From Capillimicrobium parvum (GTDB taxonomy: Bacteria > Actinomycetota > Thermoleophilia > Solirubrobacterales > Solirubrobacteraceae): DNA of 64,000 nucleotides. Positions 1 to 64,000 of this stretch are shown here, one piece after another. The number at the start of each line of letters is the position of its first letter. Position 1 is the stretch's first letter. Made by a program: the position numbers and the translations under genes. The DNA lies in contig NZ_CP087164.1 of NCBI RefSeq assembly GCF_021172045.1, positions 868,001 to 932,000 of the forward strand, written 5' to 3'. The notes beneath the pieces were generated by a model, which had not been told where the DNA came from, did no database searches, and saw only the letters and a program-made list of their open reading frames with translations.

Positions 1-1
1 G

Positions 2-763
2 GGCGCGCGTCGCGCGCGCGTCGCGCTGCTGGCCGGCTGCGCCCAGCAGGTCCTCGCGCCCGACATCGGCTGGGCGACCCTGCGGGTGCTCGCCCGCAAC
101 GGGGTGGAGACCGTCATCCCGCGCGCGCAGGGCTGCTGCGGCGCGCTGGCCATGCACACCGGCGCCGCCGACCAGGCCCGGCGCCTCGCGCGGCGCAACC
201 TCGCGGCGTTCGCAGGCGACGTCGACGCGGTCGTCGTCAACGCCGCCGGATGCGGGTCGGCGATGCACGAGTACGGACTGCTGTTCGCCGGCGCGCCCGA
301 ACAGGACGCGGCCCGGCGCCTCGCCGAACGCACGGTCGACGTCAGCGTCTTCCTCGCCGGCCTCGGCCTCCGCGGAGAGCCCGCCCTCGAGCAGCCGACC
401 GCCATCGCCTACCAGGACGCCTGCCACCTCGCGCACGCCCAGGGCGTGCGCGGCGCGCCGCGCGAGCTGCTGCGCGCCATCGGCAACGTCCGCCTCGTCG
501 AGCCCGCCGAATGGGAGCTGTGCTGCGGCTCGGCCGGCACCTACAACGTCGAGAAGCCCGAGACCGCCGCCGAGCTCGGCGCCCGCAAGGCGCGCAACCT
601 GCTCGACACCGGCGCCGACCTCATCGCCACCGCGAACATCGGCTGCCTCACCCAGATCACCACGCACCTGCGTGCGCTGGGGCACGACCTGCCCGTGCTG
701 CACACCGTCCAGGTGCTCGACCGCGCGTACGCCGCGCGGGCCTCGTCGCGCCCGGGCGGGTAG
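2..763 (+). CDS. glcF: Glycolate oxidase iron-sulfur subunit GlcF, C-terminal part
   Basis: The reading frame is open from the first bases, so the N-terminus lies outside the window; 253 residues remain of a protein usually about 400-450 long. Two cysteine-rich CCG domains are visible: GCAQQVL followed by [12 protein letters not shown], then [12 protein letters not shown] followed by [11 protein letters not shown]. This pair is the signature of the GlcF / heterodisulfide-reductase-type subunit that passes electrons from the GlcD flavoprotein to the quinone pool during glycolate oxidation. The N-terminal ferredoxin-like domain and GlcD/GlcE would lie to the left. LutA/GlpC-type proteins share the fold, but the [17 protein letters not shown] stretch is typical of GlcF. 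Confidence 0.9.
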
Positions 764-772
764 CGGGCCAGT

Positions 773-787
773 CCGACGCGGCGTCGG
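773..787. terminator. Short inverted repeat between convergent genes
   Basis: CCGACGC and GCGTCGG flank a single G between the convergent glcF and hydrolase stops. As RNA the stem would be about 5 bp with a 5-nt loop and there is no U-tract, so a terminator role is only a suggestion. Confidence 0.3.
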
Positions 788-796
788 CGGTGGGGG

Positions 797-1423
797 TCAC
801 GGCGCCAGGAGGCCCGCCAGCCAGCGAGCGATCGCTTCGCGCACCGCGGGCAGGTCGCTGCGCAGGCTGTGGTCGCCGGCCACCTGGACGACGGTCCGCT
901 GCGGCCCGTCCGGCGGCATGCCGAACGGGTCACGGGCGCCCTGCACGACGAGGACGGGGACGGCGACGGCGTCGAGCTCGGGCAGGCGGCTCGGCGCCTG
1001 CGCTCCCGATGCGCGGCGGCGGGCCGGCTGCAGCGGGAACGCGAGGCAGAGCAGGCCGACGGCCCGCGTCGCGTCCGCGGTGCGGCACGCGACGCGGGCG
1101 CCCGAGGAGCGCCCGCCGGTGACGAGCTCCAGCCCGGCGAAGGGCCCGGCGCGCAGGTGGGCGACCACCGCCGCCCATGCCGCGTCGAGCTGGGCGGCGG
1201 GGGCGGGCGAGCGGCGGCCGGCGACGCGGTAGGGCTGCTCGACGAGCGCGACGCTGACGTCCGCCTCGACCGCGACGCGCGTGGCCGCGGTCAGGTCGGG
1301 CGCGCCCACGCCCCCCCCGGCGCCGTGGCCGAGCACCAGCGCGGCGCGCGGCGCGCCGGCGGGGTGCAGGTGGGCGCGCGCGGGCCCGTGCGGCGTGTCG
1401 ATCTCGGCGACGGTCACCCGCAC
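797..1423 (-). CDS. Alpha/beta hydrolase of the KANL3/Tex30 type
   Basis: The 208-residue protein starts at GTG. An oxyanion-hole motif GHGAGGG lies near residue 32, the nucleophile elbow is GGRSSGAR near residue 103, an Asp follows in VVQGARDPFG and a His in GDHSLR, giving the order expected of a dienelactone-hydrolase-like fold. These small single-domain proteins are common in actinobacteria and their substrates are unknown. It is convergent with glcF and divergent from the carbonic anhydrase gene, with 50 bp between starts. There is no signal peptide, so it should be cytoplasmic. Confidence 0.75.
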   Translation of the reverse strand: MRVTVAEIDTPHGPARAHLHPAGAPRAALVLGHGAGGGVGAPDLTAATRVAVEADVSVALVEQPYRVAGRRSPAPAAQLDAAWAAVVAHLRAGPFAGLELVTGGRSSGARVACRTADATRAVGLLCLAFPLQPARRRASGAQAPSRLPELDAVAVPVLVVQGARDPFGMPPDGPQRTVVQVAGDHSLRSDLPAVREAIARWLAGLLAP

Positions 1424-1473
1424 ATCGTGCCGCGGACCGGCGTCGCGAGGCGTCGTGACCTAGGGTGCCGGGG

Positions 1474-1980
1474 ATGGACGTCATCGACAAGCTCGTCACC
1501 AACAACGCGGCGTTCGCCGAGTCCGTCCCGGCCGGACACCTGGACGTCCGGCCGAGCCGGCAGCTGGCGATCGTCACCTGCATGGACTCGCGGCTCGACG
1601 TGTTCGCCGCGCTCGGCCTGGGCGACGGCGAGGCGCACGTGCTGCGCAACGCCGGCGGGGTGATCACCGACGACGTCATCCGCTCGCTGGCCGTATCGCA
1701 GCGGCGGCTCGGCACCCGCGAGATCATGCTCATCCACCACACCGACTGCGGCATGCTCACGCTCACCGACGACGGCTTCCGCGCGGAGCTCCAGGAGGCG
1801 ACCGGCGTCGCCCCGGCGTTCGCGATCGAGTCGTTCACCGACCTCGAGGCCGACGTGCGCCAGTCCATCCTGCGCGTCCGACGCTCTGCGTTCGTGCCGC
1901 ACCGCGATCGCGTGCGCGGGTTCGTCTACGACGTCGACTCGCATCGCCTGAGCGAGGTCACCGTGGGCGACGACGCCTGA
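1474..1980 (+). CDS. Beta-class carbonic anhydrase
   Basis: This 168-residue protein should interconvert CO2 and bicarbonate using a zinc ion held by two Cys and one His. The motif CMDSRLD gives the first Cys and the catalytic Asp-Arg pair, and HHTDCGM supplies the His and second Cys; the RNAGG loop between them is also family-specific. Its length matches the short actinobacterial beta enzymes (about 163-170 residues). An in-frame GTG lies 9 bases upstream at 1465; the ATG at 1474 is preferred because a GGG-rich ribosome-binding stretch lies at better spacing. No linked transporter is seen. Confidence 0.88.
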   Translation: MDVIDKLVTNNAAFAESVPAGHLDVRPSRQLAIVTCMDSRLDVFAALGLGDGEAHVLRNAGGVITDDVIRSLAVSQRRLGTREIMLIHHTDCGMLTLTDDGFRAELQEATGVAPAFAIESFTDLEADVRQSILRVRRSAFVPHRDRVRGFVYDVDSHRLSEVTVGDDA

Positions 1981-2054
1981 TCCGGGCGGCGGACGAGGGC
2001 CCGCGCGGCTCCCGACACGACCCCGCTGCGGGCGGCCGTCGATCTGCGCGCGTC

Positions 2055-2603
2055 TCAGCTGAGGATCCGCCGCACGGCCAAGTCGAGCACGTCCGCGCGG
2101 CTGCGCCCCTCGTGGCCGGCGGCGACGAAGTGGTTGCCGATCGCCAGCGCGAAGGCGAGCATGGCGCGGGCCTCGACGTCGTCGGCGTCGGTGTCGAAGG
2201 TGCCGATCAGCCGGCGCAGATACGCCATGCGGCGGTCGTCGACGCGGCGCAGGCGCTCGCCGACCGCCGGGTCGCGCCGCGCCCAGTCGCGGACGGCGAG
2301 GTCGATCGGCAGGAGCTCGCGCGAGAACGTCAGCATGCCCGCGCGCCGCACCTTGTCCCTGGCGTCGCCGCCCTCGCGCTCGACGCGCTCCAGCACCTCG
2401 TCGGTGCTCCGGCGCTCCCACGTGTCGAGCATCTCGTCCAGCAGTACGCGGCGGTCCTTGAAGTGCCAGTAGAAGCCGCCGCGGGTGACCCCCAGCTCCC
2501 GGGCGAGCGTGTCGATCCGCACGGCCTCCGGACCTCCGGACGCCAGCGCGCGCAGCCCGGCGTCGATCCAGTGGGGCCTGGGGGTGCGGGTGGGGGCGGC
2601 CAT
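2055..2603 (-). CDS. TetR family transcriptional regulator
   Basis: The protein has 182 residues. Its N-terminal helix-turn-helix (about residues 12-58) includes LARELGVTRGGFYWHFKDRRVLL, the classic TetR recognition region; the C-terminal ligand domain is unassigned. It is transcribed divergently from a DUF2867 gene, and the intergenic region carries a perfect 11+11 bp inverted repeat directly behind a sigma-70-like promoter, so it most likely represses that neighbour and perhaps itself. The inducer cannot be inferred. Confidence 0.88.
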   Translation of the reverse strand: MAAPTRTPRPHWIDAGLRALASGGPEAVRIDTLARELGVTRGGFYWHFKDRRVLLDEMLDTWERRSTDEVLERVEREGGDARDKVRRAGMLTFSRELLPIDLAVRDWARRDPAVGERLRRVDDRRMAYLRRLIGTFDTDADDVEARAMLAFALAIGNHFVAAGHEGRSRADVLDLAVRRILS

Positions 2604-2634
2604 CGTGGTTCAGGTATCGGCGTCCGGGGCGAGC

Positions 2635-2663
2635 TTGACAGCGCCGCGCCCTCGGCCTAGCCT
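2635..2663 (+). promoter_or_regulatory. Sigma-70-type promoter for the DUF2867 gene
   Basis: TTGACA at 2635-2640 is a consensus -35 box; 17 bases later TAGCCT at 2658-2663 serves as a weaker -10. The predicted start falls inside the adjoining operator palindrome. Confidence 0.6.
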
Positions 2664-2687
2664 CATCCATACAGCACTGTATGGATG
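2664..2687. promoter_or_regulatory. Probable TetR operator, perfect palindrome
   Basis: CATCCATACAG and CTGTATGGATG are perfect complements separated by CA. The 24-bp site starts at the base after the -10 box and ends 8 bases before the start codon of the downstream gene, so a bound repressor would cover the transcription start. Symmetry and length fit TetR dimers; the assignment to the adjacent tetR gene is inference. Confidence 0.7.
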
Positions 2688-2695
2688 GATGAGCC

Positions 2696-3358
2696 ATGAG
2701 ACTACCGGACACCGCGCACACCTCCCGGCCCTGGCGGATCCACGAGATCGCGCCCGACTTCCCCCTCGAGGACGTGTGGGCGCTGCCGACGCCGGGCGGC
2801 CCGGACGACTTCCCCGAGCTGGTGCGGGTGCTGGCCGGCTTCGAGCCGGGGCGAGGCGCCTCCGGCATCGTCCGAGCGCTGTTCGCGGTCCGCGCGAAGG
2901 TGGGTGGCGCGCTCGGGCTCGATCGCCCGCAGTCAGGCCTGGGCGCTCGAGTCCCGGCGCTGCGCGACCGGCTGCCGGTGGACCTGCGCGACGCACCGGC
3001 CGGCCCCGCACGCGACGGCAGCCCGTTCGTCCCGCTGCTGCTGACCGGCGACGAGTGGGCGCTGGAGATCGCCAACAAGACGGTCCATGGGGTGCTGCAC
3101 GTCGGCTGGGTGCCGGACGTCCACGGCGGCCACCGCGGCCAGATGGCGATCCTGGTGAAGCCCAACGGACGGCTCGGCGCCCTTTACATGGCGGCGATCA
3201 CGCCGTTTCGCCACCTCATCGTCTACCCGGTGATGATGCGCGAGATCGGGCAGGCGTGGCGCGATCGCGCTCGCCCCCGCGACGCGTCCCCAGCCACGCG
3301 CGGCGGCTGGTCCGGACGCGGGCGGATCAGCCCTCGCGCGCACGGCGGATCGCCGTGA
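2696..3358 (+). CDS. DUF2867 domain protein
   Basis: The 220-residue protein resembles the DUF2867 family: it begins with a PWRIHEIAPDFPLEDVWALP segment and ends in PFRHLIVYPVMMREIGQAWR, the conserved C-terminal helix region. No biochemical role is established for the family. It appears to be the main target of the divergent TetR regulator. The last 25 or so residues are Arg/Pro-rich and overlap the convergent small gene by 32 bp, so the tail may not be conserved. Confidence 0.65.
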   Translation: MRLPDTAHTSRPWRIHEIAPDFPLEDVWALPTPGGPDDFPELVRVLAGFEPGRGASGIVRALFAVRAKVGGALGLDRPQSGLGARVPALRDRLPVDLRDAPAGPARDGSPFVPLLLTGDEWALEIANKTVHGVLHVGWVPDVHGGHRGQMAILVKPNGRLGALYMAAITPFRHLIVYPVMMREIGQAWRDRARPRDASPATRGGWSGRGRISPRAHGGSP

Positions 3359-3533
3359 CGATCGTCTTGCTCACGTAGAGCACCGACAACGCGAAGAACA
3401 GCGCGCCGACGGCGGCGCGCACCTGCTCCTCGCTGGCCGGCGTCCGCTTCGCCACGGGCGGAGCGACCGCCTCGCCGACCTTCGCACGCCAGCCCTGTAG
3501 GCCGGCCGCCGCCACTTGCGTCTTCGTTGCCAC
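3327..3533 (-). CDS. Small single-pass membrane protein, unknown
   Basis: I do not recognise a family. The 68-residue product starts at GTG 3533, chosen because GAGGAGGCAGC just upstream is a strong ribosome-binding site; a longer in-frame start at 3578 lacks this. Residues of about 42-60 ([20 protein letters not shown]) form one hydrophobic helix, followed by a short basic RRAREG tail that suggests a cytoplasmic C-terminus. Its 3' end overlaps the DUF2867 gene tail-to-tail. Confidence 0.55.
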
Positions 3534-3624
3534 GCTGCCTCCTCGTCGGGGGTGTCCTGACCGGCTTCCCGATCGCATCGCGCGGCAATCGGGGCAAACG
3601 CCGTTACCCTCCCGGCGAGCCTCG

Positions 3625-4479
3625 ATGAGCGCGCCCGAGAACCGCCGTCCGCTCGAGCCCGGCCTGCACCGCGACCTGTCGGAGCGGCTGACGTACGCCG
3701 GCTACCTCGACCTCGACCGGCTGCTGTCGGCCCAGCGGCCGCTGAGCGAGCCCGAGCATCACGACGAGCTGCTGTTCATCATCCAGCACCAGACGTCCGA
3801 GCTGTGGCTGAAGCTCATCATCCACGAGCTGCGCTGGGCCATCGGGCACCTGGCCGGCGACCAGGTCGGGCCGTGCCTGAAGGCGCTCGCCCGCGTCAAG
3901 CACGTCCAGCGCCAGCTCTTCGAGCAGTGGGCGGTGCTCGAGACGCTGACACCGAGCGAGTACGCCCAGTTCCGCGCCGTCCTCGGCCAGGCGTCCGGCT
4001 TTCAGTCGCTGCAGTACCGCGAGGTCGAGTTCCTGCTCGGCAACAAGAACGCGGAGATGCTCGAGGTCTTCGCTCACGACCCCGCGGCCCGCGACATCCT
4101 CGAGGAGACCCTGTGCGCGCCGAGCCTCTACGACGAGTTCCTGCGCCACCTCGCCCGGCTCGGCTACGCGGTCCCGGCGACGAGCGTCGAGCGCGACTGG
4201 TCGCTGCCGCACGCCCGCGACCCCGCCCTCGTCGAGGTCCTCGCCGGCGTCTACGCCGACCCGGAGGGCCAGTGGCCCCAGTACGAGCTGTGTGAGCAGC
4301 TCGTCGACGTCGAGGAGAGCTTTCAGCTCTGGCGCTTCCGGCACATGAAGACGGTCGAGCGGATCATCGGCTACAAGCGCGGCACCGGCGGGTCGTCAGG
4401 CGTGGGCTTCCTGCGCGCCGCGCTGGACCTCACCTTCTTCCCCGAGCTGCTGGAGGTCCGCACGGAGATCGGGCCGTGA
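3625..4479 (+). CDS. kynA: Tryptophan 2,3-dioxygenase
   Basis: A 284-residue haem enzyme that opens the indole ring of L-tryptophan to N-formylkynurenine, the first step of the kynurenine pathway. The N-terminal [13 protein letters not shown] and [18 protein letters not shown] segments carry the substrate-site residues, and [20 protein letters not shown] holds the proximal haem His region and the GTGGS loop. The length matches bacterial TDOs (about 280). The next gene is a RidA deaminase, which may handle reactive enamine/imine products; no kynurenine formamidase or kynureninase is in the window. Confidence 0.93.
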
Positions 4480-4550
4480 CGGCGAGCTCGCCGTCCGTGC
4501 GCCGGCGGCGGCCGCGGGCGGCGCTGGCCACGCTGTGCGAGGCTGCCCGG

Positions 4551-4922
4551 ATGAGCGCATCCGATCGCTTCGTCCCCGGCCAGATGGACTGGTTCTCCGG
4601 CGCCGCCCGCGGCGGCGGCCTCGTGTTCCTCGCCGGCCACGTCGGCGCCGACGGCGAGGGCGGCGGCGCGGACGCGCCGTTCGCCACGCAGGTCACCCGC
4701 GCCCTGGACCACTTCGAGCACACCCTCGCGAACGCGGGGCTCGGCTTCTCGGCGCTGCTGAAGGTCAACGTCTATCTCGCCGACATCGCGGACTTCGCGG
4801 AGTTCAACGAGATCTATCTCGCGCGCCACCCGGCGCCGCGCCCCGCGCGCACGACGGTGCAGACGCCGCTCGCGCAGGGCTGGCGTTTCGAGATCGATGG
4901 CGTGGCGGTCGACGAGCGCTGA
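4551..4922 (+). CDS. RidA family deaminase
   Basis: The 123-residue protein matches the YjgF/YER057c/UK114 family, whose members hydrolyse reactive enamines and imines. Conserved pieces are GLVFLAGHVG, the central helix with ALDHFEHTLANAGLGFSALLKVNVYL, FAEFNEIY and the C-terminal PARTTVQTPLA loop, where the Arg binds the carboxylate. The start at ATG 4551 fits family alignment; a GTG at 4476 overlaps the kynA stop as GTGA and would add 25 unlike residues. Co-transcription with kynA suggests a role in tryptophan degradation. Confidence 0.85.
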   Translation: MSASDRFVPGQMDWFSGAARGGGLVFLAGHVGADGEGGGADAPFATQVTRALDHFEHTLANAGLGFSALLKVNVYLADIADFAEFNEIYLARHPAPRPARTTVQTPLAQGWRFEIDGVAVDER

Positions 4923-4935
4923 TCGCCGTCAGCGC
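4916..4935. terminator. Bidirectional hairpin shared by two stop codons
   Basis: GCGCTGA, loop TCGCCG, TCAGCGC form a perfect 7-bp stem with a 6-nt loop. The left arm ends with the ridA stop and the right arm starts with the complement of the copA stop. No U-tract follows, as is usual in high-GC genomes. Confidence 0.5.
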
Positions 4936-7169
4936 CGGCCGAAGCGGCGCAGCCGCAGCGCGTTGGCGACCACCGAGACGCTCGACAGCGCCATCGCCAG
5001 GCCGGCGATCAGCGGGTTGAGCAGCGCGGCGGCAGCGAGCGGCAGCGCCGCGAGGTTGTAGCCGAACGCCCAGCCGAGGTTCTGCTTGATCGTGCGCAGG
5101 GTCGCGCGCGACAGGCGGATCGCGTCCGCGGCGGCGCGCAGGTCGCCGCTGACGAGCGTGAGGTCGGACGCCTCGATCGCCACGTCCGTGCCGGTGCCGA
5201 TGGCCAGGCCCAGATCGGCCTGGGCAAGCGCCGGCGCGTCGTTGATGCCGTCGCCGACCATCGCGACGACCCGGCCCTCGGCCTGCAGGCGCCGAACGAC
5301 GCCGGCCTTGTCGGCGGGCAGCACCTCGGCGATGACCTCGTCGATGCCCACCTCGGCCGCCACGGCGCGCGCGGTCGCCTCGTTGTCGCCGGTCAGCAGC
5401 ACCGGCCGCAGCCCGAGGCCGCGCAGCCCGGCCACCGCCTCGGCGCTGGTCGCCTTGACGGTGTCGGCGACGACGATCACGGCGCGCGCCTCGCCGTCCC
5501 ACGCCGCGGCCACCGCGGTGCGCCCCTGCGCCTCGGCGGCGCGGCGGGCCGCGTCGAGCTCGGCGGGCAGCGTCACGCCCCAGTCGTCGCGCAGCAGCGC
5601 GGGCCGGCCGACCTGCACGCCGTGGCCGTCGACGACGCCTTCGACGCCGAGGCCCTCGCGGTTGGCGAACGACTCGACGGCGGGCAGCGGGCCGGTGGCG
5701 TCCCGGGCGGCGCGGGCGATCGCCTGCGCGATCGGGTGCTCGGACGCATCCTCGAGCGCGCCGGCGATGCGCAGCGCCTCGTCGCGGCTCGTCCCCGGGA
5801 TCGTCACGACGTCGGTCACGCTCATCTGCCCGGTCGTGATCGTGCCCGTCTTGTCGAGGACGACCGTGTCGACCTTGCGCGTGGACTCGAGGATCTCGGG
5901 CCCCTTGATGAGCAGCCCGAGCTGGGCCCCGCGGCCGGTGCCGACGAGCAGCGCCGTCGGCGTGGCGAGCCCGAGCGCGCACGGGCAGGCGATGATGAGG
6001 ACGGCGACCGCGGCGGTGATGGCGAACTGCGCGCTCTCGCCGGTGCCGAGCCAGAACCCGAGCGTCGCGACGGAGAGGCCGATGACGACGGGCACGAAGA
6101 TCCCCGACACGCGGTCGGCGAGCCGCTGCACCGGCGCCTTGCCGCTCTGCGCGTCGGTCACGAGCCGGGCGATCTGGGCCAGCGCGGTGTCCGCACCGAC
6201 CTTCGTGGCGCGCACGATCAGCCGGCCGCCGGCGTTGACCGTCGCGCCCGCGACGTCGTCGCCCGGCGCCTTCTCGACCGGCACCGACTCGCCCGTGAGC
6301 AGGGACTGATCCACCGCGGAGCGGCCCTCCTCGACGACGCCGTCCGTCGCGACCTTCTCGCCCGGGCGCACGACGAAGCGGTCACCGGCGTGCAGCTCCT
6401 CGATGGGGACGCGCCGTTCGGTGCCGTCGGCGTCGAGGATCGCGACGTCCTTGGCGCCGAGCTCGAGCAGGGCGGCCAGGGCGGCCCCGGCACGGCGCTT
6501 GGCCTTCGCCTCGAAGTAGCGCCCGGCGAGGATGAACACCGTCACCGCGGAGGCGACCTCGAGATAGACCTCGGTCCCGCCGGCGCTGTCCGGGATGAGA
6601 TCGAACGGCATGCGCATCTCGGGGTCTCCGGCGCCGCCGAGGAACAGCGCATACAGCGACCACAGCCATGCGGCGAGCACGCCGACCGAGATCAGCGTGT
6701 CCATCGTGGCGGTGGCGTGCTTGAGGTTCGCCCACGCCGCCCGGTGGAACGGCCAGGCGCCCCAGACGACGACCGGCGACGCGAGCGTCAGCGACAGCCA
6801 CTGCCAGTTGTCGAACTGCAGCGGCGGGATCATCGACATGAGGAGCACCGGCAGCATCAGCGCGAGGCTGATGAGCAGGCGGCGGCGCAGCGGCGCGGTC
6901 TCGTCGGCCTCGGCGTCGGCGTGCCCGCCCGCGGCGGGCTGGGCCGAGGGCAGCACGGCCTGATAGCCCGCCGACGCGACGGCCTCCACGAGCGCCTGCG
7001 GGGCGACCGCGGCGGCGTCGAAGTCGACCGTCGCCTTCTCGGTGGCGTAGTTGACCGTGGCGCTGACGCCGTCGAGCTTGTTCAGGCGGCGCTCGATGCG
7101 GTTCGCGCACGAGGCGCACGTCATGCCGGTGATCGGCAGCTCGACGTGATCCATGGTGGCGGGGCTCAT
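4929..7169 (-). CDS. copA: Copper-exporting P1B-type ATPase
   Basis: The 746-residue protein pumps Cu(I) out of the cytoplasm. In order: one heavy-metal-associated domain with GMTCASC (residues about 15-21), membrane helices, the actuator motif TGES, the Cu-translocating [11 protein letters not shown] in helix 6 (about 394), the phosphorylation site DKTGT (about 440), and the hinge [10 protein letters not shown] (about 640). The start at 7169 gives ATGA overlap with the gene upstream and sits behind GGAGGT; the frame is open far further upstream but without homology. It is the last gene of the copZ operon and ends in a hairpin shared with ridA. Confidence 0.93.
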
Positions 7170-8032
7170 CGAGTGACCTCCTCGGTGAACGCGGCGGTGT
7201 GGACGCGGCCGTCGGCCTTGAACTGCAGGAAGAGGCGATAGCGGCCCTCGGTCGGGAACGTCGCGTCGAAGCCGATGCCCTCCTCCTCGCCGTGCTCGGT
7301 CGGGTGCACGTGCAGGAAGGCGAGGTCGCCCTCGCGCAGCGCGACCAGGTGGCCGCCGGCGCCCAGGTAGGGATCGGTGTGCACGGGCCGGCCGTCGCGC
7401 GTGATCTCGAAGCGCAGGTCGGCCTCGTCGCCGGGATGCGCGTCGCCCGCGGTCAGGCGCACGTCGTAGCCGTCGGCGGTCCGGGACTCGGTCGCGGGGG
7501 CCGGCAGCGCCTGCAGGTCCGCCGTGCCGTCGACCCGCAGGTCTGTGGCCAGCGTGCGCGGCTCGCCGTCGTGCGAGAAGTCGGCGAAGACGCGGTACGA
7601 GCCGGCCTCGTCGAGGCGCAGCGGGGTGGTCCACGTCCCGTCGGGGTTCTGCGTCGGATGAAGATGCTGGAAGCCGGTCATGTCGCGGCGCACGACGATG
7701 AGGTGCATGCGCTTGGTGTGGGTGACGTCGAAGTCCCCGACGGGAAGACCATCCTCCCCGGTGATCGTGAAGGCAAGGCGCTCGTCGCGGCCGCGGCGCA
7801 GCTCGGGCGTGGCGAGCTCGAGCCTCAGGCCGTCCTCGGCGGCGGCCAGGCCGCGCACCGGGTGGGCGCCCCCGTCCATCCCGTCCATCGCGGGCGTGTC
7901 GCCGTGGCCGGCCATCTTCGGCGGCTGGGAGCCCTCGCGGTCGGGGCCGAGGGTCGCACCGGCGACCGCGCCGCCGCCGAGCAGCAGGGCGAGCAGCGCC
8001 GCGAACCCGGCGAGCTTGGTCGGGGCGCTCAT
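7166..8032 (-). CDS. Exported His/Met-rich protein of the copper operon
   Basis: The 288-residue protein begins with an N-terminal hydrophobic segment (about 7-27, [18 protein letters not shown]), a signal anchor or signal peptide, then a Met/His/Asp stretch ([18 protein letters not shown]) typical of copper ligands. Two similar beta-sandwich-like modules follow, each with paired His motifs ([10 protein letters not shown] near 118 and LAFLHVHPT near 245). Such proteins are often annotated as heavy-metal-binding or YtkA-like. It lies between copZ and copA with ATGA overlaps on both sides, so a periplasmic or cell-surface copper-binding role is inferred. No catalytic motif was recognised. Confidence 0.65.
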
Positions 8033-8256
8033 CGTGCGACCTCGTAGCCGGCCTCGGCGACGGCGGCGGCCACGGCGTCGTCGCTGACGCCCTCGCCGGC
8101 GACGACGAGCCGGCCGGTGGCGAGGTCGATCTCGACGGCCCCCACCCCGGGGATCTCCGAGACCTCCTCGCGCACGGATGAGACGCAGTGCGTGCAGGAC
8201 ATACCGGCGACCTGGTACTCGCGGGCCCGGCTGGTCTGGATCAGGGTCTGGCTCAT
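8029..8256 (-). CDS. copZ: CopZ-like copper chaperone (HMA domain)
   Basis: This 75-residue protein is a single heavy-metal-associated domain with GMSCTHC near residues 18-24, the Cu(I) site, and a VAEAGYEV C-terminal segment. It would deliver copper to the CopA N-terminal domain. Its ATG at 8256 follows GGAGG at proper spacing, and its stop overlaps the next start as ATGA. It is the first gene of the three-gene copper operon and lies directly behind two CsoR-like palindromes. Confidence 0.88.
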
Positions 8257-8267
8257 CGTGCCTCCAT

Positions 8268-8286
8268 CATACGGCTGGGGGGTATG
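8268..8286. promoter_or_regulatory. CsoR-like palindrome, start-proximal
   Basis: CATAC and GTATG flank nine G/C-rich bases; on the coding strand it reads ATACCCCCCAGCCGTAT at its core, similar to GC-rich boxes bound by copper-sensing CsoR tetramers. It lies between the putative -10 box and the copZ start. Confidence 0.5.
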
Positions 8287-8296
8287 GCGTGGGGGA

Positions 8297-8326
8297 AACC
8301 TAGCACAGATACCCCAGGGGGGTAAA
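8297..8326 (-). promoter_or_regulatory. Promoter of the copper operon
   Basis: On the minus strand TTTACC (-35, 8321-8326) and TAGGTT (-10, 8297-8302) are separated by 18 bases; the -10 is preceded by TGC. A palindrome sits between the boxes, the usual arrangement for copper-repressed promoters. Confidence 0.5.
8310..8324. promoter_or_regulatory. CsoR-like palindrome inside the promoter
   Basis: TACCCC-AGG-GGGGTA is a perfect 6+6 bp inverted repeat between and overlapping the -35 element. It matches the C-tract/G-tract style of CsoR operators. No csoR gene lies in the window. Confidence 0.55.
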
Positions 8327-8526
8327 GGGCAGCCTGACGAGATGCGGACGACGCGCGCCGTCCACTGCGATCGACGTGCCGAGCTCGGCGTGGATCGTCG
8401 GCAGGGCGACGACGATTCGCCGCCACGAGGTGGGCGGCAGACCCCACCCCTTGTGTGACCGACCGCATCGTGCGGGGCCGCGCAGCATGCGACGCTCCTT
8501 GGGGCCTCGAACGGCAAGGGAGCAGG

Positions 8527-11007
8527 ATGGGCGGGCAACGACGGATCGTCATGGCGGGGGTGGTCGTCGCCGCGCTGCTCGCGTCGGCGCCGGCGGTGGC
8601 CGGCGCGGCGACCGCCAAGATCCGCAACGGGACGTTGACCTACACCGCCGCGCCGGGCGAGGCGAACGTCCTCAGCGTCAAGTTCGCCTCGGGCGCGTTC
8701 GTGCTCAGCGACTCGGGCGCCCTGATCACGCCGGGAACCGGCTGCACCGCCCGGGCGCCGGCGCACCTGGTGACGTGCAGCGCCGTCGACCTCGACGGGA
8801 TCGGGGCCGCGCTGGGCGACGGCGGAGACGCGCTGAAGGTCGACGCGTCCGTGCCGCTCGGCGTCGCCGCCCTCGGCGGCGCGGGCGATGACGTGCTGCG
8901 CGGGGGCCCGCAGGCCGACAGCCTCTCCGGCGGTCCGGGCGCCGACCGCCTCGACGGAGCGGCCGGCGCCGACGTGCTGCGCGGCGGCGACGACGTCGAC
9001 ACCGCCGACTACTCGACGCGCACGCAGGCCGTCGGGGTGACGCTCGACGCCGTCGCGGGCGACGGCGAGGCCGGGGAGGGCGATCTCGTGGACTCGACCG
9101 TCGAGAACGTGACCGGCGGCGCCGGGCCGGACGTGCTCGTCGGCGACGCGCATGCCAACCGGCTGCTCGGCGGTGGGGGAGACGACACCCTGCAGGGCAT
9201 GGGGGGCGCGGACGTCCTCGACGGGGGCGGCGGGGGCAACACCGCCACGTACCGCGAGCGGACCGGTCCCGTCGTCGCCAGCCTCGACGACGTCGCCAAC
9301 GACGGCGCTCCGGGCGAGAAGGACCTGCTGACCCGCGTCCAGAACCTGGTCGGCGGCACGGGGGCGGATACGCTGACGGGCTCCGCGAACGCCAACCGGC
9401 TCGACGGGGGGCCGGGCGCGGACCGTCTCGATGCGCTCGCCGGACCGGACACCGTGCGGGGCGGAACCGGCAGCGACGTCGTGCTGCTGGGGACGGGCAA
9501 CGATGCGTTCGACTGGCTGCCGGGCGACAGCAGCGACGTGGTCGAGGGCCAGGGCGACAACGACACGCTGCGGTTCTCCGGGGCGAACATCGGCGAGCAC
9601 TTCGACCTCTCGGCGAACGGCGGGCGACTGCGGCTGCTGCGCGACGTCGGCAACGTGTCGATGGACGTCGGCGGCGTCGAGCAGGTGGACCTGCGGGCCG
9701 CGGGCGGCGCCGACGCGATCGCCGTGCACGATCTCGCCGGCACGAACGTCAAGAGCGTGCGGCTCGACCTCGCCGCCGGCGGGATGCCCGACGCGGGTGA
9801 CGGGCAGCCCGACGTCGTCGACGTCGCCGGGACGAACGGGATCGACGCGATCGCCGTCGGCACGGCCGGCGACGAGACCGTGGTGAGCGGTCTGCCGGCG
9901 CCGGTCGCGGTCGCCCACGCCGACGATCCAGGTGACGTGCTGCGCGTCGACGGGGCGGGCGGCAGCGACGCGGTCGTCGCGGATTCCGCCCCGATGCCCG
10001 TCGCCGTCCTCGGCGGCGACGGCACGGACACGGTCACGGCGCTCGGGACCGGCGGCCCGGACGCGTTCACCCTCTCCCCCCAGGCCCCCGAGGTCCTGGT
10101 GTCGCGCACCGACCTCCGGCTGTCGGTGCAGGCCGAGCGCCTTGCCGTCCAGGGGCTGGGCGGGGACGACAGCATCCTCGCCGGCAACGGCATCGCCGGC
10201 CTCGGCATCGCGCTGACCCTCGACGGCGCTGCCGGGAGCGACACCATCCAGGGCAGCGACGGGGCCGACACGATCCTGGGCGGCGACGACGCCGACACGA
10301 TCCGGGGCGGCCGCGGCGGCGACCTCGCCCTGCTCGGCGCCGGCGACGACAGCTTCGGCTGGGCGCCCGGCGACGGCTCGGACACCGTCGAGGGCCAGGC
10401 GGGCGCCGACACGCTGCGCTTCGACGGCGCGAACATCGCCGAGATCATCGACCTCTCGGCGAACGGCGGGCGCCTGCGCCTCACGCGCAACGTCGCGAGC
10501 GTCGTCATGGACGTCGACGGCGCCGAGCGGATCGACGTCCACGCCCTGGGCGGGGCGGACGCCCTGAGCGTGCACGACCTCACCGGCACCGCGGTGACGG
10601 ATGCGACCTTCGACCTCGCGGCCTTCGGCACGACGATGGGCGACGGGCAGGCCGACACCGTCAACGTCGACGCGACCCAAGGCGCCGACGTGGCGACCGT
10701 GGCCGGCGACGCGTCCGGCGTCGCCGTGGCGGGGCTTGCGTCGCGCGTGTCGATCGTCGGGCAGGAGGCGGCGCTCGACACGCTGGCCGTGCGGCTGCTC
10801 GCCGGCGACGACGTCCTCGATGCCTCGGGCCTCGCCGCGGACGGCATCCGCCTGAGCGGTGCCGGGGGCGACGGCGACGACGTGCTCATCGGCAGCGCGG
10901 GCGCCGACGCGCTCTTCGGCGACGCCGGCGACGACGTCCTCATCGGGGGGCCGGGCAACGACGCGCTCGACGGCGGCCCCGGCGACAACATCGTGATCCA
11001 GGACTGA
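8527..11007 (+). CDS. Secreted haemolysin-type (RTX-like) repeat protein
   Basis: The 826-residue protein starts at ATG 8527 behind AAGGGAGCAGG; a signal peptide (hydrophobic MAGVVVAALLASAPAVAGA) ends near residue 27. Glycine/aspartate nonapeptides of the GGxGxDxLxGG type occur in blocks near residues 115-160, 215-245, 300-330, 575-610 and 780-815, the calcium-binding beta-roll signature. Two long modules are internal duplicates: each has GANI...DLSANGGRLRL, an MDV..(V/A)E segment and a VHDL(A/T)GT segment, near 375-480 and 655-760. Having a Sec signal rather than a C-terminal type I signal fits Gram-positive export. No catalytic domain is visible; a surface or matrix role is inferred. Confidence 0.8.
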   Translation: MGGQRRIVMAGVVVAALLASAPAVAGAATAKIRNGTLTYTAAPGEANVLSVKFASGAFVLSDSGALITPGTGCTARAPAHLVTCSAVDLDGIGAALGDGGDALKVDASVPLGVAALGGAGDDVLRGGPQADSLSGGPGADRLDGAAGADVLRGGDDVDTADYSTRTQAVGVTLDAVAGDGEAGEGDLVDSTVENVTGGAGPDVLVGDAHANRLLGGGGDDTLQGMGGADVLDGGGGGNTATYRERTGPVVASLDDVANDGAPGEKDLLTRVQNLVGGTGADTLTGSANANRLDGGPGADRLDALAGPDTVRGGTGSDVVLLGTGNDAFDWLPGDSSDVVEGQGDNDTLRFSGANIGEHFDLSANGGRLRLLRDVGNVSMDVGGVEQVDLRAAGGADAIAVHDLAGTNVKSVRLDLAAGGMPDAGDGQPDVVDVAGTNGIDAIAVGTAGDETVVSGLPAPVAVAHADDPGDVLRVDGAGGSDAVVADSAPMPVAVLGGDGTDTVTALGTGGPDAFTLSPQAPEVLVSRTDLRLSVQAERLAVQGLGGDDSILAGNGIAGLGIALTLDGAAGSDTIQGSDGADTILGGDDADTIRGGRGGDLALLGAGDDSFGWAPGDGSDTVEGQAGADTLRFDGANIAEIIDLSANGGRLRLTRNVASVVMDVDGAERIDVHALGGADALSVHDLTGTAVTDATFDLAAFGTTMGDGQADTVNVDATQGADVATVAGDASGVAVAGLASRVSIVGQEAALDTLAVRLLAGDDVLDASGLAADGIRLSGAGGDGDDVLIGSAGADALFGDAGDDVLIGGPGNDALDGGPGDNIVIQD

Positions 11008-11018
11008 GGCGGCGTCCT
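11000..11018. terminator. Hairpin between convergent genes
   Basis: AGGAC, nine-base loop, GTCCT; the loop contains the stop of the repeat-protein gene and the right arm overlaps the stop of the decarboxylase gene. Only five pairs, so modest support. Confidence 0.35.
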
Positions 11019-12402
11019 ACGCCCGCTCGGCGAGCTCGGTCAGTCGGGCGACCGTCGCGTCGATCTCCTCGTCGGTCGTGCGCGGGTTGATCGTGCACAG
11101 CCGCAGGACCGGGCGCCCGCGCAGGACCGTGGAGGTCGGCACCGCGTAGCCGTCGGCGACCGCGCGCGCCGCGATGTCGACCGCGCCGGCGCGCTCGTGG
11201 GCGAAGGTCACGACCGCGAGCTGCGCGGGCGTGACGATCTCCCAGCCGGGCGTCGCGCGCAGCGCCGCTTCCGCGCGCTCGGCCAGCGCGATGCCGCGGG
11301 CGACCGCGTCCCGGATCGCGTCCACGCCGAACGCCTTGATGGTCAACCACAGCTTCAGCGCCCGGGTGGCCCGGGTCAGCTGCGGGCCGCGGTCGCGGAA
11401 GTTCACCTCGCCGGTCGTGTCGCGCAGGTACTCGGGCTCCATGGCGAAGGCGGCGGCGAGCGCGCCGGGCTCGCGGACGAGCAGCGCGCCGACCTCGTAC
11501 GGGGCGAACAGCCACTTGTGCGGGTCGGCGGCGAGGGAGTCCGCGCGCTCCATCCCGTCCAGCAGCGCCCGGCCCTGCTCGGTCAGCGCCGCCGGGGCAC
11601 CGTACGCGCCGTCGACGTGCAGCCAGAGGCCTTCCGCGGCGGCGAGGTCGGCGAGCGCGGCCAGCGGGTCGACCGTGCCCGTGTTCGTCGTGCCCGCCGT
11701 GGCGATCAGGCAGAACGGCCGCAGGCCGGCGGACCGGTCGGCGGCGATGGCCCCCGCCACGGCGCCCGGCACCAGCCGGAACCCGCTACCGGTGGGCAGC
11801 AGGCGGACGCGGTCCGGCGCGAAGCCGAGGATGCGCAGCGCCCGGGTGATCGAGGCGTGCGTCTGGTCGGAGCAGTAGACGACGGCGTCCGGGTCGTGGC
11901 CGCCGAGCCGCGCCGCCCGCGCCGCCGCGAGCGCGGTGAGGCTGGACGCGGACCCGCCGCTGAGCAGGATCCCCTCGGTGCCGGCCGGCATCCCCAGCAT
12001 CTCGGCGAGCCAGTCGAGCACCACGAGCTCGAGCACCGTCGGGCCCGTGCTGCCCACCCAGGACGTGGCGATCGCGTTCATCCCGCTCGCCAGCGCGTCG
12101 CCGAGCATGCCGACCGGGCTGCTCGGGCTCGGGACGCGCGCGAAGAAGCGGGGGTGGTCGCCGTGCTGCATGTTGCGCAGCACGACGCCGGCGGCCAGGT
12201 CGAGCGCCTCGTCGAGGTCGCCCGGCGCCTCGGGCAGCGGCTCGCGCAGCCGCGCCTCGAGGGCGGCCCGCTCGCCGACGACGACCGGCGGCAGGTCGCG
12301 CAGGCCGGCGAGGTGGTCGACGACCATGTCGACGACGCGGTAGCCGAGCCGCCGCACCTCCTCCGGCGGGAGGCTGAGCGGCTCGTCGTGGTCGGGGGCC
12401 AT
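11017..12402 (-). CDS. PLP-dependent group II amino-acid decarboxylase
   Basis: The 461-residue protein belongs to the aromatic-L-amino-acid/glutamate decarboxylase-like family, fold type I. ADPHKWLF near residue 297 carries the Schiff-base lysine; HVDGAYGA supplies the Asp that contacts the pyridine nitrogen; SGGSASSLTAL is the phosphate-binding turn. The N-terminal LPPEEVRRLGYRVVDMVVDHL segment is typical of aromatic decarboxylases, so tryptophan, tyrosine or DOPA are plausible substrates. ATG 12402 is preferred; a GTG at 12432 adds 10 residues. It stands alone, convergent with the repeat-protein gene and divergent from the greA-like gene. Confidence 0.85.
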   Translation of the reverse strand: MAPDHDEPLSLPPEEVRRLGYRVVDMVVDHLAGLRDLPPVVVGERAALEARLREPLPEAPGDLDEALDLAAGVVLRNMQHGDHPRFFARVPSPSSPVGMLGDALASGMNAIATSWVGSTGPTVLELVVLDWLAEMLGMPAGTEGILLSGGSASSLTALAAARAARLGGHDPDAVVYCSDQTHASITRALRILGFAPDRVRLLPTGSGFRLVPGAVAGAIAADRSAGLRPFCLIATAGTTNTGTVDPLAALADLAAAEGLWLHVDGAYGAPAALTEQGRALLDGMERADSLAADPHKWLFAPYEVGALLVREPGALAAAFAMEPEYLRDTTGEVNFRDRGPQLTRATRALKLWLTIKAFGVDAIRDAVARGIALAERAEAALRATPGWEIVTPAQLAVVTFAHERAGAVDIAARAVADGYAVPTSTVLRGRPVLRLCTINPRTTDEEIDATVARLTELAERA

Positions 12403-12521
12403 GACGCGGCGGATGTTGGCAGACCCCGGCACGCCGGCTGCGACGCGTCCGGGGCCGCCGGCGGCGAAGATGGTGGGAAGACCCCATTCCGCGGTGGCGG
12501 TCCGACGGCCAGGATGGACCC

Positions 12522-13088
12522 ATGGTCAACCGTCTTCGTGATGGCGGCGCCGCGCATCGCGGCGCCGTCGCCGCTTCCGCAGGTCCCGTCCCGGTCGTCG
12601 CCGCCGGCCGTCCCGTGCTCACGGCGCGCGGGGCGGAGATCCTGGCCGCCGAGGTCGAGAGGCTGCGTGACCTCAAGGGCGAGGAGTTCCGCGCCCGCCG
12701 CCGCGACGCGCTGTCCGTGTCGGCCGCCGACGAGGACGCCCAGTTGGCGATCGGCGAGGACGAGGCCGTCATCGACGCCCGGATCGCCAACCTCGCGCAG
12801 CTGCTGCACCAGGCGGAGATCGTCGACCACGACGTCCGCGGCGAGGACATCGTCAACCTCGGGTCGCGGGTGCTCCTGGAGGATCTCACGACCGGAGCGG
12901 TGGTGGAGTACGAGATGGTCGCGTGGCACGACGGCGCGACCGCGGGCACGGTGTCCGCGGCCTCCCCGGTCGGGCAGGCGATCCTCGGCCGCGGCGTCGG
13001 CGACGAGCTGACCATCGGCCTGCCGGGCGGGCGGCAGCGCTCGCTGCGGATCGCCGGGCTCGACGACGTCGCGTCGCTGCACGCCTGA
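12522..13088 (+). CDS. GreA/GreB family transcription elongation factor
   Basis: The 188-residue protein has a helical N-terminal region (PVLTARGAEILAAEVERLRDLKGEEFR, about 32-58) and a C-terminal FKBP-like domain (DIVNLGSRVLLEDLTTGAVVEYEMV ... SPVGQAILGRGVGDELTI). This is the Gre arrangement, which stimulates transcript cleavage by stalled RNA polymerase. The tip acidic pair is plausible in SAADEDAQLAIGEDEAVID, but divergence from canonical GreA (about 160 residues) suggests a paralogue or an RNA-polymerase-binding Gre-like factor. Its last codons are part of a three-copy tandem repeat that continues beyond the stop. Confidence 0.75.
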   Translation: MVNRLRDGGAAHRGAVAASAGPVPVVAAGRPVLTARGAEILAAEVERLRDLKGEEFRARRRDALSVSAADEDAQLAIGEDEAVIDARIANLAQLLHQAEIVDHDVRGEDIVNLGSRVLLEDLTTGAVVEYEMVAWHDGATAGTVSAASPVGQAILGRGVGDELTIGLPGGRQRSLRIAGLDDVASLHA

Positions 13089-13160
13089 CGGCGTGCGATG
13101 ACGTCGCTGCACGTCTGACGGCGTGCGACGACGTCGCGTCGCTGCACGTCTGACGGCGTG
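13061..13160 (+). repeat. Three tandem copies of the greA-like gene end
   Basis: Copies occupy 13061-13095, 13096-13125 and 13126-13160 (35, 30 and 35 bp); the middle one lacks GCGTC. Copy 1 encodes the final residues DDVASLH and the stop; copies 2 and 3 are non-coding duplicates including the stop. Each contains CACG(C/T)C-TGAC-GGCGTG, a 5-6 bp hairpin, so the duplication also triplicates a possible terminator. Confidence 0.8.
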
Positions 13161-13169
13161 GGCGTGGGC

Positions 13170-13286
13170 GTGATCTCGACCACGCTCACGATCACCGAGA
13201 TCGGCCGGCGGCTGGGGGTCTCGCGGTGGGCGGCGTACCGGCGTCCCAGCGTCCTCGTGCGCCACGGCTTCGTGGGCCGGCGCTGA
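13170..13286 (+). CDS. Short helix-turn-helix-like ORF, doubtful
   Basis: A 38-codon frame from GTG reads ITEIGRRLGVSRWAAYRRP followed by LVRHGFVGRR, which resembles the recognition helices of MarR/ArsR-type regulators. It has no strong ribosome-binding site and is far too short for a whole regulator, so it is either a decayed fragment or chance coding. It lies between the tandem repeat and ftsH. Confidence 0.25.
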   Translation: MISTTLTITEIGRRLGVSRWAAYRRPSVLVRHGFVGRR

Positions 13287-13355
13287 GCGTCACGGCCGGC
13301 GATCTGCATAGGACGCCCCATGGTCCCGGGGCGCCGTCGCACGGACGATGGTGGC

Positions 13356-15230
<1,875 letters not shown>

Positions 15231-15241
15231 GGAGGCGCACG

Positions 15242-15397
15242 ATGCCGGAACCGATCCCGATCCCCACCCCGCCGAAGCAGCCGCCGGGACGGCCGCTGCG
15301 ACCGACCGTCGACGAGCTGGGCGAGGCGTCGTTCCCCGCCAGCGACCCGCCGCCGTCCTGGATCTGGGAACCACCGCGCACCCCGCCGGGCGCCTGA
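15242..15397 (+). CDS. Proline-rich micro-protein with an SFPASDPPSW-type motif
   Basis: A 51-residue product starts 11 bases after the ftsH stop behind TGAGGAGG, a strong ribosome-binding site. It is mostly Pro-rich, with DELGEASFPASDPPPSW near residues 24-40, a motif I know from many small uncharacterised bacterial proteins. No catalytic residues or membrane segment. Its position suggests co-translation with ftsH. The stop lies inside a perfect hairpin shared with the convergent regulator gene. Confidence 0.7.
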   Translation: MPEPIPIPTPPKQPPGRPLRPTVDELGEASFPASDPPPSWIWEPPRTPPGA

Positions 15398-15410
15398 CGC
15401 CGATCAGGCG
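15391..15410. terminator. Bidirectional hairpin shared by two stop codons
   Basis: CGCCTGA, loop CGCCGA, TCAGGCG: a perfect 7-bp stem and 6-nt loop. The left arm ends with the micro-protein stop and the right arm starts with the complement of the regulator stop, the same geometry as at 4916-4935. Confidence 0.55.
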
Positions 15411-16087
15411 GCGACGTCGTCGGCGAGCGGGCCGCGCACCTCGATGAGGCAGCCCGCCTCGTCGGGGTCCTTCGGCACGAACCCGGTGAGCCTCGTCTTC
15501 GGGTCGATCGTGTCGAGCATCCCGCGGGTGATCCCGCGGTGCAGGCCGCACACGACCGGCTGGCGCTCGTGCACGAGATCGCGGTACGGGCAGTTGCGCA
15601 GGCAGTAGGTCAGCTCGGCCGGATGGTCCGGGTCGGTCTCGCGCTGCGGCGCGAAGCCCATCGCGGTCAGCGCGGCGTACATGCGCTGATCCGGCGTGCT
15701 GCCGGGGTCGGGCGGGGGAAGGCTGCGTCCGATCGTGCGCCCGGCCGCCTCGACGTCGCGCACCTTCAGCCCACCGGCTGCGATGACGTGCAGGAGGAAG
15801 CGGCCGATGTCGGCGTAGCCGGTCGGCGGGTCGCCGCCGGGCAGCGCGTCCGGGCTGATCGCCCAGCGGTCCCGCGGCCGGCCGCGCGGCCGCCGCTCCC
15901 GCTCGCGGTCGAGCAGGCCCGCGGCGTGCAGCGCCTCGAGATGCAGCCGGACGCCGTTGGGGTGCAGGCCGAGCGCGCGGGCGAGCTCGTCGGTGCCTGC
16001 GGGGCGGCGCAGCTCGCCGAGCAGCGCGAACAGGCGCGCCCGAGTCGGCTGGGACAGCGCGTCCCCCGGTGGCGTGCGGATGTCCAC
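15404..16087 (-). CDS. Cys-rich helix-turn-helix regulator, probable Fe-S/NO sensor
   Basis: This 227-residue protein combines an ArsR-like winged helix (DALSQPTRARLFALLGELRRP ... LGLHPNGVRLHLEALHAAGLL) with a C-terminal domain carrying four cysteines: YCLRNCPYRD, then VVCGLHRG and a late GCLIEV. That spacing resembles SufR-type iron-sulfur regulators. It faces the ric gene, whose product repairs nitrosatively damaged iron centres, so a NO or Fe-S sensing role is likely. GTG 16087 is chosen because the longer TTG start at 16120 would place coding sequence over a perfect palindromic operator; no clear ribosome-binding site supports either. Confidence 0.72.
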   Translation of the reverse strand: MDIRTPPGDALSQPTRARLFALLGELRRPAGTDELARALGLHPNGVRLHLEALHAAGLLDRERERRPRGRPRDRWAISPDALPGGDPPTGYADIGRFLLHVIAAGGLKVRDVEAAGRTIGRSLPPPDPGSTPDQRMYAALTAMGFAPQRETDPDHPAELTYCLRNCPYRDLVHERQPVVCGLHRGITRGMLDTIDPKTRLTGFVPKDPDEAGCLIEVRGPLADDVAA

Positions 16088-16097
16088 GGGCCCAGAA

Positions 16098-16122
16098 GAT
16101 TGCACAGCTGCAGTGTGCAATC
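16098..16122. promoter_or_regulatory. Perfect palindrome between the regulator and ric
   Basis: GATTGCACA, seven bases, TGTGCAATC: 9-bp perfect arms. A further GCAATTGTG half-like element lies about 25 bases closer to ric. The site is 11 bases upstream of the proposed regulator start and 94 upstream of ric, so it probably controls both. Confidence 0.6.
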
Positions 16123-16215
16123 AAGAAGTGAGTGTGATTTTCCTAAGGCAATTGTGAGAAGCTGGTGCAGCGGCGATCGCACCGGTGCTCGCCGTCCCAT
16201 TCGAAAGGAGCCCCG

Positions 16216-16914
16216 ATGACCGCGATCAGTCCCTCGAGCACCCTGGCCGAGCTGGTCATCGCCCGTCCCGCTCGCACGCGTCTCTTCGAGCAGCTGCGGC
16301 TGGACTACTGCTGCGGCGGGTCGCGCACGCTGGCCGAGGCCTGCGCGCAGCGCGAGCTCGATCCGAGCACGGTCGCGACGCTGATCGCGGCGCTCGACGC
16401 GGAGCCCGGCGACCGCGACGACGCCCACGACGTCACGCGGGCGTCGGTCGGCGATCTCTGCGACCACATCGTCGCGGCCCACCACGGCGCCCTGCGCCGC
16501 GATCTGCCGCTGATCTCCGACCTCGTTGCGACCGTGGTGCGCGTCCACGGCGTCCAGCGGCCGGAGCTGCGCGACCTGCAGCGGGTGTTCACGACGATGC
16601 GCGTGAGCCTCGAGCAGCACATGGTGGTGGAGGAGGAGACGCTGTTCCCGGCCTGCCGTGCGACGGCGGCCGGTGTCCTGCGGGGAGTCGACGAGGAGCT
16701 GCTGGGCCAGCACGAGGCCGACCATGACGAGGTGGGCGAGTCGCTCGTCGCGCTGCGCGAGCTGTCGGGCGGCTACAGCGCCAAGCGCGCGCTGTGCGGC
16801 ACGCACCGCGCGCTGCTGGAGTCACTGCGCGAGCTGGAGCTCGACCTGCACCAGCACGTGCACGAGGAGAACAACATCCTGTTCCCGCGGGTGCGCGCCG
16901 CCGCCGTGCGCTGA
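16216..16914 (+). CDS. ric: Iron-sulfur cluster repair di-iron protein (RIC/ScdA/YtfE)
   Basis: The 232-residue protein begins with the DUF542-like region TLAELVIARPARTRLFEQLRLDYCCGGSRTLAEAC (with the typical CCGG), then a haemerythrin-like four-helix domain whose His/Glu ligands are seen in HIVAAHHGALR, LEQHMVVEEETLFP, GQHEADHDEVG and LHQHVHEENNILFPR. RIC proteins supply iron to rebuild clusters damaged by NO or peroxide. ATG 16216 follows AAAGGAG. It is divergent from the Cys-rich regulator and convergent with the membrane protein gene. Confidence 0.93.
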   Translation: MTAISPSSTLAELVIARPARTRLFEQLRLDYCCGGSRTLAEACAQRELDPSTVATLIAALDAEPGDRDDAHDVTRASVGDLCDHIVAAHHGALRRDLPLISDLVATVVRVHGVQRPELRDLQRVFTTMRVSLEQHMVVEEETLFPACRATAAGVLRGVDEELLGQHEADHDEVGESLVALRELSGGYSAKRALCGTHRALLESLRELELDLHQHVHEENNILFPRVRAAAVR

Positions 16915-16934
16915 CGGTCGCCCCGGCCGGTCAG
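16911..16934. terminator. Hairpin between ric and the membrane protein gene
   Basis: CTGAC and GTCAG flank a 14-base loop, each arm containing a stop codon. A longer pairing with one bulge (CTGAC-GG with CCGGTCAG) is possible. Confidence 0.35.
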
Positions 16935-18232
16935 AGCCGCAGGCGGGCGGAGCCGATCGTCCGCGCCGCCAGGGCGAGCGCGCGGGCGGCGACGACGAGC
17001 GCGGCGCCGGCGAGCGCGATCCGCGCCCCGTCGGCGAGCGTCGCGAGCCCGGCCGCCCGCGCCACGGCCAGGACGAGCACCGCGCCGGCTGCCAGCGCGG
17101 TCAGCGCCCGGTCGCGCCCGGGCGTGGGCGCCGGCATCGCCAGCGCGAGATTGCGCACCCGGTGCAGCACGGCGAGGAGGTGCAGCAGCGCGCCGGCGAC
17201 CGTCATGCCGATCCAGCCCGCCACGAGCAGGGTCGCGAGGACCGAGCGGGCGCTGCCCGGCAGGGGCGCCTGGAACCCGTCGGCGGCGCCGACGGCGAGG
17301 GCGGTCAGCAGTCCCCCGACGAGGAACGCCTGGCCGGTTCCGACCAGCCGGGCCGGGAGGCTGAGGCCCGACGGCGCGGCGCGCAGGCAGCCGAGGACGT
17401 TCGCCGCGAGCAGGCCGGCGCCCAGCACCAGCGCGATCCACCCCGCCCCGAGCAGCGCGCGCGAGTCGACGGCCGCCCCCGCGGCCAGGAGCGCCACGCC
17501 CGCCAGCCAGGCCGTGAACGTCGGGCCCTGCAGGCGGGGGTGCGGCAGGCGGGTCTGGGTGAGAGACGGATAGAAGGTGTGCAGGGTGCCCACGATGGAG
17601 GTGCCCAGCCATCCCGCGAGGTTGAGCGCGAGGTGCGCGCCGAGCAGGCTGCCGTGCGGCCACGCCGTGCCCCGCGCCATCGCGATCCCCACCAACGCGC
17701 CGAGCCCCAGGCAGCCGGCGCAGGCGTAGTACCAGCGGACGGCCCACCGCGCCCGTTGCAGCGAGCGTCGCTCGAGCCGCCAGAGGGACGCCGCGAACAG
17801 CCCGAGGGTCGCGGCGATCGCAAGGCCCCCCGCGTCGGTGAGCGCCGTGATCCGCGCCGGGACGCCCACGGCCACCAGCAGCGTTCCCGCGATCCAGCCC
17901 GCGAGCTGCGCCCGCACGAGCCGCCGTGCGGGCGGGTCGGTGGCCAGGAACGCGGTCGCGAAGAACTGGGCCGCGCCCAGCACGAGCAACGAGACGCCGC
18001 CCAGGAAGGCGAGGTGCACGGCCAGCCAGTGGCCCCACCACGGCAGGGTGCCGGCGACGTCCAGCGCCGCCGTCGCACCGGCCGCCACCAGGAAGACGAT
18101 GCCGGCCAGGAAGAACGCGCCGAGCAGGTCGGTGGGGCGCAGCGCTCCCGGGGCGAGCGGTCGCGGCCGGTGACGGCAGCGGCGTGGCGTCGGGGGTGAG
18201 GCGGGGGGCGGGGGCGGAGGCGGGCTCGGCAT
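16931..18232 (-). CDS. Polytopic membrane protein, NnrS/haem-copper-oxidase-like
   Basis: The 433-residue protein has about 12 hydrophobic helices. Helix-embedded histidines stand out: WWGHWLAVHLAFLGG, GAHLALNLAGWLG, VGTLHTFYPSL and LLHLLAVLHRV, a pattern recalling NnrS-type and haem-copper-oxidase-like proteins. ATG 18232 (MPSPPPP) is preferred over a longer frame because upstream residues overlap the neighbouring promoter. Its location beside ric and the Cys-rich regulator, opposite the cytochrome oxidase operon, suggests a part in NO or copper/haem handling; no biochemical function can be assigned. Confidence 0.6.
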   Translation of the reverse strand: MPSPPPPPPPASPPTPRRCRHRPRPLAPGALRPTDLLGAFFLAGIVFLVAAGATAALDVAGTLPWWGHWLAVHLAFLGGVSLLVLGAAQFFATAFLATDPPARRLVRAQLAGWIAGTLLVAVGVPARITALTDAGGLAIAATLGLFAASLWRLERRSLQRARWAVRWYYACAGCLGLGALVGIAMARGTAWPHGSLLGAHLALNLAGWLGTSIVGTLHTFYPSLTQTRLPHPRLQGPTFTAWLAGVALLAAGAAVDSRALLGAGWIALVLGAGLLAANVLGCLRAAPSGLSLPARLVGTGQAFLVGGLLTALAVGAADGFQAPLPGSARSVLATLLVAGWIGMTVAGALLHLLAVLHRVRNLALAMPAPTPGRDRALTALAAGAVLVLAVARAAGLATLADGARIALAGAALVVAARALALAARTIGSARLRL

Positions 18233-18260
18233 GACCGCAGGGAGTTTTTCACAGCCGGGA

Positions 18261-18289
18261 TTGGAAATGTCGTCTGCCGATGCTAGTTT
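18261..18289 (+). promoter_or_regulatory. Promoter of the cytochrome oxidase operon
   Basis: TTGGAA (18261-18266), 17 bases, then TAGTTT (18284-18289) preceded by TGC. The predicted transcript start, about 18296, lies downstream of the ATG at 18280 but just before GTG 18301, which would make coxB nearly leaderless. The same TTGGAA-N14-TGCTA pattern precedes the SQR-like gene. Confidence 0.5.
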
Positions 18290-19215
18290 TCCCAATCACC
18301 GTGGATAAACGGTCCCGTCCCGAACCGACTCCCCCCGCCGCCGCCGCGCGTCCCGCTGCCACACCCCCGGCGCCGGTGCGGGCGGAGTCGGTCAGGCGTG
18401 GCGGGCGGCGGGCGGTCGTGCTCGTCGCCGCGCTGGTCCTGGTCCTCCTGGCCGCCGGCCCCGCGGAGGCCGGGACGCTGCTTCCCGAGCGCGGAGGCTC
18501 GCCCAACGCGGACCGGATCGCCTCGCTCTACACCGTCGTGCTCGTCCTCGCCGGCCTCGTCTTCGCCGGCGTGACGTGCGCGCTCGCCTTCGCGCTGTGG
18601 CGCTACCGCGAGCGGCGCAACCCGGTCGCCGCGCAGATCCACGGCAACACGCGCCTGGAGATCGCCTGGACGCTCGCGGCCACCGCGCTGATCGTCTTCA
18701 TCGCCGCCTTCTCGCTGAGCAAGCTCGGCGCCATCGAGAACGCCGACACCGCCGCGGCGAGTCCCGCCGCCGTCGCCGCGGGGGTCGTCGCACCCGGCGA
18801 CGGCCAGGCGCTGCACATCGAGGTCGTCGGCCGGCAGTACGTCTGGATGTACCGCTACCCCGGCGGCGCGTACTCCTACGGCGAGATGGTCGCCCCGACC
18901 GGGGTGACCGTGAAGCTCGACATCGTCTCCGTCGACGTCGCGCACTCGTGGTGGATCCCCAAGCTCGGCGGCAAGTTCGACGCGATCCCCGGCTACGTCA
19001 GCCACACGTGGTTCCGCATCTCGCGCCCCGGCCTCTATCGCGGGCAGTGCGCCGAGCTGTGCGGGCGCAACCACGCCAACATGCTCGCCCAGGTCCGCGC
19101 GGTCGCGCCCGAGGAGTACGCCGCGTGGACGCGGCGCCAGAAGCGCCTGATCGCCGAGGCCGAGGCGGCCCGCAACCGCGACGCGCCGAGCTTCGCGTCG
19201 CACGGAGCCGGCTGA
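18280..19215 (+). CDS. coxB: Cytochrome c oxidase subunit II
   Basis: The 311-residue subunit receives electrons from cytochrome c at its CuA centre. After a Pro-rich N-terminus come a signal-like helix (about 45-64) and two membrane helices (about 85-108 and 128-146); the cupredoxin domain has VAHSWWIPKLGGKFDAIPG and GQCAELCGRNHANM, providing the His, two Cys and Met ligands, and YVWMYRYP is the aromatic electron-entry patch. Start is either ATG 18280 or in-frame GTG 18301; promoter position favours the latter. It overlaps coxA by one base (TGATG). Confidence 0.92.
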   Translation: MLVFPITVDKRSRPEPTPPAAAARPAATPPAPVRAESVRRGGRRAVVLVAALVLVLLAAGPAEAGTLLPERGGSPNADRIASLYTVVLVLAGLVFAGVTCALAFALWRYRERRNPVAAQIHGNTRLEIAWTLAATALIVFIAAFSLSKLGAIENADTAAASPAAVAAGVVAPGDGQALHIEVVGRQYVWMYRYPGGAYSYGEMVAPTGVTVKLDIVSVDVAHSWWIPKLGGKFDAIPGYVSHTWFRISRPGLYRGQCAELCGRNHANMLAQVRAVAPEEYAAWTRRQKRLIAEAEAARNRDAPSFASHGAG

Positions 19216-20903
19216 TGGCGGTCATCGAGCGCCCGGCCACGCGCGCGCTGCCGGCCGGCCCGCCGCAGATCGCCGCCACCCGCCTCGAGCGCCCGCGCCG
19301 TGCGCGCTGGGTCGACTGGGTCTCGACGACCGACCACAAGCGCATCGGGATCCTCTACCTGACCACCGCGTTCGCGTTCTTCATGGTCGGCGGCGTCGAG
19401 GCGCTGCTCATGCGCACGCAGCTCGCGGTGCCGTCGAACACGCTGCTCGCGCCGCAGACCTACAACCAGATCCTCACGATGCACGGGACGACGATGGTCT
19501 TCCTCGTCGTCATGCCGCTGTGGGCGGGCTTCGCCAACTACGTCGTGCCGCTGCAGATCGGCGCGCGCGACATGGCGTTCCCGCGCCTGAACGCCCTGTC
19601 GTACTGGCTGTATCTCGCGGGCGGCATCGTCTTCTACGCGACGCTGTTCTTCTCGCCGCCGGAGGCCGGGTGGACCGCCTACACGCCGCTGTCGACCGGT
19701 CCGTACATCCCGGGCAACGGCACCGACGCCTGGATCTTCCTCATCCATCTCACCGGGACCAGCTCGATCCTCGGCTCGATCAACGTCACGGTGACGATCG
19801 CGAACATGCGCACGCGGGGGATGGGATGGGGCCGCGTGCCGCTGTTCTGCTGGTCGCTCGTGGCCCAGGCGATCATGGTGATGCTCACCCTGCCGGTCGT
19901 CGCGGGGGCGGTGACGATGATGCTCACCGACCGCCACTTCGGCAGCTGCTTCTTCGAGCCCTCGTGCGGCGGGTCGGCGATGCTCTACCAGCACCTCTTC
20001 TGGTTCTTCGGCCACCCCGAGGTCTACATCATGATCCTGCCGGCCTTCGGCGTGATCTCGGAGGTCCTGCCGGTCTTCGCGCGCAAGCCGATCTTCGGCT
20101 ACAAGGCGATCGCCGCGTCGAGCGTCGGCATCGCGTTCCTGTCGATGCTCGTGTGGGCGCACCACATGTTCGCCACGCCGATGGCGACCGTGGTCCTGGC
20201 GTTCTTCATGCTCTCGTCGATGCTGATCGCCATCCCCACGGGGGTGAAGATCCTCAACTGGGTGGCGACGCTGTTCCGCGGCTCGATCCACTTCGCCACG
20301 CCGCTGTACTTCGCCGCCGGCTTCCTGGTGCTGTTCACCCTCGGCGGGATCACGGGGGTGATCATCGCGATCTTCCCCATCGACCGGCAGGTGCACGACA
20401 CCTACTTCATCGTCGCCCACTTCCACTTCGTGCTCGTCGCCGGTGCGGTGTCGGGGGTCATGGCCGCGCTGTACTACTGGTTCCCGAAGATCACGGGCCG
20501 CCGGCTCTCCGAGCCGCTGGGCAAGCTCTCGTTCTGGCTCCAGTTCGTCGGGTTCGTCGGCACGTTCCTCATCCAGCACTCGCTCGGCCTGTCGGGGATG
20601 CCCCGCCGCATCTACACGTACGGCGAGAGCACCGGCTGGGGCACCGGCAACCTGATCTCGACCTGTGGTGCGTTCGTCCTCGGCGTCGGCGTCGTGGTGA
20701 CCGTCGTCAACGTGCTGTGGAGCCTGCGACATGGACGGCGCGTCGGCCCGGACCCGTGGCGCGCGAACACGCTCGAGTGGCTGACGCTGTCGCCGCCGCC
20801 GCCGCACAACTTCGACGTCCAGCCGGTCGTGCGCTCCGTCGAGCCGATGCGCGACATCCGCCGCCGGGTCGCCGAGCAGACCGCGGGCGGGGGGGAGCGA
20901 TGA
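19215..20903 (+). CDS. coxA: Cytochrome c oxidase subunit I
   Basis: The 562-residue catalytic subunit reduces O2 to water and pumps protons. It has 12 or more helices. Haem and CuB ligands are visible: TMHGTTM (His about 90), FFGHPEVYIMILPAFG (His about 268 and the crosslinked Tyr four residues on), WAHHMF (about 316) and VAHFHFVLVAG (about 402-404). The proton-channel motif HPEVY is canonical for A-type oxidases. Its stop overlaps the next start as ATGA. Subunit III is not in this operon. Confidence 0.95.
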   Translation: MAVIERPATRALPAGPPQIAATRLERPRRARWVDWVSTTDHKRIGILYLTTAFAFFMVGGVEALLMRTQLAVPSNTLLAPQTYNQILTMHGTTMVFLVVMPLWAGFANYVVPLQIGARDMAFPRLNALSYWLYLAGGIVFYATLFFSPPEAGWTAYTPLSTGPYIPGNGTDAWIFLIHLTGTSSILGSINVTVTIANMRTRGMGWGRVPLFCWSLVAQAIMVMLTLPVVAGAVTMMLTDRHFGSCFFEPSCGGSAMLYQHLFWFFGHPEVYIMILPAFGVISEVLPVFARKPIFGYKAIAASSVGIAFLSMLVWAHHMFATPMATVVLAFFMLSSMLIAIPTGVKILNWVATLFRGSIHFATPLYFAAGFLVLFTLGGITGVIIAIFPIDRQVHDTYFIVAHFHFVLVAGAVSGVMAALYYWFPKITGRRLSEPLGKLSFWLQFVGFVGTFLIQHSLGLSGMPRRIYTYGESTGWGTGNLISTCGAFVLGVGVVVTVVNVLWSLRHGRRVGPDPWRANTLEWLTLSPPPPHNFDVQPVVRSVEPMRDIRRRVAEQTAGGGER

Positions 20904-21217
20904 GCCGGGAGGTCATGCTCGCGCTCGGCCTGCACCTCGTCGCGATCGCCGCGGGCGCGGGGCTGCTCCTGCTCGCGCTGCGCTCCGGGACGATCGAGGG
21001 TCGTGACGAGGACGGTGGCGGGGGCGCGCCGCCTCCGCCTGCTGCGCCGCCCGGCGGGCCGCCGCTCGACGGCGCCACCCGGCCCGCCCGCGTGCGGCTG
21101 CGCCAGCCGGCGCGGGCGTCCGACCTGCGGCCGGGCCGCCCGCGCCGGCCCTCGCACCCGCCCATGCCCGATCCCACCGTCCCGCGCCGAGCACCCGCCC
21201 CAATGGAGTCGCCATGA
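20900..21217 (+). CDS. Small membrane protein of the cox operon, unknown
   Basis: I do not recognise this 105-residue product. One N-terminal hydrophobic helix (VMLALGLHLVAIAAGAGLLLLAL, about 5-26 in outline) is followed by an acidic, then strongly Pro/Arg-rich tail that is probably disordered. Start and stop overlap coxA and the ferredoxin gene (ATGA both sides), so it is translated with them. It may act as an assembly or small accessory subunit; that is inference from position only. Confidence 0.55.
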   Translation: MSREVMLALGLHLVAIAAGAGLLLLALRSGTIEGRDEDGGGGAPPPPAAPPGGPPLDGATRPARVRLRQPARASDLRPGRPRRPSHPPMPDPTVPRRAPAPMESP

Positions 21218-21483
21218 CCTACGTCATCAACGAGCCGTGCATCGCCACCAAGGACACCTCGTGCGTCGAGGTGTGCCCCGTCGACTGCATCCATCCCGCG
21301 CCCGACGAACCGGGATTCGAGGAGCACGACCAGCTCTACATCGATCCCGAGGAGTGCATCGACTGCGACGCGTGCGTCGAGGCCTGCCCGGTCGACGCGA
21401 TCACGCCCGAGGACATGGTGCCGCCGGAGTGGCAGCGGTTCATCGCGATCAACGCCGGCTACTACCAGCGGACGCGCGGCTGA
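21214..21483 (+). CDS. Ferredoxin, 3Fe-4S/4Fe-4S type
   Basis: The 89-residue protein has an N-terminal cluster motif CVEVCPVDCI (preceded by PCIATKDTSC) and a second, CIDCDACVEACPVDAI, with the longer C-terminal tail ending in YYQRTRG seen in FdxA-type actinobacterial seven-iron ferredoxins. Translationally coupled to the cox operon through ATGA. Its partner is unknown; a ferredoxin reductase gene lies 5.5 kb downstream at 26940. Confidence 0.88.
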   Translation: MTYVINEPCIATKDTSCVEVCPVDCIHPAPDEPGFEEHDQLYIDPEECIDCDACVEACPVDAITPEDMVPPEWQRFIAINAGYYQRTRG

Positions 21484-21563
21484 CCGGTCCGCCGCGCACG
21501 CGGGCTGTGCGCATCGGACCCCATGGACAGCGTGCCCCCGGCAGGCGACCATGGGTCGCGCCG

Positions 21564-22616
21564 ATGCACCCCGTCGCACCAGATGAGTCGCCGCCGCCGC
21601 GGTTCGCCGAGCTGCGCGCCCACTCGATGCTCTGGGGCGTGGTGCTGGTCAACGTCGCGGTGCTCGCGGTCGGCGCCGTCCTGCTGATCGTCACGCCCGT
21701 GCGCATCACGCCGAAGATCGCCGCGGCGGAGGCGGCGATCGTCATCGGCGGGTTCCTCACGATGGCGGCGGTCAGCCTCGTGCTCCTGCGCGGCGTGCTG
21801 GCGCCGCTGCGCCGGCTGGCGGCGGTCATGCGCGACGTCGATCCGCGCGACCCGGGGCGCCGGCTGGACGTGCGCCATGCCCGCTACGCGGAGGTCATCG
21901 CCGTCACGCGCGCGTTCAACGCGATGCTCGACCGCCTCGAGGACGAGCGGCGCGAGAGCAGCCGCCGCGTGCTCGAAGCGCAGGAGGCCGAGCGCGTGCG
22001 GATCGCGCGCGAGCTGCACGACGACATCGGGCAGACGCTGACCGCCACGGCGATCGAGGCCGAGCGGGCCGCCGGCGCGGGCGCCGATGAACGGTCGGAG
22101 TCGCTGCGCCGTGCGGCCACGTCGGTGCGCGAGAGCCTGGACGATGTGCGCCGGATCGCGCGCGAGCTGCGCCCCGAGGCGCTCGACGACCTCGGGCTGG
22201 TCAACGCGCTCATCTCGCTCTGCCGGCGCGTGGAGGCCCAGAGCGGCGTGCGGGTGCGCATCGAGGCCGCCGGGTCGCTGCCGAAGCTGTCGCCGGAGAT
22301 CGAGCTCGTCGTCTACCGGGTCGCGCAGGAGAGCCTGACGAACGTGATCCGGCACGCCGGCGCCCGCCACGCGGTGCTTGCGCTGGACGCGGACGCGGCG
22401 GGCGTGACCCTGACCGTCCGCGACGACGGCGCCGGTCCGGGCGCGGCGGGCGACGGCGCCCCGGGCACCGGGGTCACCGGCATGCGCGAGCGGGCGATGC
22501 TCGTCGGAGGCAGGCTGACGCTCGGATCGGCTCCCGGCGGAGGGACCGAGGTGGCGCTGCGCATCCCGGCCGGCCTCACGGCTCGACCAGACCCCGCCGG
22601 ATCGCATACCGGGTGA
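21564..22616 (+). CDS. NarL-family sensor histidine kinase
   Basis: The 350-residue kinase has two N-terminal membrane helices (about 24-45 and 56-76) with almost no extracellular loop, a HAMP-like linker, a HisKA_3 dimerisation domain with RIARELHDDIGQTLTA (phospho-His about 152) and an HATPase domain ending GGGTEVALRIPAG. The tiny loop suggests sensing within the membrane or cytoplasm, perhaps redox state, as it directly follows the oxidase operon. Its 3' end overlaps the convergent response regulator gene by 41 bp. Confidence 0.9.
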   Translation: MHPVAPDESPPPRFAELRAHSMLWGVVLVNVAVLAVGAVLLIVTPVRITPKIAAAEAAIVIGGFLTMAAVSLVLLRGVLAPLRRLAAVMRDVDPRDPGRRLDVRHARYAEVIAVTRAFNAMLDRLEDERRESSRRVLEAQEAERVRIARELHDDIGQTLTATAIEAERAAGAGADERSESLRRAATSVRESLDDVRRIARELRPEALDDLGLVNALISLCRRVEAQSGVRVRIEAAGSLPKLSPEIELVVYRVAQESLTNVIRHAGARHAVLALDADAAGVTLTVRDDGAGPGAAGDGAPGTGVTGMRERAMLVGGRLTLGSAPGGGTEVALRIPAGLTARPDPAGSHTG

Positions 22617-23235
22617 GCTCGACGCGATTGCGCATGCCCAGCTTCTCGAGGATGTTCGCCCGATGACGATCGACGGTCTTCTTGCTGATGACGAGCATCG
22701 CGGCGATCTCCTCGCTCGTGTGGCCCTCGGCGATCAGCTTGAGGATCTGCAGCTCGCGGGGGGTCAGCGGATCGGTCGGCGTCGCGTCGCCGCGCCGCGC
22801 CCGTTCGAGGTAGTCGCGGATCAGCGCGGTCGCCGCCGACGGATAGAGGAACGGCTCGCCGCGCATCGTCGCCCGGCACGCCTCCACGAACTCGGCGTTG
22901 GCCGCGGTCTTGAGGACGTAGCCCGACGCGCCCGCCTTGAGGGCCTCGAAGAAGTACTGCTCGTTGTCGTGCATCGAGAGCATCAGGAGCCTCAGCTCGG
23001 GGCGCCGCTGGGACAGCTCGCGGGCCGCCTGCAGCCCGGTCAACCGCGGCATGGAGACGTCAAGCACCGCGAGGTGGATGTCCGCCGACAGGCCGAGCTC
23101 GACCGCCTCAGCACCGTCTGATGCCTCGAGGACGACCTCGAGATCGGGCTCGGCGTCGAGCACGAGCCGCAGCCCGGCCCGCACGACGGCGTGGTCGTCG
23201 GCGAGCAGGATGCGGGTCTTCAGCGGAACGGCCAC
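22576..23235 (-). CDS. NarL/LuxR-type response regulator
   Basis: The 219-residue protein has a receiver domain (acidic pair DD near residues 13-14, phospho-Asp about 59 in AVLDVSMPRL, Lys in YVLKT) and a C-terminal LuxR HTH (LTPRELQILKLIAEGHTSEEIAAML ... VDRHRANILEKLGM). It is the obvious partner of the convergent HisKA_3 kinase. Start is GTG. It is divergent from the SQR-like gene, whose promoter lies in the 105-bp gap, so that gene or the cox genes are candidate targets. Confidence 0.92.
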   Translation of the reverse strand: MAVPLKTRILLADDHAVVRAGLRLVLDAEPDLEVVLEASDGAEAVELGLSADIHLAVLDVSMPRLTGLQAARELSQRRPELRLLMLSMHDNEQYFFEALKAGASGYVLKTAANAEFVEACRATMRGEPFLYPSAATALIRDYLERARRGDATPTDPLTPRELQILKLIAEGHTSEEIAAMLVISKKTVDRHRANILEKLGMRNRVELTRYAIRRGLVEP

Positions 23236-23265
23236 GGGTCAAGTATGAGCCGCGCGCCAGAGCGC

Positions 23266-23294
23266 TTGGAACAGAGGGCCCAGCGTGCTAATTT
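23266..23294 (+). promoter_or_regulatory. Promoter of the SQR-like gene
   Basis: TTGGAA (23266-23271), 17 bases, TAATTT (23289-23294) preceded by TGC. The match to the cox promoter suggests the same sigma factor or shared control. The region that follows is locally AT-rich and gives a 5' leader of about 40 nt before ATG 23341. Confidence 0.5.
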
Positions 23295-23340
23295 ACACAG
23301 TGTTCATGTATTAAAGCGGCCCGAAAGCGAGGCGGTCGCG

Positions 23341-24588
23341 ATGCAGAGCCGGAAGCACCTCCGGGGGCGAGCCGAACGCGCCCGGCACGTGGTCGTCGCC
23401 GGCGGCGGGATCGCTGGTCTGGAGACGGTGCTCGCCCTGCGCCGCCTGGCCGGTGACCACGTCCGCCTGACGCTGGTGACGCGGGCGGCGCTGATGGTGG
23501 AGCGACCAGCGGCCGTCGCCGAGCCCTTTCCGCGCGCCATCGCCTTCAACTCCAACCACGACGTCCGCGCGTTCGCTCACGACCAGGGCGTGGACCTGGT
23601 GTTCGACCGGCTCGTCGAGGTCCATGGGCCCGGCCGGACCGTGCTGCTGGCCAGCGGCAGGCGACCGTCCTTCGATGCGCTCGTGATCGCCACCGGCGCC
23701 GGCCTGCGCAACGCCCTGCCGGGAGCGACGACCTTCCGTGGCCGCACCGACGTCATCGCGATGCGGGGGATCCTCGACGACCTGCGCTCCGGCCGCGCGC
23801 ACTCGATCGCCTTCGTGCTGCCCGGCATGTCGAGCTGGCCGCTGCCCCTCTACGAGCTCGCGCTGATGACCGGTGCAGAGCTGTCCGCCGACCGCATCGA
23901 GGGCGTTGCGATCACAGTGGTCACCCCGGAGCCCGAGCCACTGGCGATCTTCGGGCCGGCGGCTCGCATCGCTCTCGAGCCGCTGCTGGCGGAACGCGCG
24001 GTGACCGTCAGGACCGGCGCGCTCGCGGCCGGCGTGGAGCCGGGCCGGGTGATCCTCGACGACGGCGAGTGGGTCGCCGCCGATCGAGTCCTGGCGCTCG
24101 CCGCCCCGAGCCCGCGCGCGCCGATCGGGGTTCCGACGGATGATGGGTTCGTGCCGGTCGACGAATACGGGCGCGTGGTCGGGCTGGACGGCGTGTACGC
24201 CGCGGGTGACGTCACCGCGCGGCCGCTGAAGCAGGGCGGCCTGGCGGCCCAGCAGGGCGACGCGGTCGCCCAGGCCATCGCCGCGGAGATGGGCGTTCTC
24301 GAGCAGCCACGTCCATACCGGCCGGTCATCCGCGGTCTGCTGCTCGTCGGCGGACCTCCGCTGTACCTGCGCGCCGCGCTGCGCGAGCACGACGCCACGA
24401 CGCTCGAGCCGCTGCCGGGGGCGTCGCGCGCTTCGCGGGAGGCGTTGTGGTGGCCGCCCGCCAAGGTCGCCGCCGGGTACCTTGCGCCGTACTTCTCCAC
24501 CGCTTCCCCGCACTCGGCGAAGCTCCACGATCGTCCCGGTCGGCCGACCGGGACTCGGTGGCAACGGCCATGGCCTGTCGCGAGGTGA
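23341..24588 (+). CDS. FAD-dependent oxidoreductase, sulfide:quinone-reductase-like
   Basis: The 415-residue flavoprotein begins HVVVAGGGIAGLETVLALRRL, a Rossmann FAD motif, has ALVIATGAG in the middle and GVYAAGDVTARPLKQGGLAAQQGD near the C-terminus, the order of SQR and type II NADH dehydrogenases. The cysteine pair diagnostic of true SQR is not visible, so the substrate is open. It follows the promoter at 23266 and overlaps the next gene by 19 bases. Starts further upstream in frame lie before the predicted transcript start and were rejected. Confidence 0.75.
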   Translation: MQSRKHLRGRAERARHVVVAGGGIAGLETVLALRRLAGDHVRLTLVTRAALMVERPAAVAEPFPRAIAFNSNHDVRAFAHDQGVDLVFDRLVEVHGPGRTVLLASGRRPSFDALVIATGAGLRNALPGATTFRGRTDVIAMRGILDDLRSGRAHSIAFVLPGMSSWPLPLYELALMTGAELSADRIEGVAITVVTPEPEPLAIFGPAARIALEPLLAERAVTVRTGALAAGVEPGRVILDDGEWVAADRVLALAAPSPRAPIGVPTDDGFVPVDEYGRVVGLDGVYAAGDVTARPLKQGGLAAQQGDAVAQAIAAEMGVLEQPRPYRPVIRGLLLVGGPPLYLRAALREHDATTLEPLPGASRASREALWWPPAKVAAGYLAPYFSTASPHSAKLHDRPGRPTGTRWQRPWPVAR

Positions 24589-26402
24589 GGCCGCCGGCGT
24601 CGGGGCGGGGCGCGGCGCGGGACGGCTACGTCCCGATCGCCGACTATGCGGCCATCGGTGACGGGCGGACCGTCGCGCTCGTCGCGCGCGACGGGTCGGT
24701 GGACTGGCTCTGCCTCCCGGACCTCGATTCGCCCAGCGTGTTCGCTGCGCTGCTCGACGCCGACCGCGGCGGGCGCTTCGAGCTGTGTCCCGACGTCGCC
24801 GCGGACGTCCAGCGCCGCTACGTGCCGGACACCAACGTGCTGGAGACGACGTTCACGAGCGCGCTGGGGATCGCGCGCGTGACCGATGCCATGACGCTGT
24901 CAGGTTCGGGGCTCGGGCCGACGCGCGAGCTGGTCCGGCGAATCGAGGGTGTCGCCGGATGCGTTCCGATGCGCTGGCGCGTCGCCCCGGCCTTCGGCTA
25001 TGGGCACATCCGGCCGAGGATCGAGTACCGCGGGCCCGTCCCCGTGGCGGTCGGCGGCGCCGGCGCGCTTGCCGTCTGCTCGTGGGACGCGGGCCGACCC
25101 GAGGTGGACGGCTCCGCGATCTCGGGGCGCTTCGAGATGCGTGGGGGCGACTCGGCGTGCATCGCGCTGTGCGCGGCGTACCAGGAGCCGCTGGTCTTTC
25201 CGCGCCGCGACGACGTCGAACGACGATTGGACGCGGCCGCGGCCTACTGGCGCGAGTGGGCGGCGCAAAGGACGTACGACGGGCCCTGGCGCGACGCGGT
25301 GATCCGCAGCGCGCTCACGCTCAAGCTCCTGTTCCATGCGCCGTCCGGCGCGATCGCCGCCGCCGCCACGGCCTCGCTGCCCGAGGAGATCGGTGGGGAG
25401 CGCAACTGGGACTATCGCCTGTGCTGGATCCGCGACTCGGCGTTCACGCTCGAGGCCCTCATGCGTCTGGGCTGCCCGAGCGAGGCCGAGGCGTTCTTCT
25501 GGTGGCTGCTGCACGCGTCGCAGCTCTCGCGCCCGAAGCTCCGGGTCCTCTACCGCCTCGACGGCGGCGAGCGGGCACCCGAGCGCGTGCTTGCCCTGAA
25601 CGGCTACCGGGGCTCACGGCCCGTCCGCGTCGGCAACGATGCCGCCGGCCAGACCCAGCTCGACATCTATGGCTGTCTGCTGCAGACCGCGGCGATCTAC
25701 ACCGAGGCCGGCGGTCGCCTGGACCGCGAGGCCGGGCGGCGGCTGGCCGGGGTCGCCGATCTCGTTGCGCGCATCTGGCGTGAGCCGGACTCGGGCATCT
25801 GGGAGGTGCGCAGCGCGCCCCGGCACTTCACCCATTCCAAGATGATGTGCTGGGTCGCGCTCGATCGTGCCATTCGCCTGGCCGCGGCGGGCCATCTGGA
25901 GTCGAAACACGTGGCGCTGTGGCGGGGCGAGGCGGATGCCATCGCCCACTTCGTCGAGGCCCACTGCTGGTCTGCGCGCCTGGGCAGCTACACGCGGGAC
26001 GCCGGCGGCGAAGGCCTCGACGCCAGCCTCCTGCTCGGGATCCTGCTCGGCTACCGCGGGCCGGATCCCCGCCGGATGGACGCCACGCTTGAGGCGGTGC
26101 GCCGCGAGCTTGGACACGGCGCTCTCCTGTACCGCTACAGCGGGGACGACGGGCTGGGCGGCACCGAGGGAGCGTTTCTGTGCTGCTCGTTCTGGCTCGT
26201 CGACGCGCTCGCCACCATGGGTCGCCATGACGAGGCCACGGAGCTGATGGCCGAGCTGATCGACCGTGCCAACGACGTCGGCCTGTACGCCGAGGAGATC
26301 GACCCCCACAGCGGCGAGCTGCTGGGCAACGTCCCGCAGGGACTCGTGCACCTCGCGCTCATCAACGCCGCCGTGTCCATCACGGCTTCGGGCGACCGAT
26401 GA
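24570..26402 (+). CDS. Glycoside hydrolase family 15 protein (glucoamylase/trehalase-like)
   Basis: The 610-residue protein has the GH15 layout: N-terminal beta domain beginning YVPIADYAAIGDGRTVALVARDGSVDWLCLP, then an alpha/alpha barrel with GGERNWDYRLCWIRDSAF (about 278) and EEIDPHSGELLGNVPQ (about 573), which contains the catalytic base Glu. Absence of a signal peptide argues for an intracellular alpha-glucosidase or trehalase, as in many actinobacteria. ATG 24570 is chosen; it overlaps the SQR-like gene by 19 bases. Coupled by ATGA to the membrane protein that follows. Confidence 0.9.
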   Translation: MACREVRPPASGRGAARDGYVPIADYAAIGDGRTVALVARDGSVDWLCLPDLDSPSVFAALLDADRGGRFELCPDVAADVQRRYVPDTNVLETTFTSALGIARVTDAMTLSGSGLGPTRELVRRIEGVAGCVPMRWRVAPAFGYGHIRPRIEYRGPVPVAVGGAGALAVCSWDAGRPEVDGSAISGRFEMRGGDSACIALCAAYQEPLVFPRRDDVERRLDAAAAYWREWAAQRTYDGPWRDAVIRSALTLKLLFHAPSGAIAAAATASLPEEIGGERNWDYRLCWIRDSAFTLEALMRLGCPSEAEAFFWWLLHASQLSRPKLRVLYRLDGGERAPERVLALNGYRGSRPVRVGNDAAGQTQLDIYGCLLQTAAIYTEAGGRLDREAGRRLAGVADLVARIWREPDSGIWEVRSAPRHFTHSKMMCWVALDRAIRLAAAGHLESKHVALWRGEADAIAHFVEAHCWSARLGSYTRDAGGEGLDASLLLGILLGYRGPDPRRMDATLEAVRRELGHGALLYRYSGDDGLGGTEGAFLCCSFWLVDALATMGRHDEATELMAELIDRANDVGLYAEEIDPHSGELLGNVPQGLVHLALINAAVSITASGDR

Positions 26403-26881
26403 GCGTCTGGGGCGCGCTGGCCGGCGGCTTCGTCGGGACCCTCGTGCTGACGACGACGCTGCGCGCGGCCAACGAGGCCGGCCTGACCCGCGTGGACCTG
26501 CCGTTCCTGCTCGGCACCGCCGTGACGCTCGATCGCGCTCGCGCCAAGGCACTCGGCTACGTCCTGCACCTCGCGGCCGGGGAGGGCTTCGCGCTCGTCT
26601 ACTACGCGATCTTCGCCGCCATCGGCACAGACGGATGGCTGCTCGGGGCGCTCATGGGCCTGTTGCACGGCATCGTCTCGACGACGGCGTTGGTGAACGT
26701 CCTGCTCCCGGTCGTCCACCCCCACATGGGCAGCACGCTCAGCAGCGCCGACCGCAGTCCGCTGCTCGAGCCGCCGGGCTTCCTCATGCGCAACTACGGC
26801 CACGGCACCCCGGCGGTCACGTTGCTGGCCCACGTCGCCTACGGCGCGATCGTCGGAGGCTTCGCCGGGATGGCCGGGTGA
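26399..26881 (+). CDS. Four-helix membrane protein, unknown
   Basis: The 160-residue protein has about four hydrophobic segments (about 4-22, 50-73, 78-100 and 135-158). Conserved-looking His residues occur in VVHPHMG and NYGHGTP. I recognise no named family; similar unnamed proteins occur beside oxidoreductase genes. Its start overlaps the GH15 stop (ATGA), so it belongs to the 23341-26881 operon. Confidence 0.6.
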   Translation: MSVWGALAGGFVGTLVLTTTLRAANEAGLTRVDLPFLLGTAVTLDRARAKALGYVLHLAAGEGFALVYYAIFAAIGTDGWLLGALMGLLHGIVSTTALVNVLLPVVHPHMGSTLSSADRSPLLEPPGFLMRNYGHGTPAVTLLAHVAYGAIVGGFAGMAG

Positions 26882-26939
26882 CCGTAAGACATGCGGTCGC
26901 CATGACGCGAAGAGAACACATCGACCCCTTGGAGATGCC

Positions 26940-28172
26940 ATGACCAGCGCCCAGACGTTCGTGATCATCGGCGCCGGCCTGGCCGGCGCCAAGGCCGCCG
27001 AGGCGTTGCGCGAGGAGGGCTTCGACGGGCGCGTCGTGTTGCTCGGCGCCGAGGACGAGCGCCCGTACGAGCGTCCGCCGCTGTCGAAGGAGTACCTGCG
27101 CGGCGAGGCTCAACGCGAGAAGATCTTCGTCCACCCGGAGGGCTTCTACGTCGAGCACGACGTCGAGCTGCGCACGTCCGCGGCGGTGCGCGGCATCGAC
27201 GCGGCCACCCGCGAGGTCGTGCTGGACGGCGACCAGCGGCTGCCCTACGACCGCGCGCTGCTGGCGACGGGCGCTCAGCCGCACCGGCTCAAGATCCCCG
27301 GCGCCGACCTCGACGAGGTCTACGAACTGCGCACGGTCGCCGACTGCGACCGGTTGCGTGAGCGGCTGTCGCAGGGCGGCCGGCTCGTCGTCATCGGTGC
27401 CGGATGGATCGGCGCCGAGGTGGCCGCCTCGGCCCGGACGCTGGGGCTGGACGTGACGGTCATCGACCCGGCGGCGGTGCCGCTGGAGCGCGTGCTCGGT
27501 ACGCAGGTCGGCGGGATCTACCGCGACATCCATGCCGATCACGGCGTCCGCCTGATGCTCGGGACCGGGGTGGAGGCGTTCGAGGGCTCCGATCGCGTCG
27601 AGCGCGTCCGCACGACCGACGGCCGCGTCGTCGACGCCGATCTCGTGGTCGTCGGCGTGGGGGTCGCTCCGCGGACGGAGCTGGCGCGGGCCGCCGGCGC
27701 CGCCGTCGACAACGGGGTGCTCGTGGACGATCGGCTGCGCACCAGCCTGCCCGACGTGTTCGCCGCGGGCGACATCGCCAACGCTCGGCATCCGCTGTTC
27801 GAGCGGCTGCGCGTCGAGCACTGGTCCAACGCCCTGCATCAGGGTCCCGCCGCGGCGCGCAACATGCTCGGCCTGGACCGGCCGTACGATCGGCTGCCCT
27901 ACTTCTTCTCCGACCAGTACGACGTCGGCATGGAGTACACCGGCTACGCCGCCGACTGGGACGAGATCGTCTTTCGCGGCGACCCGGCGACCCGCGAGTT
28001 CATCGTGTTCTGGCTGGCCGAGGGCCGGGTCCTGGCGGGCATGAACGTCAACGTGTGGGACGTCACCGAGCCCATCGGGGCCCTCATCCGCTCGCGCTCC
28101 GTCGTCGACGTGCGCCGGCTCGCCGACCCGGACGTTCCCCTCGCCGAGCTGGTCGACGGCGTCGCTGCCTGA
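26940..28172 (+). CDS. Ferredoxin/rubredoxin reductase-type FAD oxidoreductase
   Basis: The 410-residue protein passes electrons from NAD(P)H to a ferredoxin, usually for a P450 or Rieske dioxygenase. FAD motif VIIGAGLAGAKAAEALR lies at the N-terminus, RPPLSKEYL is typical of the rhodocoxin/putidaredoxin reductase group, the NAD-binding motif is VVIGAGWIGAEVAASA (about 150) and FAAGDIAN (about 275) is the second FAD contact. A C-terminal reductase domain ends the protein. Preceded by TTGGAG. The partner could be the ferredoxin at 21214. Confidence 0.88.
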   Translation: MTSAQTFVIIGAGLAGAKAAEALREEGFDGRVVLLGAEDERPYERPPLSKEYLRGEAQREKIFVHPEGFYVEHDVELRTSAAVRGIDAATREVVLDGDQRLPYDRALLATGAQPHRLKIPGADLDEVYELRTVADCDRLRERLSQGGRLVVIGAGWIGAEVAASARTLGLDVTVIDPAAVPLERVLGTQVGGIYRDIHADHGVRLMLGTGVEAFEGSDRVERVRTTDGRVVDADLVVVGVGVAPRTELARAAGAAVDNGVLVDDRLRTSLPDVFAAGDIANARHPLFERLRVEHWSNALHQGPAAARNMLGLDRPYDRLPYFFSDQYDVGMEYTGYAADWDEIVFRGDPATREFIVFWLAEGRVLAGMNVNVWDVTEPIGALIRSRSVVDVRRLADPDVPLAELVDGVAA

Positions 28173-28187
28173 GTCCGCGCGACGACC

Positions 28188-28562
28188 TCAGCGTTCTGCC
28201 TCGCGATTCGCCGGGAGCCCGAGCCGCAGGACCTCGGCGAGCACGACCGCATCGTTGTGCTCGGTGTCGCGGGCGGAGTAGACGAGCGTGACCGTGCCGT
28301 CCCGGGCCCGTCGTCGCAGCGCGCTCAGAAGCTGACGCCGGTCACGCAGCTCGTCGATGTACCGCCGGCGGAACTCCGCGAAGCGGGCGGGGTCGTGCCC
28401 GAACCACCGCCGGAGATCAGCCGTCGGGGCGAGCTCCGGCTCCCAGCGATCGAGCTTGGCCCGCTCGCGCGACACCCCTCGCGGCCACAGCCGGTCGATC
28501 AGCACGCGATAGCCGTCGGTCGCGGAGGGGTCGTCGTACACCCGCTTGACGCGGAGATCCAC
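28188..28562 (-). CDS. DUF488 family protein
   Basis: The 124-residue protein begins RVKRVYDDPSATDGYRVLIDRLWPRGVSRERAKLD and contains WFGHDPARFAEFRRRY, both hallmarks of DUF488 (YeaO-like). The family is widespread and functionally undefined. Start is GTG. It lies just downstream of and on the same strand as the peroxiredoxin, 15 bp away, suggesting co-transcription in an oxidative-stress unit. Confidence 0.85.
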   Translation of the reverse strand: MDLRVKRVYDDPSATDGYRVLIDRLWPRGVSRERAKLDRWEPELAPTADLRRWFGHDPARFAEFRRRYIDELRDRRQLLSALRRRARDGTVTLVYSARDTEHNDAVVLAEVLRLGLPANREAER

Positions 28563-28577
28563 GATGCGGCGTTCCCG

Positions 28578-29231
<654 letters not shown>

Positions 29232-29289
29232 GGTGGGGCTCCGATGGTTCGTCCGGATCTTCATGTGAAAGCTGATCCGGTTTCATTTG

Positions 29290-29304
29290 TATCGTCTCAC
29301 GATA
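29290..29304. promoter_or_regulatory. Inverted repeat between peroxiredoxin and MarR genes
   Basis: TATCGT-CTC-ACGATA, perfect 6+6 bp, overlaps TACAAA on the minus strand, a plausible -10 for the peroxiredoxin gene. Likely operator for the adjacent MarR protein. Confidence 0.45.
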
Positions 29305-29382
29305 TCGCCGGACGATGCAACCGGGATCTCGAAACGACACGGAGCAGCCCGATGAACTGCCAACGCATCAAGCATCGAGGGC

Positions 29383-29904
29383 GTGCTCGAGCGCGCCGAC
29401 GGCGAGCTGGTCGCGGCGATGGATGAGAGGCTTGCCGCCATGCCTCGCCCCGATGGTGATCACCCGGCGGTCGGCGCCGTCCCGCCGGCGGCCGTCGACG
29501 ACGCGGCGTACGAGCACCTCGCGTCGCTGCGCGCCGGGATCCGCCGCTACCTGGCGTGGGCCGAGCAGCGCGCCCGCGAGCAGGGGATGACCCCCGCGCA
29601 GGTCCAGCTCGCCCTCGCGATCCGCGCCTACGCCGACCCGGCCGGCCCGACGCTCACCGAGCTGGCCGACACGCTCCTGCTGCGCCACCACAGCGTGGTC
29701 GGACTCGTCGACCGCGCCGAGGGCGCGGGGCTCGTGCGGCGCGAGCGCGATGCCGAGTACGCCAGCCGGGTGCACGTCGTGCTCACCGCGGTGGGCGAGC
29801 GGCGGCTCGCCGCCCTGTCGGGCCTGCACCTCGAGTGGCTGGCCGAGCACGGCCCGCAGATCGGCGACGTGTGGCGCTCGTTCGGTCCCGGGATGGGGGT
29901 CTGA
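29383..29904 (+). CDS. MarR family transcriptional regulator
   Basis: The 173-residue protein has a winged helix: TPAQVQLALAIRAYADPAGPTLTELADTLLLRHHSVVGLVDRAEGAGLVRRERD, with the wing following in YASRVHVVLTAVGERRL. The extra N-terminal 35 residues are poorly conserved, so the start (GTG 29383, or ATG 29419) is uncertain. Divergence from the peroxiredoxin and the intervening palindrome suggest a redox- or hydroperoxide-responsive repressor; no obvious sensing Cys is present, so that is tentative. Confidence 0.82.
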   Translation: MLERADGELVAAMDERLAAMPRPDGDHPAVGAVPPAAVDDAAYEHLASLRAGIRRYLAWAEQRAREQGMTPAQVQLALAIRAYADPAGPTLTELADTLLLRHHSVVGLVDRAEGAGLVRRERDAEYASRVHVVLTAVGERRLAALSGLHLEWLAEHGPQIGDVWRSFGPGMGV

Positions 29905-29945
29905 CCCCATAGGCAGGGGCGTCCGCGCGGTCGAAGATCGGCAGC

Positions 29946-30233
29946 ATGCCGACGCTCCTCATCCGCTGCTCGCTGCACGCGTCCCTGTCGCACGAGGCGT
30001 TCGGCGACTGGGTGCGCGAGCGGCGTGACGAGCTGCTCGAGGCGTCGTGCGTCGAGGACCTCCGCGCCGCGCCGCTCGACGAGACGTCGTGGGTGCTGAG
30101 CCTCGACGTCGCGCAGACGTCGGACGCCGCCATGGCGGAGGTCGACATGCTCGTGGGCGATCTGCGGCTCCTCGGGCTCGAGCCGGCCGTGTACGCGCGG
30201 GGCGACGCCCGCGTCGGCGTCGGCCACGGCTGA
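29946..30233 (+). CDS. Hypothetical protein, 95 residues
   Basis: No family recognised. The product has two soluble alpha/beta-like halves: LLIRCSLHASLSHEAFGDWVRERRDELLEASCVEDL and WVLSLDVAQTSDAAMAEVDMLVGDLRLLGL, with coding-type GC bias in third positions. It follows the MarR gene by 41 bp on the same strand. Could be a small ferredoxin-fold protein; that is only an impression from the alternating pattern. Confidence 0.5.
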   Translation: MPTLLIRCSLHASLSHEAFGDWVRERRDELLEASCVEDLRAAPLDETSWVLSLDVAQTSDAAMAEVDMLVGDLRLLGLEPAVYARGDARVGVGHG

Positions 30234-30345
30234 TCGGGGCGCAGCGATCAGCTCGATGGCATGCGGACCGATCTGAGCGGCCTGCCGTTCGTGTCGAAGT
30301 CCGCGCGGGATCGGCCAGGTGTTCGAGAGCTGGGCTGGGACAGCA

Positions 30346-31464
30346 CTAGGCGGGGAGCAGTGCGTCGGGATCGGCGGCCTCGACGCCGACCGCGTCGGCG
30401 ACGGGGGCGTAGGTGACCTGTCCGGCGTAGACGTTGAGACCGGCGAGGAAGCCGGGGTCGTCGTGCAGCGCGGCCAGGCCGTGGTCGGCGAGACGGACCA
30501 GGTAGGGCATCGTGGCGTTCGTCAGCGCGTAGGTGCTGGTGATCGGCACCGCGCCGGGCATGTTGGCCACGCAATAGTGGGTGATCCCGTCGACCTCATA
30601 GGTCGGCTCGGAATGCGTCGTCGGCCGCGACGTCTCAAAACAGCCGCCCTGATCGATCGACACATCGACCAACACCGCGTTGCGCTTCATCAACCGCAAC
30701 TGATCGCGAGTGATCACCCGCGGCGCCCGGGCCCCATGGATCAGCACCGCCCCGATCACCAGATCGACCTCGGGCAGACGCTCCTCGATCTCCAACGTCG
30801 ACGCAAAACACGTCGAACACCGCCCATTCAAGAGCACCTCAAGCTCCCGCAACCGATCGATCGACCGGTCATACACATAGGTCTCCGCGCCCATCCCGAT
30901 CGCGATCTCCGCCGCGTTCTGACCCACCACCCCACCACCGATGACCATCACCTTCCCGGCCGCCACCCCCGGCACCCCACCCAACAACAACCCCCGCCCC
31001 CCCAACGGCTTCTCGAGCATGAACGCCCCCGCCTGCGTCGCGATCTTGCCCGCCACCTCACTCATCGGCGCCAACAACGGCAACCGCCCCCGCCCATCCT
31101 CCACCGTCTCATAGGCAATACACGTCGCCCCCGACCCCATCAACCCCCGCGTCAACCCCGCATCCGCCGCCAGATGCAAATACGTAAACACCGTCTGATC
31201 AGCCCGCAACATCGCCACCTCACCCGCCGACGGCTCCTTGACCTTCACAATCAGATCCGCCTGCGCAAACACCCCCGCCGCATCCCCCACCATCCGCGCA
31301 CCCTGCTCCACAAACGCACCATCCGCGATCGCCGACCCCACCCCCGCCCCCGCCTGCACCACCACCTCATGACCATGGCCGATCAGCTCTCGCACGCCGG
31401 CGGGGGTGGCCCCGACGCGGTACTCGTCGGTCTTGATCTCGCTGGGAACGCCGATGACGGTCAT
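30346..31464 (-). CDS. ald: Alanine dehydrogenase
   Basis: The 372-residue enzyme catalyses NAD-dependent L-alanine/pyruvate interconversion. Visible features: MTVIGVPSEIKTDEYRVGATP with the substrate Arg, KVKEP with the catalytic Lys, FTYLHLAAD with the catalytic His, the NAD motif VIGGGVVGQNAAEIAIGMGA and DVSIDQGGCFETSRPTTH. ATG 31464 is used. An Lrp-type gene is divergent, the usual arrangement for alanine-inducible ald. The middle (about 30590-31390) switches abruptly to G/T-ending codons (GTG, TTG, GAT, GGG) while both ends use C-ending codons like the neighbours. Confidence 0.95.
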   Translation of the reverse strand: MTVIGVPSEIKTDEYRVGATPAGVRELIGHGHEVVVQAGAGVGSAIADGAFVEQGARMVGDAAGVFAQADLIVKVKEPSAGEVAMLRADQTVFTYLHLAADAGLTRGLMGSGATCIAYETVEDGRGRLPLLAPMSEVAGKIATQAGAFMLEKPLGGRGLLLGGVPGVAAGKVMVIGGGVVGQNAAEIAIGMGAETYVYDRSIDRLRELEVLLNGRCSTCFASTLEIEERLPEVDLVIGAVLIHGARAPRVITRDQLRLMKRNAVLVDVSIDQGGCFETSRPTTHSEPTYEVDGITHYCVANMPGAVPITSTYALTNATMPYLVRLADHGLAALHDDPGFLAGLNVYAGQVTYAPVADAVGVEAADPDALLPA

Positions 31465-31518
31465 GGGCGCAGCGTCTCCGCGAATCGTGCCTTGTGTCAT
31501 CTTTCTTGGCGATCGCCT

Positions 31519-31977
31519 GTGAAAGCGCTTGAGCTGGACGAGATCGACCGAGAGATCATCGGCGAGCTGGTCCGAAACGGACGTGCCACGTACACCTACC
31601 TCGGGCAGCTGACGGGTCTGACGCCGCATGCGGTCGCGCCGCGTGTGCGCCGGCTGGTGGAGGGCGGTGTCATCACGGGGTTCACGGCGACCGTCGACTT
31701 CAGTGCGCTCGGGCGCGGTCTGGAAGCCCTCGTCGATCTCCGGCTGAGCTCCACCGCCGACCCGGATGCGTTCGAGGCGCAGGCGGCTCAGCTGCCGTCG
31801 GTCCGCGAGCTCACGTTCCTCACCGGGCGCTTCGACTACCAGGTGCGCCTCTCGTGCGCTGACGCCGACGACCTGGACCACACCGTTCGCGCGTTGCGCC
31901 GGGCCGGAGCGACCGTGACCGAGACGCGCATCGTCATGCGCACGCGGATGCCGCGTCGCGGCGCCTCCGCCGCCTGA
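31519..31977 (+). CDS. Lrp/AsnC family regulator
   Basis: The 152-residue protein has the N-terminal HTH (LDEIDREIIGELVRNGRATYTYLGQLTGLTPHAVAPRVRRL) and a RAM/effector domain. It starts with GTG 54 bp from the ald start on the opposite strand; by analogy with actinobacterial AldR it likely activates or represses ald in response to alanine or another amino acid. No clear palindrome is seen in the short intergenic region. Confidence 0.9.
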   Translation: MKALELDEIDREIIGELVRNGRATYTYLGQLTGLTPHAVAPRVRRLVEGGVITGFTATVDFSALGRGLEALVDLRLSSTADPDAFEAQAAQLPSVRELTFLTGRFDYQVRLSCADADDLDHTVRALRRAGATVTETRIVMRTRMPRRGASAA

Positions 31978-32090
31978 GTCGCCGGCGCCGCCGCGCTCGA
32001 GAGGTCTCCCTCGCCGCCGATGACCGGCGGGATCGGCCGCGTGCGACAGACGGTTTCCTGCGCGACTCGCTCGTCATGTCGAGGATCGTC

Positions 32091-32120
32091 TTGACTTCGC
32101 CGCGATTGGTCGCTTATCGT
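32091..32120 (+). promoter_or_regulatory. Promoter of the ABC importer operon
   Basis: TTGACT at 32091-32096 with TTATCG or TATCGT 17-18 bases later. A CATAAT at 32131 is an alternative -10. The 253-bp region from 31978 to 32230 has no coding potential otherwise and ends in a GAGGAGAGGAAGGGG ribosome-binding stretch. Confidence 0.45.
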
Positions 32121-32230
32121 GTGATGAACGCATAATCAGCGTCAAAAACTTTTCTGCTCGCATCCGGTCCGGCGCTGACGCGTCGGCGCCGTAGGTCCGG
32201 GCAGGGACGAGGAGAGGAAGGGGTCAAACC

Positions 32231-33547
32231 ATGCGTAGACGGCTTGTCCGCCGACGGCGAATGGCCGTGATCGGGGGCATCGTCGCGCTCGCGGCGGTCT
32301 CCGCGGGATGCGGGAGCAGCGGCAGCGACACCACGGCGGGCAGCGCCGCGACCGCGGCGTCCACCGCGCCGTCCGGGACCACCACCACCGCAGCCACGAG
32401 CGGGAGCGGCAAGGCGGCCCTGGCATCGAATTGCGGGCCCATCTCGACCCAGGCCCCGGCCGACCCGGACGGGATGCTCGGAGCCTTCGACGCCGGCGTG
32501 AAGGAGCAGTTCGGCGGCTACCCCGAGACGGTCCACAAGAGCGTCTGGACGGACTGGAAGCCGAGCCATGCCGCGCCCTACAAGGTCGGCGTGCTCTGGG
32601 CTCAGCTGTCCAACCCCGTGCAGAGCGAAGGGTTCAAGCAGGCGCAGGCGGCCGCGAAGGCGGTTCCCGGTGTCGAGGAGGTCGTCCCGCTCGTCACCAG
32701 CTCGGGCAAGCTGACCGATCAGATCCAGCAGTACAACTCCCTGGTCCGCCAGAAGGTCGACGTGATCATCCTGCAGCCGCTGTCGCCCGGTGCGTTCGCG
32801 CAGCCGATCGCGGCGGCCGCAAAGGCCGGCATCCCGACCATCACGATCGCCGGCGGCGCGGTTGACTCCGCGAACGCGATCAACCTGAACCAGAACTTCT
32901 ACCGCGACTCCCAGGTGATGGCATCGCGTCTGGTCAACAACATGGGCGGGAAGGGCAACGTCCTCATCGTCCGCGGAGTGCCGGGCTTCTCCCAGGACAC
33001 GATCTCCGGCCGCGCCTACGAGGACATGCTCAAGAGCTGCAGTGACGTCACCGTCGCGGGCAAGGTCGTCGGGATGTACACCCCTTCGGTCGCCAAGGCC
33101 GAGGTGCTGAAGTTCCTCGCCACCCACCCCGGCAAGATCGACGGTGTCGCGCAGGCCGGCACGATGGCACCTGGGATCATCGAGGCCTTCGAGCAGGCCG
33201 GGCGGCCGGTGCCGCCGGTCATGGAGCCGCTCCCGGCCGGAGGCACGCTCGTCTACTGGAAGGACCATCTGCCCGACTACCACGGGCTGGCGGTCGGCTA
33301 TCCGCAGACGACGCCGATCATCCAGGACACCCTGGCGCGGATGTTCGACGGCAACGGGCCGAAGATCAGCGAGATCCTCATCCCCACCGTCGGCGTGGAC
33401 GACGGGAACCTCGATCAGTTCATCAAGCCGGGATGGACCGACAAGACCGAAGACGTCGCGGTCGTGCCGGATGCCCTGGTGCCGAAGTCGTCCTCCTTCG
33501 ATGCCTACTTCGCCAACGGCGATCAGGGCGTCGCGGCGGGGCAGTAG
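32231..33547 (+). CDS. ABC importer substrate-binding lipoprotein, RbsB-like
   Basis: The 438-residue protein has a Tat/Sec-like basic start and a lipobox AAVSAGC with the lipidated Cys at about 27, then a Ser/Thr/Ala linker. The Peripla_BP_4 core starts KVGVLWAQLSNPVQSEGFKQ and includes VDVIILQPLSPGAFAQPIAAAAKAG and the hinge region KIDGVAQAGTMAPGIIEAFEQ. It captures a small ligand outside the membrane for the transporter that follows; family members usually bind sugars, but the catabolic genes downstream suggest a hydantoin- or lactam-like ligand. Confidence 0.88.
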   Translation: MRRRLVRRRRMAVIGGIVALAAVSAGCGSSGSDTTAGSAATAASTAPSGTTTTAATSGSGKAALASNCGPISTQAPADPDGMLGAFDAGVKEQFGGYPETVHKSVWTDWKPSHAAPYKVGVLWAQLSNPVQSEGFKQAQAAAKAVPGVEEVVPLVTSSGKLTDQIQQYNSLVRQKVDVIILQPLSPGAFAQPIAAAAKAGIPTITIAGGAVDSANAINLNQNFYRDSQVMASRLVNNMGGKGNVLIVRGVPGFSQDTISGRAYEDMLKSCSDVTVAGKVVGMYTPSVAKAEVLKFLATHPGKIDGVAQAGTMAPGIIEAFEQAGRPVPPVMEPLPAGGTLVYWKDHLPDYHGLAVGYPQTTPIIQDTLARMFDGNGPKISEILIPTVGVDDGNLDQFIKPGWTDKTEDVAVVPDALVPKSSSFDAYFANGDQGVAAGQ

Positions 33548-33630
33548 CGGAGGCGACGAGGCATGACGAGCCACCCCGGTCGCGGGACGGTCTGCGACCG
33601 GGGACTCCGCCTCATCGACGCCGTACGCCG

Positions 33631-35190
33631 ATGATCACCAGCTCCACCGAGACGACGCAGTCGACCGGCGCAGCCGCCCCCGCGGTCCTTGACGCCCGCG
33701 GCGTGGTCAAGGCGTTCGGCGCCACCCAGGCGATCGCCGAGGCGACCATCGCCGTCGCCCCCGGCGAGGTGCACGCGCTCGTGGGCGAGAACGGCTCGGG
33801 CAAGAGCACCCTGGTCAAGATCCTCACGGGCGTGCATCCGCCCGATGCCGGCACCGTCGTCGTCGACGGCACGACGCTGGATCGGGTTCCGGGTCCCCGC
33901 GGCGCATCCCGGCACGGGATCGTGACCGCGTTCCAGGAGGTCCTCGTCGTGCCGGCGCAGACGGTCGGCGAGAACCTCTGGCTGGGCGTCGACGGGATCC
34001 TGCGCCATCGCGTGGGTCGCGAGCAGAAGCGGCGTCGGGGGGCGGCGATCCTGGCGGAGCTCCTGGTCGAGCCGCCGCCGCTGGACCGCCCGGTCGAGGA
34101 GCTGTCGCTCAGCGTCCGGCAGGCGTGTTGCGTGGCCCGCGCGCTCCTGCGCGACCCGAAGGTCCTGATCCTCGACGAGGCGACCTCGGCGCTGGACATC
34201 GCGACCCGAGACCGGCTGTTCGACGTCATTCGCCGCCGTTGCTCGGCGGGCTGCAGCGTGATCTTCATCTCGCACCGCATGGATGAGGTCGACGAGATCG
34301 CCGACCGCGTCACGGTGATGCGCGCCGGGCGCACGGTCGCCACGTTGGAGCGCGGGCAGGCCCGCACGGAGGATCTGGTCCGGCTCATGACCGGCTCCGG
34401 CCACCTCGTACCCGACGAGGTGACGCGGCGGTCGTCGGCCGGCGGCGCGGTCGTCCTTCGTGCGCGCGACGCGCGCCTGCGTGCGGGGGGTGCGCCGCTC
34501 GGCTTCACCCTTCGCGCCGGGGAGATCGTCGGGCTCGCCGGGCTGGATGGGCATGGCCAGGATCGGTTCCTGCGCGGACTTGGCGGGTTCGGCGTGGCAG
34601 GCGGCGAGATCCTGTCCGGGGATGCGCAGGCCGGCCGTCCGATCTCGACGGTGGCGGATGCCGCGGCGTGCGGCATCGCGTATCTGCCGCGCGAGCGCCG
34701 CGGTGAGGCGCTGTTCGAGTCGCTGTCGATCCTGCGGAACTTCGCGGTGGCCACGCTGCCCGCCGACCGCCGGGCCGGTCTGGTGGCGGACCGCCGCACG
34801 GTCCAGCGGTTCCTGCCCTTCGTCGAGCGTCTGGGCATCAAGCTCGGACGCGTCGAGGATCCGATCCGCTCCCTGAGCGGGGGCAACCAGCAGAAGGTGG
34901 TCCTGGCCCGTTGGCTGGCGGCCGGGCCGCGGATCCTGCTGCTCAACGATCCGACGCGCGGCATCGACCTCGGGGCCAAGCGCGACCTCTACGGCCTGCT
35001 GCGCGAGCTTGCCGACGACGGCATGGCCGTGGTCATGCTGTCGACGGAGGTCGACGAGCACGTTGAGCTGATGGATCGCGTCCTCGTGTTCCGCGAGCAT
35101 GAGCTGTCCGCCGAGCTGACGCGGGCTCAGCTGAGCCGTCAGACGCTCGTCTCGGCGTTCTTCCGGTCAGGGGCGACGGCGCATGCATGA
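33631..35190 (+). CDS. ABC importer ATPase, RbsA-like with two nucleotide domains
   Basis: The 519-residue protein carries two ATPase domains. Domain 1: Walker A GENGSGKST, Walker B LILDEATSALD, with a degenerate signature LSLSVRQ. Domain 2: degenerate Walker A region GLDGHGQDRFL, good signature LSGGNQQKVVLARWL and Walker B ILLLNDPTRGID. This asymmetry is usual for ribose-type transporters. ATG 33631 is used. It overlaps the first permease by 8 bases. Confidence 0.92.
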   Translation: MITSSTETTQSTGAAAPAVLDARGVVKAFGATQAIAEATIAVAPGEVHALVGENGSGKSTLVKILTGVHPPDAGTVVVDGTTLDRVPGPRGASRHGIVTAFQEVLVVPAQTVGENLWLGVDGILRHRVGREQKRRRGAAILAELLVEPPPLDRPVEELSLSVRQACCVARALLRDPKVLILDEATSALDIATRDRLFDVIRRRCSAGCSVIFISHRMDEVDEIADRVTVMRAGRTVATLERGQARTEDLVRLMTGSGHLVPDEVTRRSSAGGAVVLRARDARLRAGGAPLGFTLRAGEIVGLAGLDGHGQDRFLRGLGGFGVAGGEILSGDAQAGRPISTVADAAACGIAYLPRERRGEALFESLSILRNFAVATLPADRRAGLVADRRTVQRFLPFVERLGIKLGRVEDPIRSLSGGNQQKVVLARWLAAGPRILLLNDPTRGIDLGAKRDLYGLLRELADDGMAVVMLSTEVDEHVELMDRVLVFREHELSAELTRAQLSRQTLVSAFFRSGATAHA

Positions 35191-36145
35191 CGTTCTCGCC
35201 CTGGTGCGCAAGCACAGCTTCGTGCTCGCTCTCGCCCTGTCGCTCGCGCTGTTCGTCGGCAACGTCATCGCCGAGCCGAGCTTCGTCAGCTGGGACAACG
35301 TGCCCGATCAGCTGGCGACGTTCGCGCCGCTCGCGATCGCCGCCCTCGCGAGCATGCCGTCGATCCTCAGCGGCGGCGGAGGGATCGACATCTCGATCGG
35401 GCCGGCCATGAGCGTCGTGAACGTCGTGCTCGTCTTCTGGCTGTTCCCGCACGACGTCGCCGCTCCGCTGGCGATCGCGATCGTGCTCGCCATCTCCACG
35501 GCGATCGGGCTCGTCAACGGCTTTTTCGTCGGTGTCCTGCGCTATCCCCCGGTCGTCGCGACGCTGTGCATGTTCTTCGTCCTGCAGGGCGTCGCCCTGA
35601 AGATCGCGCCGACCGCCGGCCAGGCTCCGGGCAACTGGACCGAGCAGCTCGGACAGAGCGTCGGCCCGGTGCCGGGTGGGCTGATCCTCGTCGCCGCCGT
35701 GGTGCTGATCTGGCTCGCGCTGGCGGCGACCCCGTACGTGCGCGCGCTGTACTCGGTGGGCGGCAGCGACGCGGCGGCGTTTGCGTCGGGCGTGCCGGTG
35801 ACCGTGGTGCGGGCGCTCGCGTACGGCATCGGAGGCCTGTTCGCCGGGATCGGCGGGATCGCGCTCACGGCGCTGGTGCAGTCGGCGGACACCGCCCTGG
35901 CCACGGAGTACACGCTCCTGGCGCTCGCCGCGGTCTCGCTGGGCGGCACGCCGATCGGCGGTGGCCGCGGAGGGCTGATCGGCACGCTGCTCGGCGCGGC
36001 CGTGATCTACCTGCTGCAGACCTTCCTGTCCGCGGTGCACGTCTCGCCGAACTACACCTCGGTCGTCTATGGGGCGCTGCTGGTCGGCGCACTCGTGTTC
36101 GGGGCGCTGGTGACGAGCAAGCGGCGGTTCGGAGGAGCGACGTGA
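35183..36145 (+). CDS. ABC importer permease, RbsC-like (first)
   Basis: The 320-residue protein has about 9-10 membrane helices and the BPD_transp_2 layout, including GGGIDISIGPAMSVVNVV near residues 60-80 and LAAVSLGGTPIGGGRGGLIGTLLGA near 250-275, the conserved permease loop. It pairs with the second permease to form a heterodimeric channel. Start overlaps the ATPase gene; its stop overlaps the next start (GTGA). Confidence 0.9.
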   Translation: MHDVLALVRKHSFVLALALSLALFVGNVIAEPSFVSWDNVPDQLATFAPLAIAALASMPSILSGGGGIDISIGPAMSVVNVVLVFWLFPHDVAAPLAIAIVLAISTAIGLVNGFFVGVLRYPPVVATLCMFFVLQGVALKIAPTAGQAPGNWTEQLGQSVGPVPGGLILVAAVVLIWLALAATPYVRALYSVGGSDAAAFASGVPVTVVRALAYGIGGLFAGIGGIALTALVQSADTALATEYTLLALAAVSLGGTPIGGGRGGLIGTLLGAAVIYLLQTFLSAVHVSPNYTSVVYGALLVGALVFGALVTSKRRFGGAT

Positions 36146-37164
36146 GCGCGGATACGGCCGAGACCCCGGAGGGCCGCGAGACCGCCGGGCGGCGCCCGTT
36201 GCTGCGCACGCTGAGCCGGGCGCAGGAGCGTCTGCCGCTGGCCCAGCTGGCGGCCATCGTCGCGCTGTTCATCTACGGCGCGAGCACCATCGACGGCTTC
36301 TCGAGCCCGGGCAGCGTGAAGTCGATGCTGGTGTTGGCCGCGCTGCTCGGCATCTCCGCGGCCGGGCCGACGCTCGTGATCCTCATCGGCGGATTCGACC
36401 TGGCGGTGCCCGCCTACATCGCGGCCGGAGCGACCATCACCGCGCAGCTGTCGGGCGCGAGTCACTGGCCGTTCATCGCGATCCTGGCGGTCGTCGGCGC
36501 GATCGCCGCCGTTCTCGGGGGCCTGACGGGATGGCTCAGCCATCGCTTCCAGCTCGAGTCGATGATCGTCACGCTGGGCACCGCGGCGCTCATCACCGGA
36601 GCGATCCTGGTGTGGACCGGGGGCACGCCCGGCGGCCAGGCGCCGGCCTGGCTGTCCCGGTTCGTCTCGCCGGCCGGCACGACCTTGGGGGTCGGCATCC
36701 CGCCGGTCGTCGTGCTCTGGGCCGTTCTCGCCGTGCTGCTCATCATCGGCCTGCGGCTGACGGTGACCGGCCGCCGGCTCTACCTGACGGGCGCCAACCC
36801 GACCGCGGCGGCGTACGGGCTCGTGCGCACCCGTCGCATGTGGACCGGCACGTTCGCGCTCGGGGCCGTCCTCTCGGCCGTGACCGGCGTCCTTCTCGGC
36901 GGCTTCGCCGGCGGTGGGGACCTCGCGATCGGGAACCCGTACCTGTTCCAGGGGCTCGCGGCGATCATCGTCGGCGGCGTGGCGTTCGGCGCAGTCGGCG
37001 GGTACGCGAACACGGTGGTCGGCGCGCTCCTGCTCACCGTTCTGACCACGATCCTGGTCGGCAAGGGCGCGGGAACGGCCGAGCAGCTGATGCTGTCAGG
37101 CGTGCTGATCGCCCTCGTCGTGGGCGTTCACGGACGCGAGCGACGTGTGCGCGACCGTGTCTGA
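36142..37164 (+). CDS. ABC importer permease, RbsC-like (second)
   Basis: The 340-residue permease starts at GTG 36142 behind GGAGGAG, overlapping the first permease by GTGA. Features: VLIGGFDLAVPAYIAAGATITAQ near 75-95 and AIIVGGVAFGAVGGYANTVVGALLLTVL near 270-300. Having two different permeases is a common variant of this transporter class. The gene is followed by a hairpin and the convergent FadR-type regulator. Confidence 0.9.
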   Translation: MSADTAETPEGRETAGRRPLLRTLSRAQERLPLAQLAAIVALFIYGASTIDGFSSPGSVKSMLVLAALLGISAAGPTLVILIGGFDLAVPAYIAAGATITAQLSGASHWPFIAILAVVGAIAAVLGGLTGWLSHRFQLESMIVTLGTAALITGAILVWTGGTPGGQAPAWLSRFVSPAGTTLGVGIPPVVVLWAVLAVLLIIGLRLTVTGRRLYLTGANPTAAAYGLVRTRRMWTGTFALGAVLSAVTGVLLGGFAGGGDLAIGNPYLFQGLAAIIVGGVAFGAVGGYANTVVGALLLTVLTTILVGKGAGTAEQLMLSGVLIALVVGVHGRERRVRDRV

Positions 37165-37177
37165 GCCGGCGCGCTCA
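37162..37177. terminator. Hairpin between permease and FadR-type regulator
   Basis: TGAGC, loop CGGCGC, GCTCA: a 5-bp stem whose outer ends are the two convergent stop codons. Confidence 0.4.
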
Positions 37178-38014
37178 CGCCGATCCGGCGAGGTCCGCGC
37201 CCGTTGCCGCGGAGGGCTCTTTCGCGGGCCGCGACGCGCCGAGGCGCCGGCCGACGAACAGCTCCTCGAAGGCCGCCATGTGGTCGTCCATCGTCGCGAT
37301 GATGCGCTCGGGGTCGCGCCGCTCCACCGCCTCCAGCGTGCGGCGCTGGTTGGCCAGGGCGACGCCGAGGTCGACCCGGCCCACCGGGCACTGCGTCATG
37401 ACGAGCGTGATCCGGTCGAGGACCCAGCGCACGGACTGAGCCAGGCCGGGGCTTCCGGAGGCGGTGGCGAGCGCGGCATGAAACCGGATGTCCCGGGCGA
37501 GGAACGCCGCCGCGTCGTCGAGCAGCTCGTCGAGCGCCTCGACGAGCTCCCGCAGGTGGGACAGCTCGGCCGCGGTGGCGCGTTCGGCGGCGAGGAGGGC
37601 CCCCGTCAGCTCCAGCGTGCGGCGCACCTCCAGCAGCGTGGGGAGTGCGAGCGCGGTCTCGTCGCCCCGGCCGGCCATGACCTCCGCGATCTTCTCCGGC
37701 GCGATGACCGTCGCGCCGCCGGAGGCGCCCCGCCGGACGGATACGACGCCGGCGCGGCGCAGGACGCCGATCGCCTCGTGCACGACGGTGCGGCTGACAC
37801 CGAGGCGGGCGGCGAGGTCACGCTCGCGAGGGAGCATGGAACCGGGTGGGTACAGGCCGCCGCTGATCGCGTTGACGAGCACGGCCACGACCTCGTCGGC
37901 GGCGGTGCGCACCCGGATCGGACGGAAGGCGGCGGTGCCGCGGTCGTCGTACGGGACGCCGGCTTCGGGCGCCTGCTGCTCGGCCTTGACCATCGAGGGC
38001 ACCGGTTCTCGCAT
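37175..38014 (-). CDS. GntR regulator of the FadR subfamily (first)
   Basis: The 279-residue protein has a GntR winged helix (RTAADEVVAVLVNAISGGLYPPGSMLPRERDLAARLGVSRTVVHEAIGVLRRAGVV) and a C-terminal FCD ligand domain with metal-type residues in DIRFHAALATASGSP and DDHMAAFEEL. It sits between the importer operon (convergent) and the racemase/hydantoinase operon (divergent), so it likely controls the latter and perhaps both. A GCATTG...CAATGC inverted repeat with 15-bp spacing lies in the 62-bp gap to the racemase start (within 38027-38053). Confidence 0.88.
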   Translation of the reverse strand: MREPVPSMVKAEQQAPEAGVPYDDRGTAAFRPIRVRTAADEVVAVLVNAISGGLYPPGSMLPRERDLAARLGVSRTVVHEAIGVLRRAGVVSVRRGASGGATVIAPEKIAEVMAGRGDETALALPTLLEVRRTLELTGALLAAERATAAELSHLRELVEALDELLDDAAAFLARDIRFHAALATASGSPGLAQSVRWVLDRITLVMTQCPVGRVDLGVALANQRRTLEAVERRDPERIIATMDDHMAAFEELFVGRRLGASRPAKEPSAATGADLAGSA

Positions 38015-38076
38015 GGCCGCAGTTACTGCATTGGATCGTCAAATAGGTCAATGCCAAACCAGGAGGAGTCCACGCA

Positions 38077-38811
38077 ATGCGCCTGATGCTGCTGAACCCG
38101 AACACCACCGAGGCGATGACCGCGGACATGGAGCGCCAGGCGAACCGCTATGCGCGCGCGGGTACCGAGATCGAGGGCTTCACCGCGAAGTTCGGCGCGG
38201 AGTCGGTCGAGTGCGCCTACGAGGAGGAGTTCGCGATCATGTCGTTCCTCCAGACGATCCGCGAGCGCGCCGACGCGTTCGACGGCGTGATCCTGTCCTG
38301 CTTCGGCGATCCCGGCCTGTACGCCTGCCGGGAGCTGTCGCCGGTGCCGGTCGTCGGCATCGCGGAGGCCTCGATGCTGATGGCGTGCACGGTGGCGCAC
38401 AAGTGGTCGATCGTCACCGTGATCCCGCGCGTCAAGCCGATGGCCGAGCACCTGGTGCGCTTCCACGGCCTCGAGCAGCGCTGTGCATCGATCCGCACGA
38501 CCCCGCTGTCGGTGCTCGACTGCGAGCGTGAGCCCGAGCGTGCCGTGCGCGAGATGGTCAAGGCGTCGCAGGCCGCGGTCGCGGAGGACGGCGCGGAGGC
38601 CATCCTGCTGGGCTGCGGCGGCATGGGCCCGCTGGACGACGAGATCGCCAAGGCCGTCGACGTGCCCGTCATCGACGGCATCGTGTGCGCGGTCAAGCTG
38701 CTCGAGGGGCTTCACGACTACGGGCTCAAGACGAGCCGCCACGCGGCGTTCATGCGGCCCGAGCCCAAGGACCTCGCCGGCGTTCCGGGCCTGGGCGGCG
38801 TCTCCGCATGA
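38077..38811 (+). CDS. Asp/Glu/hydantoin racemase family protein
   Basis: The 244-residue protein begins MRLMLLNPNTTEAMT, typical of hydantoin racemases. The two catalytic cysteines are expected in GVILSCFGDPG (about 75) and ILLGCGGMG (about 176). Such enzymes interconvert enantiomers of 5-substituted hydantoins or acidic amino acids, or act as maleate/malonate decarboxylase-type isomerases. Strong ribosome-binding site AGGAGGAG. It heads a GTGA/ATGA-coupled operon of ring-opening enzymes, supporting the hydantoin reading. Confidence 0.85.
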   Translation: MRLMLLNPNTTEAMTADMERQANRYARAGTEIEGFTAKFGAESVECAYEEEFAIMSFLQTIRERADAFDGVILSCFGDPGLYACRELSPVPVVGIAEASMLMACTVAHKWSIVTVIPRVKPMAEHLVRFHGLEQRCASIRTTPLSVLDCEREPERAVREMVKASQAAVAEDGAEAILLGCGGMGPLDDEIAKAVDVPVIDGIVCAVKLLEGLHDYGLKTSRHAAFMRPEPKDLAGVPGLGGVSA

Positions 38812-40874
38812 CGGGCCGTCCCGAGGCGGTGCGCAGGGTCGCCGTCGACATCGGCGGGACGTTCACCGACGTCGTGTTCGAGGACACATCCGGTGCCGTG
38901 CGGGCGCTGAAGGTCAGCACCACCCCGCGGGACATCACGGTCGGCATCCTCGCCGGCCTCGACCGCGCGGGGGCGGCGCCGGATCGCCTCGAGGCCTTCG
39001 TGCACGGCACGACGATCGCGCTCAACGCGCTGCTCGAGGGAACGACGCCCGCGGTCGGCCTGATCACGACGCGTGGGTTCCGCGACGTGCTCGAGATCAT
39101 GCGCACGAGCCGACCGGACATGTACAACCTCCAGCAGGACAAGCCGCAGCCGCTCGTGCCGCGGCGCCTGCGCCGTGAGGTCGGCGCGCGCATGACGTAC
39201 ACCGGCGAGGAGCTGTCGCCGGTCGACTCCGCCGAGGTGCGCGCGCTCGCGGCGGAGTTCGCCGCCGAGGGCGTCACGTCGATCGCCGTGTGCCTGCTGC
39301 ACGCGTACGTGGACGGCCGCCACGAGCGGGAGGTGCGCGACGTCGTGCAGGAGGTGCTCCCGACCGCCAGCATCTCCATCTCCAGCGACATCAGCCGGGT
39401 GTGGCGCGAGTTCGAGCGGACGTCGACCACGGTGTCCAACGTGGCGACGAAGCCGATCGTCGACCGGTACATGACGGTGCTCGAGCGCGAGCTCGACGAC
39501 CGCGGGTTCGACGCCAACGTCCTGATCATGCAGTCCAGCGGCGGGGTGATGTCGGGCTCGACCGCGCGCGAGCGGCCGGTCTCGACCCTGATGTCGGGAC
39601 CGGTCGGAGGCGTGACCGGGGCGGCCGGACTGGCGCGTGCGCTGGGGCCCGAGACCAGCCTCGTCACGCTGGACATGGGCGGCACCAGCGCGGACGTGGC
39701 GATCGTCGACCGCGGCGCCCCGGTGACCCGCTCCGTCGGCCATGTCGGCCGGTGGCCCGTGATGGTGCCGATGATCGACATCGAGGCGATCGGGGCCGGG
39801 GGCGGCTCGATCGCCCGCGTGGATGACTTCGGTGGTCTGCGGGTGGGACCGGAGAGTGCCGGGGCCGACCCCGGCCCGGCCTGCTACGGCCGGGGCGGCC
39901 GGGCCGCGACGGTGACCGATGCGAACGTGGTGCTCGGCCGCATCGATCCCGGCTACTTCCTGGCAGGTGAGCTGGAGCTCGACGCGGCGGCGGCCGAGCG
40001 GGCGGTCGCGGAGGGCGTCGCCGAGCCGCTCGGTCTGTCCGTCGAGGCCGCGGCAGAGGGCATCGTCACGGTCGTCAACTCGAACATGACCCGGCTGCTG
40101 TGGGAGATGATGATCGCGCGCGGCTACGACCCTCGCGAGTTCTCCCTGCTGGCGTTCGGCGGCGCGGGCCCGTTGCATGCCTGCGAGCTGGCGGGCGCGC
40201 TCTCGATCGGGGAGGTCCTCGTGCCGCCCGAGCCCGGCACGTTCTCGGCGGCCGGCATCCTCAGCGCCGACCTGCGCCATGACGTCGACCGGATGCTCGT
40301 GGATGTCGCGTCGGACCCGTCCGCGGAGCAGCTCGAGGCGGCGTTCGCGGAGCTGGAACGCCAGGCGCGCGCCGCGCTGGAGGCCCAGCACCGCGGCCTT
40401 GGCCGGATCGACATCGCCCGCTTCGCGGAGCTGCGCTACGCCGGGCAGGACCATGTGCTCTCGGTGGAGCTCACGCAGGACCTGGGCAGCGATCTGCGCG
40501 AGGCGGCGCAGCGGCGCTTCCATGACAAGCACCTCCGTCTCTACGGCTTCCAGCGCGACGACGTCGCGGTCGAGATCGTCCGCATCCAGGTCGTGAGCTC
40601 CGCGCAGATGGGCGGCCGGAGCGTCATGACGTTCACGGCGCGTGCGCCCGAACGCGCGCGCGCCGGGCGATCGGCGGGCATCTACGTGGACGGGGCGCGG
40701 GTCGAGGCGACGCGCCTCGAGCGCGCGGCGCTGGAGGCGGACGTCCCGCACGAGGGACCGCTGGTCCTCGAGGAGCCCGGCTCCACCACGTACGTGCCGC
40801 CGGGCTGGGTCGCGCGGGCCCGACGCGACGGTGTCCTGAGCCTGACCATGAGCGACGCAGAGGAGGGAGTCTGA
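38808..40874 (+). CDS. hyuA: Hydantoinase/oxoprolinase subunit A (first copy)
   Basis: The 688-residue subunit belongs to the ATP-dependent N-methylhydantoinase/5-oxoprolinase/acetone carboxylase family. The N-terminal ATPase motif is VAVDIGGTFTDVVFED; later come LMSGPVGGVTGAAGLA, LDMGGTSADVAIVD, GAGGGSIARVD and ADPGPACYGRGG, all conserved. It works with the B subunit to hydrolyse a cyclic amide or ureide at the cost of ATP. ATGA overlap with the racemase and TGATG with the B subunit fix both ends. Confidence 0.93.
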   Translation: MTGRPEAVRRVAVDIGGTFTDVVFEDTSGAVRALKVSTTPRDITVGILAGLDRAGAAPDRLEAFVHGTTIALNALLEGTTPAVGLITTRGFRDVLEIMRTSRPDMYNLQQDKPQPLVPRRLRREVGARMTYTGEELSPVDSAEVRALAAEFAAEGVTSIAVCLLHAYVDGRHEREVRDVVQEVLPTASISISSDISRVWREFERTSTTVSNVATKPIVDRYMTVLERELDDRGFDANVLIMQSSGGVMSGSTARERPVSTLMSGPVGGVTGAAGLARALGPETSLVTLDMGGTSADVAIVDRGAPVTRSVGHVGRWPVMVPMIDIEAIGAGGGSIARVDDFGGLRVGPESAGADPGPACYGRGGRAATVTDANVVLGRIDPGYFLAGELELDAAAAERAVAEGVAEPLGLSVEAAAEGIVTVVNSNMTRLLWEMMIARGYDPREFSLLAFGGAGPLHACELAGALSIGEVLVPPEPGTFSAAGILSADLRHDVDRMLVDVASDPSAEQLEAAFAELERQARAALEAQHRGLGRIDIARFAELRYAGQDHVLSVELTQDLGSDLREAAQRRFHDKHLRLYGFQRDDVAVEIVRIQVVSSAQMGGRSVMTFTARAPERARAGRSAGIYVDGARVEATRLERAALEADVPHEGPLVLEEPGSTTYVPPGWVARARRDGVLSLTMSDAEEGV

Positions 40875-42589
40875 TGGTGAGCGCCGGCGGATCGCGCACG
40901 GCCGTCGATCCGATCGCTCGCGAGGTGATCCAGAACCGCATGATCGCGATCGTCCGCGAGATGTCGGTTGCGCTGCAGCGCGCGGCCTACTCGCCGATCA
41001 TCTGCGAGGTCAAGGACTTCTCCAGCGTGCTGCTGCGCCCGAATGGGGACGTGATGGCGCAGGCCGAGGGGATCCCGGTCTTCCTCGGGTCGATGCAGCA
41101 GACGCTCGCGCCCGTGCTGGAGCGCTATCCGCTGGCGGAGATGCGGCCGGGCGACGTGTTCATCTCGAACGATCCGTACACGGCCAACGGCACGCACAAG
41201 AACGACATCAACCTGCTCAAGCCGATCTTCTGGGAAGGCCGGCCGGTGGTCTTCGCGGTGACGAAGGGGCACTGGACCGACATCGGCGGCAAGGACCCGG
41301 GCAGCTGGTCCGCCGACGCGACGAACACCTATCAGGAGGGCGTGACCGTCCCGCCCCTGCGCCTGTATCACGCGGGGGAGCGCAACGAGGAGCTCCTCGA
41401 GCTCCTGCTCGCGTCCGTCCGGATGCGCGACGACAACCTCGGCGATCTCATGGCCCAGCTGTCGGCCTGCCACGTCGCCGAGGTGCGCGTGCACGAGATG
41501 CTCGAGAAGTACGGCCCGGCGCTGGTCGGCGCCTGCGTGGAGTCGCTGTTCGACTACGTCGAGGCGCACGTGCGCAGCGAGATCGCCAAGGTGCCCGACG
41601 GCACCTACACCGCCGAGGACTTCCTCGACAGCGACGGGGTGAGCGACGAGCCGGTCCGGGTCGTCGTGCACGTGACGATCGACGGCAGCGATGTGGCGTT
41701 CGACCTCACCGACTGCGATGCCCAGCGTCCGGGGTCGTGCGGCAACTGCAGCCGCGTGGTCGCCGAGGCGTCGCTGCGGGTGGCGATGAAGTGCCTGTTG
41801 GGACCGCAGCTCGCCGCCAACCAGGGGTTCTACCGGCCGATGAGCCTCACGACCCGGCCGGGGACGATCACCGATCCGATCCATCCCGCGGCCGGCACGA
41901 CCGCCGACAACCTCGTGCGCGCCCTCATCGAGGGCGTGTTCTCGGCGTTGGCCCCGGTCCTGCCCGACCAGGTGCAGGCCGGCATCTTCGGCGGCGTCCA
42001 GGCCATGGTCATCGCCGGCGTGGACCCCCGGCACGGCCAGCCCTACATCCACTTCATGCCGTACGCCGGTGGATGGGGCGCGCGGTCGTCCAAGGACGGC
42101 ATCAACGGCCTGTGCCCGATCCTCAACGGCGACAACGACAACGTTCCCGTCGAGGTGACCGAGGCGAAGTTCCCGCTCCTCGTCGAGCGCTACGAGCTCA
42201 TTGAGGACTCCGGCGGCCCAGGGCGCTTCCGCGGCGGCCTGGGCATCCGGACCGACTACCGCGTGCGCAGCGAGGGAGCCATGGTCTCGTGCGTCATGTC
42301 GCGATGGCGCTTCGCGCCGCCCGGGCTGTTCGGTGGCGGCGACGGCATGTGCTCGTCGCTCGTGCTCTACGCCGATGGGGACCGCGCCGAGAACAGCCCG
42401 ATGCTCGGCGGGCGGGGCGTCGAGCGCGACTGCCTGATCTCGCACCGGGTGGGCGGGGGCGGCGGCTTCGGCGATCCACGCGAGCGCGATCCCGAGCGGG
42501 TGCGGTCCGACGTCCGCGAGGGCTACGTGTCAGCCGCGGCCGCGGAACGCGACTACGGGCTCGACGCCGATCGGCTCCGAGCGTCGTGA
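40874..42589 (+). CDS. hyuB: Hydantoinase/oxoprolinase subunit B (first copy)
   Basis: The 571-residue subunit starts with DPIAREVIQNRMIAIVREMSVALQRAAYSPIICEVKDFS and contains GDVFISNDPYTANGTHKNDINLLKP, the family core; GGPGRFRGGLGIRTDYRV and VGGGGGFGDPRERDPE are the C-terminal landmarks. Together with subunit A it forms the ring-opening enzyme. Unlike the second copy it has the NDPYTANGTH-type metal-site loop intact. GTGA overlap with the hydrolase that follows. Confidence 0.93.
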   Translation: MVSAGGSRTAVDPIAREVIQNRMIAIVREMSVALQRAAYSPIICEVKDFSSVLLRPNGDVMAQAEGIPVFLGSMQQTLAPVLERYPLAEMRPGDVFISNDPYTANGTHKNDINLLKPIFWEGRPVVFAVTKGHWTDIGGKDPGSWSADATNTYQEGVTVPPLRLYHAGERNEELLELLLASVRMRDDNLGDLMAQLSACHVAEVRVHEMLEKYGPALVGACVESLFDYVEAHVRSEIAKVPDGTYTAEDFLDSDGVSDEPVRVVVHVTIDGSDVAFDLTDCDAQRPGSCGNCSRVVAEASLRVAMKCLLGPQLAANQGFYRPMSLTTRPGTITDPIHPAAGTTADNLVRALIEGVFSALAPVLPDQVQAGIFGGVQAMVIAGVDPRHGQPYIHFMPYAGGWGARSSKDGINGLCPILNGDNDNVPVEVTEAKFPLLVERYELIEDSGGPGRFRGGLGIRTDYRVRSEGAMVSCVMSRWRFAPPGLFGGGDGMCSSLVLYADGDRAENSPMLGGRGVERDCLISHRVGGGGGFGDPRERDPERVRSDVREGYVSAAAAERDYGLDADRLRAS

Positions 42590-43845
42590 GCGAGGCGACA
42601 GGCATGCAGGAGATGGCGCACATGCGCGCCGACGGGGCCTTCGACGAGGCGTACCTCGTCGGCGTGCTGCGGTCGCTGGTGCGGGCGCAGAGCGTCAATC
42701 CGGGCATCTATGAGGCGGCGATGGCCCAGGCGGTGCAACGGGCGCTCGGCGGGCTGCCGCTGGAGGTCTCGGTCGTCGAGTTCGCCCCGGGGCGCCCGTC
42801 CGTCGGTGCGGTCCTGCGCGGCTCGGGCGACGGTCCGCGGCTCGTCCTCAACGGGCACATGGACACGGTGCCGATCGACGACGCCGACCAGTGGACGAAG
42901 GACCCGTTCGGCGGCGAGGTCTGCGACGGCTTCCTCTACGGGCGCGGCGCCTGCGACATGAAGGCGGGCCTCGCCGTCCAGGTCGCCGTGGCGCGATATC
43001 TCGCCGCGCATCGCGAGCGCCTGCGCGGCGACCTCGTGCTGCACTTCGCCGCCGGCGAGGAGCTAGGCGAGCCGGGGACCCTGTCGCTGCTGGAGGCCGG
43101 GCTCACCGGCGACTACGGCATCACGACCGAGCCGACCGGGCTGCGCGTCGCCACCGCCACCCGCGGGCTGGCGTTCATCCGCATCCGCGTTCACGGCCGC
43201 TCGATCCACGCGAGCCGTGCCCAGTACGGCGTCAACCCGGTGTCCCGCCTGGCGCCGGTGCTCGCGGTCATCGAGGAGTACAGCGCCGAGGTCGCGACTC
43301 GGGGCCACCCGCTGCTGTCCAGCGGCTCGTGCACCCCGACGCTGGTGACCGGCGGTGTCAAGGAGAACGCGGTCGCCGACTACTGCGAGCTGACGCTGGA
43401 CCGCCGGATGCTTCCCAGCGAGGACGGCCACGAGGAGCTCGAGGTGCTGCGCGCGCGGTTGGAGGCGATCAAGGCGCACGACCCGGACTTCGCGTTCGAC
43501 ATCCGGCACCTCGTCGAGCCGTGGGCGGGCACGGAGATCGATCCCGGGTCCGCGTTCGCCCAGCGTGTCGTCGCCGCCGTGGGGGCGGTGACGGGCGAGC
43601 CCGGGGAGATCTACGGAGCGCCGTTCGGCAGCGATGTGCGCAACCTGGTCAACGACGCCGGCATCGAGGCGGTCACCTTCGGCCCCGGCAACATCGTCGA
43701 GACGCACTGCGCCGACGAGCGCGTGTCGGTCGAGCAGCTGCGTCAGGCCGCCTGGCCACCGCCCGCGTCGCCGCGGAACTCCTCATGTGACGTTCAGGGC
43801 CCGACGAGCCCGCTGACGATGAGCGAGTCCGCCGTCGTCTGGTAG
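42586..43845 (+). CDS. M20 family deacetylase (ArgE/DapE-like), apparent 3' frameshift
   Basis: The metal hydrolase has the zinc motif LNGHMDTVPIDDADQW (about 91), GRGACDMKAGLA and the general base in AAGEELGEPGT, then the dimerisation domain with GRSIHASRAQYGVNP. It resembles acetylornithine deacetylase/succinyl-diaminopimelate desuccinylase and could remove an acyl or carbamoyl group after ring opening. Up to VSVEQLRQA the sequence is normal; then the frame gives an unlike tail to 43845 that overlaps the convergent regulator by 52 bp. The other frame reads LATARVAAELLM and stops at 43790, as expected for the family, so one base seems to be missing near 43750. Confidence 0.85.
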   Translation: MSEATGMQEMAHMRADGAFDEAYLVGVLRSLVRAQSVNPGIYEAAMAQAVQRALGGLPLEVSVVEFAPGRPSVGAVLRGSGDGPRLVLNGHMDTVPIDDADQWTKDPFGGEVCDGFLYGRGACDMKAGLAVQVAVARYLAAHRERLRGDLVLHFAAGEELGEPGTLSLLEAGLTGDYGITTEPTGLRVATATRGLAFIRIRVHGRSIHASRAQYGVNPVSRLAPVLAVIEEYSAEVATRGHPLLSSGSCTPTLVTGGVKENAVADYCELTLDRRMLPSEDGHEELEVLRARLEAIKAHDPDFAFDIRHLVEPWAGTEIDPGSAFAQRVVAAVGAVTGEPGEIYGAPFGSDVRNLVNDAGIEAVTFGPGNIVETHCADERVSVEQLRQAAWPPPASPRNSSCDVQGPTSPLTMSESAVVW

Positions 43846-44468
43846 TGGCTCTCCAGCAGTGAGGCAGCGCGCTCGCCGTCACGCGCGATGACCGCGTCGG
43901 CGATCGCGTTGTGCTCGTCGACGGCGTCGCGCTGCGGGCGCTTCGCCGCCGCCCAGTGCACGATCAGGTCGGCGGTGGAGGCGAGCTGATCGCGGATGTC
44001 CAGCAGCACGTCGTTGCCGCAGCCCGAGACGATCGCGTGGTGAAAGCTGAAATGCGCCGCCGCCCAGGCGTCGGACACCGAGTCCTGCTCGTTCGCGGTG
44101 CGCTGCGGGGTGCTGAGGAGCCGATGCAGGGCCGCGACCACCGAGGACTCCCACTCGAGATCACCGCGTTCGGTCGCGAGGCGGACGGCGAGCCCGTCGA
44201 TCCGGATCCGCGCTTCGGTGTGTTGCGTCAGGTGCTCGGACGTGAGCGCGACGACCGAGAAGCCCTGGTGGGCCCGTGAGACGACGAGCCGGTCGCCGAC
44301 GAGCCGCGTGAGCGCCTCGCGCACCACAGGGATGCTGACGCCGAGCCGCTCGGCGACCTCGCCCGGTTTGAGCCGCGCACCGGGCGCCAGCCGACCGCCC
44401 ATGATCTCCTGGCGCAGCGCCTCGTAGGTGCTGCCGATCCTGTTGCCTCCGTCTTCGGTCCGTGCCAT
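43794..44468 (-). CDS. GntR regulator of the FadR/FCD subfamily (second)
   Basis: The 224-residue protein has a winged helix (STYEALRQEIMGGRLAPGARLKPGEVAERLGVSIPVVREALTRLVGDRLV) and an FCD domain with FHHAIVSGCGNDVLLDI and a late ESHYQTT. It is divergent from the FAH-led operon and convergent with the first hydantoinase operon, mirroring the role of the first regulator. Confidence 0.88.
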   Translation of the reverse strand: MARTEDGGNRIGSTYEALRQEIMGGRLAPGARLKPGEVAERLGVSIPVVREALTRLVGDRLVVSRAHQGFSVVALTSEHLTQHTEARIRIDGLAVRLATERGDLEWESSVVAALHRLLSTPQRTANEQDSVSDAWAAAHFSFHHAIVSGCGNDVLLDIRDQLASTADLIVHWAAAKRPQRDAVDEHNAIADAVIARDGERAASLLESHYQTTADSLIVSGLVGP

Positions 44469-44498
44469 GCCAGGTCAGCTTAGCTTGTGGAACCAGTC

Positions 44499-44526
44499 TT
44501 GACACATTTCGTTGGGGACTTATAAG
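44499..44526 (+). promoter_or_regulatory. Promoter of the FAH/aminotransferase/hydantoinase-2 operon
   Basis: TTGACA (44499-44504), 16 bases, TATAAG (44521-44526): one of the best sigma-70 matches in the window, in a locally AT-rich stretch. TGTG and CACA half-elements flanking the -35 could be part of a GntR operator. Confidence 0.6.
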
Positions 44527-44567
44527 GTTATGGCGGCAAGAATATTTTTCTGAGAGGATTGGGTCTG

Positions 44568-45437
44568 ATGCAACTCGCCACGCTTGATCTGGACGAAGGC
44601 ACCGTCGCCGCGCTGAGGACCGACGAGGGCTTTCGGCCGATCGAGGGCTTCGCCGACGTCGGCGCCCTGCTGGGCAGCGGACCGGACTGGCGGGCGACCG
44701 CTCAGGCGGCCATGGCGGCGGACGCGATCGCCCATGATGCGGCGGCCGTGCTTCGGCCGATCCTCGATCCCGGTGCCGTCGTCTGCGTCGGGGTGAACTT
44801 TCGCGCCCACATCCGCGAGATGGGAGTTGACCTTCCCGACCATCCGACGCTGTTCTCCAAGCTCCCGCGGGCGCTGACCGACCCGGACGCCGTCATCCCG
44901 CTCCCTGCGGCGGCGCCGGGATGCGTCGACTACGAAGGGGAGCTCGCGGTGATCGTGGGGGCCGGGGGCCGGGACATCGCCCCGGCTGACGCGTGGGACG
45001 CGGTCGCCGGGCTGAGCGCCGCCAACGACGTCTCGATCCGCGACGTGCAGATGCGATCGACGCAGTGGTTCGCCGGCAAGACCTGGGAGCGTTCCACTCC
45101 CATCGGCCCCACGGTCGTGACACTCGACGAGGTGGGCGACATCGACACCCTCGAACTGCGCGTCCGCGTCAACGGCGATCTGCGCCAGCACGGGAGCCTC
45201 GGCGATCTGATCTTCGGCATCCCGGACCTCGTCGCCGACATCTCGCGCATCGTCACCCTCCATCCCGGTGACATCATCCTGACGGGGACCCCCAGCGGTG
45301 TCGCCTACGCCATGAGCCCACCGGCCTATCTGCGCGACGACGACGTCGTCGAGGTGTCGATCGACCGCGTGGGCACGCTCTCGAACACCTTCCGGGCCGC
45401 GTCCCTGGCGATCGCCGGTGAGGAGACGCGGGCATGA
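44568..45437 (+). CDS. Fumarylacetoacetate hydrolase family protein
   Basis: The 289-residue protein has the FAH fold: VVCVGVNFRAHIREMG, then the divalent-metal Glu/Asp set in CVDYEGELAVIVG and ANDVSIRDVQMRSTQWFAGKTWERSTPIGP, and DIILTGTPSGV near the end. Members hydrolyse, decarboxylate or isomerise 2,4-diketo or 2-hydroxydienoic acids, so it may process the keto acid made by the aminotransferase. ATG 44568 follows GAGAGGAT; a TTG at 44559 is less likely. Confidence 0.9.
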   Translation: MQLATLDLDEGTVAALRTDEGFRPIEGFADVGALLGSGPDWRATAQAAMAADAIAHDAAAVLRPILDPGAVVCVGVNFRAHIREMGVDLPDHPTLFSKLPRALTDPDAVIPLPAAAPGCVDYEGELAVIVGAGGRDIAPADAWDAVAGLSAANDVSIRDVQMRSTQWFAGKTWERSTPIGPTVVTLDEVGDIDTLELRVRVNGDLRQHGSLGDLIFGIPDLVADISRIVTLHPGDIILTGTPSGVAYAMSPPAYLRDDDVVEVSIDRVGTLSNTFRAASLAIAGEETRA

Positions 45438-46591
45438 GCGTGATCTCCTTCGGGCGCGGCATGCCGTCGGTCGACATCGTCGACATGGACGCGCTGGAGG
45501 CGGCCGCGCACCGGGCGTTTCGCCGTGATCGAGCCGGGATAGCCGGCTACGGGCCGCCCGCCGGACATCCACCGCTGCGCTCGTGGATCGCCGAACGGCA
45601 CGGCGTCGATCTCGAGCGGGTCTTCATCAGCAACGGCTCGATGCAGGCGATGTCGTTCCTCTTCGACCACGTCCTGCGTCCGGGCGACGCGGCGCTGGTC
45701 GAGTCGCCGACGTTCGACCTGACGCTGCGCGCTCTGCGCCGGCGGGGCGCTGACGTCCACGGCATCGCCGTCGACGCTGACGGATTGAACGTCGATGCGG
45801 TCGCGGCGGCGCTCGACGCGGGGGTGCCCGCGCGCCTGCTGCACGTGGTGCCCAACTTCCAGAACCCCACCGGCACGACGCTGCCGCCGGAGCGGCGCCG
45901 GGCCCTCGTGGAGCTTCTGTCGGACCGCGGCGTCCTGCTGCTCGAGGACGATCCCTACGCCGACCTGCGGTTTGCCGGCACCCCACTGGCGCCGATGCTC
46001 GGCACGGCGGCGCCGGACGAGATCGTCTACAGCTCGTCGTTCTCGAAGATCGTCTGCCCCGGCGTCCGCGTCGGGTATCTGATCGCGCCCCCGCCGGTCG
46101 TGTCCGCGCTGGAGGAGGCATCGCTGGAGACCTACCTCAGCGCGAACACGCTTTCGCAGGCCGTCGTGTACGAGCTCTGCGCCGGCGGCGCGCTCGACGC
46201 CGCGATCGCGAAGGCGGTCGCCGGCCTGGCGGAGCGGGCGCGCACCCTCGTCACGGCGCTGCGGCGGGAGCTGCCGGATGCGCGGTTCACCGTTCCCGAG
46301 GGCGGCTACTTCGTGTGGCTCGAGCTCGCGCCCGACACCGATGCCGTCGCGCTGAGCCAGGAGCTCGAGGCGGACCAGGTGACCGTCATGCCGGGCACGT
46401 GCTTCACCGTGAGCGGCGGCCGCCACGCGCTGCGGCTCTCCTATGCGAGCGTGACGCCGCCGGAGATCGACGAGGGGATCGCGCGGCTCGCCGCGGTGTA
46501 CCGGGCGCACCGCGGGAGCGTCGACGGGACCGCGAGCGCCGCGACCATGCCGGCGGCAGCCGGGGCGAGTCACGACAGGCAAGGGGCGTAA
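45434..46591 (+). CDS. PLP-dependent aminotransferase, class I (MocR/2-aminoadipate type)
   Basis: The 385-residue fold-type I enzyme has HVVPNFQNPTGTTLPPERR, EDDPYADL and the Schiff-base Lys205 in SSSFSKIVCPGVRVGY; the similarity is to the aminotransferase part of MocR proteins and 2-aminoadipate/valine-type transaminases, without a DNA-binding domain. It probably converts the amino acid released by ring opening into a 2-oxo acid. ATGA overlap with the FAH gene. The last 30 residues are Ala-rich and unlikely to be conserved. Confidence 0.9.
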   Translation: MSVISFGRGMPSVDIVDMDALEAAAHRAFRRDRAGIAGYGPPAGHPPLRSWIAERHGVDLERVFISNGSMQAMSFLFDHVLRPGDAALVESPTFDLTLRALRRRGADVHGIAVDADGLNVDAVAAALDAGVPARLLHVVPNFQNPTGTTLPPERRRALVELLSDRGVLLLEDDPYADLRFAGTPLAPMLGTAAPDEIVYSSSFSKIVCPGVRVGYLIAPPPVVSALEEASLETYLSANTLSQAVVYELCAGGALDAAIAKAVAGLAERARTLVTALRRELPDARFTVPEGGYFVWLELAPDTDAVALSQELEADQVTVMPGTCFTVSGGRHALRLSYASVTPPEIDEGIARLAAVYRAHRGSVDGTASAATMPAAAGASHDRQGA

Positions 46592-46597
46592 CCGGCA

Positions 46598-48661
46598 ATG
46601 CACTACGCAGGCATCGACATCGGCGGCACGTTCACCGACCTGGTGCTCTACGACGCCGGCAACGGCGACGTCCACGTCCACAAGGTGCGCTCCACCCCGA
46701 GCGATCCGGGGCAGGCGCTGATCCAGGGGCTCGTCGAGCTCACGGACCGTGCCGGCGTCGACGCGTCCGACGTGGTGGCCGTCCTGCACGGGACCACCGT
46801 CGCGACGAACGCGGTGCTCGAGCACCGCGGCGCGCGGACCGGGATGATCACCACCGAGGGCTTCCGCGACGTCGTGCACATCGGCCGTCATCAGCGCCCC
46901 GAGCACTACTCGGTCATGCAGGACATCCCGTGGCAGTCGCGCCCGTTCGTCGAGCGCTGCCATCGCAAGACGGTGTCCGAGCGGCTCATCCCGCCGCGCG
47001 GCGACGTCATGCGACCGCTCGACGAGGACGCCGTGCGCGTCGCCGCCCGCGAGCTGCGCGAGGCGGGAGTCGAGGCGGTTGCGGTCTGCTTCCTGTTCTC
47101 CTACCTCGACCCGGCGCACGAGCGGCGGGCCGCCGAGATCGTGCGCGAGGAGATGCCGGACGCCTTCGTGACGACGAGCGCCGACGTCGTGCCGCAGTTC
47201 CGCGAGTTCGAGCGCTTCACCACGACGTCGATCAACGCCTTCGTCGGACCCGGCACGGGCCGGTACCTCGGCCGGCTCAGCGCCGGTCTCGACGCGGCGG
47301 GGATCCGCGGCCAGGTCGGGATCATGCGCTCCAACGGCGGGCTGGCGAGCGCGGACGCCGCGGCGGAGCGCCCGGTGACGATGCTCATGTCCGGGCCCGC
47401 GGCCGGCGTGCTCGGCGGAGCCTGGGCAGGCTCGCTGATCGGACGCAAGCGCCTGATCACCTTCGACGTCGGCGGCACGTCGGCCGACATCGCGATCGTC
47501 ACCGAACAGGGCGTCGTCGAGGCGTCGGCGCGCGACTCCCAGGTCGCCGGCTTTCCCGTGCTCGTCCCCATGATCGACGTTCACGCCATCGGCGCGGGCG
47601 GCGGCTCCATCGCGCGGGTGGACGACGTCGGCGCCTTCCGCGTCGGCCCGCAGAGTGCGGGCGCGGAGCCGGGGCCCGCGGCCTACGGCAACGGCGGCGA
47701 TCAGCCGACGGTCACGGACGCCCACGTCGCGCTGGGCCGCCTCGACCCGGACCGCTTCCTCGGCGGCCGCATGCAGCTCGACCGCGACGCTGCTCTCGCC
47801 GTGATCGAGCGCCTCGCCGGGGAGATGGAGATGGACGCCGACGCGGCGGCGGAAGGGGTGCTCGCGCTCGTCAACGCGACGATGGCCCAGGCGATCCGCT
47901 CGCGCACCGTCCAGAAGGGCCACGACCCGCGCGAGTTCGCGCTCGTGGCGTTCGGCGGCGCCGGGCCGCTGCATGCCGCCGAGGTCGCTGCCGAGCTCGA
48001 GATCCCCGAGGTGATCGTGCCGCCGCATCCGGGCATCACGTCGGCCACCGGCCTGCTGACGAGCGATCTGCGCTACGACGGCATGCGCACGGTCTTCGCG
48101 TCGGAGCGCGACATCGACTTCGGCGATCTCGGCCGGCGCCTCGACGAGCTCGAGGAGGAGCTGCGCGGCGGGCTTCGCCGCGACGGCGTGCGCGACGGGG
48201 ACATGCGCGTCGAGCGCGCTCTCGACTGCCGCTATCGCGGTCAGGGCTACGAGCTGCGGGTGCCGCTCGGGGCGAGCGGCGTCGACGCAGAGGCGTTCGC
48301 GACGTTCCACCGGCTGCACCGGATGGAGTACGGCCGTGAGTTCGCCGTTCCGATCGAGGTCGTCAACATGCGCATCACGGTGTCGGGCGCGCGCTCCAAG
48401 CTCGAGCGGGTGCCCGCGGGATCGGGTGACCTCGGCGCCGCGGTGCTCGACCGCCGCCCCGCGGTGTTCCGCGTCGACGGCGAGCTGCGCGCGATGGAGA
48501 CCGTGATCGTCGATCGCGCCAACCTCTCCCCGGGCAATCAGGTGGACGGCCCCGCCATCTTCGTGCAGGAGGACACGACCACGGTCGTGCCACCGGGCTG
48601 GCGGGCCCGGACCGAGGACAACGGGGTCCTCGTGCTGACATCGATCGCGAACGGAGGCTGA
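46598..48661 (+). CDS. hyuA: Hydantoinase/oxoprolinase subunit A (second copy)
   Basis: The 687-residue protein begins YAGIDIGGTFTDLVLYDAG and has LHGTTVATNAVLEHRGA, MLMSGPAAGVLGGAW, FDVGGTSADIAIV, GAGGGSIARVDDVG and GAEPGPAAYGNGG. It is clearly a distant paralogue of the copy at 38808 (shared motifs but many substitutions between them), so the two pairs probably differ in substrate. Followed after 2 bp by its B subunit. Confidence 0.93.
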   Translation: MHYAGIDIGGTFTDLVLYDAGNGDVHVHKVRSTPSDPGQALIQGLVELTDRAGVDASDVVAVLHGTTVATNAVLEHRGARTGMITTEGFRDVVHIGRHQRPEHYSVMQDIPWQSRPFVERCHRKTVSERLIPPRGDVMRPLDEDAVRVAARELREAGVEAVAVCFLFSYLDPAHERRAAEIVREEMPDAFVTTSADVVPQFREFERFTTTSINAFVGPGTGRYLGRLSAGLDAAGIRGQVGIMRSNGGLASADAAAERPVTMLMSGPAAGVLGGAWAGSLIGRKRLITFDVGGTSADIAIVTEQGVVEASARDSQVAGFPVLVPMIDVHAIGAGGGSIARVDDVGAFRVGPQSAGAEPGPAAYGNGGDQPTVTDAHVALGRLDPDRFLGGRMQLDRDAALAVIERLAGEMEMDADAAAEGVLALVNATMAQAIRSRTVQKGHDPREFALVAFGGAGPLHAAEVAAELEIPEVIVPPHPGITSATGLLTSDLRYDGMRTVFASERDIDFGDLGRRLDELEEELRGGLRRDGVRDGDMRVERALDCRYRGQGYELRVPLGASGVDAEAFATFHRLHRMEYGREFAVPIEVVNMRITVSGARSKLERVPAGSGDLGAAVLDRRPAVFRVDGELRAMETVIVDRANLSPGNQVDGPAIFVQEDTTTVVPPGWRARTEDNGVLVLTSIANGG

Positions 48662-48663
48662 TC

Positions 48664-50343
48664 ATGGCGACGACGACACGGGTCGATCCAGTGACCGCGG
48701 CGGTGATCGCGGGCGCACTCGAGTCGATCGCGACCGAGATGGGCCACAAGCTCGCGCGCATGTCGTACTCGTCGATCATCCGAGAGTCCGAGGACTTCGG
48801 GTGCGTGATCTGCGATGCCGACGGTCAGCAGCTGTGCGAGTCGCCCCAGTCGACGCCGCTGCAGTCGGGTCCGATCCCCGGCTACGTCCGCGGCATCAAC
48901 CGGCGATTCGCCGAGCTGGGCGACGCCTGGGGGCCAGGCGACGTCGTGATGCACAACCACTCCTACTACGGTGCCTCGCACCAGCCCGACGTCGCCTTCG
49001 TGATCCCGGTCTTCCACGGCGATCAGCTCGTCGGGTTCTCGGCCACGGCGGCCCACCACCTCGATCTCGGCGCGCTGACCCCCGGCACCGTGGGCATCGT
49101 CGACGCCATCGACTCCTACGCCGAGGGACTGCAGTTCAACGCGGTCAAGGTGGAGGAGGACGGCCGGCGCAACGAACAGGTGTGGCGGATGGTGGCCGAC
49201 AACGTCCGGATCCCGGCACTCGTCCTGCCGGACATGGAGGCCCAGATCGCCGGCGCGCGTCTCGGCGCCGAGCGGTATCTCCAGCTCATCGAGCGCTACG
49301 GGCTCGATACGGTGCGCGCCGCTTCCGCTGACCTGCTCGACCAGAGCGAGGCGGCCCTGCGCCGGGCGATCGAGCGGATACCGGACGGGCGCTACGAGGC
49401 GGAGGGCATGCTCGACGGCTTCCCTGAGCTGGCCGACCCGCAGTATCGCGACTGGGTCGTTCGCGTGGCGATCACGGTCGAGGGCTCGAGCATGCACGTC
49501 GACCTCACCGGTACGTCGGAGCAGACCGACAAGCCGTACAACATGCCGTTCGTCGGCACCGTCGACATCGCCGTGCTGCTGACCGTGCGCTCGATCCTGC
49601 TGGATTCGGCGGTGCACGACGCGGTGCCCGCGAACTCCGGGCTGTTCCGGCCGATCACGATCGAGGCGCCGCTCGGCTCGATGGCCAACCCGGTCTTCCC
49701 CGCGCCGACGACCGGGCGAGCCATGGGGGGCAACATCGTCGCCGACACCGTCATGCGGGCGCTCGCGCCCGTCGTGCCCGACCGTGTCAGCGCCGGCATC
49801 GGCAACCTCAAGGCGACCGCGCTGTCGGGGGTGACCGACGGCGAGCCGTGGGTGCACATGGAGATCATCGAAGGCAGCTACGGCGGCCGGCTCGGCAAGG
49901 ACGGTCTCGACGCGGTCGACACCCTGTACGCCAACACGCGCAACAACCCGATCGAGGACGTCGAGAGCCATCATCCGCTGCGGATCGAGCGCTACGAGCT
50001 GTGGGAGGGCCACGTCGGCGACGGGCGCTGGCGCGGAGGCCTGGGATGCGTGCGCGACATCGGCTTCACCGCACCCGGCGGGTACACCATCGACGGGGAC
50101 GGCACGCGCCACGCCCCTCCGGGCCTGTTCGGCGGCGAGCCGGGCAGCCCGGGATCGGTGATCCTCAACCCCGGCACCGACCGCGAGACCGTCCTGCCGC
50201 CGAAGGTCGCGCATCGCCGGGCCGAGGCGGGAGACGTGCTGCGCTTCATCGGGCCCGCCGGAGGGGGCTACGGGCCGCCGTCCGAGCGCGACCCCGAGGC
50301 GCGCCGCGCGGACGCCATGAACGGTCTGACGAGCGAAGCGTGA
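48664..50343 (+). CDS. hyuB: Hydantoinase/oxoprolinase subunit B (second copy)
   Basis: The 559-residue protein begins DPVTAAVIAGALESIATEMGHKLARMSYSSIIRESEDFG, with WGPGDVVMHNHSYYGASHQPDVAFVIPVF in place of the NDPY...GTH loop of the first copy: HNHSYYGASH still offers His ligands. The C-terminal GDGRWRGGLGCVRDIGF and AGGGYGPPSERDPE are conserved. GTGA overlap with the amidohydrolase. Confidence 0.93.
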   Translation: MATTTRVDPVTAAVIAGALESIATEMGHKLARMSYSSIIRESEDFGCVICDADGQQLCESPQSTPLQSGPIPGYVRGINRRFAELGDAWGPGDVVMHNHSYYGASHQPDVAFVIPVFHGDQLVGFSATAAHHLDLGALTPGTVGIVDAIDSYAEGLQFNAVKVEEDGRRNEQVWRMVADNVRIPALVLPDMEAQIAGARLGAERYLQLIERYGLDTVRAASADLLDQSEAALRRAIERIPDGRYEAEGMLDGFPELADPQYRDWVVRVAITVEGSSMHVDLTGTSEQTDKPYNMPFVGTVDIAVLLTVRSILLDSAVHDAVPANSGLFRPITIEAPLGSMANPVFPAPTTGRAMGGNIVADTVMRALAPVVPDRVSAGIGNLKATALSGVTDGEPWVHMEIIEGSYGGRLGKDGLDAVDTLYANTRNNPIEDVESHHPLRIERYELWEGHVGDGRWRGGLGCVRDIGFTAPGGYTIDGDGTRHAPPGLFGGEPGSPGSVILNPGTDRETVLPPKVAHRRAEAGDVLRFIGPAGGGYGPPSERDPEARRADAMNGLTSEA

Positions 50344-51683
50344 GCGGGCTGGCGCATGATCTGCGCACGGTCGCGAGGTTCAGCGACCGCGACGATCAGA
50401 TCACGCGCCTGGCGTGGTCGCCGGCCCACGTCGAGGCCATGCGCTGGATGGTCGGCGAAGCGACCGCGCTCGGGCTGGATGCCGGCATCGACGCCGCCGG
50501 AAACGTCGTGGCCCGGTGGGGCCCGGCGACCGGTCCCGCGCTCGCCGTCGGATCCCATCTCGACTCGGTGCCCGACGCGGGCCGGCTCGACGGCGTCCTC
50601 GGGGTCCTCGCGGCGCTGGCCGCGGTACGCCGCCTCCAGGCGCAGGGCTTCACACCGCGCCGGCCGGTGTGGGTCATCGCCTTCATGGACGAGGAGGGAG
50701 CCCGGTTCGGTACGCCGCTGTTCGGGAGCCGCGCGTTCGTCGGCGAGGACCTCGAGCCGAGCCTGGCCGCGGTCGACGCCGACGGCGTCTCGATCGCCGA
50801 CGCCATGCGGAAGGCCGGCTTCACGCCGGATCGGCTGGGGGACGCCTGCGCGATCGACCGCGTCGGGGCGTACCTCGAGCTGCACATCGAGCAGGGGCCC
50901 GTCCTCGAGAAGGCGGGCGCCGACATCGGCGTCGTGCGGGCCATCTCGGGCGGCGCCGTCCTGGCCGTCGGCTTCACGGGCCATGCCGGCCATGCCGGCA
51001 CGGTTCCGATGGACATGCGCCGTGACGCCCTGGTCGGGGGCGCCCGAGCGATCGTGGCGCTGCGCGACGCCGCTCTGGGCGGCGGCGACCTGCGGATCAC
51101 GGTGGGACGGATCGCGGCGCATCCGGGCGGGACGAACGTCATCCCGGGAGGGTGTGAGCTCAGCGTCGACATCCGGTCGGCCGATCCCGACGCGCTCGAT
51201 CGCGGGCGCGACGTCGTCGGGCGGATCGTGGAGCGGATCGCCTCCGAGGAGGGTCTGCAGGGGAGCGTCCGGACGCTGACGGAGTTCGCTCCCCTTCAGC
51301 TCGACGAGACGATCATCGCGACGGTGGCGCGAGCCGCGGCGGCCGAGTCGGCCGTCGCACTCGACGTGGTCAGCGGCGCGGGCCACGACGCGCTGGTGAT
51401 CGGGCGCGCCGTGCCGGCGGGAATGATCTTCGTTCCCAGCCGGAACGGCATCAGCCACCACCCCGAGGAGGCGACGTCCGCCGACCAATGCGAGCTGGGC
51501 GAGCGGGTGCTCGCGCGGGCCATCCGCGCCCTTGCCGGTCAAGACACGAACGGAGGAGAGATCGATGAGCGTCGAGACAGCGGAGGACAAGCCGGCCGGG
51601 CAGCGTTCCGCCCCCCGGCTGGGAGTCGGGTTCATCGGGGCGCCGTCGGTCCCGGAGATGGTGCGGCTGGCGCGGCGGGCTGA
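50340..51683 (+). CDS. N-carbamoyl-L-amino-acid hydrolase/allantoate amidohydrolase (M20)
   Basis: The protein has the features of the HyuC/AllC group: AVGSHLDSVPDAGRLDGVLGVLA with the first metal ligands (about 70), FMDEEGARFGTPLFGSRAF (about 118), ELHIEQGPVLE and GHAGHAGTVPMDMRRDAL. Such enzymes remove the carbamoyl group that ring opening of a hydantoin leaves on the amino acid, so this is the strongest pointer to a ureide substrate. Start is GTG. After RAIRALAGQ the frame continues for about 48 residues that look non-homologous and overlap the next gene by 119 bases; a one-base change would instead stop at 51568 in an ATGA overlap, as elsewhere in this operon. Confidence 0.88.
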   Translation: MSGLAHDLRTVARFSDRDDQITRLAWSPAHVEAMRWMVGEATALGLDAGIDAAGNVVARWGPATGPALAVGSHLDSVPDAGRLDGVLGVLAALAAVRRLQAQGFTPRRPVWVIAFMDEEGARFGTPLFGSRAFVGEDLEPSLAAVDADGVSIADAMRKAGFTPDRLGDACAIDRVGAYLELHIEQGPVLEKAGADIGVVRAISGGAVLAVGFTGHAGHAGTVPMDMRRDALVGGARAIVALRDAALGGGDLRITVGRIAAHPGGTNVIPGGCELSVDIRSADPDALDRGRDVVGRIVERIASEEGLQGSVRTLTEFAPLQLDETIIATVARAAAAESAVALDVVSGAGHDALVIGRAVPAGMIFVPSRNGISHHPEEATSADQCELGERVLARAIRALAGQDTNGGEIDERRDSGGQAGRAAFRPPAGSRVHRGAVGPGDGAAGAAG

Positions 51684-52611
51684 GGCCGCGGGCTTCGAAT
51701 CAGCGTGGGTGGCGGAGACGCGGATGACGCGCGACGCGTTCGTCCCGATGGCCGCGATCGCTCAGGCCACCGAGCGGATGCACGTCGGCTCGGCCATCGT
51801 CAACGTGTTCAACCGTAGCCCCATGGTGATCGCGGTCACGCTGACGAGCCTGCGCGAGCTCGCTCCGCACCGCGTCATCGGCGGGCTCGGTGCCGGCTCA
51901 CCGCTGATCCTCGGCAAGCAGGGGATCGCGTTTCACCGGCCGGTGACGCGCCTGCGGGAGTACGTCCAGGTGCTGCGCCCGCTGCTCGCGGGCGATCCCG
52001 TGACGTTCTCCGGCGAGACGATCGAGCTCGACGACGTGCGGATCGAGGACATCGCCGCCGGAACATCGCCCGGACTGGGCGGCGGCGATGTCGTGCCGCT
52101 CTATCTCGGCGTGACCGGGCCGCGCGCCCTCGAGCTCGGGGGCGAGGTCGCCGATGGCGTGCTCATCAACGGCTTCATGTCGACCGCCTACGTCGACCGG
52201 GCGCTCGACCGGATCGGTCGGGGTGCAGCTCGAGCCGGGCGCGCGCTCGACGACGTCGACGTCTGCTCCCTGCTGGTCACCTCCTGCGACGAGCGCTCAT
52301 CCGTCGCCAAGGACCGGGCGCGGCGGCTCATCGCCATGTACCTGTCCATGTTCGCCAACATCGCCCGGGAGAGCGGGCTGGACGAGTCACGCGTGGCCCA
52401 CACGCGCGAGCGGTTCCAGGCGGGTGGCATCGATGCCGCTGCCGCCACGATCGACGACGACATCGTCGACACGCTCACCGTCGCGGGAACCCCCGACGAG
52501 TGCGCCGCGCGGATGGACGCATATCGCGCGCGGGGGGTGAATCATCTGGTGCTCAGCCCCATCGGCGACACCCACGAACTGGTCATCGATGCGCTCGGTG
52601 CAACCTGCTGA
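51565..52611 (+). CDS. LLM-class flavin-dependent oxidoreductase
   Basis: The 348-residue protein has the luciferase-like barrel: GVGFIGAPSVPEMVRLARRAEAAGFESAWVAETRMTRDAF, the VNVFNRSPMVIAVTLTSL segment, PHRVIGGLGAGSPLIL and LYLGVTGPRALELGGEVADGVLINGF. The pattern is that of F420-dependent methylene-H4MPT-reductase-like enzymes, though FMN monooxygenase activity is equally possible. ATG 51565 follows GGAGGAG. As the last gene of the catabolic operon it may start or finish oxidation of the imported compound. Confidence 0.88.
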   Translation: MSVETAEDKPAGQRSAPRLGVGFIGAPSVPEMVRLARRAEAAGFESAWVAETRMTRDAFVPMAAIAQATERMHVGSAIVNVFNRSPMVIAVTLTSLRELAPHRVIGGLGAGSPLILGKQGIAFHRPVTRLREYVQVLRPLLAGDPVTFSGETIELDDVRIEDIAAGTSPGLGGGDVVPLYLGVTGPRALELGGEVADGVLINGFMSTAYVDRALDRIGRGAARAGRALDDVDVCSLLVTSCDERSSVAKDRARRLIAMYLSMFANIARESGLDESRVAHTRERFQAGGIDAAAATIDDDIVDTLTVAGTPDECAARMDAYRARGVNHLVLSPIGDTHELVIDALGATC

Positions 52612-52630
52612 TCGGCAGGCGCTCCGGTGA

Positions 52631-52672
52631 TGGGCGCGGCGGGTTTCGAACCTGCGACCTCTCGCGTGTGAA
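52631..52672 (-). other. 3' fragment of tRNA-Val(CAC), probable attachment-site scar
   Basis: Read on the minus strand the 42 nt are: anticodon loop TTCACAC (anticodon CAC), 3' anticodon stem GCGAG, variable AGGTC, T-arm GCAGG-TTCGAAA-CCCGC (one A-C mismatch), acceptor strand CGCGCCC and discriminator A. The sequence immediately 5' (52673 onward) has no D-arm or matching acceptor strand, so this is not a whole tRNA. Integration into a tRNA 3' end leaves just such a fragment at the far end of an element. Polarity puts the chromosome to the left and the island to the right. Confidence 0.75.
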
Positions 52673-52831
52673 GTCCACCGTGGGTGCTGCGGGCTACTGC
52701 GGGATGCCGACTCCTGTCGGCAGTTCTCGGACGTTGGCCGGCGGCAGCTCCGCCGTCCGCTGCGGGCTGCTGTCGTCTATTGCTTCCATACGGGCTTCCA
52801 CGGGTGCCCGTATGGTCCGCGCCCATGAACG

Positions 52832-53290
52832 ATGCTCAACGCAGCGCTTTCGCTGAATCATGACCGACGGCGGCCCGTCCGCGTCATCCGGCGCGCGAAT
52901 GGGGACCCGACGTTCTCGCCTGATTGGGGATATCGGTACGACGGACTCTTCAATGTCGACGACTATTGGCAGGAGGCCGGGACGTCCCGTCCGGCTTTCA
53001 GATCTGGCGGTTCCGACTGGTGAAGCGGTGCATCCGGCGCGGGTGCGACGAGCGTGCGTCGTGGTGCCCGGAAGCCGGCGACGGCACAGCAACCCCACGT
53101 GGCCGCGTCGGCGCGGCATATGTGGAGGCGGTTCCGACCCCGGGGGCGGAGGCCGGCGAGCCGTTCGAAGTCGACCCGGACAAGCTCGACCGGGCGAAGG
53201 AAGCGCACGCCGAGCTGCAGAACTACCTCGCCGGCCGGCTCAAGGAGCTCGGGCTCGAGCCGCTGTGTCCTGTCCATCCGACTCGACTCC
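52832..53290 (+). pseudogene. SRA/YDG-domain nuclease relic, frameshifted
   Basis: Frame 2 reads PVRVIRRANGDPTFSPDWGY then RYDGLFNVDDYWQEAGTS, and from about 52985 frame 1 continues GFQIWRFRLVKR; joined, these match the SRA/YDG domain that reads modified cytosine in HNH-type restriction enzymes. Later FEVDPDKLDRAKEAHAELQN, then LAGRLKELGLEPLCPV, looks like part of an associated nuclease region, then homology ends. A stop lies just upstream of 52832, so the N-terminus is gone as well. A decayed modification-dependent defence gene. Confidence 0.6.
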
Positions 53291-53312
53291 TTGATTCGCG
53301 TGGCCGGCCGCG

Positions 53313-53696
53313 TCACGCCGCCCGACGCTGTGGGTGGTGCGGCGGCACCTCGACGATGACGATCGCGAGTCCGTCAGGGTCACGGGCCACCATCTCGATC
53401 AGACCCCAGGGTTTGCCCGTCGGCTCCTCCTCGATCGCTACACCGGCGGCGGCGAGCCGTCGCCACTCGTGCTGCACGTCGCGGACCTGAAGCAGCAGCC
53501 GGACGGCGCCCGATGGCGGCTCGCCGGAAGATCCCGAGACCTCGAGGAGTCCCGAGCCCACGAAGAACACGACGCCGCGGTGTGCGTCGGCGCCCCACTC
53601 GCGAAAGACGGCGAGGCCGAGCGTCTCGCCATAGAAGCGCAGCGAGCGCTCGAGGTCTGCGGGGTGGAGGAGGATTCGACTGGCGAGGATGTCCAC
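53313..53696 (-). CDS. VOC (glyoxalase/bleomycin-resistance) family protein
   Basis: The 127-residue protein starts at GTG 53696: VDILASRILLHPADLERSLRFYGETLGLAVFREWG, then RGVVFFVGSGLLEVSG, and RLLLQVRDVQHEWRRLAAAGV with IEMVARDPDGLAIVIVEVP. These are the paired beta-alpha-beta-beta-beta modules of the VOC superfamily, with His/Glu candidates for a metal. No specific substrate can be named. It is flanked by decayed genes on both sides but is itself intact. Confidence 0.82.
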   Translation of the reverse strand: MDILASRILLHPADLERSLRFYGETLGLAVFREWGADAHRGVVFFVGSGLLEVSGSSGEPPSGAVRLLLQVRDVQHEWRRLAAAGVAIEEEPTGKPWGLIEMVARDPDGLAIVIVEVPPHHPQRRAA

Positions 53697-53722
53697 GCTG
53701 TAAGGATCGCGCGGCCGAGATC

Positions 53723-53990
53723 CTACGTGCGCGGCTGGGTGGTGAAGGCGGCCCGCACGGCTTGCTCGAGCATCGCGAGCCAATGCGCAACTGCGGCTCG
53801 CCACTCGGGCACGAACAAGCGCTGCGACCGGCGTGCAAGGCGAGACCCACCGGTTGCCTTCGAACGCGACCAGCACCGACCGCGACGCGACGCGCTCGAT
53901 GACGATCTCCGCGGGAAGCGCCGATGGCGGCAGTGGCCGCAGCGGCTCGGTCTGGCCGAGCCCACCGACCGTTCTCCCGCGGCGCCGGCT
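53723..53990 (-). mobile_element. IS21-type transposase (IstA) C-terminal relic
   Basis: In two minus-strand frames the pieces LRPLPPSALPAEIVIERVAS, RSVLVAFEGNRWVSP and LAMLEQAVRAAFTTQP correspond to the end of IS21-family IstA, which typically reads LVAFEGNRYSVPP and later LE.AV.AAFTT. At least one frameshift separates them, and neither IstB nor terminal repeats were found. The following 53991-54182 shows no gene. Confidence 0.5.
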
Positions 53991-54182
53991 CCTAGACGCC
54001 GACGGGCGGCTTCTGCTCCGCGCGCGGCAAACGCAGGTCGTAGCGGGCCGGGCGTCTGCGCTGGAGTGAGTTGGTGAGGACGTGCCGGCTGATGGGAGGG
54101 GGCGGCTATCGCTGACGTCTCGCAGCGGTCAGGGACTCCTTTTCGCCACCAGCTAAGGCCGGGCCGGTCGGTGCACCGTATG

Positions 54183-56126
54183 TCACGTTGAGGCGCAACG
54201 AGAGAACTGGGAGGTGTTGTGCGGCGCCGGGACGGGGGTCGCCGTGGCCGTCACCGCCTGGCCGGCGGTCAAGCTTGAGACCGTTGCGGTGAAGCCTGCT
54301 TCTCCGGCCGCGTCGGTTGTTGTTGTCGTGGTGGCGATGAGTTGCTTGCCTTCGCCTTCGCCGGACGCGTTGCATGATGGGCTGCGGAACACCTCGACGC
54401 GATAGGTGGTCGAAGGTCGCGCACTGGTGAGCGTGCCGGTGATAGTGGTCTGTGTTCTAATCGTGGTGACCGATTCGATGGCCGGCGCGGGCTGGTTGTC
54501 ATTTGCGCCAGCGAGCAGCGCGATGCCGAGTTGCGTGTTGTCGAAGATCGAGTTGCCGAGGATCGCGTTGCCGCGGATGACATTGCCGGTCGGACTTACC
54601 ACCGATCCGTCGACGCCGACGCCGGCACCGCCGTTGAAGGCGATCGTGTTGCCTTGGCCGGGGTCGCTGCCGCCGATCGTGTTGTCGTTTGCGCCGGCGC
54701 TGAGGGCGATACCGTCGCCGCCGTTCGGCATCGGGCTCTGTCCTCCACGTCCGGTCCCGATGAAGTTGCCCTGCACGAAGTCGCCGGACGCCGAGTCGGT
54801 CATCGCGATCCCTGCACCGCTGTTGCCGGAGATGACGTTGCGAAGGGCCGGGGTCGCGCCGCCGATACGAATGCCGGCATGCGTTGGGGAGGTCGGCACG
54901 CCCGCAATAAGGATGCCGGTGCCGTTGGATAGCGGCTGGGTGCGCGCCCGCGCGAGTCCGATGTCGTTGCCGGCGACGACATTTGTGGAGGCGGTCAAAA
55001 AGAAGGAAATGCCGGCCTCACTGTTGCCAGAGATCAGGTTGCCCGACGTTTCACGGTCGCCGCCGATCATGTTGCCTTTTGCGTCAATTTGTAGCTCAAC
55101 GCCGACCTTGTTGGGGAGGGCGGCGTCACCGTCAGGCGTCGTGCCGATGTAGTTGCCGATCACGTTGTTCGCGCGACGAAAGATGGTGATACCGCGGTCG
55201 TTGCCGGAGATGACGTTTCGATCGGCGGGGGTGACCCCGCCGATCGTGTTGGAGTTACCGGACACGAGCACGCCGTACTCGTTGGGCAACGCTCCGGTCC
55301 CAGCAAGGTTGGTGCCGATGCGATTTCCGGCGACGAAGTTCCCACTGGCGGATTGCGCGATGAGGATGCCTGTGCCGTTGCCGGAAATCAGGTTTCCGGC
55401 GCCCGGGGCGCTTCCGCCCACCGTCGAGCCTACGCCGCCAACAAAGACGCCAAAACTGTTGCGCATCTGAGCGCCGCCAGCCGCGTCAGTCCCGATGAAG
55501 TTGCCCTCGATCAGATTCGAGTCTCCAACAAAGACTCCAACGTCGCTGTTTGCGACGACGTTGCGATCGGCCGGGGTCGTGCCGCCGATAGTGTTCGACG
55601 GGCTGGTTGCCCGCACACCGATCTTGTTCCCGTTCAGCCGGTTGCCAGCGATCACGTTCGAGCCGTTGTCCATCAGCACGATCGCCTTCTCGAAGCCTGT
55701 CATCGATAGCGACGCGACCCGGCTGTGCCCGGCCGTGATTTTCAGCCCAGTCAGCTGACGGTCGTTCAGCTGACGGTCGTTCTCGAAGTCGTTTTCCAGC
55801 TCGATCAAGGGCGTGCCGGCAAACCCCGGCTGCGTTCTGCCGTCGATCGACAGGGGACCGGTGACCGATGGCAGGCCGGTACTAGCATCAGCCGCAGTGC
55901 GCACCAGGATCGTGTGCACGCCACGTCCCGGGATATCGAAATGGACCTCGTCGGCGCCCGCCTGCGAGTTGGCCTGGAGGATCGCCGATCGCAGCGAACC
56001 CCGGCCCGAGTCGTTGGTGTTCGCCACCGTGAAGACGTCCGCCGACGCCGATGCCGCACCAGCCAGCGCTCCGCTGGCCATCACCGTCGCCCACAACCCG
56101 ACTCTGCTGAGCCTCCTGCTGCCCAT
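54183..56126 (-). CDS. Exported parallel beta-helix repeat protein
   Basis: The 647-residue protein starts at ATG 56126 behind GAGAGGG; a signal peptide (LSRVGLWATVMASGALAGAASASA) ends near residue 30. The mature part opens with FTVANTNDSGRGSLRSAILQAN, a motif shared by many cell-surface beta-helix proteins, followed by about a dozen Asn/Gly-rich coils of the type N.I.GN.IG, including repeated NTIGG.TPADRNVI and N.ISGN.GI. A C-terminal beta domain (ITGTLTSARPSTTYRVEVF) ends the protein. Third positions are less GC-rich than in neighbouring genes, which suggests recent acquisition with the island. Adhesin or polysaccharide-binding roles are possible. Confidence 0.82.
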   Translation of the reverse strand: MGSRRLSRVGLWATVMASGALAGAASASADVFTVANTNDSGRGSLRSAILQANSQAGADEVHFDIPGRGVHTILVRTAADASTGLPSVTGPLSIDGRTQPGFAGTPLIELENDFENDRQLNDRQLTGLKITAGHSRVASLSMTGFEKAIVLMDNGSNVIAGNRLNGNKIGVRATSPSNTIGGTTPADRNVVANSDVGVFVGDSNLIEGNFIGTDAAGGAQMRNSFGVFVGGVGSTVGGSAPGAGNLISGNGTGILIAQSASGNFVAGNRIGTNLAGTGALPNEYGVLVSGNSNTIGGVTPADRNVISGNDRGITIFRRANNVIGNYIGTTPDGDAALPNKVGVELQIDAKGNMIGGDRETSGNLISGNSEAGISFFLTASTNVVAGNDIGLARARTQPLSNGTGILIAGVPTSPTHAGIRIGGATPALRNVISGNSGAGIAMTDSASGDFVQGNFIGTGRGGQSPMPNGGDGIALSAGANDNTIGGSDPGQGNTIAFNGGAGVGVDGSVVSPTGNVIRGNAILGNSIFDNTQLGIALLAGANDNQPAPAIESVTTIRTQTTITGTLTSARPSTTYRVEVFRSPSCNASGEGEGKQLIATTTTTTDAAGEAGFTATVSSLTAGQAVTATATPVPAPHNTSQFSRCAST

Positions 56127-56455
56127 GCCCGCCCTCTCTCGCTGACAGCCCCGGCGCGACCCGCGCGGCTCACCGGCGCGTAAACTCTCAGACCCTAGAC
56201 GTACGCTTGAGCCAGGCTGCGTCTGACGGGCTCCGTCCCTTCTGACGGGCACCGCACCCCTTTGCGACGCCCCGGTCCCGCGCCGGTTCCGCGACAGGGT
56301 CTTTGTCGGGCCTTGTTGCAGCAGCCTGGTTGGCACCTTCGCAGCTTCTTGCGGCACGCGGTGAGGTGATGGCCGTAACGCAGCGTCAGCGACCAGTAGC
56401 CCGGCCGCCTACCGGAAGCCTGTCGCTCCCACCGACGCGACACCGGAGCGACGAC
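56127..56455. other. Intergenic region without recognisable genes
   Basis: This 329-bp stretch separates two divergent genes. Frames on both strands are open but Arg/Pro/Cys-rich and unlike any family. Promoters for both genes must lie here; no box pair was convincing. Confidence 0.4.
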
Positions 56456-56841
56456 ATGACCGTTGAGGATGGCGAGCACCATCGATATTTCGTCATGACG
56501 AAGGCGGATGAACGAGCCCTCACGGAATACGTCGAGGCCCTCCGCGGCGATGCCGAGTCCGAAGGGCACACCCTCCGCTACGTGATGATCCTGTCATCGG
56601 CCTTCCCCGGCCAGCACGACGGCCGGCACCCATTCGACGCGCGTGCTCGCGCGCTTCAGCAGGCCGAGGCCCAGCTCGTGTACCTCACTGCACAGGACCT
56701 TGTGCGATTGGCGCTCGAGGTAAGCAACGAGAGCTCTCGCCCCATGAGCGCGAAGTCCTGTCTTGGCCGCAGGCGCTCGACAAGGGCCAAGTTCGGGCAA
56801 CCGATATGGAACGTCTGCTCCCGGGCAAGGGCACCAGCTGA
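56456..56841 (+). pseudogene. Unknown gene, frameshifted (possible nuclease domain)
   Basis: From ATG 56456 behind GGAG the frame reads HHRYFVMTKADERALTEYVE, then GHTLRYVMILSSAFPGQHDG and ARALQQAEAQLVYLTAQDLV, a convincing globular segment. After about 56715 the same frame degenerates, while the neighbouring frame reads RELSPHEREVLSWPQALDKG and ends at TGA 56841. I infer one indel. The alternation of helix and VMILSS/LVYLTA strands recalls PD-(D/E)xK-type or related restriction domains, but no catalytic motif is clear, so function is left open. Confidence 0.45.
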
Positions 56842-57055
56842 TGGGTACGTTGATCCGCCTACAGGTCTCCTAATGTTCCTCCGTGGCGCGTCTTCCAGCA
56901 GGCGCTTGCGGCGCACGCAGACGATCGGGTGCCGCTCGAACGCCTCCGTGCCGAGTTCTTTCTTGCGGCCGCCGTCGAGTGAAAGGACGCTCTAGCCGCC
57001 CCAGCGGTCGCCGCGTTCGCGGGGGCATTATGCGACCTTTGGAGGACGCTTTCGG

Positions 57056-57352
57056 ATGGACTGCGGTCACCATGGACCTGGCTATGCCGACGATGTGGCC
57101 CCTGGAGAATTCGGCTTCAGCAACGCGATCTGTCCACGCGGCTGGTACGTCGTCGGCGGGGGCACGCAAGTGATCGGGCCGGGCATCGTGTTGAGATCGG
57201 GCAGCGACGGGCTGAAGGACTCGTGGACCGCGGAGATCTACAACGCGACCGACGCGCTGTCGGATGGGACCGAGACGGCCCGCCTGGCGGCTACGGCAAT
57301 GTGCGCGCGGGGCACGGGCGGTCTGCGGATTCGGTCGCGAGGCATCGGCTGA
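57056..57352 (+). CDS. Small protein with CPxGxxVVGGG motif, probably 5'-truncated
   Basis: The 98-residue frame follows TTTGGAGG. It contains ICPRGWYVVGGGTQV, SWTAEIYNATD and LAATAMCARG, a pattern I associate with the C-terminal modules of actinobacterial exported proteins (CP.G..VVGGG ... W.A...N.T ... A.CA), with a Cys pair likely to form a disulfide. No signal peptide is present, so it is either truncated or a fragment of a larger surface protein. Confidence 0.45.
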   Translation: MDCGHHGPGYADDVAPGEFGFSNAICPRGWYVVGGGTQVIGPGIVLRSGSDGLKDSWTAEIYNATDALSDGTETARLAATAMCARGTGGLRIRSRGIG

Positions 57353-57380
57353 TTTCGGCGGTCAGCGGGGGTGCGGGTTT

Positions 57381-57497
57381 TCAGACCCGGCGACGGTCAC
57401 CGCCGTCCCGCCGGCGTAGGAGCTCCTCGAGCGCGTCCGGGGTGCCGTTCACGGGGCCCGAGCGGGGGTGCTCGGCGAGCTGCCTGGCGGCGATCAT
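57381..57497 (-). CDS. Tiny ORF at the end of a phage-like gene run
   Basis: The 38-residue frame starts at ATG 57497: MIAARQLAEHPRSGPVNG then TPDALEELLRRRDGG. Codon usage is like its neighbours and the start overlaps a stop in another frame as ATGA. No family recognised; support is positional only. Confidence 0.35.
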   Translation of the reverse strand: MIAARQLAEHPRSGPVNGTPDALEELLRRRDGGDRRRV

Positions 57498-57558
57498 CGG
57501 ATCACCGCCACGCTGGGCGCAGCTGCGCGGGGCGGCGGGTCGGGCCAGAGCTTCCGCT

Positions 57559-57756
57559 TCAGGCCGAGATCTTCACGTCCATGATCAGCAGCGGCCCGCA
57601 CTGCCACTCGCGAATCGTCAGGTACCCCCAGCGGCGGGTGTTCCGCCAGCGCCCCCAGCTGTTCGGAAGCAGGTCGACGGCCCAGCCGCCGTGCCGCACC
57701 GTCAGGGCGGGCAGCGGGATGGCGAGCTCGTCGGCGAGTAGGAGTCGGACGTTCAT
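57559..57756 (-). CDS. Small phage-like protein, 65 residues
   Basis: Starts at ATG 57756 behind GGATCGGAGGCACGGC, a good ribosome-binding site. The sequence LTVRHGGWAVDLLPNSWGRW and TRRWGYLTIREWQCGPLLIM is rich in Trp and looks folded. I do not recognise it. It belongs to a run of very small, tightly packed minus-strand genes typical of phage or mobile elements. Confidence 0.5.
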   Translation of the reverse strand: MNVRLLLADELAIPLPALTVRHGGWAVDLLPNSWGRWRNTRRWGYLTIREWQCGPLLIMDVKISA

Positions 57757-57787
57757 GCCGTGCCTCCGATCCGTGCGTCATGCGGGA

Positions 57788-57949
57788 TCAACGTGCGGAC
57801 GCTGTGCGTCGTGTGCGTGGCTCGACGACGATCGCCCGGCCGCGGTCGCACGCCTCGATCACGCGGGCGTGCCGGCGGGCCTCCACGTCGCGGCCCTTCA
57901 TCGGGTGATCCCACCACTGGTCGCGCTGGTCGAGGTAGTGGAGGATCAC
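57788..57949 (-). CDS. Small phage-like protein, 53 residues
   Basis: GTG 57949 overlaps the previous gene's stop as GTGA, with GAGGAGGGCGGG upstream. Sequence ILHYLDQRDQWWDHPMKGRD then VIEACDRGRAIVVEP is plausible for a small soluble protein. No family recognised. Confidence 0.45.
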   Translation of the reverse strand: MILHYLDQRDQWWDHPMKGRDVEARRHARVIEACDRGRAIVVEPRTRRTASAR

Positions 57950-58116
57950 AGCCCGCCCTCCTCGATGATCGTGACGAGCGCGTTCTCGGACTCGTCGAGG
58001 ATCGAGGCGTCGCGGACCGTGGTCGTGCGCCACGTGTCCGGGCCGGTCGACTCCGTCGCGCTGATCAGGCAGAGGCCGAACTCGTCGAACAGTTCGGCCA
58101 GGCGGTCAGCGAGCAT
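57946..58116 (-). CDS. Small phage-like protein, 56 residues
   Basis: Starts at ATG 58116 behind GGAGGCGGCG and overlaps both neighbours. Sequence MLADRLAELFDEFGLCLIS then SENALVTIIEEGGL is amphipathic and acidic. No family recognised. Confidence 0.45.
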   Translation of the reverse strand: MLADRLAELFDEFGLCLISATESTGPDTWRTTTVRDASILDESENALVTIIEEGGL

Positions 58117-58579
58117 CGCCGCCTCCGATCCCCTGGTCGGAGAACCGTGCCTTCACGGCCTCCGACACCTGGGCCTTGCGGACCGCGGCGCGCGCCCGAG
58201 GGTTCTTCGCCGCCTGTCGGTCCCGGGCGTCGAGGCCGGTGCGCAGCTGGTCGACCGTCGCGCTCTCGCGGTTCGGCTTCGCGGCTTCGCGGGCCTTGAG
58301 CTCGTCGCCGGTCTGCTTGCGGGTGGAGACCGCCCGGCGGGCGGCCTCCTCGCGCTTTGCTTCTGCGTCTTGTCTGCCTGCGGCGGGATCCCGCTGGCGC
58401 GGACGGGGCCGATCATGGCCGATCCCACGAGATCCGCACGTACGACCGACGAGCAGGTTCACGATGATCGGGCCGTGTCGCCGAGACAGGTGGCCGGCCT
58501 GGACGCCGACGTTCCACTGCCACTCGCCGCCGAACCGGCCCATCCGCTCGGTCGGGCGGTGGGTGTACTGGACCTTCAT
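58106..58579 (-). CDS. Phage-like protein, 157 residues, possibly two fused genes
   Basis: Starts at ATG 58579, overlapping the previous stop as ATGA. The first 45 residues (MKVQYTHRPTERMGRFGGEW, GVQAGHLSRRHGPIIVNLLV) look folded; after a low-complexity Arg-rich joint, the remainder is a highly charged helix (EAKREEAARRAVSTRKQTGD ... VRKAQVSEAVKARF). The abrupt change suggests two original genes merged by an indel near 58430. No family recognised. Confidence 0.4.
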   Translation of the reverse strand: MKVQYTHRPTERMGRFGGEWQWNVGVQAGHLSRRHGPIIVNLLVGRTCGSRGIGHDRPRPRQRDPAAGRQDAEAKREEAARRAVSTRKQTGDELKAREAAKPNRESATVDQLRTGLDARDRQAAKNPRARAAVRKAQVSEAVKARFSDQGIGGGDAR

Positions 58580-58698
58580 CGGACGTCGACTCCGACGACG
58601 TCGCCCACGGCCTTGACGGTCTCGACGATGCTGTCGCCGCGGTCTGCGCGTTCCTGTAGGAGGGCGACGATCTCCCCAACCTTCGCGGAGTCGGACAC
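58576..58698 (-). CDS. Tiny phage-like protein, 40 residues
   Basis: GTG 58698: MSDSAKVGEIVALLQERADR then GDSIVETVKAVGDVVGVDVR, one amphipathic helix followed by a second, ending in an ATGA overlap with the next gene. No family recognised. Confidence 0.4.
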   Translation of the reverse strand: MSDSAKVGEIVALLQERADRGDSIVETVKAVGDVVGVDVR

Positions 58699-58805
58699 TC
58701 ACCGCCCGCCAGCTTCTCGAACTGGCCGGCCAGGGCGTGCAGGGCGCCGTCCGCGGTCTTGGCGGCCGACACCATCGGCGGCTCGAGGTCCGCCTTGGCG
58801 ACGAA
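58699..58805 (-). pseudogene. 3' remnant of a phage-like gene cut by an IS256 relic
   Basis: The segment FVAKADLEPPMVSAAKTADG then ALHALAGQFEKLAGG is open and helix-like but has no start; to its right the sequence becomes plus-strand IS256 transposase. It probably headed the small-gene run before the IS insertion. Confidence 0.35.
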
Positions 58806-59327
58806 CGGAGGCCGTCGAGCTCGTGCCCTGCTCGGCGCCCTGATGCGGGCGATCTTCACCGCCGGCTCGCTCCAACAGGCCCGTCAGCGGCTCGGCGGGG
58901 CGATCGCCCAACTCGAGCCCGGCTGCCGAAGCTCTCCGCGATGCTCGCCGACGCCGAAGACGACGTCCTCGCGTTCTACGCGTTCCCGGCCGAGCACTGG
59001 CCCAAGCTACGCAGCACCAACCCGTTGGAGCGCTTCAGCCGCGAGATCGGCCGCAGAACCGACGTCGTCGGCATCTTCCCCGACGACCCCTCGCTCATCC
59101 GGCTGGTCTCGATGCTCGCCATCGAGGCCAATGACGAGTGGCTGGTCGGGCGCGCCTACATCAGTCAGAAGTCGATGGCCGAAGTTCTTTCGCCCACGAA
59201 GGACCGGGCATTGACCATGACCAATGACGATCAGGAGGAGGCACCCGAGCTCGTCGCGGCCTGAGCAGCCACCACTTCACCGACGAGGTGAGCGCTGCTC
59301 TTACACCACATTCCGGGACTTGACTTC
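58806..59327 (+). mobile_element. IS256-family transposase relic with right terminal repeat
   Basis: Frame 1 reads ARALLGALMRAIFTAGSLQQ, and from about 58920 frame 0 continues LPKLSAMLADAEDDVLAFYA, AFPAEHWPKLRSTNPLERFS, EIGRRTDVVGIFPDDPSLIR and NDEWLVGRAYIS to a stop at 59264. This is the conserved C-terminal third of IS256 (Mutator-type) transposases, with the catalytic Glu region NPLER. TTACACCACATTCCGGGACT at about 59300 resembles the IS256 terminal repeat. The left two thirds and left repeat are missing and one frameshift is present, so the element is dead. Confidence 0.75.
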
Positions 59328-60030
59328 GAGCGCCGCGGTCACGAAGCGTGCCGCAGGCTGTGCGGTGACACGGCGTGCTCGATGCCGGCCCGGCGGGCGA
59401 GCCGGCGGACCACCCGGTGCCCGGCGAAGCGGCTCATGCGCTCGCCGTCGTCGCGGAGGAAGGTCGCGCCTGTCCTCGCGGCGGTCGAGCAGCGCGTTTA
59501 GCGCGCCGGCCGTCGGCGGCGCGAGCGCCACCGTCTGCCGCCCTTGCGCCGCAACGCGAGCGTGCAGTGCCCTCTCTCGAGCCCGAGGTCGGCGACGTTC
59601 GCGCCGACGACCTCCGACACGCGCAGCCCGTTCAGCGCCAGCAGGCACACGAGCGCGTGATCCCGCAGGCCGGCGCTAGCGCCCTCGTCGAGTAGCGCGC
59701 GGAGCCCTTGCGATCCACTCCGAGGCGCGGCGACTCGTCGCCGACACGCGGGCGGCGCACGCGCGTGACGGGCGAGCGCTCGATCGCGCCCTCGTCGAGG
59801 GCGTACGCATAGAAGCCTGACAGCGCCGGACAGCCTGCGCGCGACGGTCGAGGCCGCCACACTGGCCTCCTCGGCGGCGCGCACGAACGCGTCGACGTGG
59901 ACGGCGCCGCGCTTCGAGCGCATCGACGCAGAGGCGGGCGAGGAACGCGCCCCAGTCGCGTGCGTAAGCCTCGCGCATCGCCGGCTTGTAACCGGCGAGG
60001 AACGCCGTCGCGATGCTGTCGCTTCCACGC
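59328..60030 (-). pseudogene. Tyrosine integrase relic with several frameshifts
   Basis: Pieces in three minus-strand frames join into one recombinase: SIATAFLAGYKPAMREAYAR with DWGAFLARL (N-terminal core-binding), LSGFYAYALDEGAIERSPVT, GLRDHALVCLLALNGLRVSE (with the first catalytic Arg), VALAPPTAGALNALLD and SPHSLRHA with VTAALE (His-x-x-Arg box). At least four indels are needed. After VTAALE the sequence runs straight into the IS256 terminal repeat, so the IS inserted here and removed the catalytic Tyr. Confidence 0.7.
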
Positions 60031-60270
60031 CGGCGACGTCGAAGGCGGGCTCGATGCGCACGACGCGCTACTACCCCGCCGGCGGGCGCGATCGGCGGCC
60101 GGCGATCCACGTGCAGCGATTGCAGGTGTCTCGACGTCCGCCGAGCGCTACGATTTCGCCCGGACGCTCGACGTGCCGTTGAGCGTTGCTGGACCGGCGG
60201 TCCCTGGTCCGGGACGCGAAGCCGCGCGCGACGATCCGGGCACCCGAACCGCGAGATCACCGGAGGGGGC

Positions 60271-62220
60271 GTGAACCCGATCGAAACGCCAATCACTGCC
60301 GCCGTCCATCCACTCGAGCCGCTGAGCGCCGAGGAGATCGCACGGGCCACGGGGACCTTGCGCACCGAGCGCGACCTCGGCCCGAGCTGGCGCTTCGTGT
60401 TCGTGTTGCTCCACGAGCCGCGCCGCGCCGCCGCCGACTGGTCGTCCGGGGAGAGCGTCCCGCGTGAGGCGTTCGTCGTGCTCCGCGACCGCGAGTCGCG
60501 CGGCACGTACGAGGCGCTCGTCTCGCTGACCGACGACCGTGTCGTCTGGTTTCAGCGCAAGTCGGGCGTCCAGGCCCAGATCACGTTCGAGGAGTTCATG
60601 CAGTGCGAGCAGGTCGTGCGCTCCGACCCGCGCTGGCAGGAAGCGATGCGGGCGCGCGGCGTCGAGGACTTCTCGCTCTGCATGATCGACCCCTGGGCCG
60701 CCAGCCACACCATGCCCGATGACCATCCCGACGAGCGGCGCATCCTGCGGCCGCTGACGTGGGTCCAGTCCGAGCCGGGCGACAACGGGTACGCGCGGCC
60801 CGTCGAAGGGCTGATCTGCGTCGTGGACTGCGACGCCATGGCGGTCGTCGAGGTGATCGACCACGGGATCGTCCCCTTCCCGCCGCGGGCCGGCAACTAC
60901 GTCCCGGACCTGATGACGCGCGCGGGCAACGTCCCGGCGTTCACGGCGCTGCGCGACGACGTCCGGCCGATCGAGATCACCCAGCCCGAGGGCGCCAGCT
61001 TCACCGTCGACGGCCACGCCGTCAGCTGGCAGAAGTGGCGCGTGCGCATCTCCTTCAACGCGAAGGAGGGCCTCGTCCTGCACGACATCGGCTACGAGGA
61101 CGGCGGCCGTGTCCGGCCCATCATCAGCCGCGCGTCGCTGTCGGAGATGTACGTGCCCTACGGCGATCCGGCGCCCACGCACGCGTTCAAGAACGTCTTC
61201 GACATGGGCGAGTACGGGCTCGGCTGGCTGGCGAACCCGCTGACGCTCGGCTGCGACTGCCTCGGCGAGATCCGCTACTTCGACGGCGTCGTCAACGACC
61301 AGGACGGGCAGCCGGTCACGATCCCCAACGCGGTCTGCATGCACGAGGAGGACGCCGGCATCGGCTGGAAGCACACGAACTTCCACACCGAGGAAGTCGA
61401 GGTCCGGCGGCTGCGGCGGCTCGTGATCTCGACGATCGTGACCGTCGGCAACTACGAGTACGGCTACTTCTGGTACCTCTACACCGACGGCACGATCGAG
61501 TACGAGGTCAAGCTCACGGGCGTGATCTCGACGGGCGCCGTCGCACCCGGGCAACGGCCGCGCCACGGCACGCTCGTCGCGCCCGGACTGTACGGCCCGC
61601 ATCACCAGCACTTCTTCTGCGTGCGCCTGGACATGGCCGTCGACGGCGTGCAGAACACCGTCGTCGAGGTGGACTCCGAGCCGCTGCCCCCCGGCCCCGA
61701 CAACCCGCTCGGCACGGCGTGGGTGACGAAGCGCACCGAGCTGCGCACCGAGTCCGAGGCCCAGCGGATCATCGACCCGCTGCGCGCGCGCACGTGGCGC
61801 ATCGAGAACCCGAACGTGCGCAACACCGTCGGCGATCCGGTCGCCTACAACCTGATCCCGGGCGAGAACGTCCTCCCCATGGCCGAGGCCGACTCCGTGC
61901 AGGGCCGGCGCGCGGGCTTCGCCGCCAAGCACCTCTGGGTGACCCCGTACGCGGAGGGTGAGCGCTTCGCCGCCGGCGACTACCCCAACCAGCACCCCGG
62001 CGGCAGCGGCCTGCCCGAGTTCACCGCCGCCGACCGCCCGGTCGCCGACACGGACCTCGTCGTCTGGTACACGTTCGGCGCCCACCACGTCGTGCGTCCC
62101 GAGGACTGGCCCGTGATGCCGGCGACGCACATCGGCTTCAGGCTCAAGCCGAGCGGGTTCTTCGACGGCAACCCGGCCCTCGACATGCCGCGCAGCGCCG
62201 CGCACCACTGCCACGGCTGA
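60271..62220 (+). CDS. Copper amine oxidase (primary-amine oxidase)
   Basis: The 649-residue enzyme oxidises primary amines to aldehydes, giving H2O2 and ammonia, using copper and self-generated topaquinone. The catalytic base Asp is in NVFDMGEYGLGW (about 310), the TPQ precursor Tyr in TVGNYEYGYFW (about 393-396), copper histidines in GPHHQHFFCVRLD (about 445) with the third near the C-terminus. N-terminal N2/N3 domains precede. Start is GTG 60271 behind CGGAGGGGG. No signal peptide, so cytoplasmic, as for Arthrobacter-type enzymes. Adjacent to an acetylpolyamine amidohydrolase on the other strand. Confidence 0.93.
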   Translation: MNPIETPITAAVHPLEPLSAEEIARATGTLRTERDLGPSWRFVFVLLHEPRRAAADWSSGESVPREAFVVLRDRESRGTYEALVSLTDDRVVWFQRKSGVQAQITFEEFMQCEQVVRSDPRWQEAMRARGVEDFSLCMIDPWAASHTMPDDHPDERRILRPLTWVQSEPGDNGYARPVEGLICVVDCDAMAVVEVIDHGIVPFPPRAGNYVPDLMTRAGNVPAFTALRDDVRPIEITQPEGASFTVDGHAVSWQKWRVRISFNAKEGLVLHDIGYEDGGRVRPIISRASLSEMYVPYGDPAPTHAFKNVFDMGEYGLGWLANPLTLGCDCLGEIRYFDGVVNDQDGQPVTIPNAVCMHEEDAGIGWKHTNFHTEEVEVRRLRRLVISTIVTVGNYEYGYFWYLYTDGTIEYEVKLTGVISTGAVAPGQRPRHGTLVAPGLYGPHHQHFFCVRLDMAVDGVQNTVVEVDSEPLPPGPDNPLGTAWVTKRTELRTESEAQRIIDPLRARTWRIENPNVRNTVGDPVAYNLIPGENVLPMAEADSVQGRRAGFAAKHLWVTPYAEGERFAAGDYPNQHPGGSGLPEFTAADRPVADTDLVVWYTFGAHHVVRPEDWPVMPATHIGFRLKPSGFFDGNPALDMPRSAAHHCHG

Positions 62221-62279
62221 AATCCTCGGCGGGTGTCGAGGTCCTCAACGGCCTTGACCGGCGCGAGACGCCCAGACCG

Positions 62280-63401
62280 TCAGTTGACCGTGGCGGGGTG
62301 AGCAGGCAGCTCGTCAAGGTTTTTTTCCGCGCGCTTGATGGCATCGTCCTGATGCGGTTGGAGATCCATGTACGCCATGGCGCTGAAGACCGCGGTGAAC
62401 GGGTCCTCGACACGCTCTTGCGTGCCGAGCAGCTCCTCCATGACCGCCACGCCGCAGAACGGCACATGGGCCGAGGAGTACCCGCCCTCGTGGATGAGGA
62501 CGAGCCGGCCGTCGCAGACCTCGGCGGTGACGTCGAGCAGGATCCGCGCCATCCGCGCGAAGCCGGGGCTGGTGACACCCATGACCGCGAACGGGTCGCA
62601 CATGCTCGCGTCGAACCCCGAGGCGACGAGCACGACGTCGGGGCGGAAGCGCCGGATCGCCGGCGCGACGACGCGCTCCAGCGCCGCCTCGTACGCGCCG
62701 TTGCCCGAGCCCGGCGGCAGCGGGACGTTCAGGGTTGTGCCGACGCCGTCGCCTACGCCGGTGTCGGCGACCTGCCCCGAATCGACGGGGTAGAGGTTGT
62801 CCTGGTGCAGCGAGATGGCGAGGACCGTGGCGTCTTCGTAAAACGCATGCTCGGTCCCGTTGCCGTGGTGCACGTCCCAGTCGACGATGGCGACGCGCTC
62901 GGCGCCGAGCACCTCACGCGCGTGGAGTCCGGCCAGCGCGGTGTTGCCGAAGATGCAGAAGCCGCGTCCGAGGTCGCGCTCGGCGTGATGCCCAGGAGGT
63001 CGCACCAGCGCGTACGCGTTGTCGACGTCGCCTCGCATGACCGCCTCGGTGGCCGTCATCGCGCCGCCCGCCGCGAGAGCCGCGACCTCGTAGCCGTTGG
63101 CGCCGAACGGGGCGAGCTCGCCGCCATCGCCTCCGCCTGCCGCGCTGAGGTCCTTGATCCGTTGTACGTACTCGGGCGTGTGCAGCCGCAGGATCTCCTC
63201 GTCCGTGGCGGGACGGGCCTTGAGCTCGACGCATTGGTCGAGGAGGCCGGTGACGTCGAGCAGGTTACGGAAGCGGCGCTTGGTCGCCGGGCTCTCCCCG
63301 TGCATCTCGGGCTCGATGAGCCCGCCGGCCGACATGAAGCCCGACCCCGTGCCCGTGTCATGCCAGGCGTATCGCTCGTCCCAGAGGAATCCGGTGGTCA
63401 T
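62280..63401 (-). CDS. Class II histone-deacetylase-like acetylpolyamine amidohydrolase
   Basis: The 373-residue zinc hydrolase has RPPGHHAERDLGRGFCIFGN (catalytic His pair), VDWDVHHGNGTEHAF (zinc Asp and His), ASGFDASMCDP (second zinc Asp) and HEGGYSSAHVPFC (transition-state residue). The class II layout and extra loop are shared with bacterial acetylpolyamine deacetylases. Deacetylated polyamines or other amines would be substrates for the neighbouring amine oxidase, so the two may form a polyamine-use module. The genes are convergent, with 59 bp between stops. Confidence 0.9.
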   Translation of the reverse strand: MTTGFLWDERYAWHDTGTGSGFMSAGGLIEPEMHGESPATKRRFRNLLDVTGLLDQCVELKARPATDEEILRLHTPEYVQRIKDLSAAGGGDGGELAPFGANGYEVAALAAGGAMTATEAVMRGDVDNAYALVRPPGHHAERDLGRGFCIFGNTALAGLHAREVLGAERVAIVDWDVHHGNGTEHAFYEDATVLAISLHQDNLYPVDSGQVADTGVGDGVGTTLNVPLPPGSGNGAYEAALERVVAPAIRRFRPDVVLVASGFDASMCDPFAVMGVTSPGFARMARILLDVTAEVCDGRLVLIHEGGYSSAHVPFCGVAVMEELLGTQERVEDPFTAVFSAMAYMDLQPHQDDAIKRAEKNLDELPAHPATVN

Positions 63402-63559
63402 GCGCGCGAGTGTCCCCGTGCCCTCGAACGCGCGATACCGCGTCGCTGCGGGAGCCTTGGAGCAATCACAAGGCGTGCAGCCGGTCTAGAAGATCGAGAA
63501 CACGCTGGCGGCCGGGTTGGTACGCGCGCCCGCCGACCCGGCCTCGGGCGATCGCCGCC

Positions 63560-63710
63560 GGCGGGGCCGTTCATCGTCGACGCGTTCAGCGGGATGATCG
63601 TCGGCTGGCGCGTCGCGGGCCACATGCGCAGCCCGATGGTCCTCGACGCGATCGAGATGGCCCGCTGGAACCGCGGCCCGCCCCGTGGCACCGAGGGTAT
63701 TCGCTCCGGC
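63560..63710 (+). mobile_element. IS3-family transposase (rve core) fragment
   Basis: The stretch GPFIVDAFSGMIVGWRVAGH then MRSPMVLDAIEMARWNRG is the DDE integrase core of IS3-type OrfB (typically F.IDAFSR.IVGWR). Upstream and downstream parts are absent or shifted in frame; no terminal repeat seen. Confidence 0.65.
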
Positions 63711-63794
63711 GCAGCTCGCACCGTACCCCGCCAGGGCCGCGGTGTGTCCTTCGCCTAGCCGTCCTCCTCCGGCGCCACCCGAGAGGAGGGCCGC

Positions 63795-64000
63795 ATGGCT
63801 AGAAGGTCCACGGGCGGCGTGGTGAGAAGCAGACGCGCCGCGGAACGTCGTACGCGATGCGCTTCGGGCGTTTGGCGTTCGGCAGTACATGGAGCTTGGC
63901 TACGCGTCCGATGGCTGGTCGCGGAAGCGGGCTGAGAACGAGCTCACCTACGTCCTCGAGAAGGTGCGACGTGGCTAGTGGCAGCCGCCAGCCGAGCCGG
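63795..64000 (+). pseudogene. N-terminal part of a phage integrase, broken, runs off the edge
   Basis: ATG 63795 follows GAGGAGGG. Within a few codons the coherent sequence shifts to frame 2 (HGRRGEKQTRRGTSYAMRF) and near 63863 to frame 1 (RAFGVRQYMELGYASDGWSR with AENELTYVLEKVRRG). This is the arm-type DNA-binding start of actinobacterial tyrosine integrases, where family members continue with RRG.W.PP. Here TAG at 63976 interrupts, yet WQPPAEP follows in the same frame. Two indels and one nonsense codon imply a dead gene; the catalytic domain is outside the window. Confidence 0.6.

Follow-up and report, generated by a model that had tools for sequence, protein, structure and literature searches.

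A probable mosaic catabolic island in Capillimicrobium parvum with a hydantoin utilisation module and a putative second cyclic-amide module

The hyuA-hyuB-hyuC-hyuE operon of the Pseudomonas sp. NS671 type has HyuA and HyuB, an M20 N-carbamoyl-L-amino acid hydrolase and a hydantoin racemase in common with the locus described here, which differs in that the racemase gene lies in a neighbouring block, an LLM oxidoreductase, an aminotransferase and a FAH-family hydrolase are extra, a CUT2-type importer replaces the NCS1 hydantoin transporter, and a second hyuAB pair is present. CapAB of Pseudomonas jessenii, 5-oxoprolinase and N-methylhydantoinase belong to the same superfamily of ATP-dependent ring-amide hydrolases and share the ATP and metal motifs, while both pairs in our locus score under the caprolactamase cut-offs and are accompanied by racemase and carbamoylase genes. 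In addition, an uncharacterised operon of Rubrobacter marinus (L068/L105) is similar in HyuA (63%), HyuB (60%), LLM (51%), racemase (44%) and the carbamoylase M20b (42%), but carries an NCS1 transporter and an FmdA-type amidase and is devoid of FAH, aminotransferase and second hyuAB genes. A locus in genome G169 (L066; gntR, M20b-hyuA-hyuB-CUT2 SBP-ATPase-permease; HyuA 64%, HyuB 68%, M20b 51%) likewise has a CUT2-type importer in the same gene run and, divergent from its M20b-hyuA2-hyuB2 operon, a regulator gene 47-49% identical to our gntR1; its importer, however, is only distantly related (ATPase 32%), and no LLM or second pair was found within the region examined.

The window analysed here comprises 64,000 nucleotides of Capillimicrobium parvum, a soil-type actinobacterium. 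At 32231-52611 it holds three plus-strand blocks with two antisense GntR-type regulator genes between them (Table 1): a four-gene CUT2-type ABC importer, a racemase-hyuA1-hyuB1-ArgE-like M20 (M20a) block, and a FAH hydrolase-aminotransferase-hyuA2-hyuB2-carbamoylase (M20b)-LLM block. All genes named by the initial annotation are present, the importer and enzyme genes with profile matches far above chance. The start/stop overlaps it described are real inside the blocks (ATPase/permease 1, -8; permease 1/permease 2, -4; racemase/hyuA1, -4; hyuA1/hyuB1, -1; FAH/aminotransferase, -4; hyuB2/M20b, -4; M20b/LLM, -119), but do not link the whole locus, as both regulator genes lie on the minus strand, divergent from enzyme genes, implying at least three transcription units instead of one. 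No convincing operator motif common to the regulator-gene gaps was found.

Table 1. Features of the catabolic locus (positions within the window).
Feature	Position	Strand	Basis
CUT2 (ribose-type) lipoprotein substrate-binding protein (SBP)	32231..33547	+	PF13407 (Peripla_BP_4), E 1.7e-34
Two-domain RbsA-type ABC ATPase	33631..35190	+	AraG/RbsA-type NCBIfam models, best E 1.2e-104, under equivalog cut-offs
CUT2 permease 1	35183..36145	+	E 2.5e-28
CUT2 permease 2	36142..37164	+	E 2.9e-19
gntR1, GntR-type regulator 1, divergent from racemase gene	37175..38014	-	Evident GntR-type sequence and G169 homologue
Hydantoin/allantoin-type racemase	38077..38811	+	PF01177, E 3.8e-51
hyuA1, putative ATP-binding subunit of ring-opening enzyme 1	38808..40874	+	PF01968/PF05378; intact ATP motifs
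hyuB1, putative metal subunit of ring-opening enzyme 1, rare clade	40874..42589	+	PF02538, E 1.6e-161
M20a, ArgE/DapE-type N-deacylase	42604..43845	+	TIGR01910, 220 bits, over cut-off
gntR2, GntR/FCD regulator, divergent from FAH	43794..44468	-	PF00392 and PF07729
FAH-family hydrolase (acylpyruvate hydrolase/oxaloacetate decarboxylase type)	44568..45437	+	PF01557, E 7.9e-65
Class I/II aminotransferase, 2-aminoadipate/kynurenine aminotransferase type	45434..46591	+	PF00155; best structure 2egy; SFSK motif
hyuA2, putative ATP-dependent hydantoinase large subunit	46598..48661	+	Best solved match N-methylhydantoinase 7hk5, E 1.1e-190
hyuB2, putative ATP-dependent hydantoinase metal subunit	48664..50343	+	In the 86-row clade with carbamoylase and racemase genes as neighbours
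M20b, N-carbamoyl-L-amino acid hydrolase type	50340..51683	+	Structures 3n5f and 4pxe best
LLM (flavin or F420) oxidoreductase, hydantoin-operon orthogroup	51565..52611	+	PF00296; tree; recurs beside hyuAB

By sequence comparison, the two hyuAB pairs represent separate subfamilies that diverged long ago; at 43% identity between the HyuA and 32% between the HyuB proteins, a recent duplication is ruled out. The motifs of the class, taken from the description of caprolactamase (PMC8453981), are intact in both: the phosphate and adenosine motifs of HyuA2 (DIGGTFTD, DVGGTSAD, GAEPGP) were all found, likewise those of HyuA1, and the D-H-D-H metal site of HyuB2 is complete by pattern (ESEDFG, HQPDVA, HHLDL), while in HyuB1 three metal residues were found by pattern (EVKDFS, HKNDIN) and the fourth (GHWTD) was read directly from the sequence. 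In another reading, one or both pairs would act as lactamases similar to caprolactamase or oxoprolinase, and the aminotransferase and FAH hydrolase would handle an amino acid released directly from a lactam, much as transamination follows the caprolactamase step in Pseudomonas jessenii. The top NCBIfam matches of both pairs are indeed CapA and CapB, but the scores (515 and 584 bits for HyuA, 293 and 201 bits for HyuB) do not reach the cut-off of 1000, and no equivalog cut-off for characterised HyuAB-type enzymes was reached. Moreover, HyuA2 is much nearer to N-methylhydantoinase than to the other solved members, and the carbamoylase gene overlaps hyuB2, so that we consider the lactamase assignment unlikely for pair 2, and less clearly so for HyuA1B1.

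The neighbourhood of related genes points to hydantoins for pair 2. Neighbours were counted in 80 related hydantoinase loci; among the 49 fully flanked loci of the large HyuB2 clade, an M20b-type carbamoylase gene was present in 40, a racemase gene in 23, an NCS1 gene in 22 and CUT2-type genes in nine. Gene orders include NCS1-rac-LLM-hyuA-hyuB-M20b in Rubrobacter marinus, hyuA-hyuB-M20b-NCS1-rac on a Peribacillus plasmid and rac-hyuA-hyuB-M20b-LLM in a Bacillota MAG; a search of viral contigs with hyuA2 found no relative. On this sequence evidence, pair 2 belongs to a clade of ATP-dependent hydantoin utilisation operons, and a conserved neighbourhood of racemisation, ATP-dependent ring opening and decarbamoylation is supported. 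These steps of the route that the initial annotation had proposed thus stand as conserved neighbours, the LLM included, whereas the union of all parts of the locus into one pathway is not supported. M20b matches the N-carbamoyl-L-amino acid hydrolase 3n5f with E 5.8e-67. The racemase, whose gene sits in the pair 1 block and not with hyuA2B2, contains both catalytic Cys motifs (SCFGD and GCGGM) and has the allantoin racemase 5lfd and the hydantoin racemase 3qvj as nearest solved structures.

Pair 1, in contrast, is rare. Only one close HyuB1 homologue (68%) was found, in the congener G003, where it also adjoins an ArgE-like M20 gene, followed by a Liv-type importer; with a close hyuB1 in just one other of 146 family genomes, family-wide inheritance of the locus is ruled out. 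M20a homologues of 61% adjoin HyuB genes both in G003 and elsewhere in the C. parvum genome. If, as the initial annotation envisaged, a single compound were degraded along one linear route, HyuA2B2 and HyuA1B1 would open two rings or amide bonds in sequence, with M20b, M20a, the aminotransferase and the FAH hydrolase downstream. The contiguity of the genes, the two similar divergent-regulator arrangements and a second locus of the same genome at 4.84-4.87 Mb, containing a CUT2-type importer, several hyuAB pairs and the 61% M20a homologue, would fit this reading, as would a cluster on a plasmid of Haladaptatus sp. YSMS36 (L239) that unites two hyuAB pairs, a racemase, a carbamoylase-LLM pair and ABC importer genes in ~20 kb. 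Nevertheless, the pairs are of different subfamilies and lie on separate contigs in G003, although both contigs are short and the distance between them is therefore not fixed, and a second hyuAB adjoins relatives of hyuA2B2 in just 1/80 loci. Besides, the single-contig genome of 5.95 Mb contains 29 Hydantoinase_B genes, 16 of them within 15 kb of another against 3.8 expected (equalled in 0/5000 random draws), and two adjoining pairs are therefore not unusual in this organism. Taken together, one linear route appears quite improbable.

The FAH hydrolase and the aminotransferase had also been put forward as steps of this route, but at >=40% identity neither was found beside any of the 80 related hydantoinase loci, so that they are not conserved partners. 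The FAH hydrolase carries the motifs NFRAH, DYEGELA and NDVSIRD, with 8sky and 6iym as nearest structures; its best partial match elsewhere (62%) sits among genes for cupin, flavin reductase and AMP-binding proteins, and a linkage to aminotransferase or hyuAB genes in other genomes was rejected. In 60 relatives, no aminotransferase exceeds 52% identity to ours, which likewise speaks against family-wide inheritance of the locus. One aminotransferase, in Paroceanicella (34%), adjoins a HyuA2B2 homologue. The importer, in turn, is by its sequence parts (SBP, two-domain ATPase and two permeases) of the CUT2 sugar type, and the predicted SBP structure resembles sugar-binding proteins of the CUT2 type (closest 4pe6, with a TM of 0.77 normalised to target length), indicating the CUT2 type only and no particular ligand. 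Family searches found no NCS1 gene in the locus; with NCS1 in just 22 of the 49 flanked loci, this transporter is not an obligatory feature. CUT2-type genes lie near hyuA2B2 homologues in 13/80 loci, but the importer of the window is outside this hydantoinase-linked subgroup, and its close homologues (ATPase 56-57%) belong to other catabolic clusters without hyuAB, which argues against the suggestion that it is the pathway's own.

An LLM homologue of 39-51% identity was present in the flanks of 8/80 hydantoinase loci. In the tree, these hydantoin-flank LLMs separate from the sampled paralogues of the C. parvum genome (<=32% identical), and one orthogroup recurs near hydantoin operons of Actinomycetota, Bacillota and Acidobacteriota, with remoter homologues likewise in haloarchaea. 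As the set was first collected beside hyuB2, its frequency is biased, and the sole independent check is a search of plasmids with the LLM only, whose top match lies directly upstream of an archaeal hyuA homologue. These sequence data support the LLM as a real partner of the hydantoin operon. The cut-offs for Mer (F420-dependent methylene-tetrahydromethanopterin reductase) were not reached (191 of 276 and 186 of 348.7 bits); F420 use is possible, since the genome contains the F420 gene cofD. The idea that LLM oxidation or direct ring opening starts the route is a conjecture. That the substrates are ureides derived from purines, allantoin or a related compound, instead of amino-acid hydantoins, with an allantoin racemase and the LLM in purine breakdown, seems rather improbable: the racemase's best structure is an allantoin racemase, M20b is near ureidoglycolate and allantoate hydrolases, and haloarchaeal LLM homologues occur in islands with xanthine-dehydrogenase-like, deoxyadenosine deaminase, amidohydrolase and Zn-hydrolase genes, but these LLMs are distant (35-36%), M20b scores slightly higher against L-carbamoylase, and family searches found no allantoinase-type amidohydrolase, ureidoglycolate lyase or uricase in the locus.

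We therefore regard the region as probably a mosaic catabolic island, a hydantoin module joined by a second cyclic-amide module. The predicted activities, substrates, importer ligand and regulation may fit together as follows. The racemase would interconvert D/L 5-substituted hydantoins, HyuA2 would activate the ring amide with ATP, HyuB2 would hydrolyse it to the N-carbamoyl-L-amino acid, and M20b would take off the carbamoyl group to yield the L-amino acid, NH3 and CO2. Co-transcription makes it likely that the aminotransferase then forms a 2-oxo acid, which the FAH hydrolase would cleave or decarboxylate. The LLM, using flavin or F420 as redox cofactor, may modify the ureide itself or its side chain, probably ahead of ring opening, and HyuA1B1 with M20a would open and deacylate a related cyclic amide as a second, parallel pair. 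The importer may bring in the substrate of one of the two modules, and the two regulators may control the two enzyme blocks. As a tentative proposal, the LLM could catalyse an undescribed flavin/F420 reaction of hydantoins or ureides whose products go to ATP-dependent hydantoinases, in bacteria and haloarchaea alike, and HyuA1B1-M20a could be a ring-opening/deacylation system for a new substrate class.

The exact gene order, which the initial annotation did not recognise as known, was not encountered in searchable data, and the literature that could be searched yielded nothing on the gene combination, on an LLM together with hydantoinase or on hydantoin importers of the ABC type. The Haladaptatus cluster is archaeal, of low identity (31-48%), with another importer, other enzymes and no FAH or aminotransferase gene; nonetheless it is comparable, so that this style of cluster is not unique. 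Since the hydantoin operon is recognisable and the LLM recurs elsewhere, what is new here is how known parts are arranged, not the kind of system. HyuA/HyuB family proteins are abundant, as the 29 HyuB genes here illustrate, and few have known substrates; the locus offers a compact test set, in which a likely true hydantoinase stands beside a divergent one together with candidate downstream enzymes. The locus also draws attention to an LLM oxidoreductase that repeatedly accompanies hydantoin operons and has apparently not been described in this role, and to importers of the CUT2 type that could stand in for the NCS1 hydantoin transporter.

Re-annotation of the locus by reading frames, family searches and start/stop spacing bore out the gene list of the initial annotation, whereas the single linked series proposed there could not be retained, as the gntR genes point the other way and interrupt the run. 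Two minus-strand gntR genes lie between three plus-strand blocks, inside which most genes overlap or lie no more than 14 nt apart, with a gap of 83 nt between the genes for the substrate-binding protein (SBP) and the ATPase. The reading frame of M20b, an N-carbamoyl-L-amino acid hydrolase-type M20 enzyme (50340-51683), extends 119 nt into the gene of the LLM oxidoreductase (51565-52611), and its C-terminal tail lies outside the region aligned to solved structures. An alanine dehydrogenase gene (minus strand) and an Lrp/AsnC regulator gene (plus strand) are located immediately upstream of the importer (window 30346-31977), and a 724-aa NosD/beta-helix protein is encoded just downstream of the locus on the minus strand (window 54183-56357) in a G+C dip (0.65).

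Blocks and regulator genes of the hydantoinase locus (window coordinates)
Feature	Position	Strand	Genes or orientation
Importer block	32231-37164	+	SBP, ATPase, two permeases
gntR1	37175-38014	-	divergent from the block it precedes (block 1)
Block 1	38077-43845	+	racemase, hyuA1, hyuB1, M20a
gntR2	43794-44468	-	divergent from the block it precedes (block 2)
Block 2	44568-52611	+	FAH, aminotransferase, hyuA2, hyuB2, M20b, LLM

Identities of 43% between HyuA1 and HyuA2 and of 32% between HyuB1 and HyuB2 indicate that the two ring-opening pairs are old subfamilies. ATP motifs are retained in both HyuA proteins and metal residues in both HyuB proteins, the motif set being that of caprolactamase. 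Neither pair reached the caprolactamase cut-offs in the family search. The nearest solved structure to HyuA2 is N-methylhydantoinase. In the HyuB tree (FastTree; window HyuB1 and HyuB2 labelled L004 and L010, after loci cut from the own genome), HyuB2 falls inside a clade of 86 rows, grouped with other Thermoleophilia sequences, while the sole partner of HyuB1 is a sequence from the congener G003; long-branch warnings were raised outside the HyuB2 clade, and deeper placements were left unused.

A profile search of genome contigs with the HyuB2 alignment returned 80 loci, 49 of them sufficiently flanked. Among these 49, an M20b-like gene was found near the hyuB2 relative in 40, a racemase in 23, an NCS1 transporter in 22 and CUT2-type importer genes in nine, a neighbourhood that is the known hydantoin utilisation pattern. 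The predicted chain from racemase through HyuA2B2 to M20b is well supported by this conserved neighbourhood and by family membership. Only one of the 80 loci (L080) carried a second hyuB, and none had an FAH gene or an aminotransferase at 40% identity or more beside the hyuB2 relative. The only ties of FAH and aminotransferase to hyuA2 are an overlap of 4 nt and a gap of 6 nt, and one independent aminotransferase lies beside hyuA2B2 in Paroceanicella; the FAH and aminotransferase steps are predicted from co-transcription. A description of this gene combination was not found in the literature searched, where subscription papers fell mostly outside coverage and absence is weak evidence.

An LLM 39-51% identical to that of the window occurs in eight of the 80 hyuB2-related loci, and these hydantoinase-linked LLMs form one group in the LLM tree (SH-aLRT 90), apart from such own-genome paralogues as could be placed in the tree, none of them more than 32% identical. 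As hyuB2 had been the basis for choosing the loci, a separate plasmid search was run with LLM alone. Its best match (Halomarina) lies directly upstream of a hyuA2 homologue, followed by hyuB and a racemase, with an M20b homologue at a distance of about 4 kb. In Haladaptatus sp. YSMS36, LLM directly follows a Zn-hydrolase gene, and the cluster to which they belong also includes two hyuAB pairs, a racemase and ABC importer genes. Three further haloarchaeal matches (35-36%) are in purine/ureide-like islands, with no hyuAB within the stretch shown. The conserved neighbourhood points to a putative LLM step in the pathway. F420 synthesis is likely in the own genome, judging from two cofD genes (at 1301857 and 1878290), both above the family cut-off, while FMN may be the cofactor instead, as LLM homologues adjoin such operons in Bacillota too.

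Close relatives of the importer, encoded in the own genome at 2.00 Mb and 2.61 Mb and also in a congener, have FAH, P450, SnoaL or FAD-enzyme genes as neighbours instead of hyuAB. A link between the importer and hydantoins is therefore putative, drawn from its position and from the parallel with other CUT2-hyuAB clusters. Distant SBP homologues (about 30%) are found on Rhizobiaceae plasmids (L188, L189, L190), with attM lactonase genes adjoining in two of the three and bacteriorhodopsin and flotillin genes downstream.

The own genome, a single 5.95-Mb contig of which the window takes up 868001-932000, encodes 29 Hydantoinase_B, 49 LLM and 21 M20 genes and four strong Asp/Glu/hydantoin racemases, and its HyuB genes are clustered among themselves. 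Against rotated positions in this genome, and with the window's own genes counted, all four racemase genes lie within 10 kb of HyuB (0.3 expected, p=0.002) and five of the 21 M20 genes within 5 kb (0.9 expected, p=0.003), while the excess of LLM genes near HyuB is weak (6 vs 2.3 expected, p=0.06). A hydantoinase-rich island at 5.71-5.77 Mb (L075-L077) carries five HyuB genes, with three of the four strong Asp/Glu racemases inside or just beside it. A second hydantoin-type pair at 787304-791700 (L205:9299-13717; HyuA 62% and HyuB 67% identical to pair 2) is followed by an apparently truncated or split M20b homologue, with IclR and biotin-carboxylase-like genes upstream. Another composite locus at 4.84-4.87 Mb (L070, L071) combines a CUT2-type importer and three hyuAB pairs with an M20a homologue (61%), a carbon-nitrogen hydrolase, a polysaccharide deacetylase, an isochorismatase and a transposase.

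The hyuB1 homologue of G003 (68%) has M20a (61%) downstream of it, and after that a Liv-type SBP and ATPase. A different contig of this congener carries hyuA2-hyuB2-M20b together with a divergent LLM. Besides, an M20a homologue (61%) adjoins another hyuAB pair at 4.85 Mb in the own genome. From these two arrangements, hyuAB1-M20a looks like a separate unit, and as ArgE/DapE-type enzymes, the type to which M20a belongs, remove N-acyl groups, a carbamoyl product would not be required for it.

Follow-up and report, generated by a model that had tools for sequence, protein, structure and literature searches.

In the 64,000-nucleotide stretch of the Capillimicrobium parvum genome analysed here (the window; contig NZ_CP087164.1, positions 868,001 to 932,000), two intact neighbouring genes encode a copper/TPQ amine oxidase of the AGAO type and an amidohydrolase (deacylase) of the HdaH type (Table 1). 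The oxidase frame starts with GTG and is preceded by ggaggggg at 60262-60269, and the deacylase frame starts with ATG. Profiles and alignments confirm the initial annotation in that both genes are full length with all catalytic residues, and the pair is convergent as it described. Since the genes converge they do not form one transcript, and no unusually stable terminator hairpin was found in the gap (62215-62285 folded, plus strand only; z -0.75).

Table 1. Features at and beside the gene pair, in window positions.
Feature	Position	Strand	Evidence
Mutator-family transposase tail (profile 302-377 of 379)	58737..59264	+	
Tyrosine recombinase / integrase piece, weak partial match (profile 13-64 of 172, below curated cut-off)	59498..60061	-	
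Copper/TPQ primary-amine oxidase, AGAO (phenylethylamine oxidase) type, 649 aa, intact	60271..62220	+	profiles, AGAO alignment
Convergent gap, 59 bases	62221..62279	.	
Class-II-HDAC amidohydrolase, HdaH type, 373 aa, intact	62280..63401	-	profile, structure-entry alignments

The oxidase matches PF01179 over 407/407 profile positions, which is the full enzyme domain, scores 936 bits against NCBIfam NF008559 (cut-off 651) and displays AGAO-like N2/N3 domains (PF21994 and PF02728 matches). Residues 11-649 align with AGAO/phenylethylamine oxidase (PDB 1av4, 1rjo) at 556 bits, the TPQ motif, copper histidines and base Asp being common to both. In the alignment to 1av4 we found Y395, D311 and H445/H447/H606, which we take to be the TPQ tyrosine, the base and the copper ligands, respectively. 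In contrast, the position of the AGAO gate tyrosine, presumably Y296, is occupied by V309, and the substrate may therefore differ.

The deacylase matches PF00850 over 2-294/298 profile positions and keeps the catalytic His pair, the zinc ligands and the Tyr (H138, H139, D176, H178, D264 and Y308), the counterparts in HDAH being H142, H143, D180, H182, D268 and Y312 (PMC4784309). Its top scores, in alignments beginning at residue 1-3, were obtained with 8szt (an HDAC-domain protein, 358 bits), 1zz0 (348), PrpH (325) and DmhA (323); only two-domain HDAC6 scores higher, its total of 362 coming from a pair of partial matches (175 and 188 bits) added together. HDAH entries such as 1zz0 align from residue 1-3 to ~344 at 341-348 bits, and the same catalytic set is found in HdaH enzymes, among them P. 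aeruginosa PA3774 and K. pneumoniae HdaH. By its sequence the deacylase belongs to the HdaH type, N-terminal region included, and its similarity to cluster 1b enzymes would place it in that published cluster as a tetramer. What these named HdaH enzymes act on in nature is disputed or not known.

The initial annotation had called this protein an acetylpolyamine amidohydrolase, an identity that we rejected. APAH (PDB 3men) has the PF00850 family and zinc chemistry in common with it but represents a different subfamily, scoring 127 bits versus 348 for HDAH. The gatekeeper site reads P270-F271-A272, which is neither the PIS motif of bacterial APAH nor the PEG motif of HDAC10 (PMC11532494), and the Glu gatekeeper of HDAC10 is absent. 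Published assays also separate HdaH enzymes from bacterial polyamine deacetylases (PMC11532494, PMC4784309).

The pathway first suggested for the pair was deacetylation of acetylated polyamines with subsequent oxidation. Some HdaH contexts would suit it: the HdaH of genome G035 (67% identical) adjoins a CN-hydrolase and a pair of binding proteins related to each other, one with a PotD match and the other 65% identical to the first, and a Burkholderia plasmid HdaH lies with annotated glutamine synthetase, aldehyde dehydrogenase and glutamine amidotransferase genes, a set that resembles the Puu putrescine route. Bordetella HDAH does have acetylpolyamine activity, albeit weak (0.06-0.18 versus 223-450 nmol/mg/s for an APAH), but the activity of PA3774 is reported as unmeasurable and its mutant as growing much like the wild type on acetylcadaverine (PMC4784309). 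In the 2024 survey the bacterial polyamine deacetylases are confined to a cluster other than that of HdaH (PMC11532494). With a deacylase that groups with HdaH rather than APAH and has no Glu gatekeeper, and with an oxidase that is AGAO-like, we regard the acetylpolyamine pathway as improbable. The HdaH members assayed cut acetyl-lysine or small amides, several being efficient acetyl-lysine deacetylases (PMC11532494, PMC4784309); the survey assays them mainly as lysine deacetylases, with small-molecule amidases among the relatives assayed (PMC11532494), and the other paper describes HDAH as having no known natural substrate and PA3774 as elusive in function (PMC4784309).

The initial annotation had further regarded the pair as island cargo among dead mobile genes. 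Integrase or transposase remnants do lie on both sides. On the left, a 286-base stretch of the transposase tail occurs elsewhere in the genome at 74% identity; on the right, just past the window end (genome 932000-932290), an integrase N-terminal piece scores above cut-off in a frame that holds no whole integrase, and no mobile family was matched in the other right-hand frames scanned. A bordered island was nevertheless not demonstrated: the window contains no tRNA and GC3 is host-like, at 0.963 for the oxidase (higher than 33/38 window genes) and 0.893 for the deacylase (higher than 11/38). The genes dnaX and recR are found ~5-7 kb downstream. As for the claim that intactness argues for selection, NG86 dN/dS is in agreement (~0.42 for the oxidase versus its G011 ortholog, 0.35 for the deacylase versus its G035 ortholog), but such values are averages across the entire divergence and cannot be dated to the present locus.

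The neighbourhood of the oxidase gene is unlike that of its relatives, with none of which we found it to be shared. The commoner neighbour of such oxidases is an APC permease, present beside 3/4 family orthologs, and a permease profile matches in the flank of 25/80 oxidase loci. No APC permease adjoins the window oxidase and no permease remnant was detected beside it, the best match (E 0.68) not lying near the gene. The recombinase piece occupies the site that the APC permease has in the family relatives.

The recurrence of the pairing that the initial annotation had proposed to look for was found in three other genomes, giving four pairs overall. G263 has both genes on the same strand, the stop codon of the oxidase and the start codon of the deacylase sharing the letters ATGA. 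G598 has three same-strand genes in a row, for the oxidase, a 139-aa membrane-type protein and the deacylase, and the last of these begins before the small gene has ended. Blastococcus sp. DSM 44205 has the oxidase, an amidase and HdaH as neighbours, with urease genes and a second amidase alongside. Adjacency was observed in 3/72 HdaH loci (55 genomes, window included), corresponding to 2/54 of the other HdaH-bearing genomes. Outside the window genome, two pairs were seen versus 0.11 expected within 1 kb (P ~0.006; P 0.033 with a 5-kb gap), an estimate based on the 24/55 genomes holding both families and on uniform placement, a null that overstates significance because catabolic genes cluster. 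The first 29 genomes had given a smaller P; the figure of the later set is used. An HDAC-like gene occurs in 1/80 oxidase-locus flanks (up to 10 kb, many shorter), which is not clearly above chance. Neither an oxidase search in 26 further HdaH genomes nor a search of the order of G598, in which 1/22 genomes, G598 itself, has HdaH, gave a new pair. Supported branches of the oxidase tree force four changes between the four pairs; for HdaH the minimum is two, and the best tree has four. Since the pairs lie apart in these trees, the pairing seems to have arisen repeatedly. It is rare but recurrent, in distant relatives.

These data bear directly on a serious rival explanation, namely that the window genes are chance neighbours: a monoamine oxidase working on its own after loss of the permease and an HdaH acting as lysine deacetylase or generic amidase, juxtaposed through recombination by the now-dead mobile elements. 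The closest orthologs of the two genes are found in separate genomes and separate contexts, the permease is the commoner oxidase neighbour, and the convergent orientation and the mobile-gene remnants on both sides fit the same picture, as does the lack of an oxidase in 20 plasmid HdaH neighbourhoods (see below). It accounts less readily for the two compact same-strand pairs and the one cluster found in other genomes, of separate origins, and for two pairs outside the window genome where 0.11 were expected. We consider it a real possibility, of substantial weight if short of even.

The HdaH neighbourhoods of other bacteria provide further context. In a plasmid collection with 28 HdaH records (E 1e-60) and 59 oxidase records (E 1e-100), NZ_CP120639.1 is the sole record with both families, the genes being ~24 kb apart, and a profile scan of 20 opened plasmid HdaH neighbourhoods detected no copper oxidase (0/20). 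Among the 18 annotated neighbourhoods, 16 have a transporter at most three genes away, 10 an aldehyde dehydrogenase within the stretch and 4 monoamine or hpa (4-hydroxyphenylacetate) genes. The same scan detected no copper oxidase in 49 kb around Klebsiella hdaH or in 41 kb around Agrobacterium hdaH. The monoamine-regulon locus of Klebsiella aerogenes NCTC10006 (annotated moaE, moaF, regulator, MFS-hdaH and FeaB-named dehydrogenase) carries HdaH inside an aromatic-amine utilisation locus, but with no copper oxidase in those 49 kb; its HdaH is 46% identical to that of the window over 337 residues, and the hpa-linked HdaHs only ~45%. No DNA-level match to the Klebsiella-type hdaH was found in E. 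coli (20,395 records). In G935 and G958, whose HdaHs are the closest in sequence (67-68%), the neighbours are of acyl-CoA or lactonase type rather than amine genes. HdaH genes often lie within apparent amine or amide catabolic clusters.

Some HdaH relatives adjoin amidases or CN-hydrolases, a context that could also suit a xenobiotic amidase whose freed amine is taken by the oxidase. Propanil and dimethoate hydrolases (PDB 9gku, 9gkw) are small-molecule amidases of HdaH subcluster 1b, and dimethoate hydrolysis yields methylamine according to the title of a reference in the survey (PMC11532494). Their scores with the window deacylase are somewhat lower than those of HDAH, its neighbours include no recognised gene of a pesticide or other xenobiotic pathway, and natural N-acylamines explain the same context; we therefore judge this reading very unlikely.

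What stands of the pathway first suggested is the general idea of deacylation followed by oxidation, in line with the three other paired genomes, their excess over the uniform-placement expectation and the amine/amide contexts; polyamines are unlikely as the substrate. We propose, with confidence that stops just short of an even chance, that the pair is a two-step module for the use of N-acylated primary amines, which may let this soil-type bacterium deacylate amines and draw nitrogen from their oxidation. In the first step the HdaH-type zinc amidohydrolase would free a small amine of its acyl group, most likely acetyl; the amine is probably an aromatic monoamine, with tyramine and phenethylamine as examples. 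In the second, the copper/TPQ oxidase would act on the primary amine so released and yield an aldehyde together with ammonia and hydrogen peroxide, a reaction class established for the family. The data show intact catalytic residues, subfamily membership, a pairing that recurs and amine or amide surroundings for some relatives; the substrates and the joint expression of the two genes in this organism are inferred. The rarity of the pairing, the convergence, the oxidase-free plasmid neighbourhoods and the 26 added genomes count against the module, as do the separate orthologs, the non-amine context of G935 and G958, the efficient acetyl-lysine deacetylation by several HdaHs and the distance of the hpa-linked ones.

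More tentatively, and with about one part belief to two of doubt, many bacterial HdaH 'class II histone deacetylases' could be entry enzymes of N-acyl-monoamine catabolism, freeing amines that resemble tyramine or phenethylamine and that would then pass to copper amine oxidases, as in the Actinomycetota pairs, or to monoamine/4-hydroxyphenylacetate pathways (Klebsiella, Pantoea, Agrobacterium, Serratia), the oxidase link having arisen several times independently. If HdaHs act on N-acylated monoamines, many bacterial 'histone deacetylase' genes would serve catabolism, and their association with copper amine oxidase genes offers a direct biochemical test of the natural substrates. In titles and abstract openings of the open-access literature we found no description of the HdaH-oxidase pairing or of N-acylamine use by such enzymes. 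In Serratia plymuthica, expression of a class II histone deacetylase gene drops together with that of the hpa cluster, whose locus numbers are close to its own (PMC10364317 Table 1).

The copper amine oxidase and the HdaH-type amidohydrolase (the deacylase) of the window face each other across a gap of 59 bases. Family scans, catalytic residues and the codon-position pattern confirmed that both genes are intact, as the initial annotation had claimed, and its description of dead mobile genes around them also holds, since the pair sits between remnants on both sides. To the left of the pair, family scans detected the tail of a transposase and a weak piece of an integrase; the N-terminal part of an integrase (PF14659, 26.6 bits for a cut-off of 22.6) lies just right of the window, followed by a DUF2127 protein, a hydrolase, dnaX and recR. 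No foreign composition was seen in the oxidase or deacylase gene, and no tRNA was found within the 64-kb window. A gene for a 724-aa protein with NosD-type repeats (54183-56357, minus strand) lies in the 2-kb stretch where the GC of the window is lowest (0.647).

Coordinates of the paired genes and of the integrase remnant to their right
Feature	Position	Strand	State
Copper amine oxidase	window 60271-62220	+	complete frame
HDAC-family amidohydrolase	window 62280-63401	-	complete frame
Integrase N-terminal piece	L009 (extracted locus) about 12000-12848 = genome 932000-932848		frame without a whole integrase

The oxidase resembles the phenylethylamine oxidase AGAO (556 bits to 1av4), and among the named relatives listed, which may omit the own genome or near copies, the nearest, at 71% and 69%, belong to Solirubrobacter. 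For the deacylase, the scores are 358 bits to the HDAC-domain protein 8szt, 341-348 to HDAH entries, 323-325 to dimethoate and propanil hydrolases and 127 to an acetylpolyamine amidohydrolase, while the 362 bits to the two-domain HDAC6 are reached only by summing two partial matches. The initial annotation had proposed use of acetylated polyamines; polyamines are a possible but disfavoured substrate. In PMC11532494, bacterial polyamine deacetylases fall in a cluster other than 1b and the assayed cluster-1b enzymes are described as lysine deacetylases or small-molecule amidases; PMC4784309 reports acetylpolyamine activity as not measurable for the Pseudomonas aeruginosa HdaH PA3774 and as weak for Bordetella HDAH. 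The position of the HDAC10 gatekeeper Glu is F271 in the window deacylase, and Glu is absent from this site in all nine HdaHs aligned.

In all, 72 HdaH loci (E <= 1e-85) were collected from 55 genomes, all of which were scanned for oxidases (29 + 26). The scans yielded 41 oxidase loci, spread over 24 genomes; one is split, and three that lie on draft contigs are partial. Adjacent pairs occur in the window, in G263, where an ATGA overlap joins the oxidase end to the deacylase start, and in G598, where oxidase, a 139-aa protein and deacylase follow on one strand. This amounts to 3/72 HdaH loci, or 3/35 where the genome has both families. Outside the window genome, two pairs lie within 1 kb when 0.11 would be expected under uniform placement (P about 0.006; P = 0.033 at 5 kb). 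Pairs can be missed in the many genomes that are fragmented drafts, and can be produced by the tendency of catabolic genes to cluster. The P values were smaller on the first 29 genomes, the later 26 adding no pair. A fourth pair, not in this count, was found in Blastococcus sp. DSM 44205 (oxidase, amidase, HdaH, urease beta/gamma, alpha, F, D, another amidase). The four pairs fail to group in trees of either 98 oxidases or 49 deacylases (without 37 HdaH loci added afterwards); the number of changes required by supported branches is four for the oxidases and two for the deacylases (best tree: four), the exact positions of the G263 and G598 oxidases being unsure because both are on long branches. 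The pairing is real and rare, and was apparently put together more than once.

For the window itself, chance neighbourhood is a serious rival, because the two genes are convergent and surrounded by remnants of mobile genes, and because the closest orthologs of either gene lack the partner next to them. A strong oxidase match occurs in five of the 61 genomes of the window's group, its own included. In the other four, the three intact orthologs have an APC permease directly upstream (permeases 60-67% identical mutually); the fourth is split, with no permease seen beside it (G033, L040 8719-10664, two frames as if broken). No APC permease lies beside the window oxidase. Among 80 named oxidase loci, many with short flanks, 25 have a permease-profile match in the flank, five of these strong and directly upstream, and one has an HDAC-like gene. 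HdaH neighbours differ between genomes: a CN-hydrolase and two related binding proteins, one with a PotD match, in G035; a directly adjoining CN-hydrolase in G041 and G960; acyl-CoA-type genes near the G935 HdaH, among the closest by sequence; a lactonase-type gene in G958; an ABC transporter in G911. The 1.3-Mb G778 has two adjoining, divergent HdaH genes (L187 9044-11473) and a third elsewhere.

The reading that best covers all the pairs is that HdaH would free a primary monoamine, which the oxidase would then oxidise. The surroundings of G263 (M20 peptidase and RidA-family protein just upstream, potassium transporter downstream) and G598 (divergent LysR regulator, ABC transport genes following) fit amide and amine use and name no substrate. 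From a plasmid collection with 28 HdaH, 20 neighbourhoods were examined, and a profile scan found no copper oxidase in any. Among the 18 with annotation, two of which are close Shinella relatives, a transporter lies no more than three genes away in 16, an aldehyde dehydrogenase occurs somewhere in the stretch in ten, and four carry hpa or monoamine genes: hpa genes in Pantoea piersonii and Agrobacterium tumefaciens, more weakly a 4-hydroxyphenylacetate 3-hydroxylase-family gene in Bacillus badius, and in Klebsiella aerogenes a monoamine regulator, MFS-hdaH, permease, oxidoreductase, FeaB-named dehydrogenase, arylsulfatase and moa genes. The K. aerogenes HdaH is probably orthologous to the assayed K. 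pneumoniae enzyme, since it shares the LLEFIQQQQ helix quoted for the latter in PMC11532494. In PMC10364317 (Table 1), a Serratia plymuthica ipdc mutant shows a class II histone deacetylase gene down 2.54-fold and the hpa cluster, with nearby locus numbers, also down; because other genes fall too, this goes only as far as being consistent with an hpa link.

There are five copper amine oxidase loci (one split) and three loci of the HDAC family in the own genome, a single 5.95-Mb contig (window at 868001-932000), and the window pair is the sole adjacent one. The split fifth oxidase (C1:2857394-2858574, outside the window; two overlapping frames) has an intact relative, 87% identical, near C1:2423 kb. 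A second HdaH (58% identical; L015 7300-9961, near C1:3181-3184 kb) is divergent from an adjoining PLP decarboxylase, whose match to diaminobutyrate decarboxylase falls below the cut-off. The G024 relative of this HdaH, at 83% identity, has different neighbours. Finally, the setting of a Streptomyces plasmid HdaH (L270 8956-10128) looks like that of a polyketide cluster, with a beta-ketoacyl synthase-type gene upstream of it and a thioesterase-domain gene immediately downstream.
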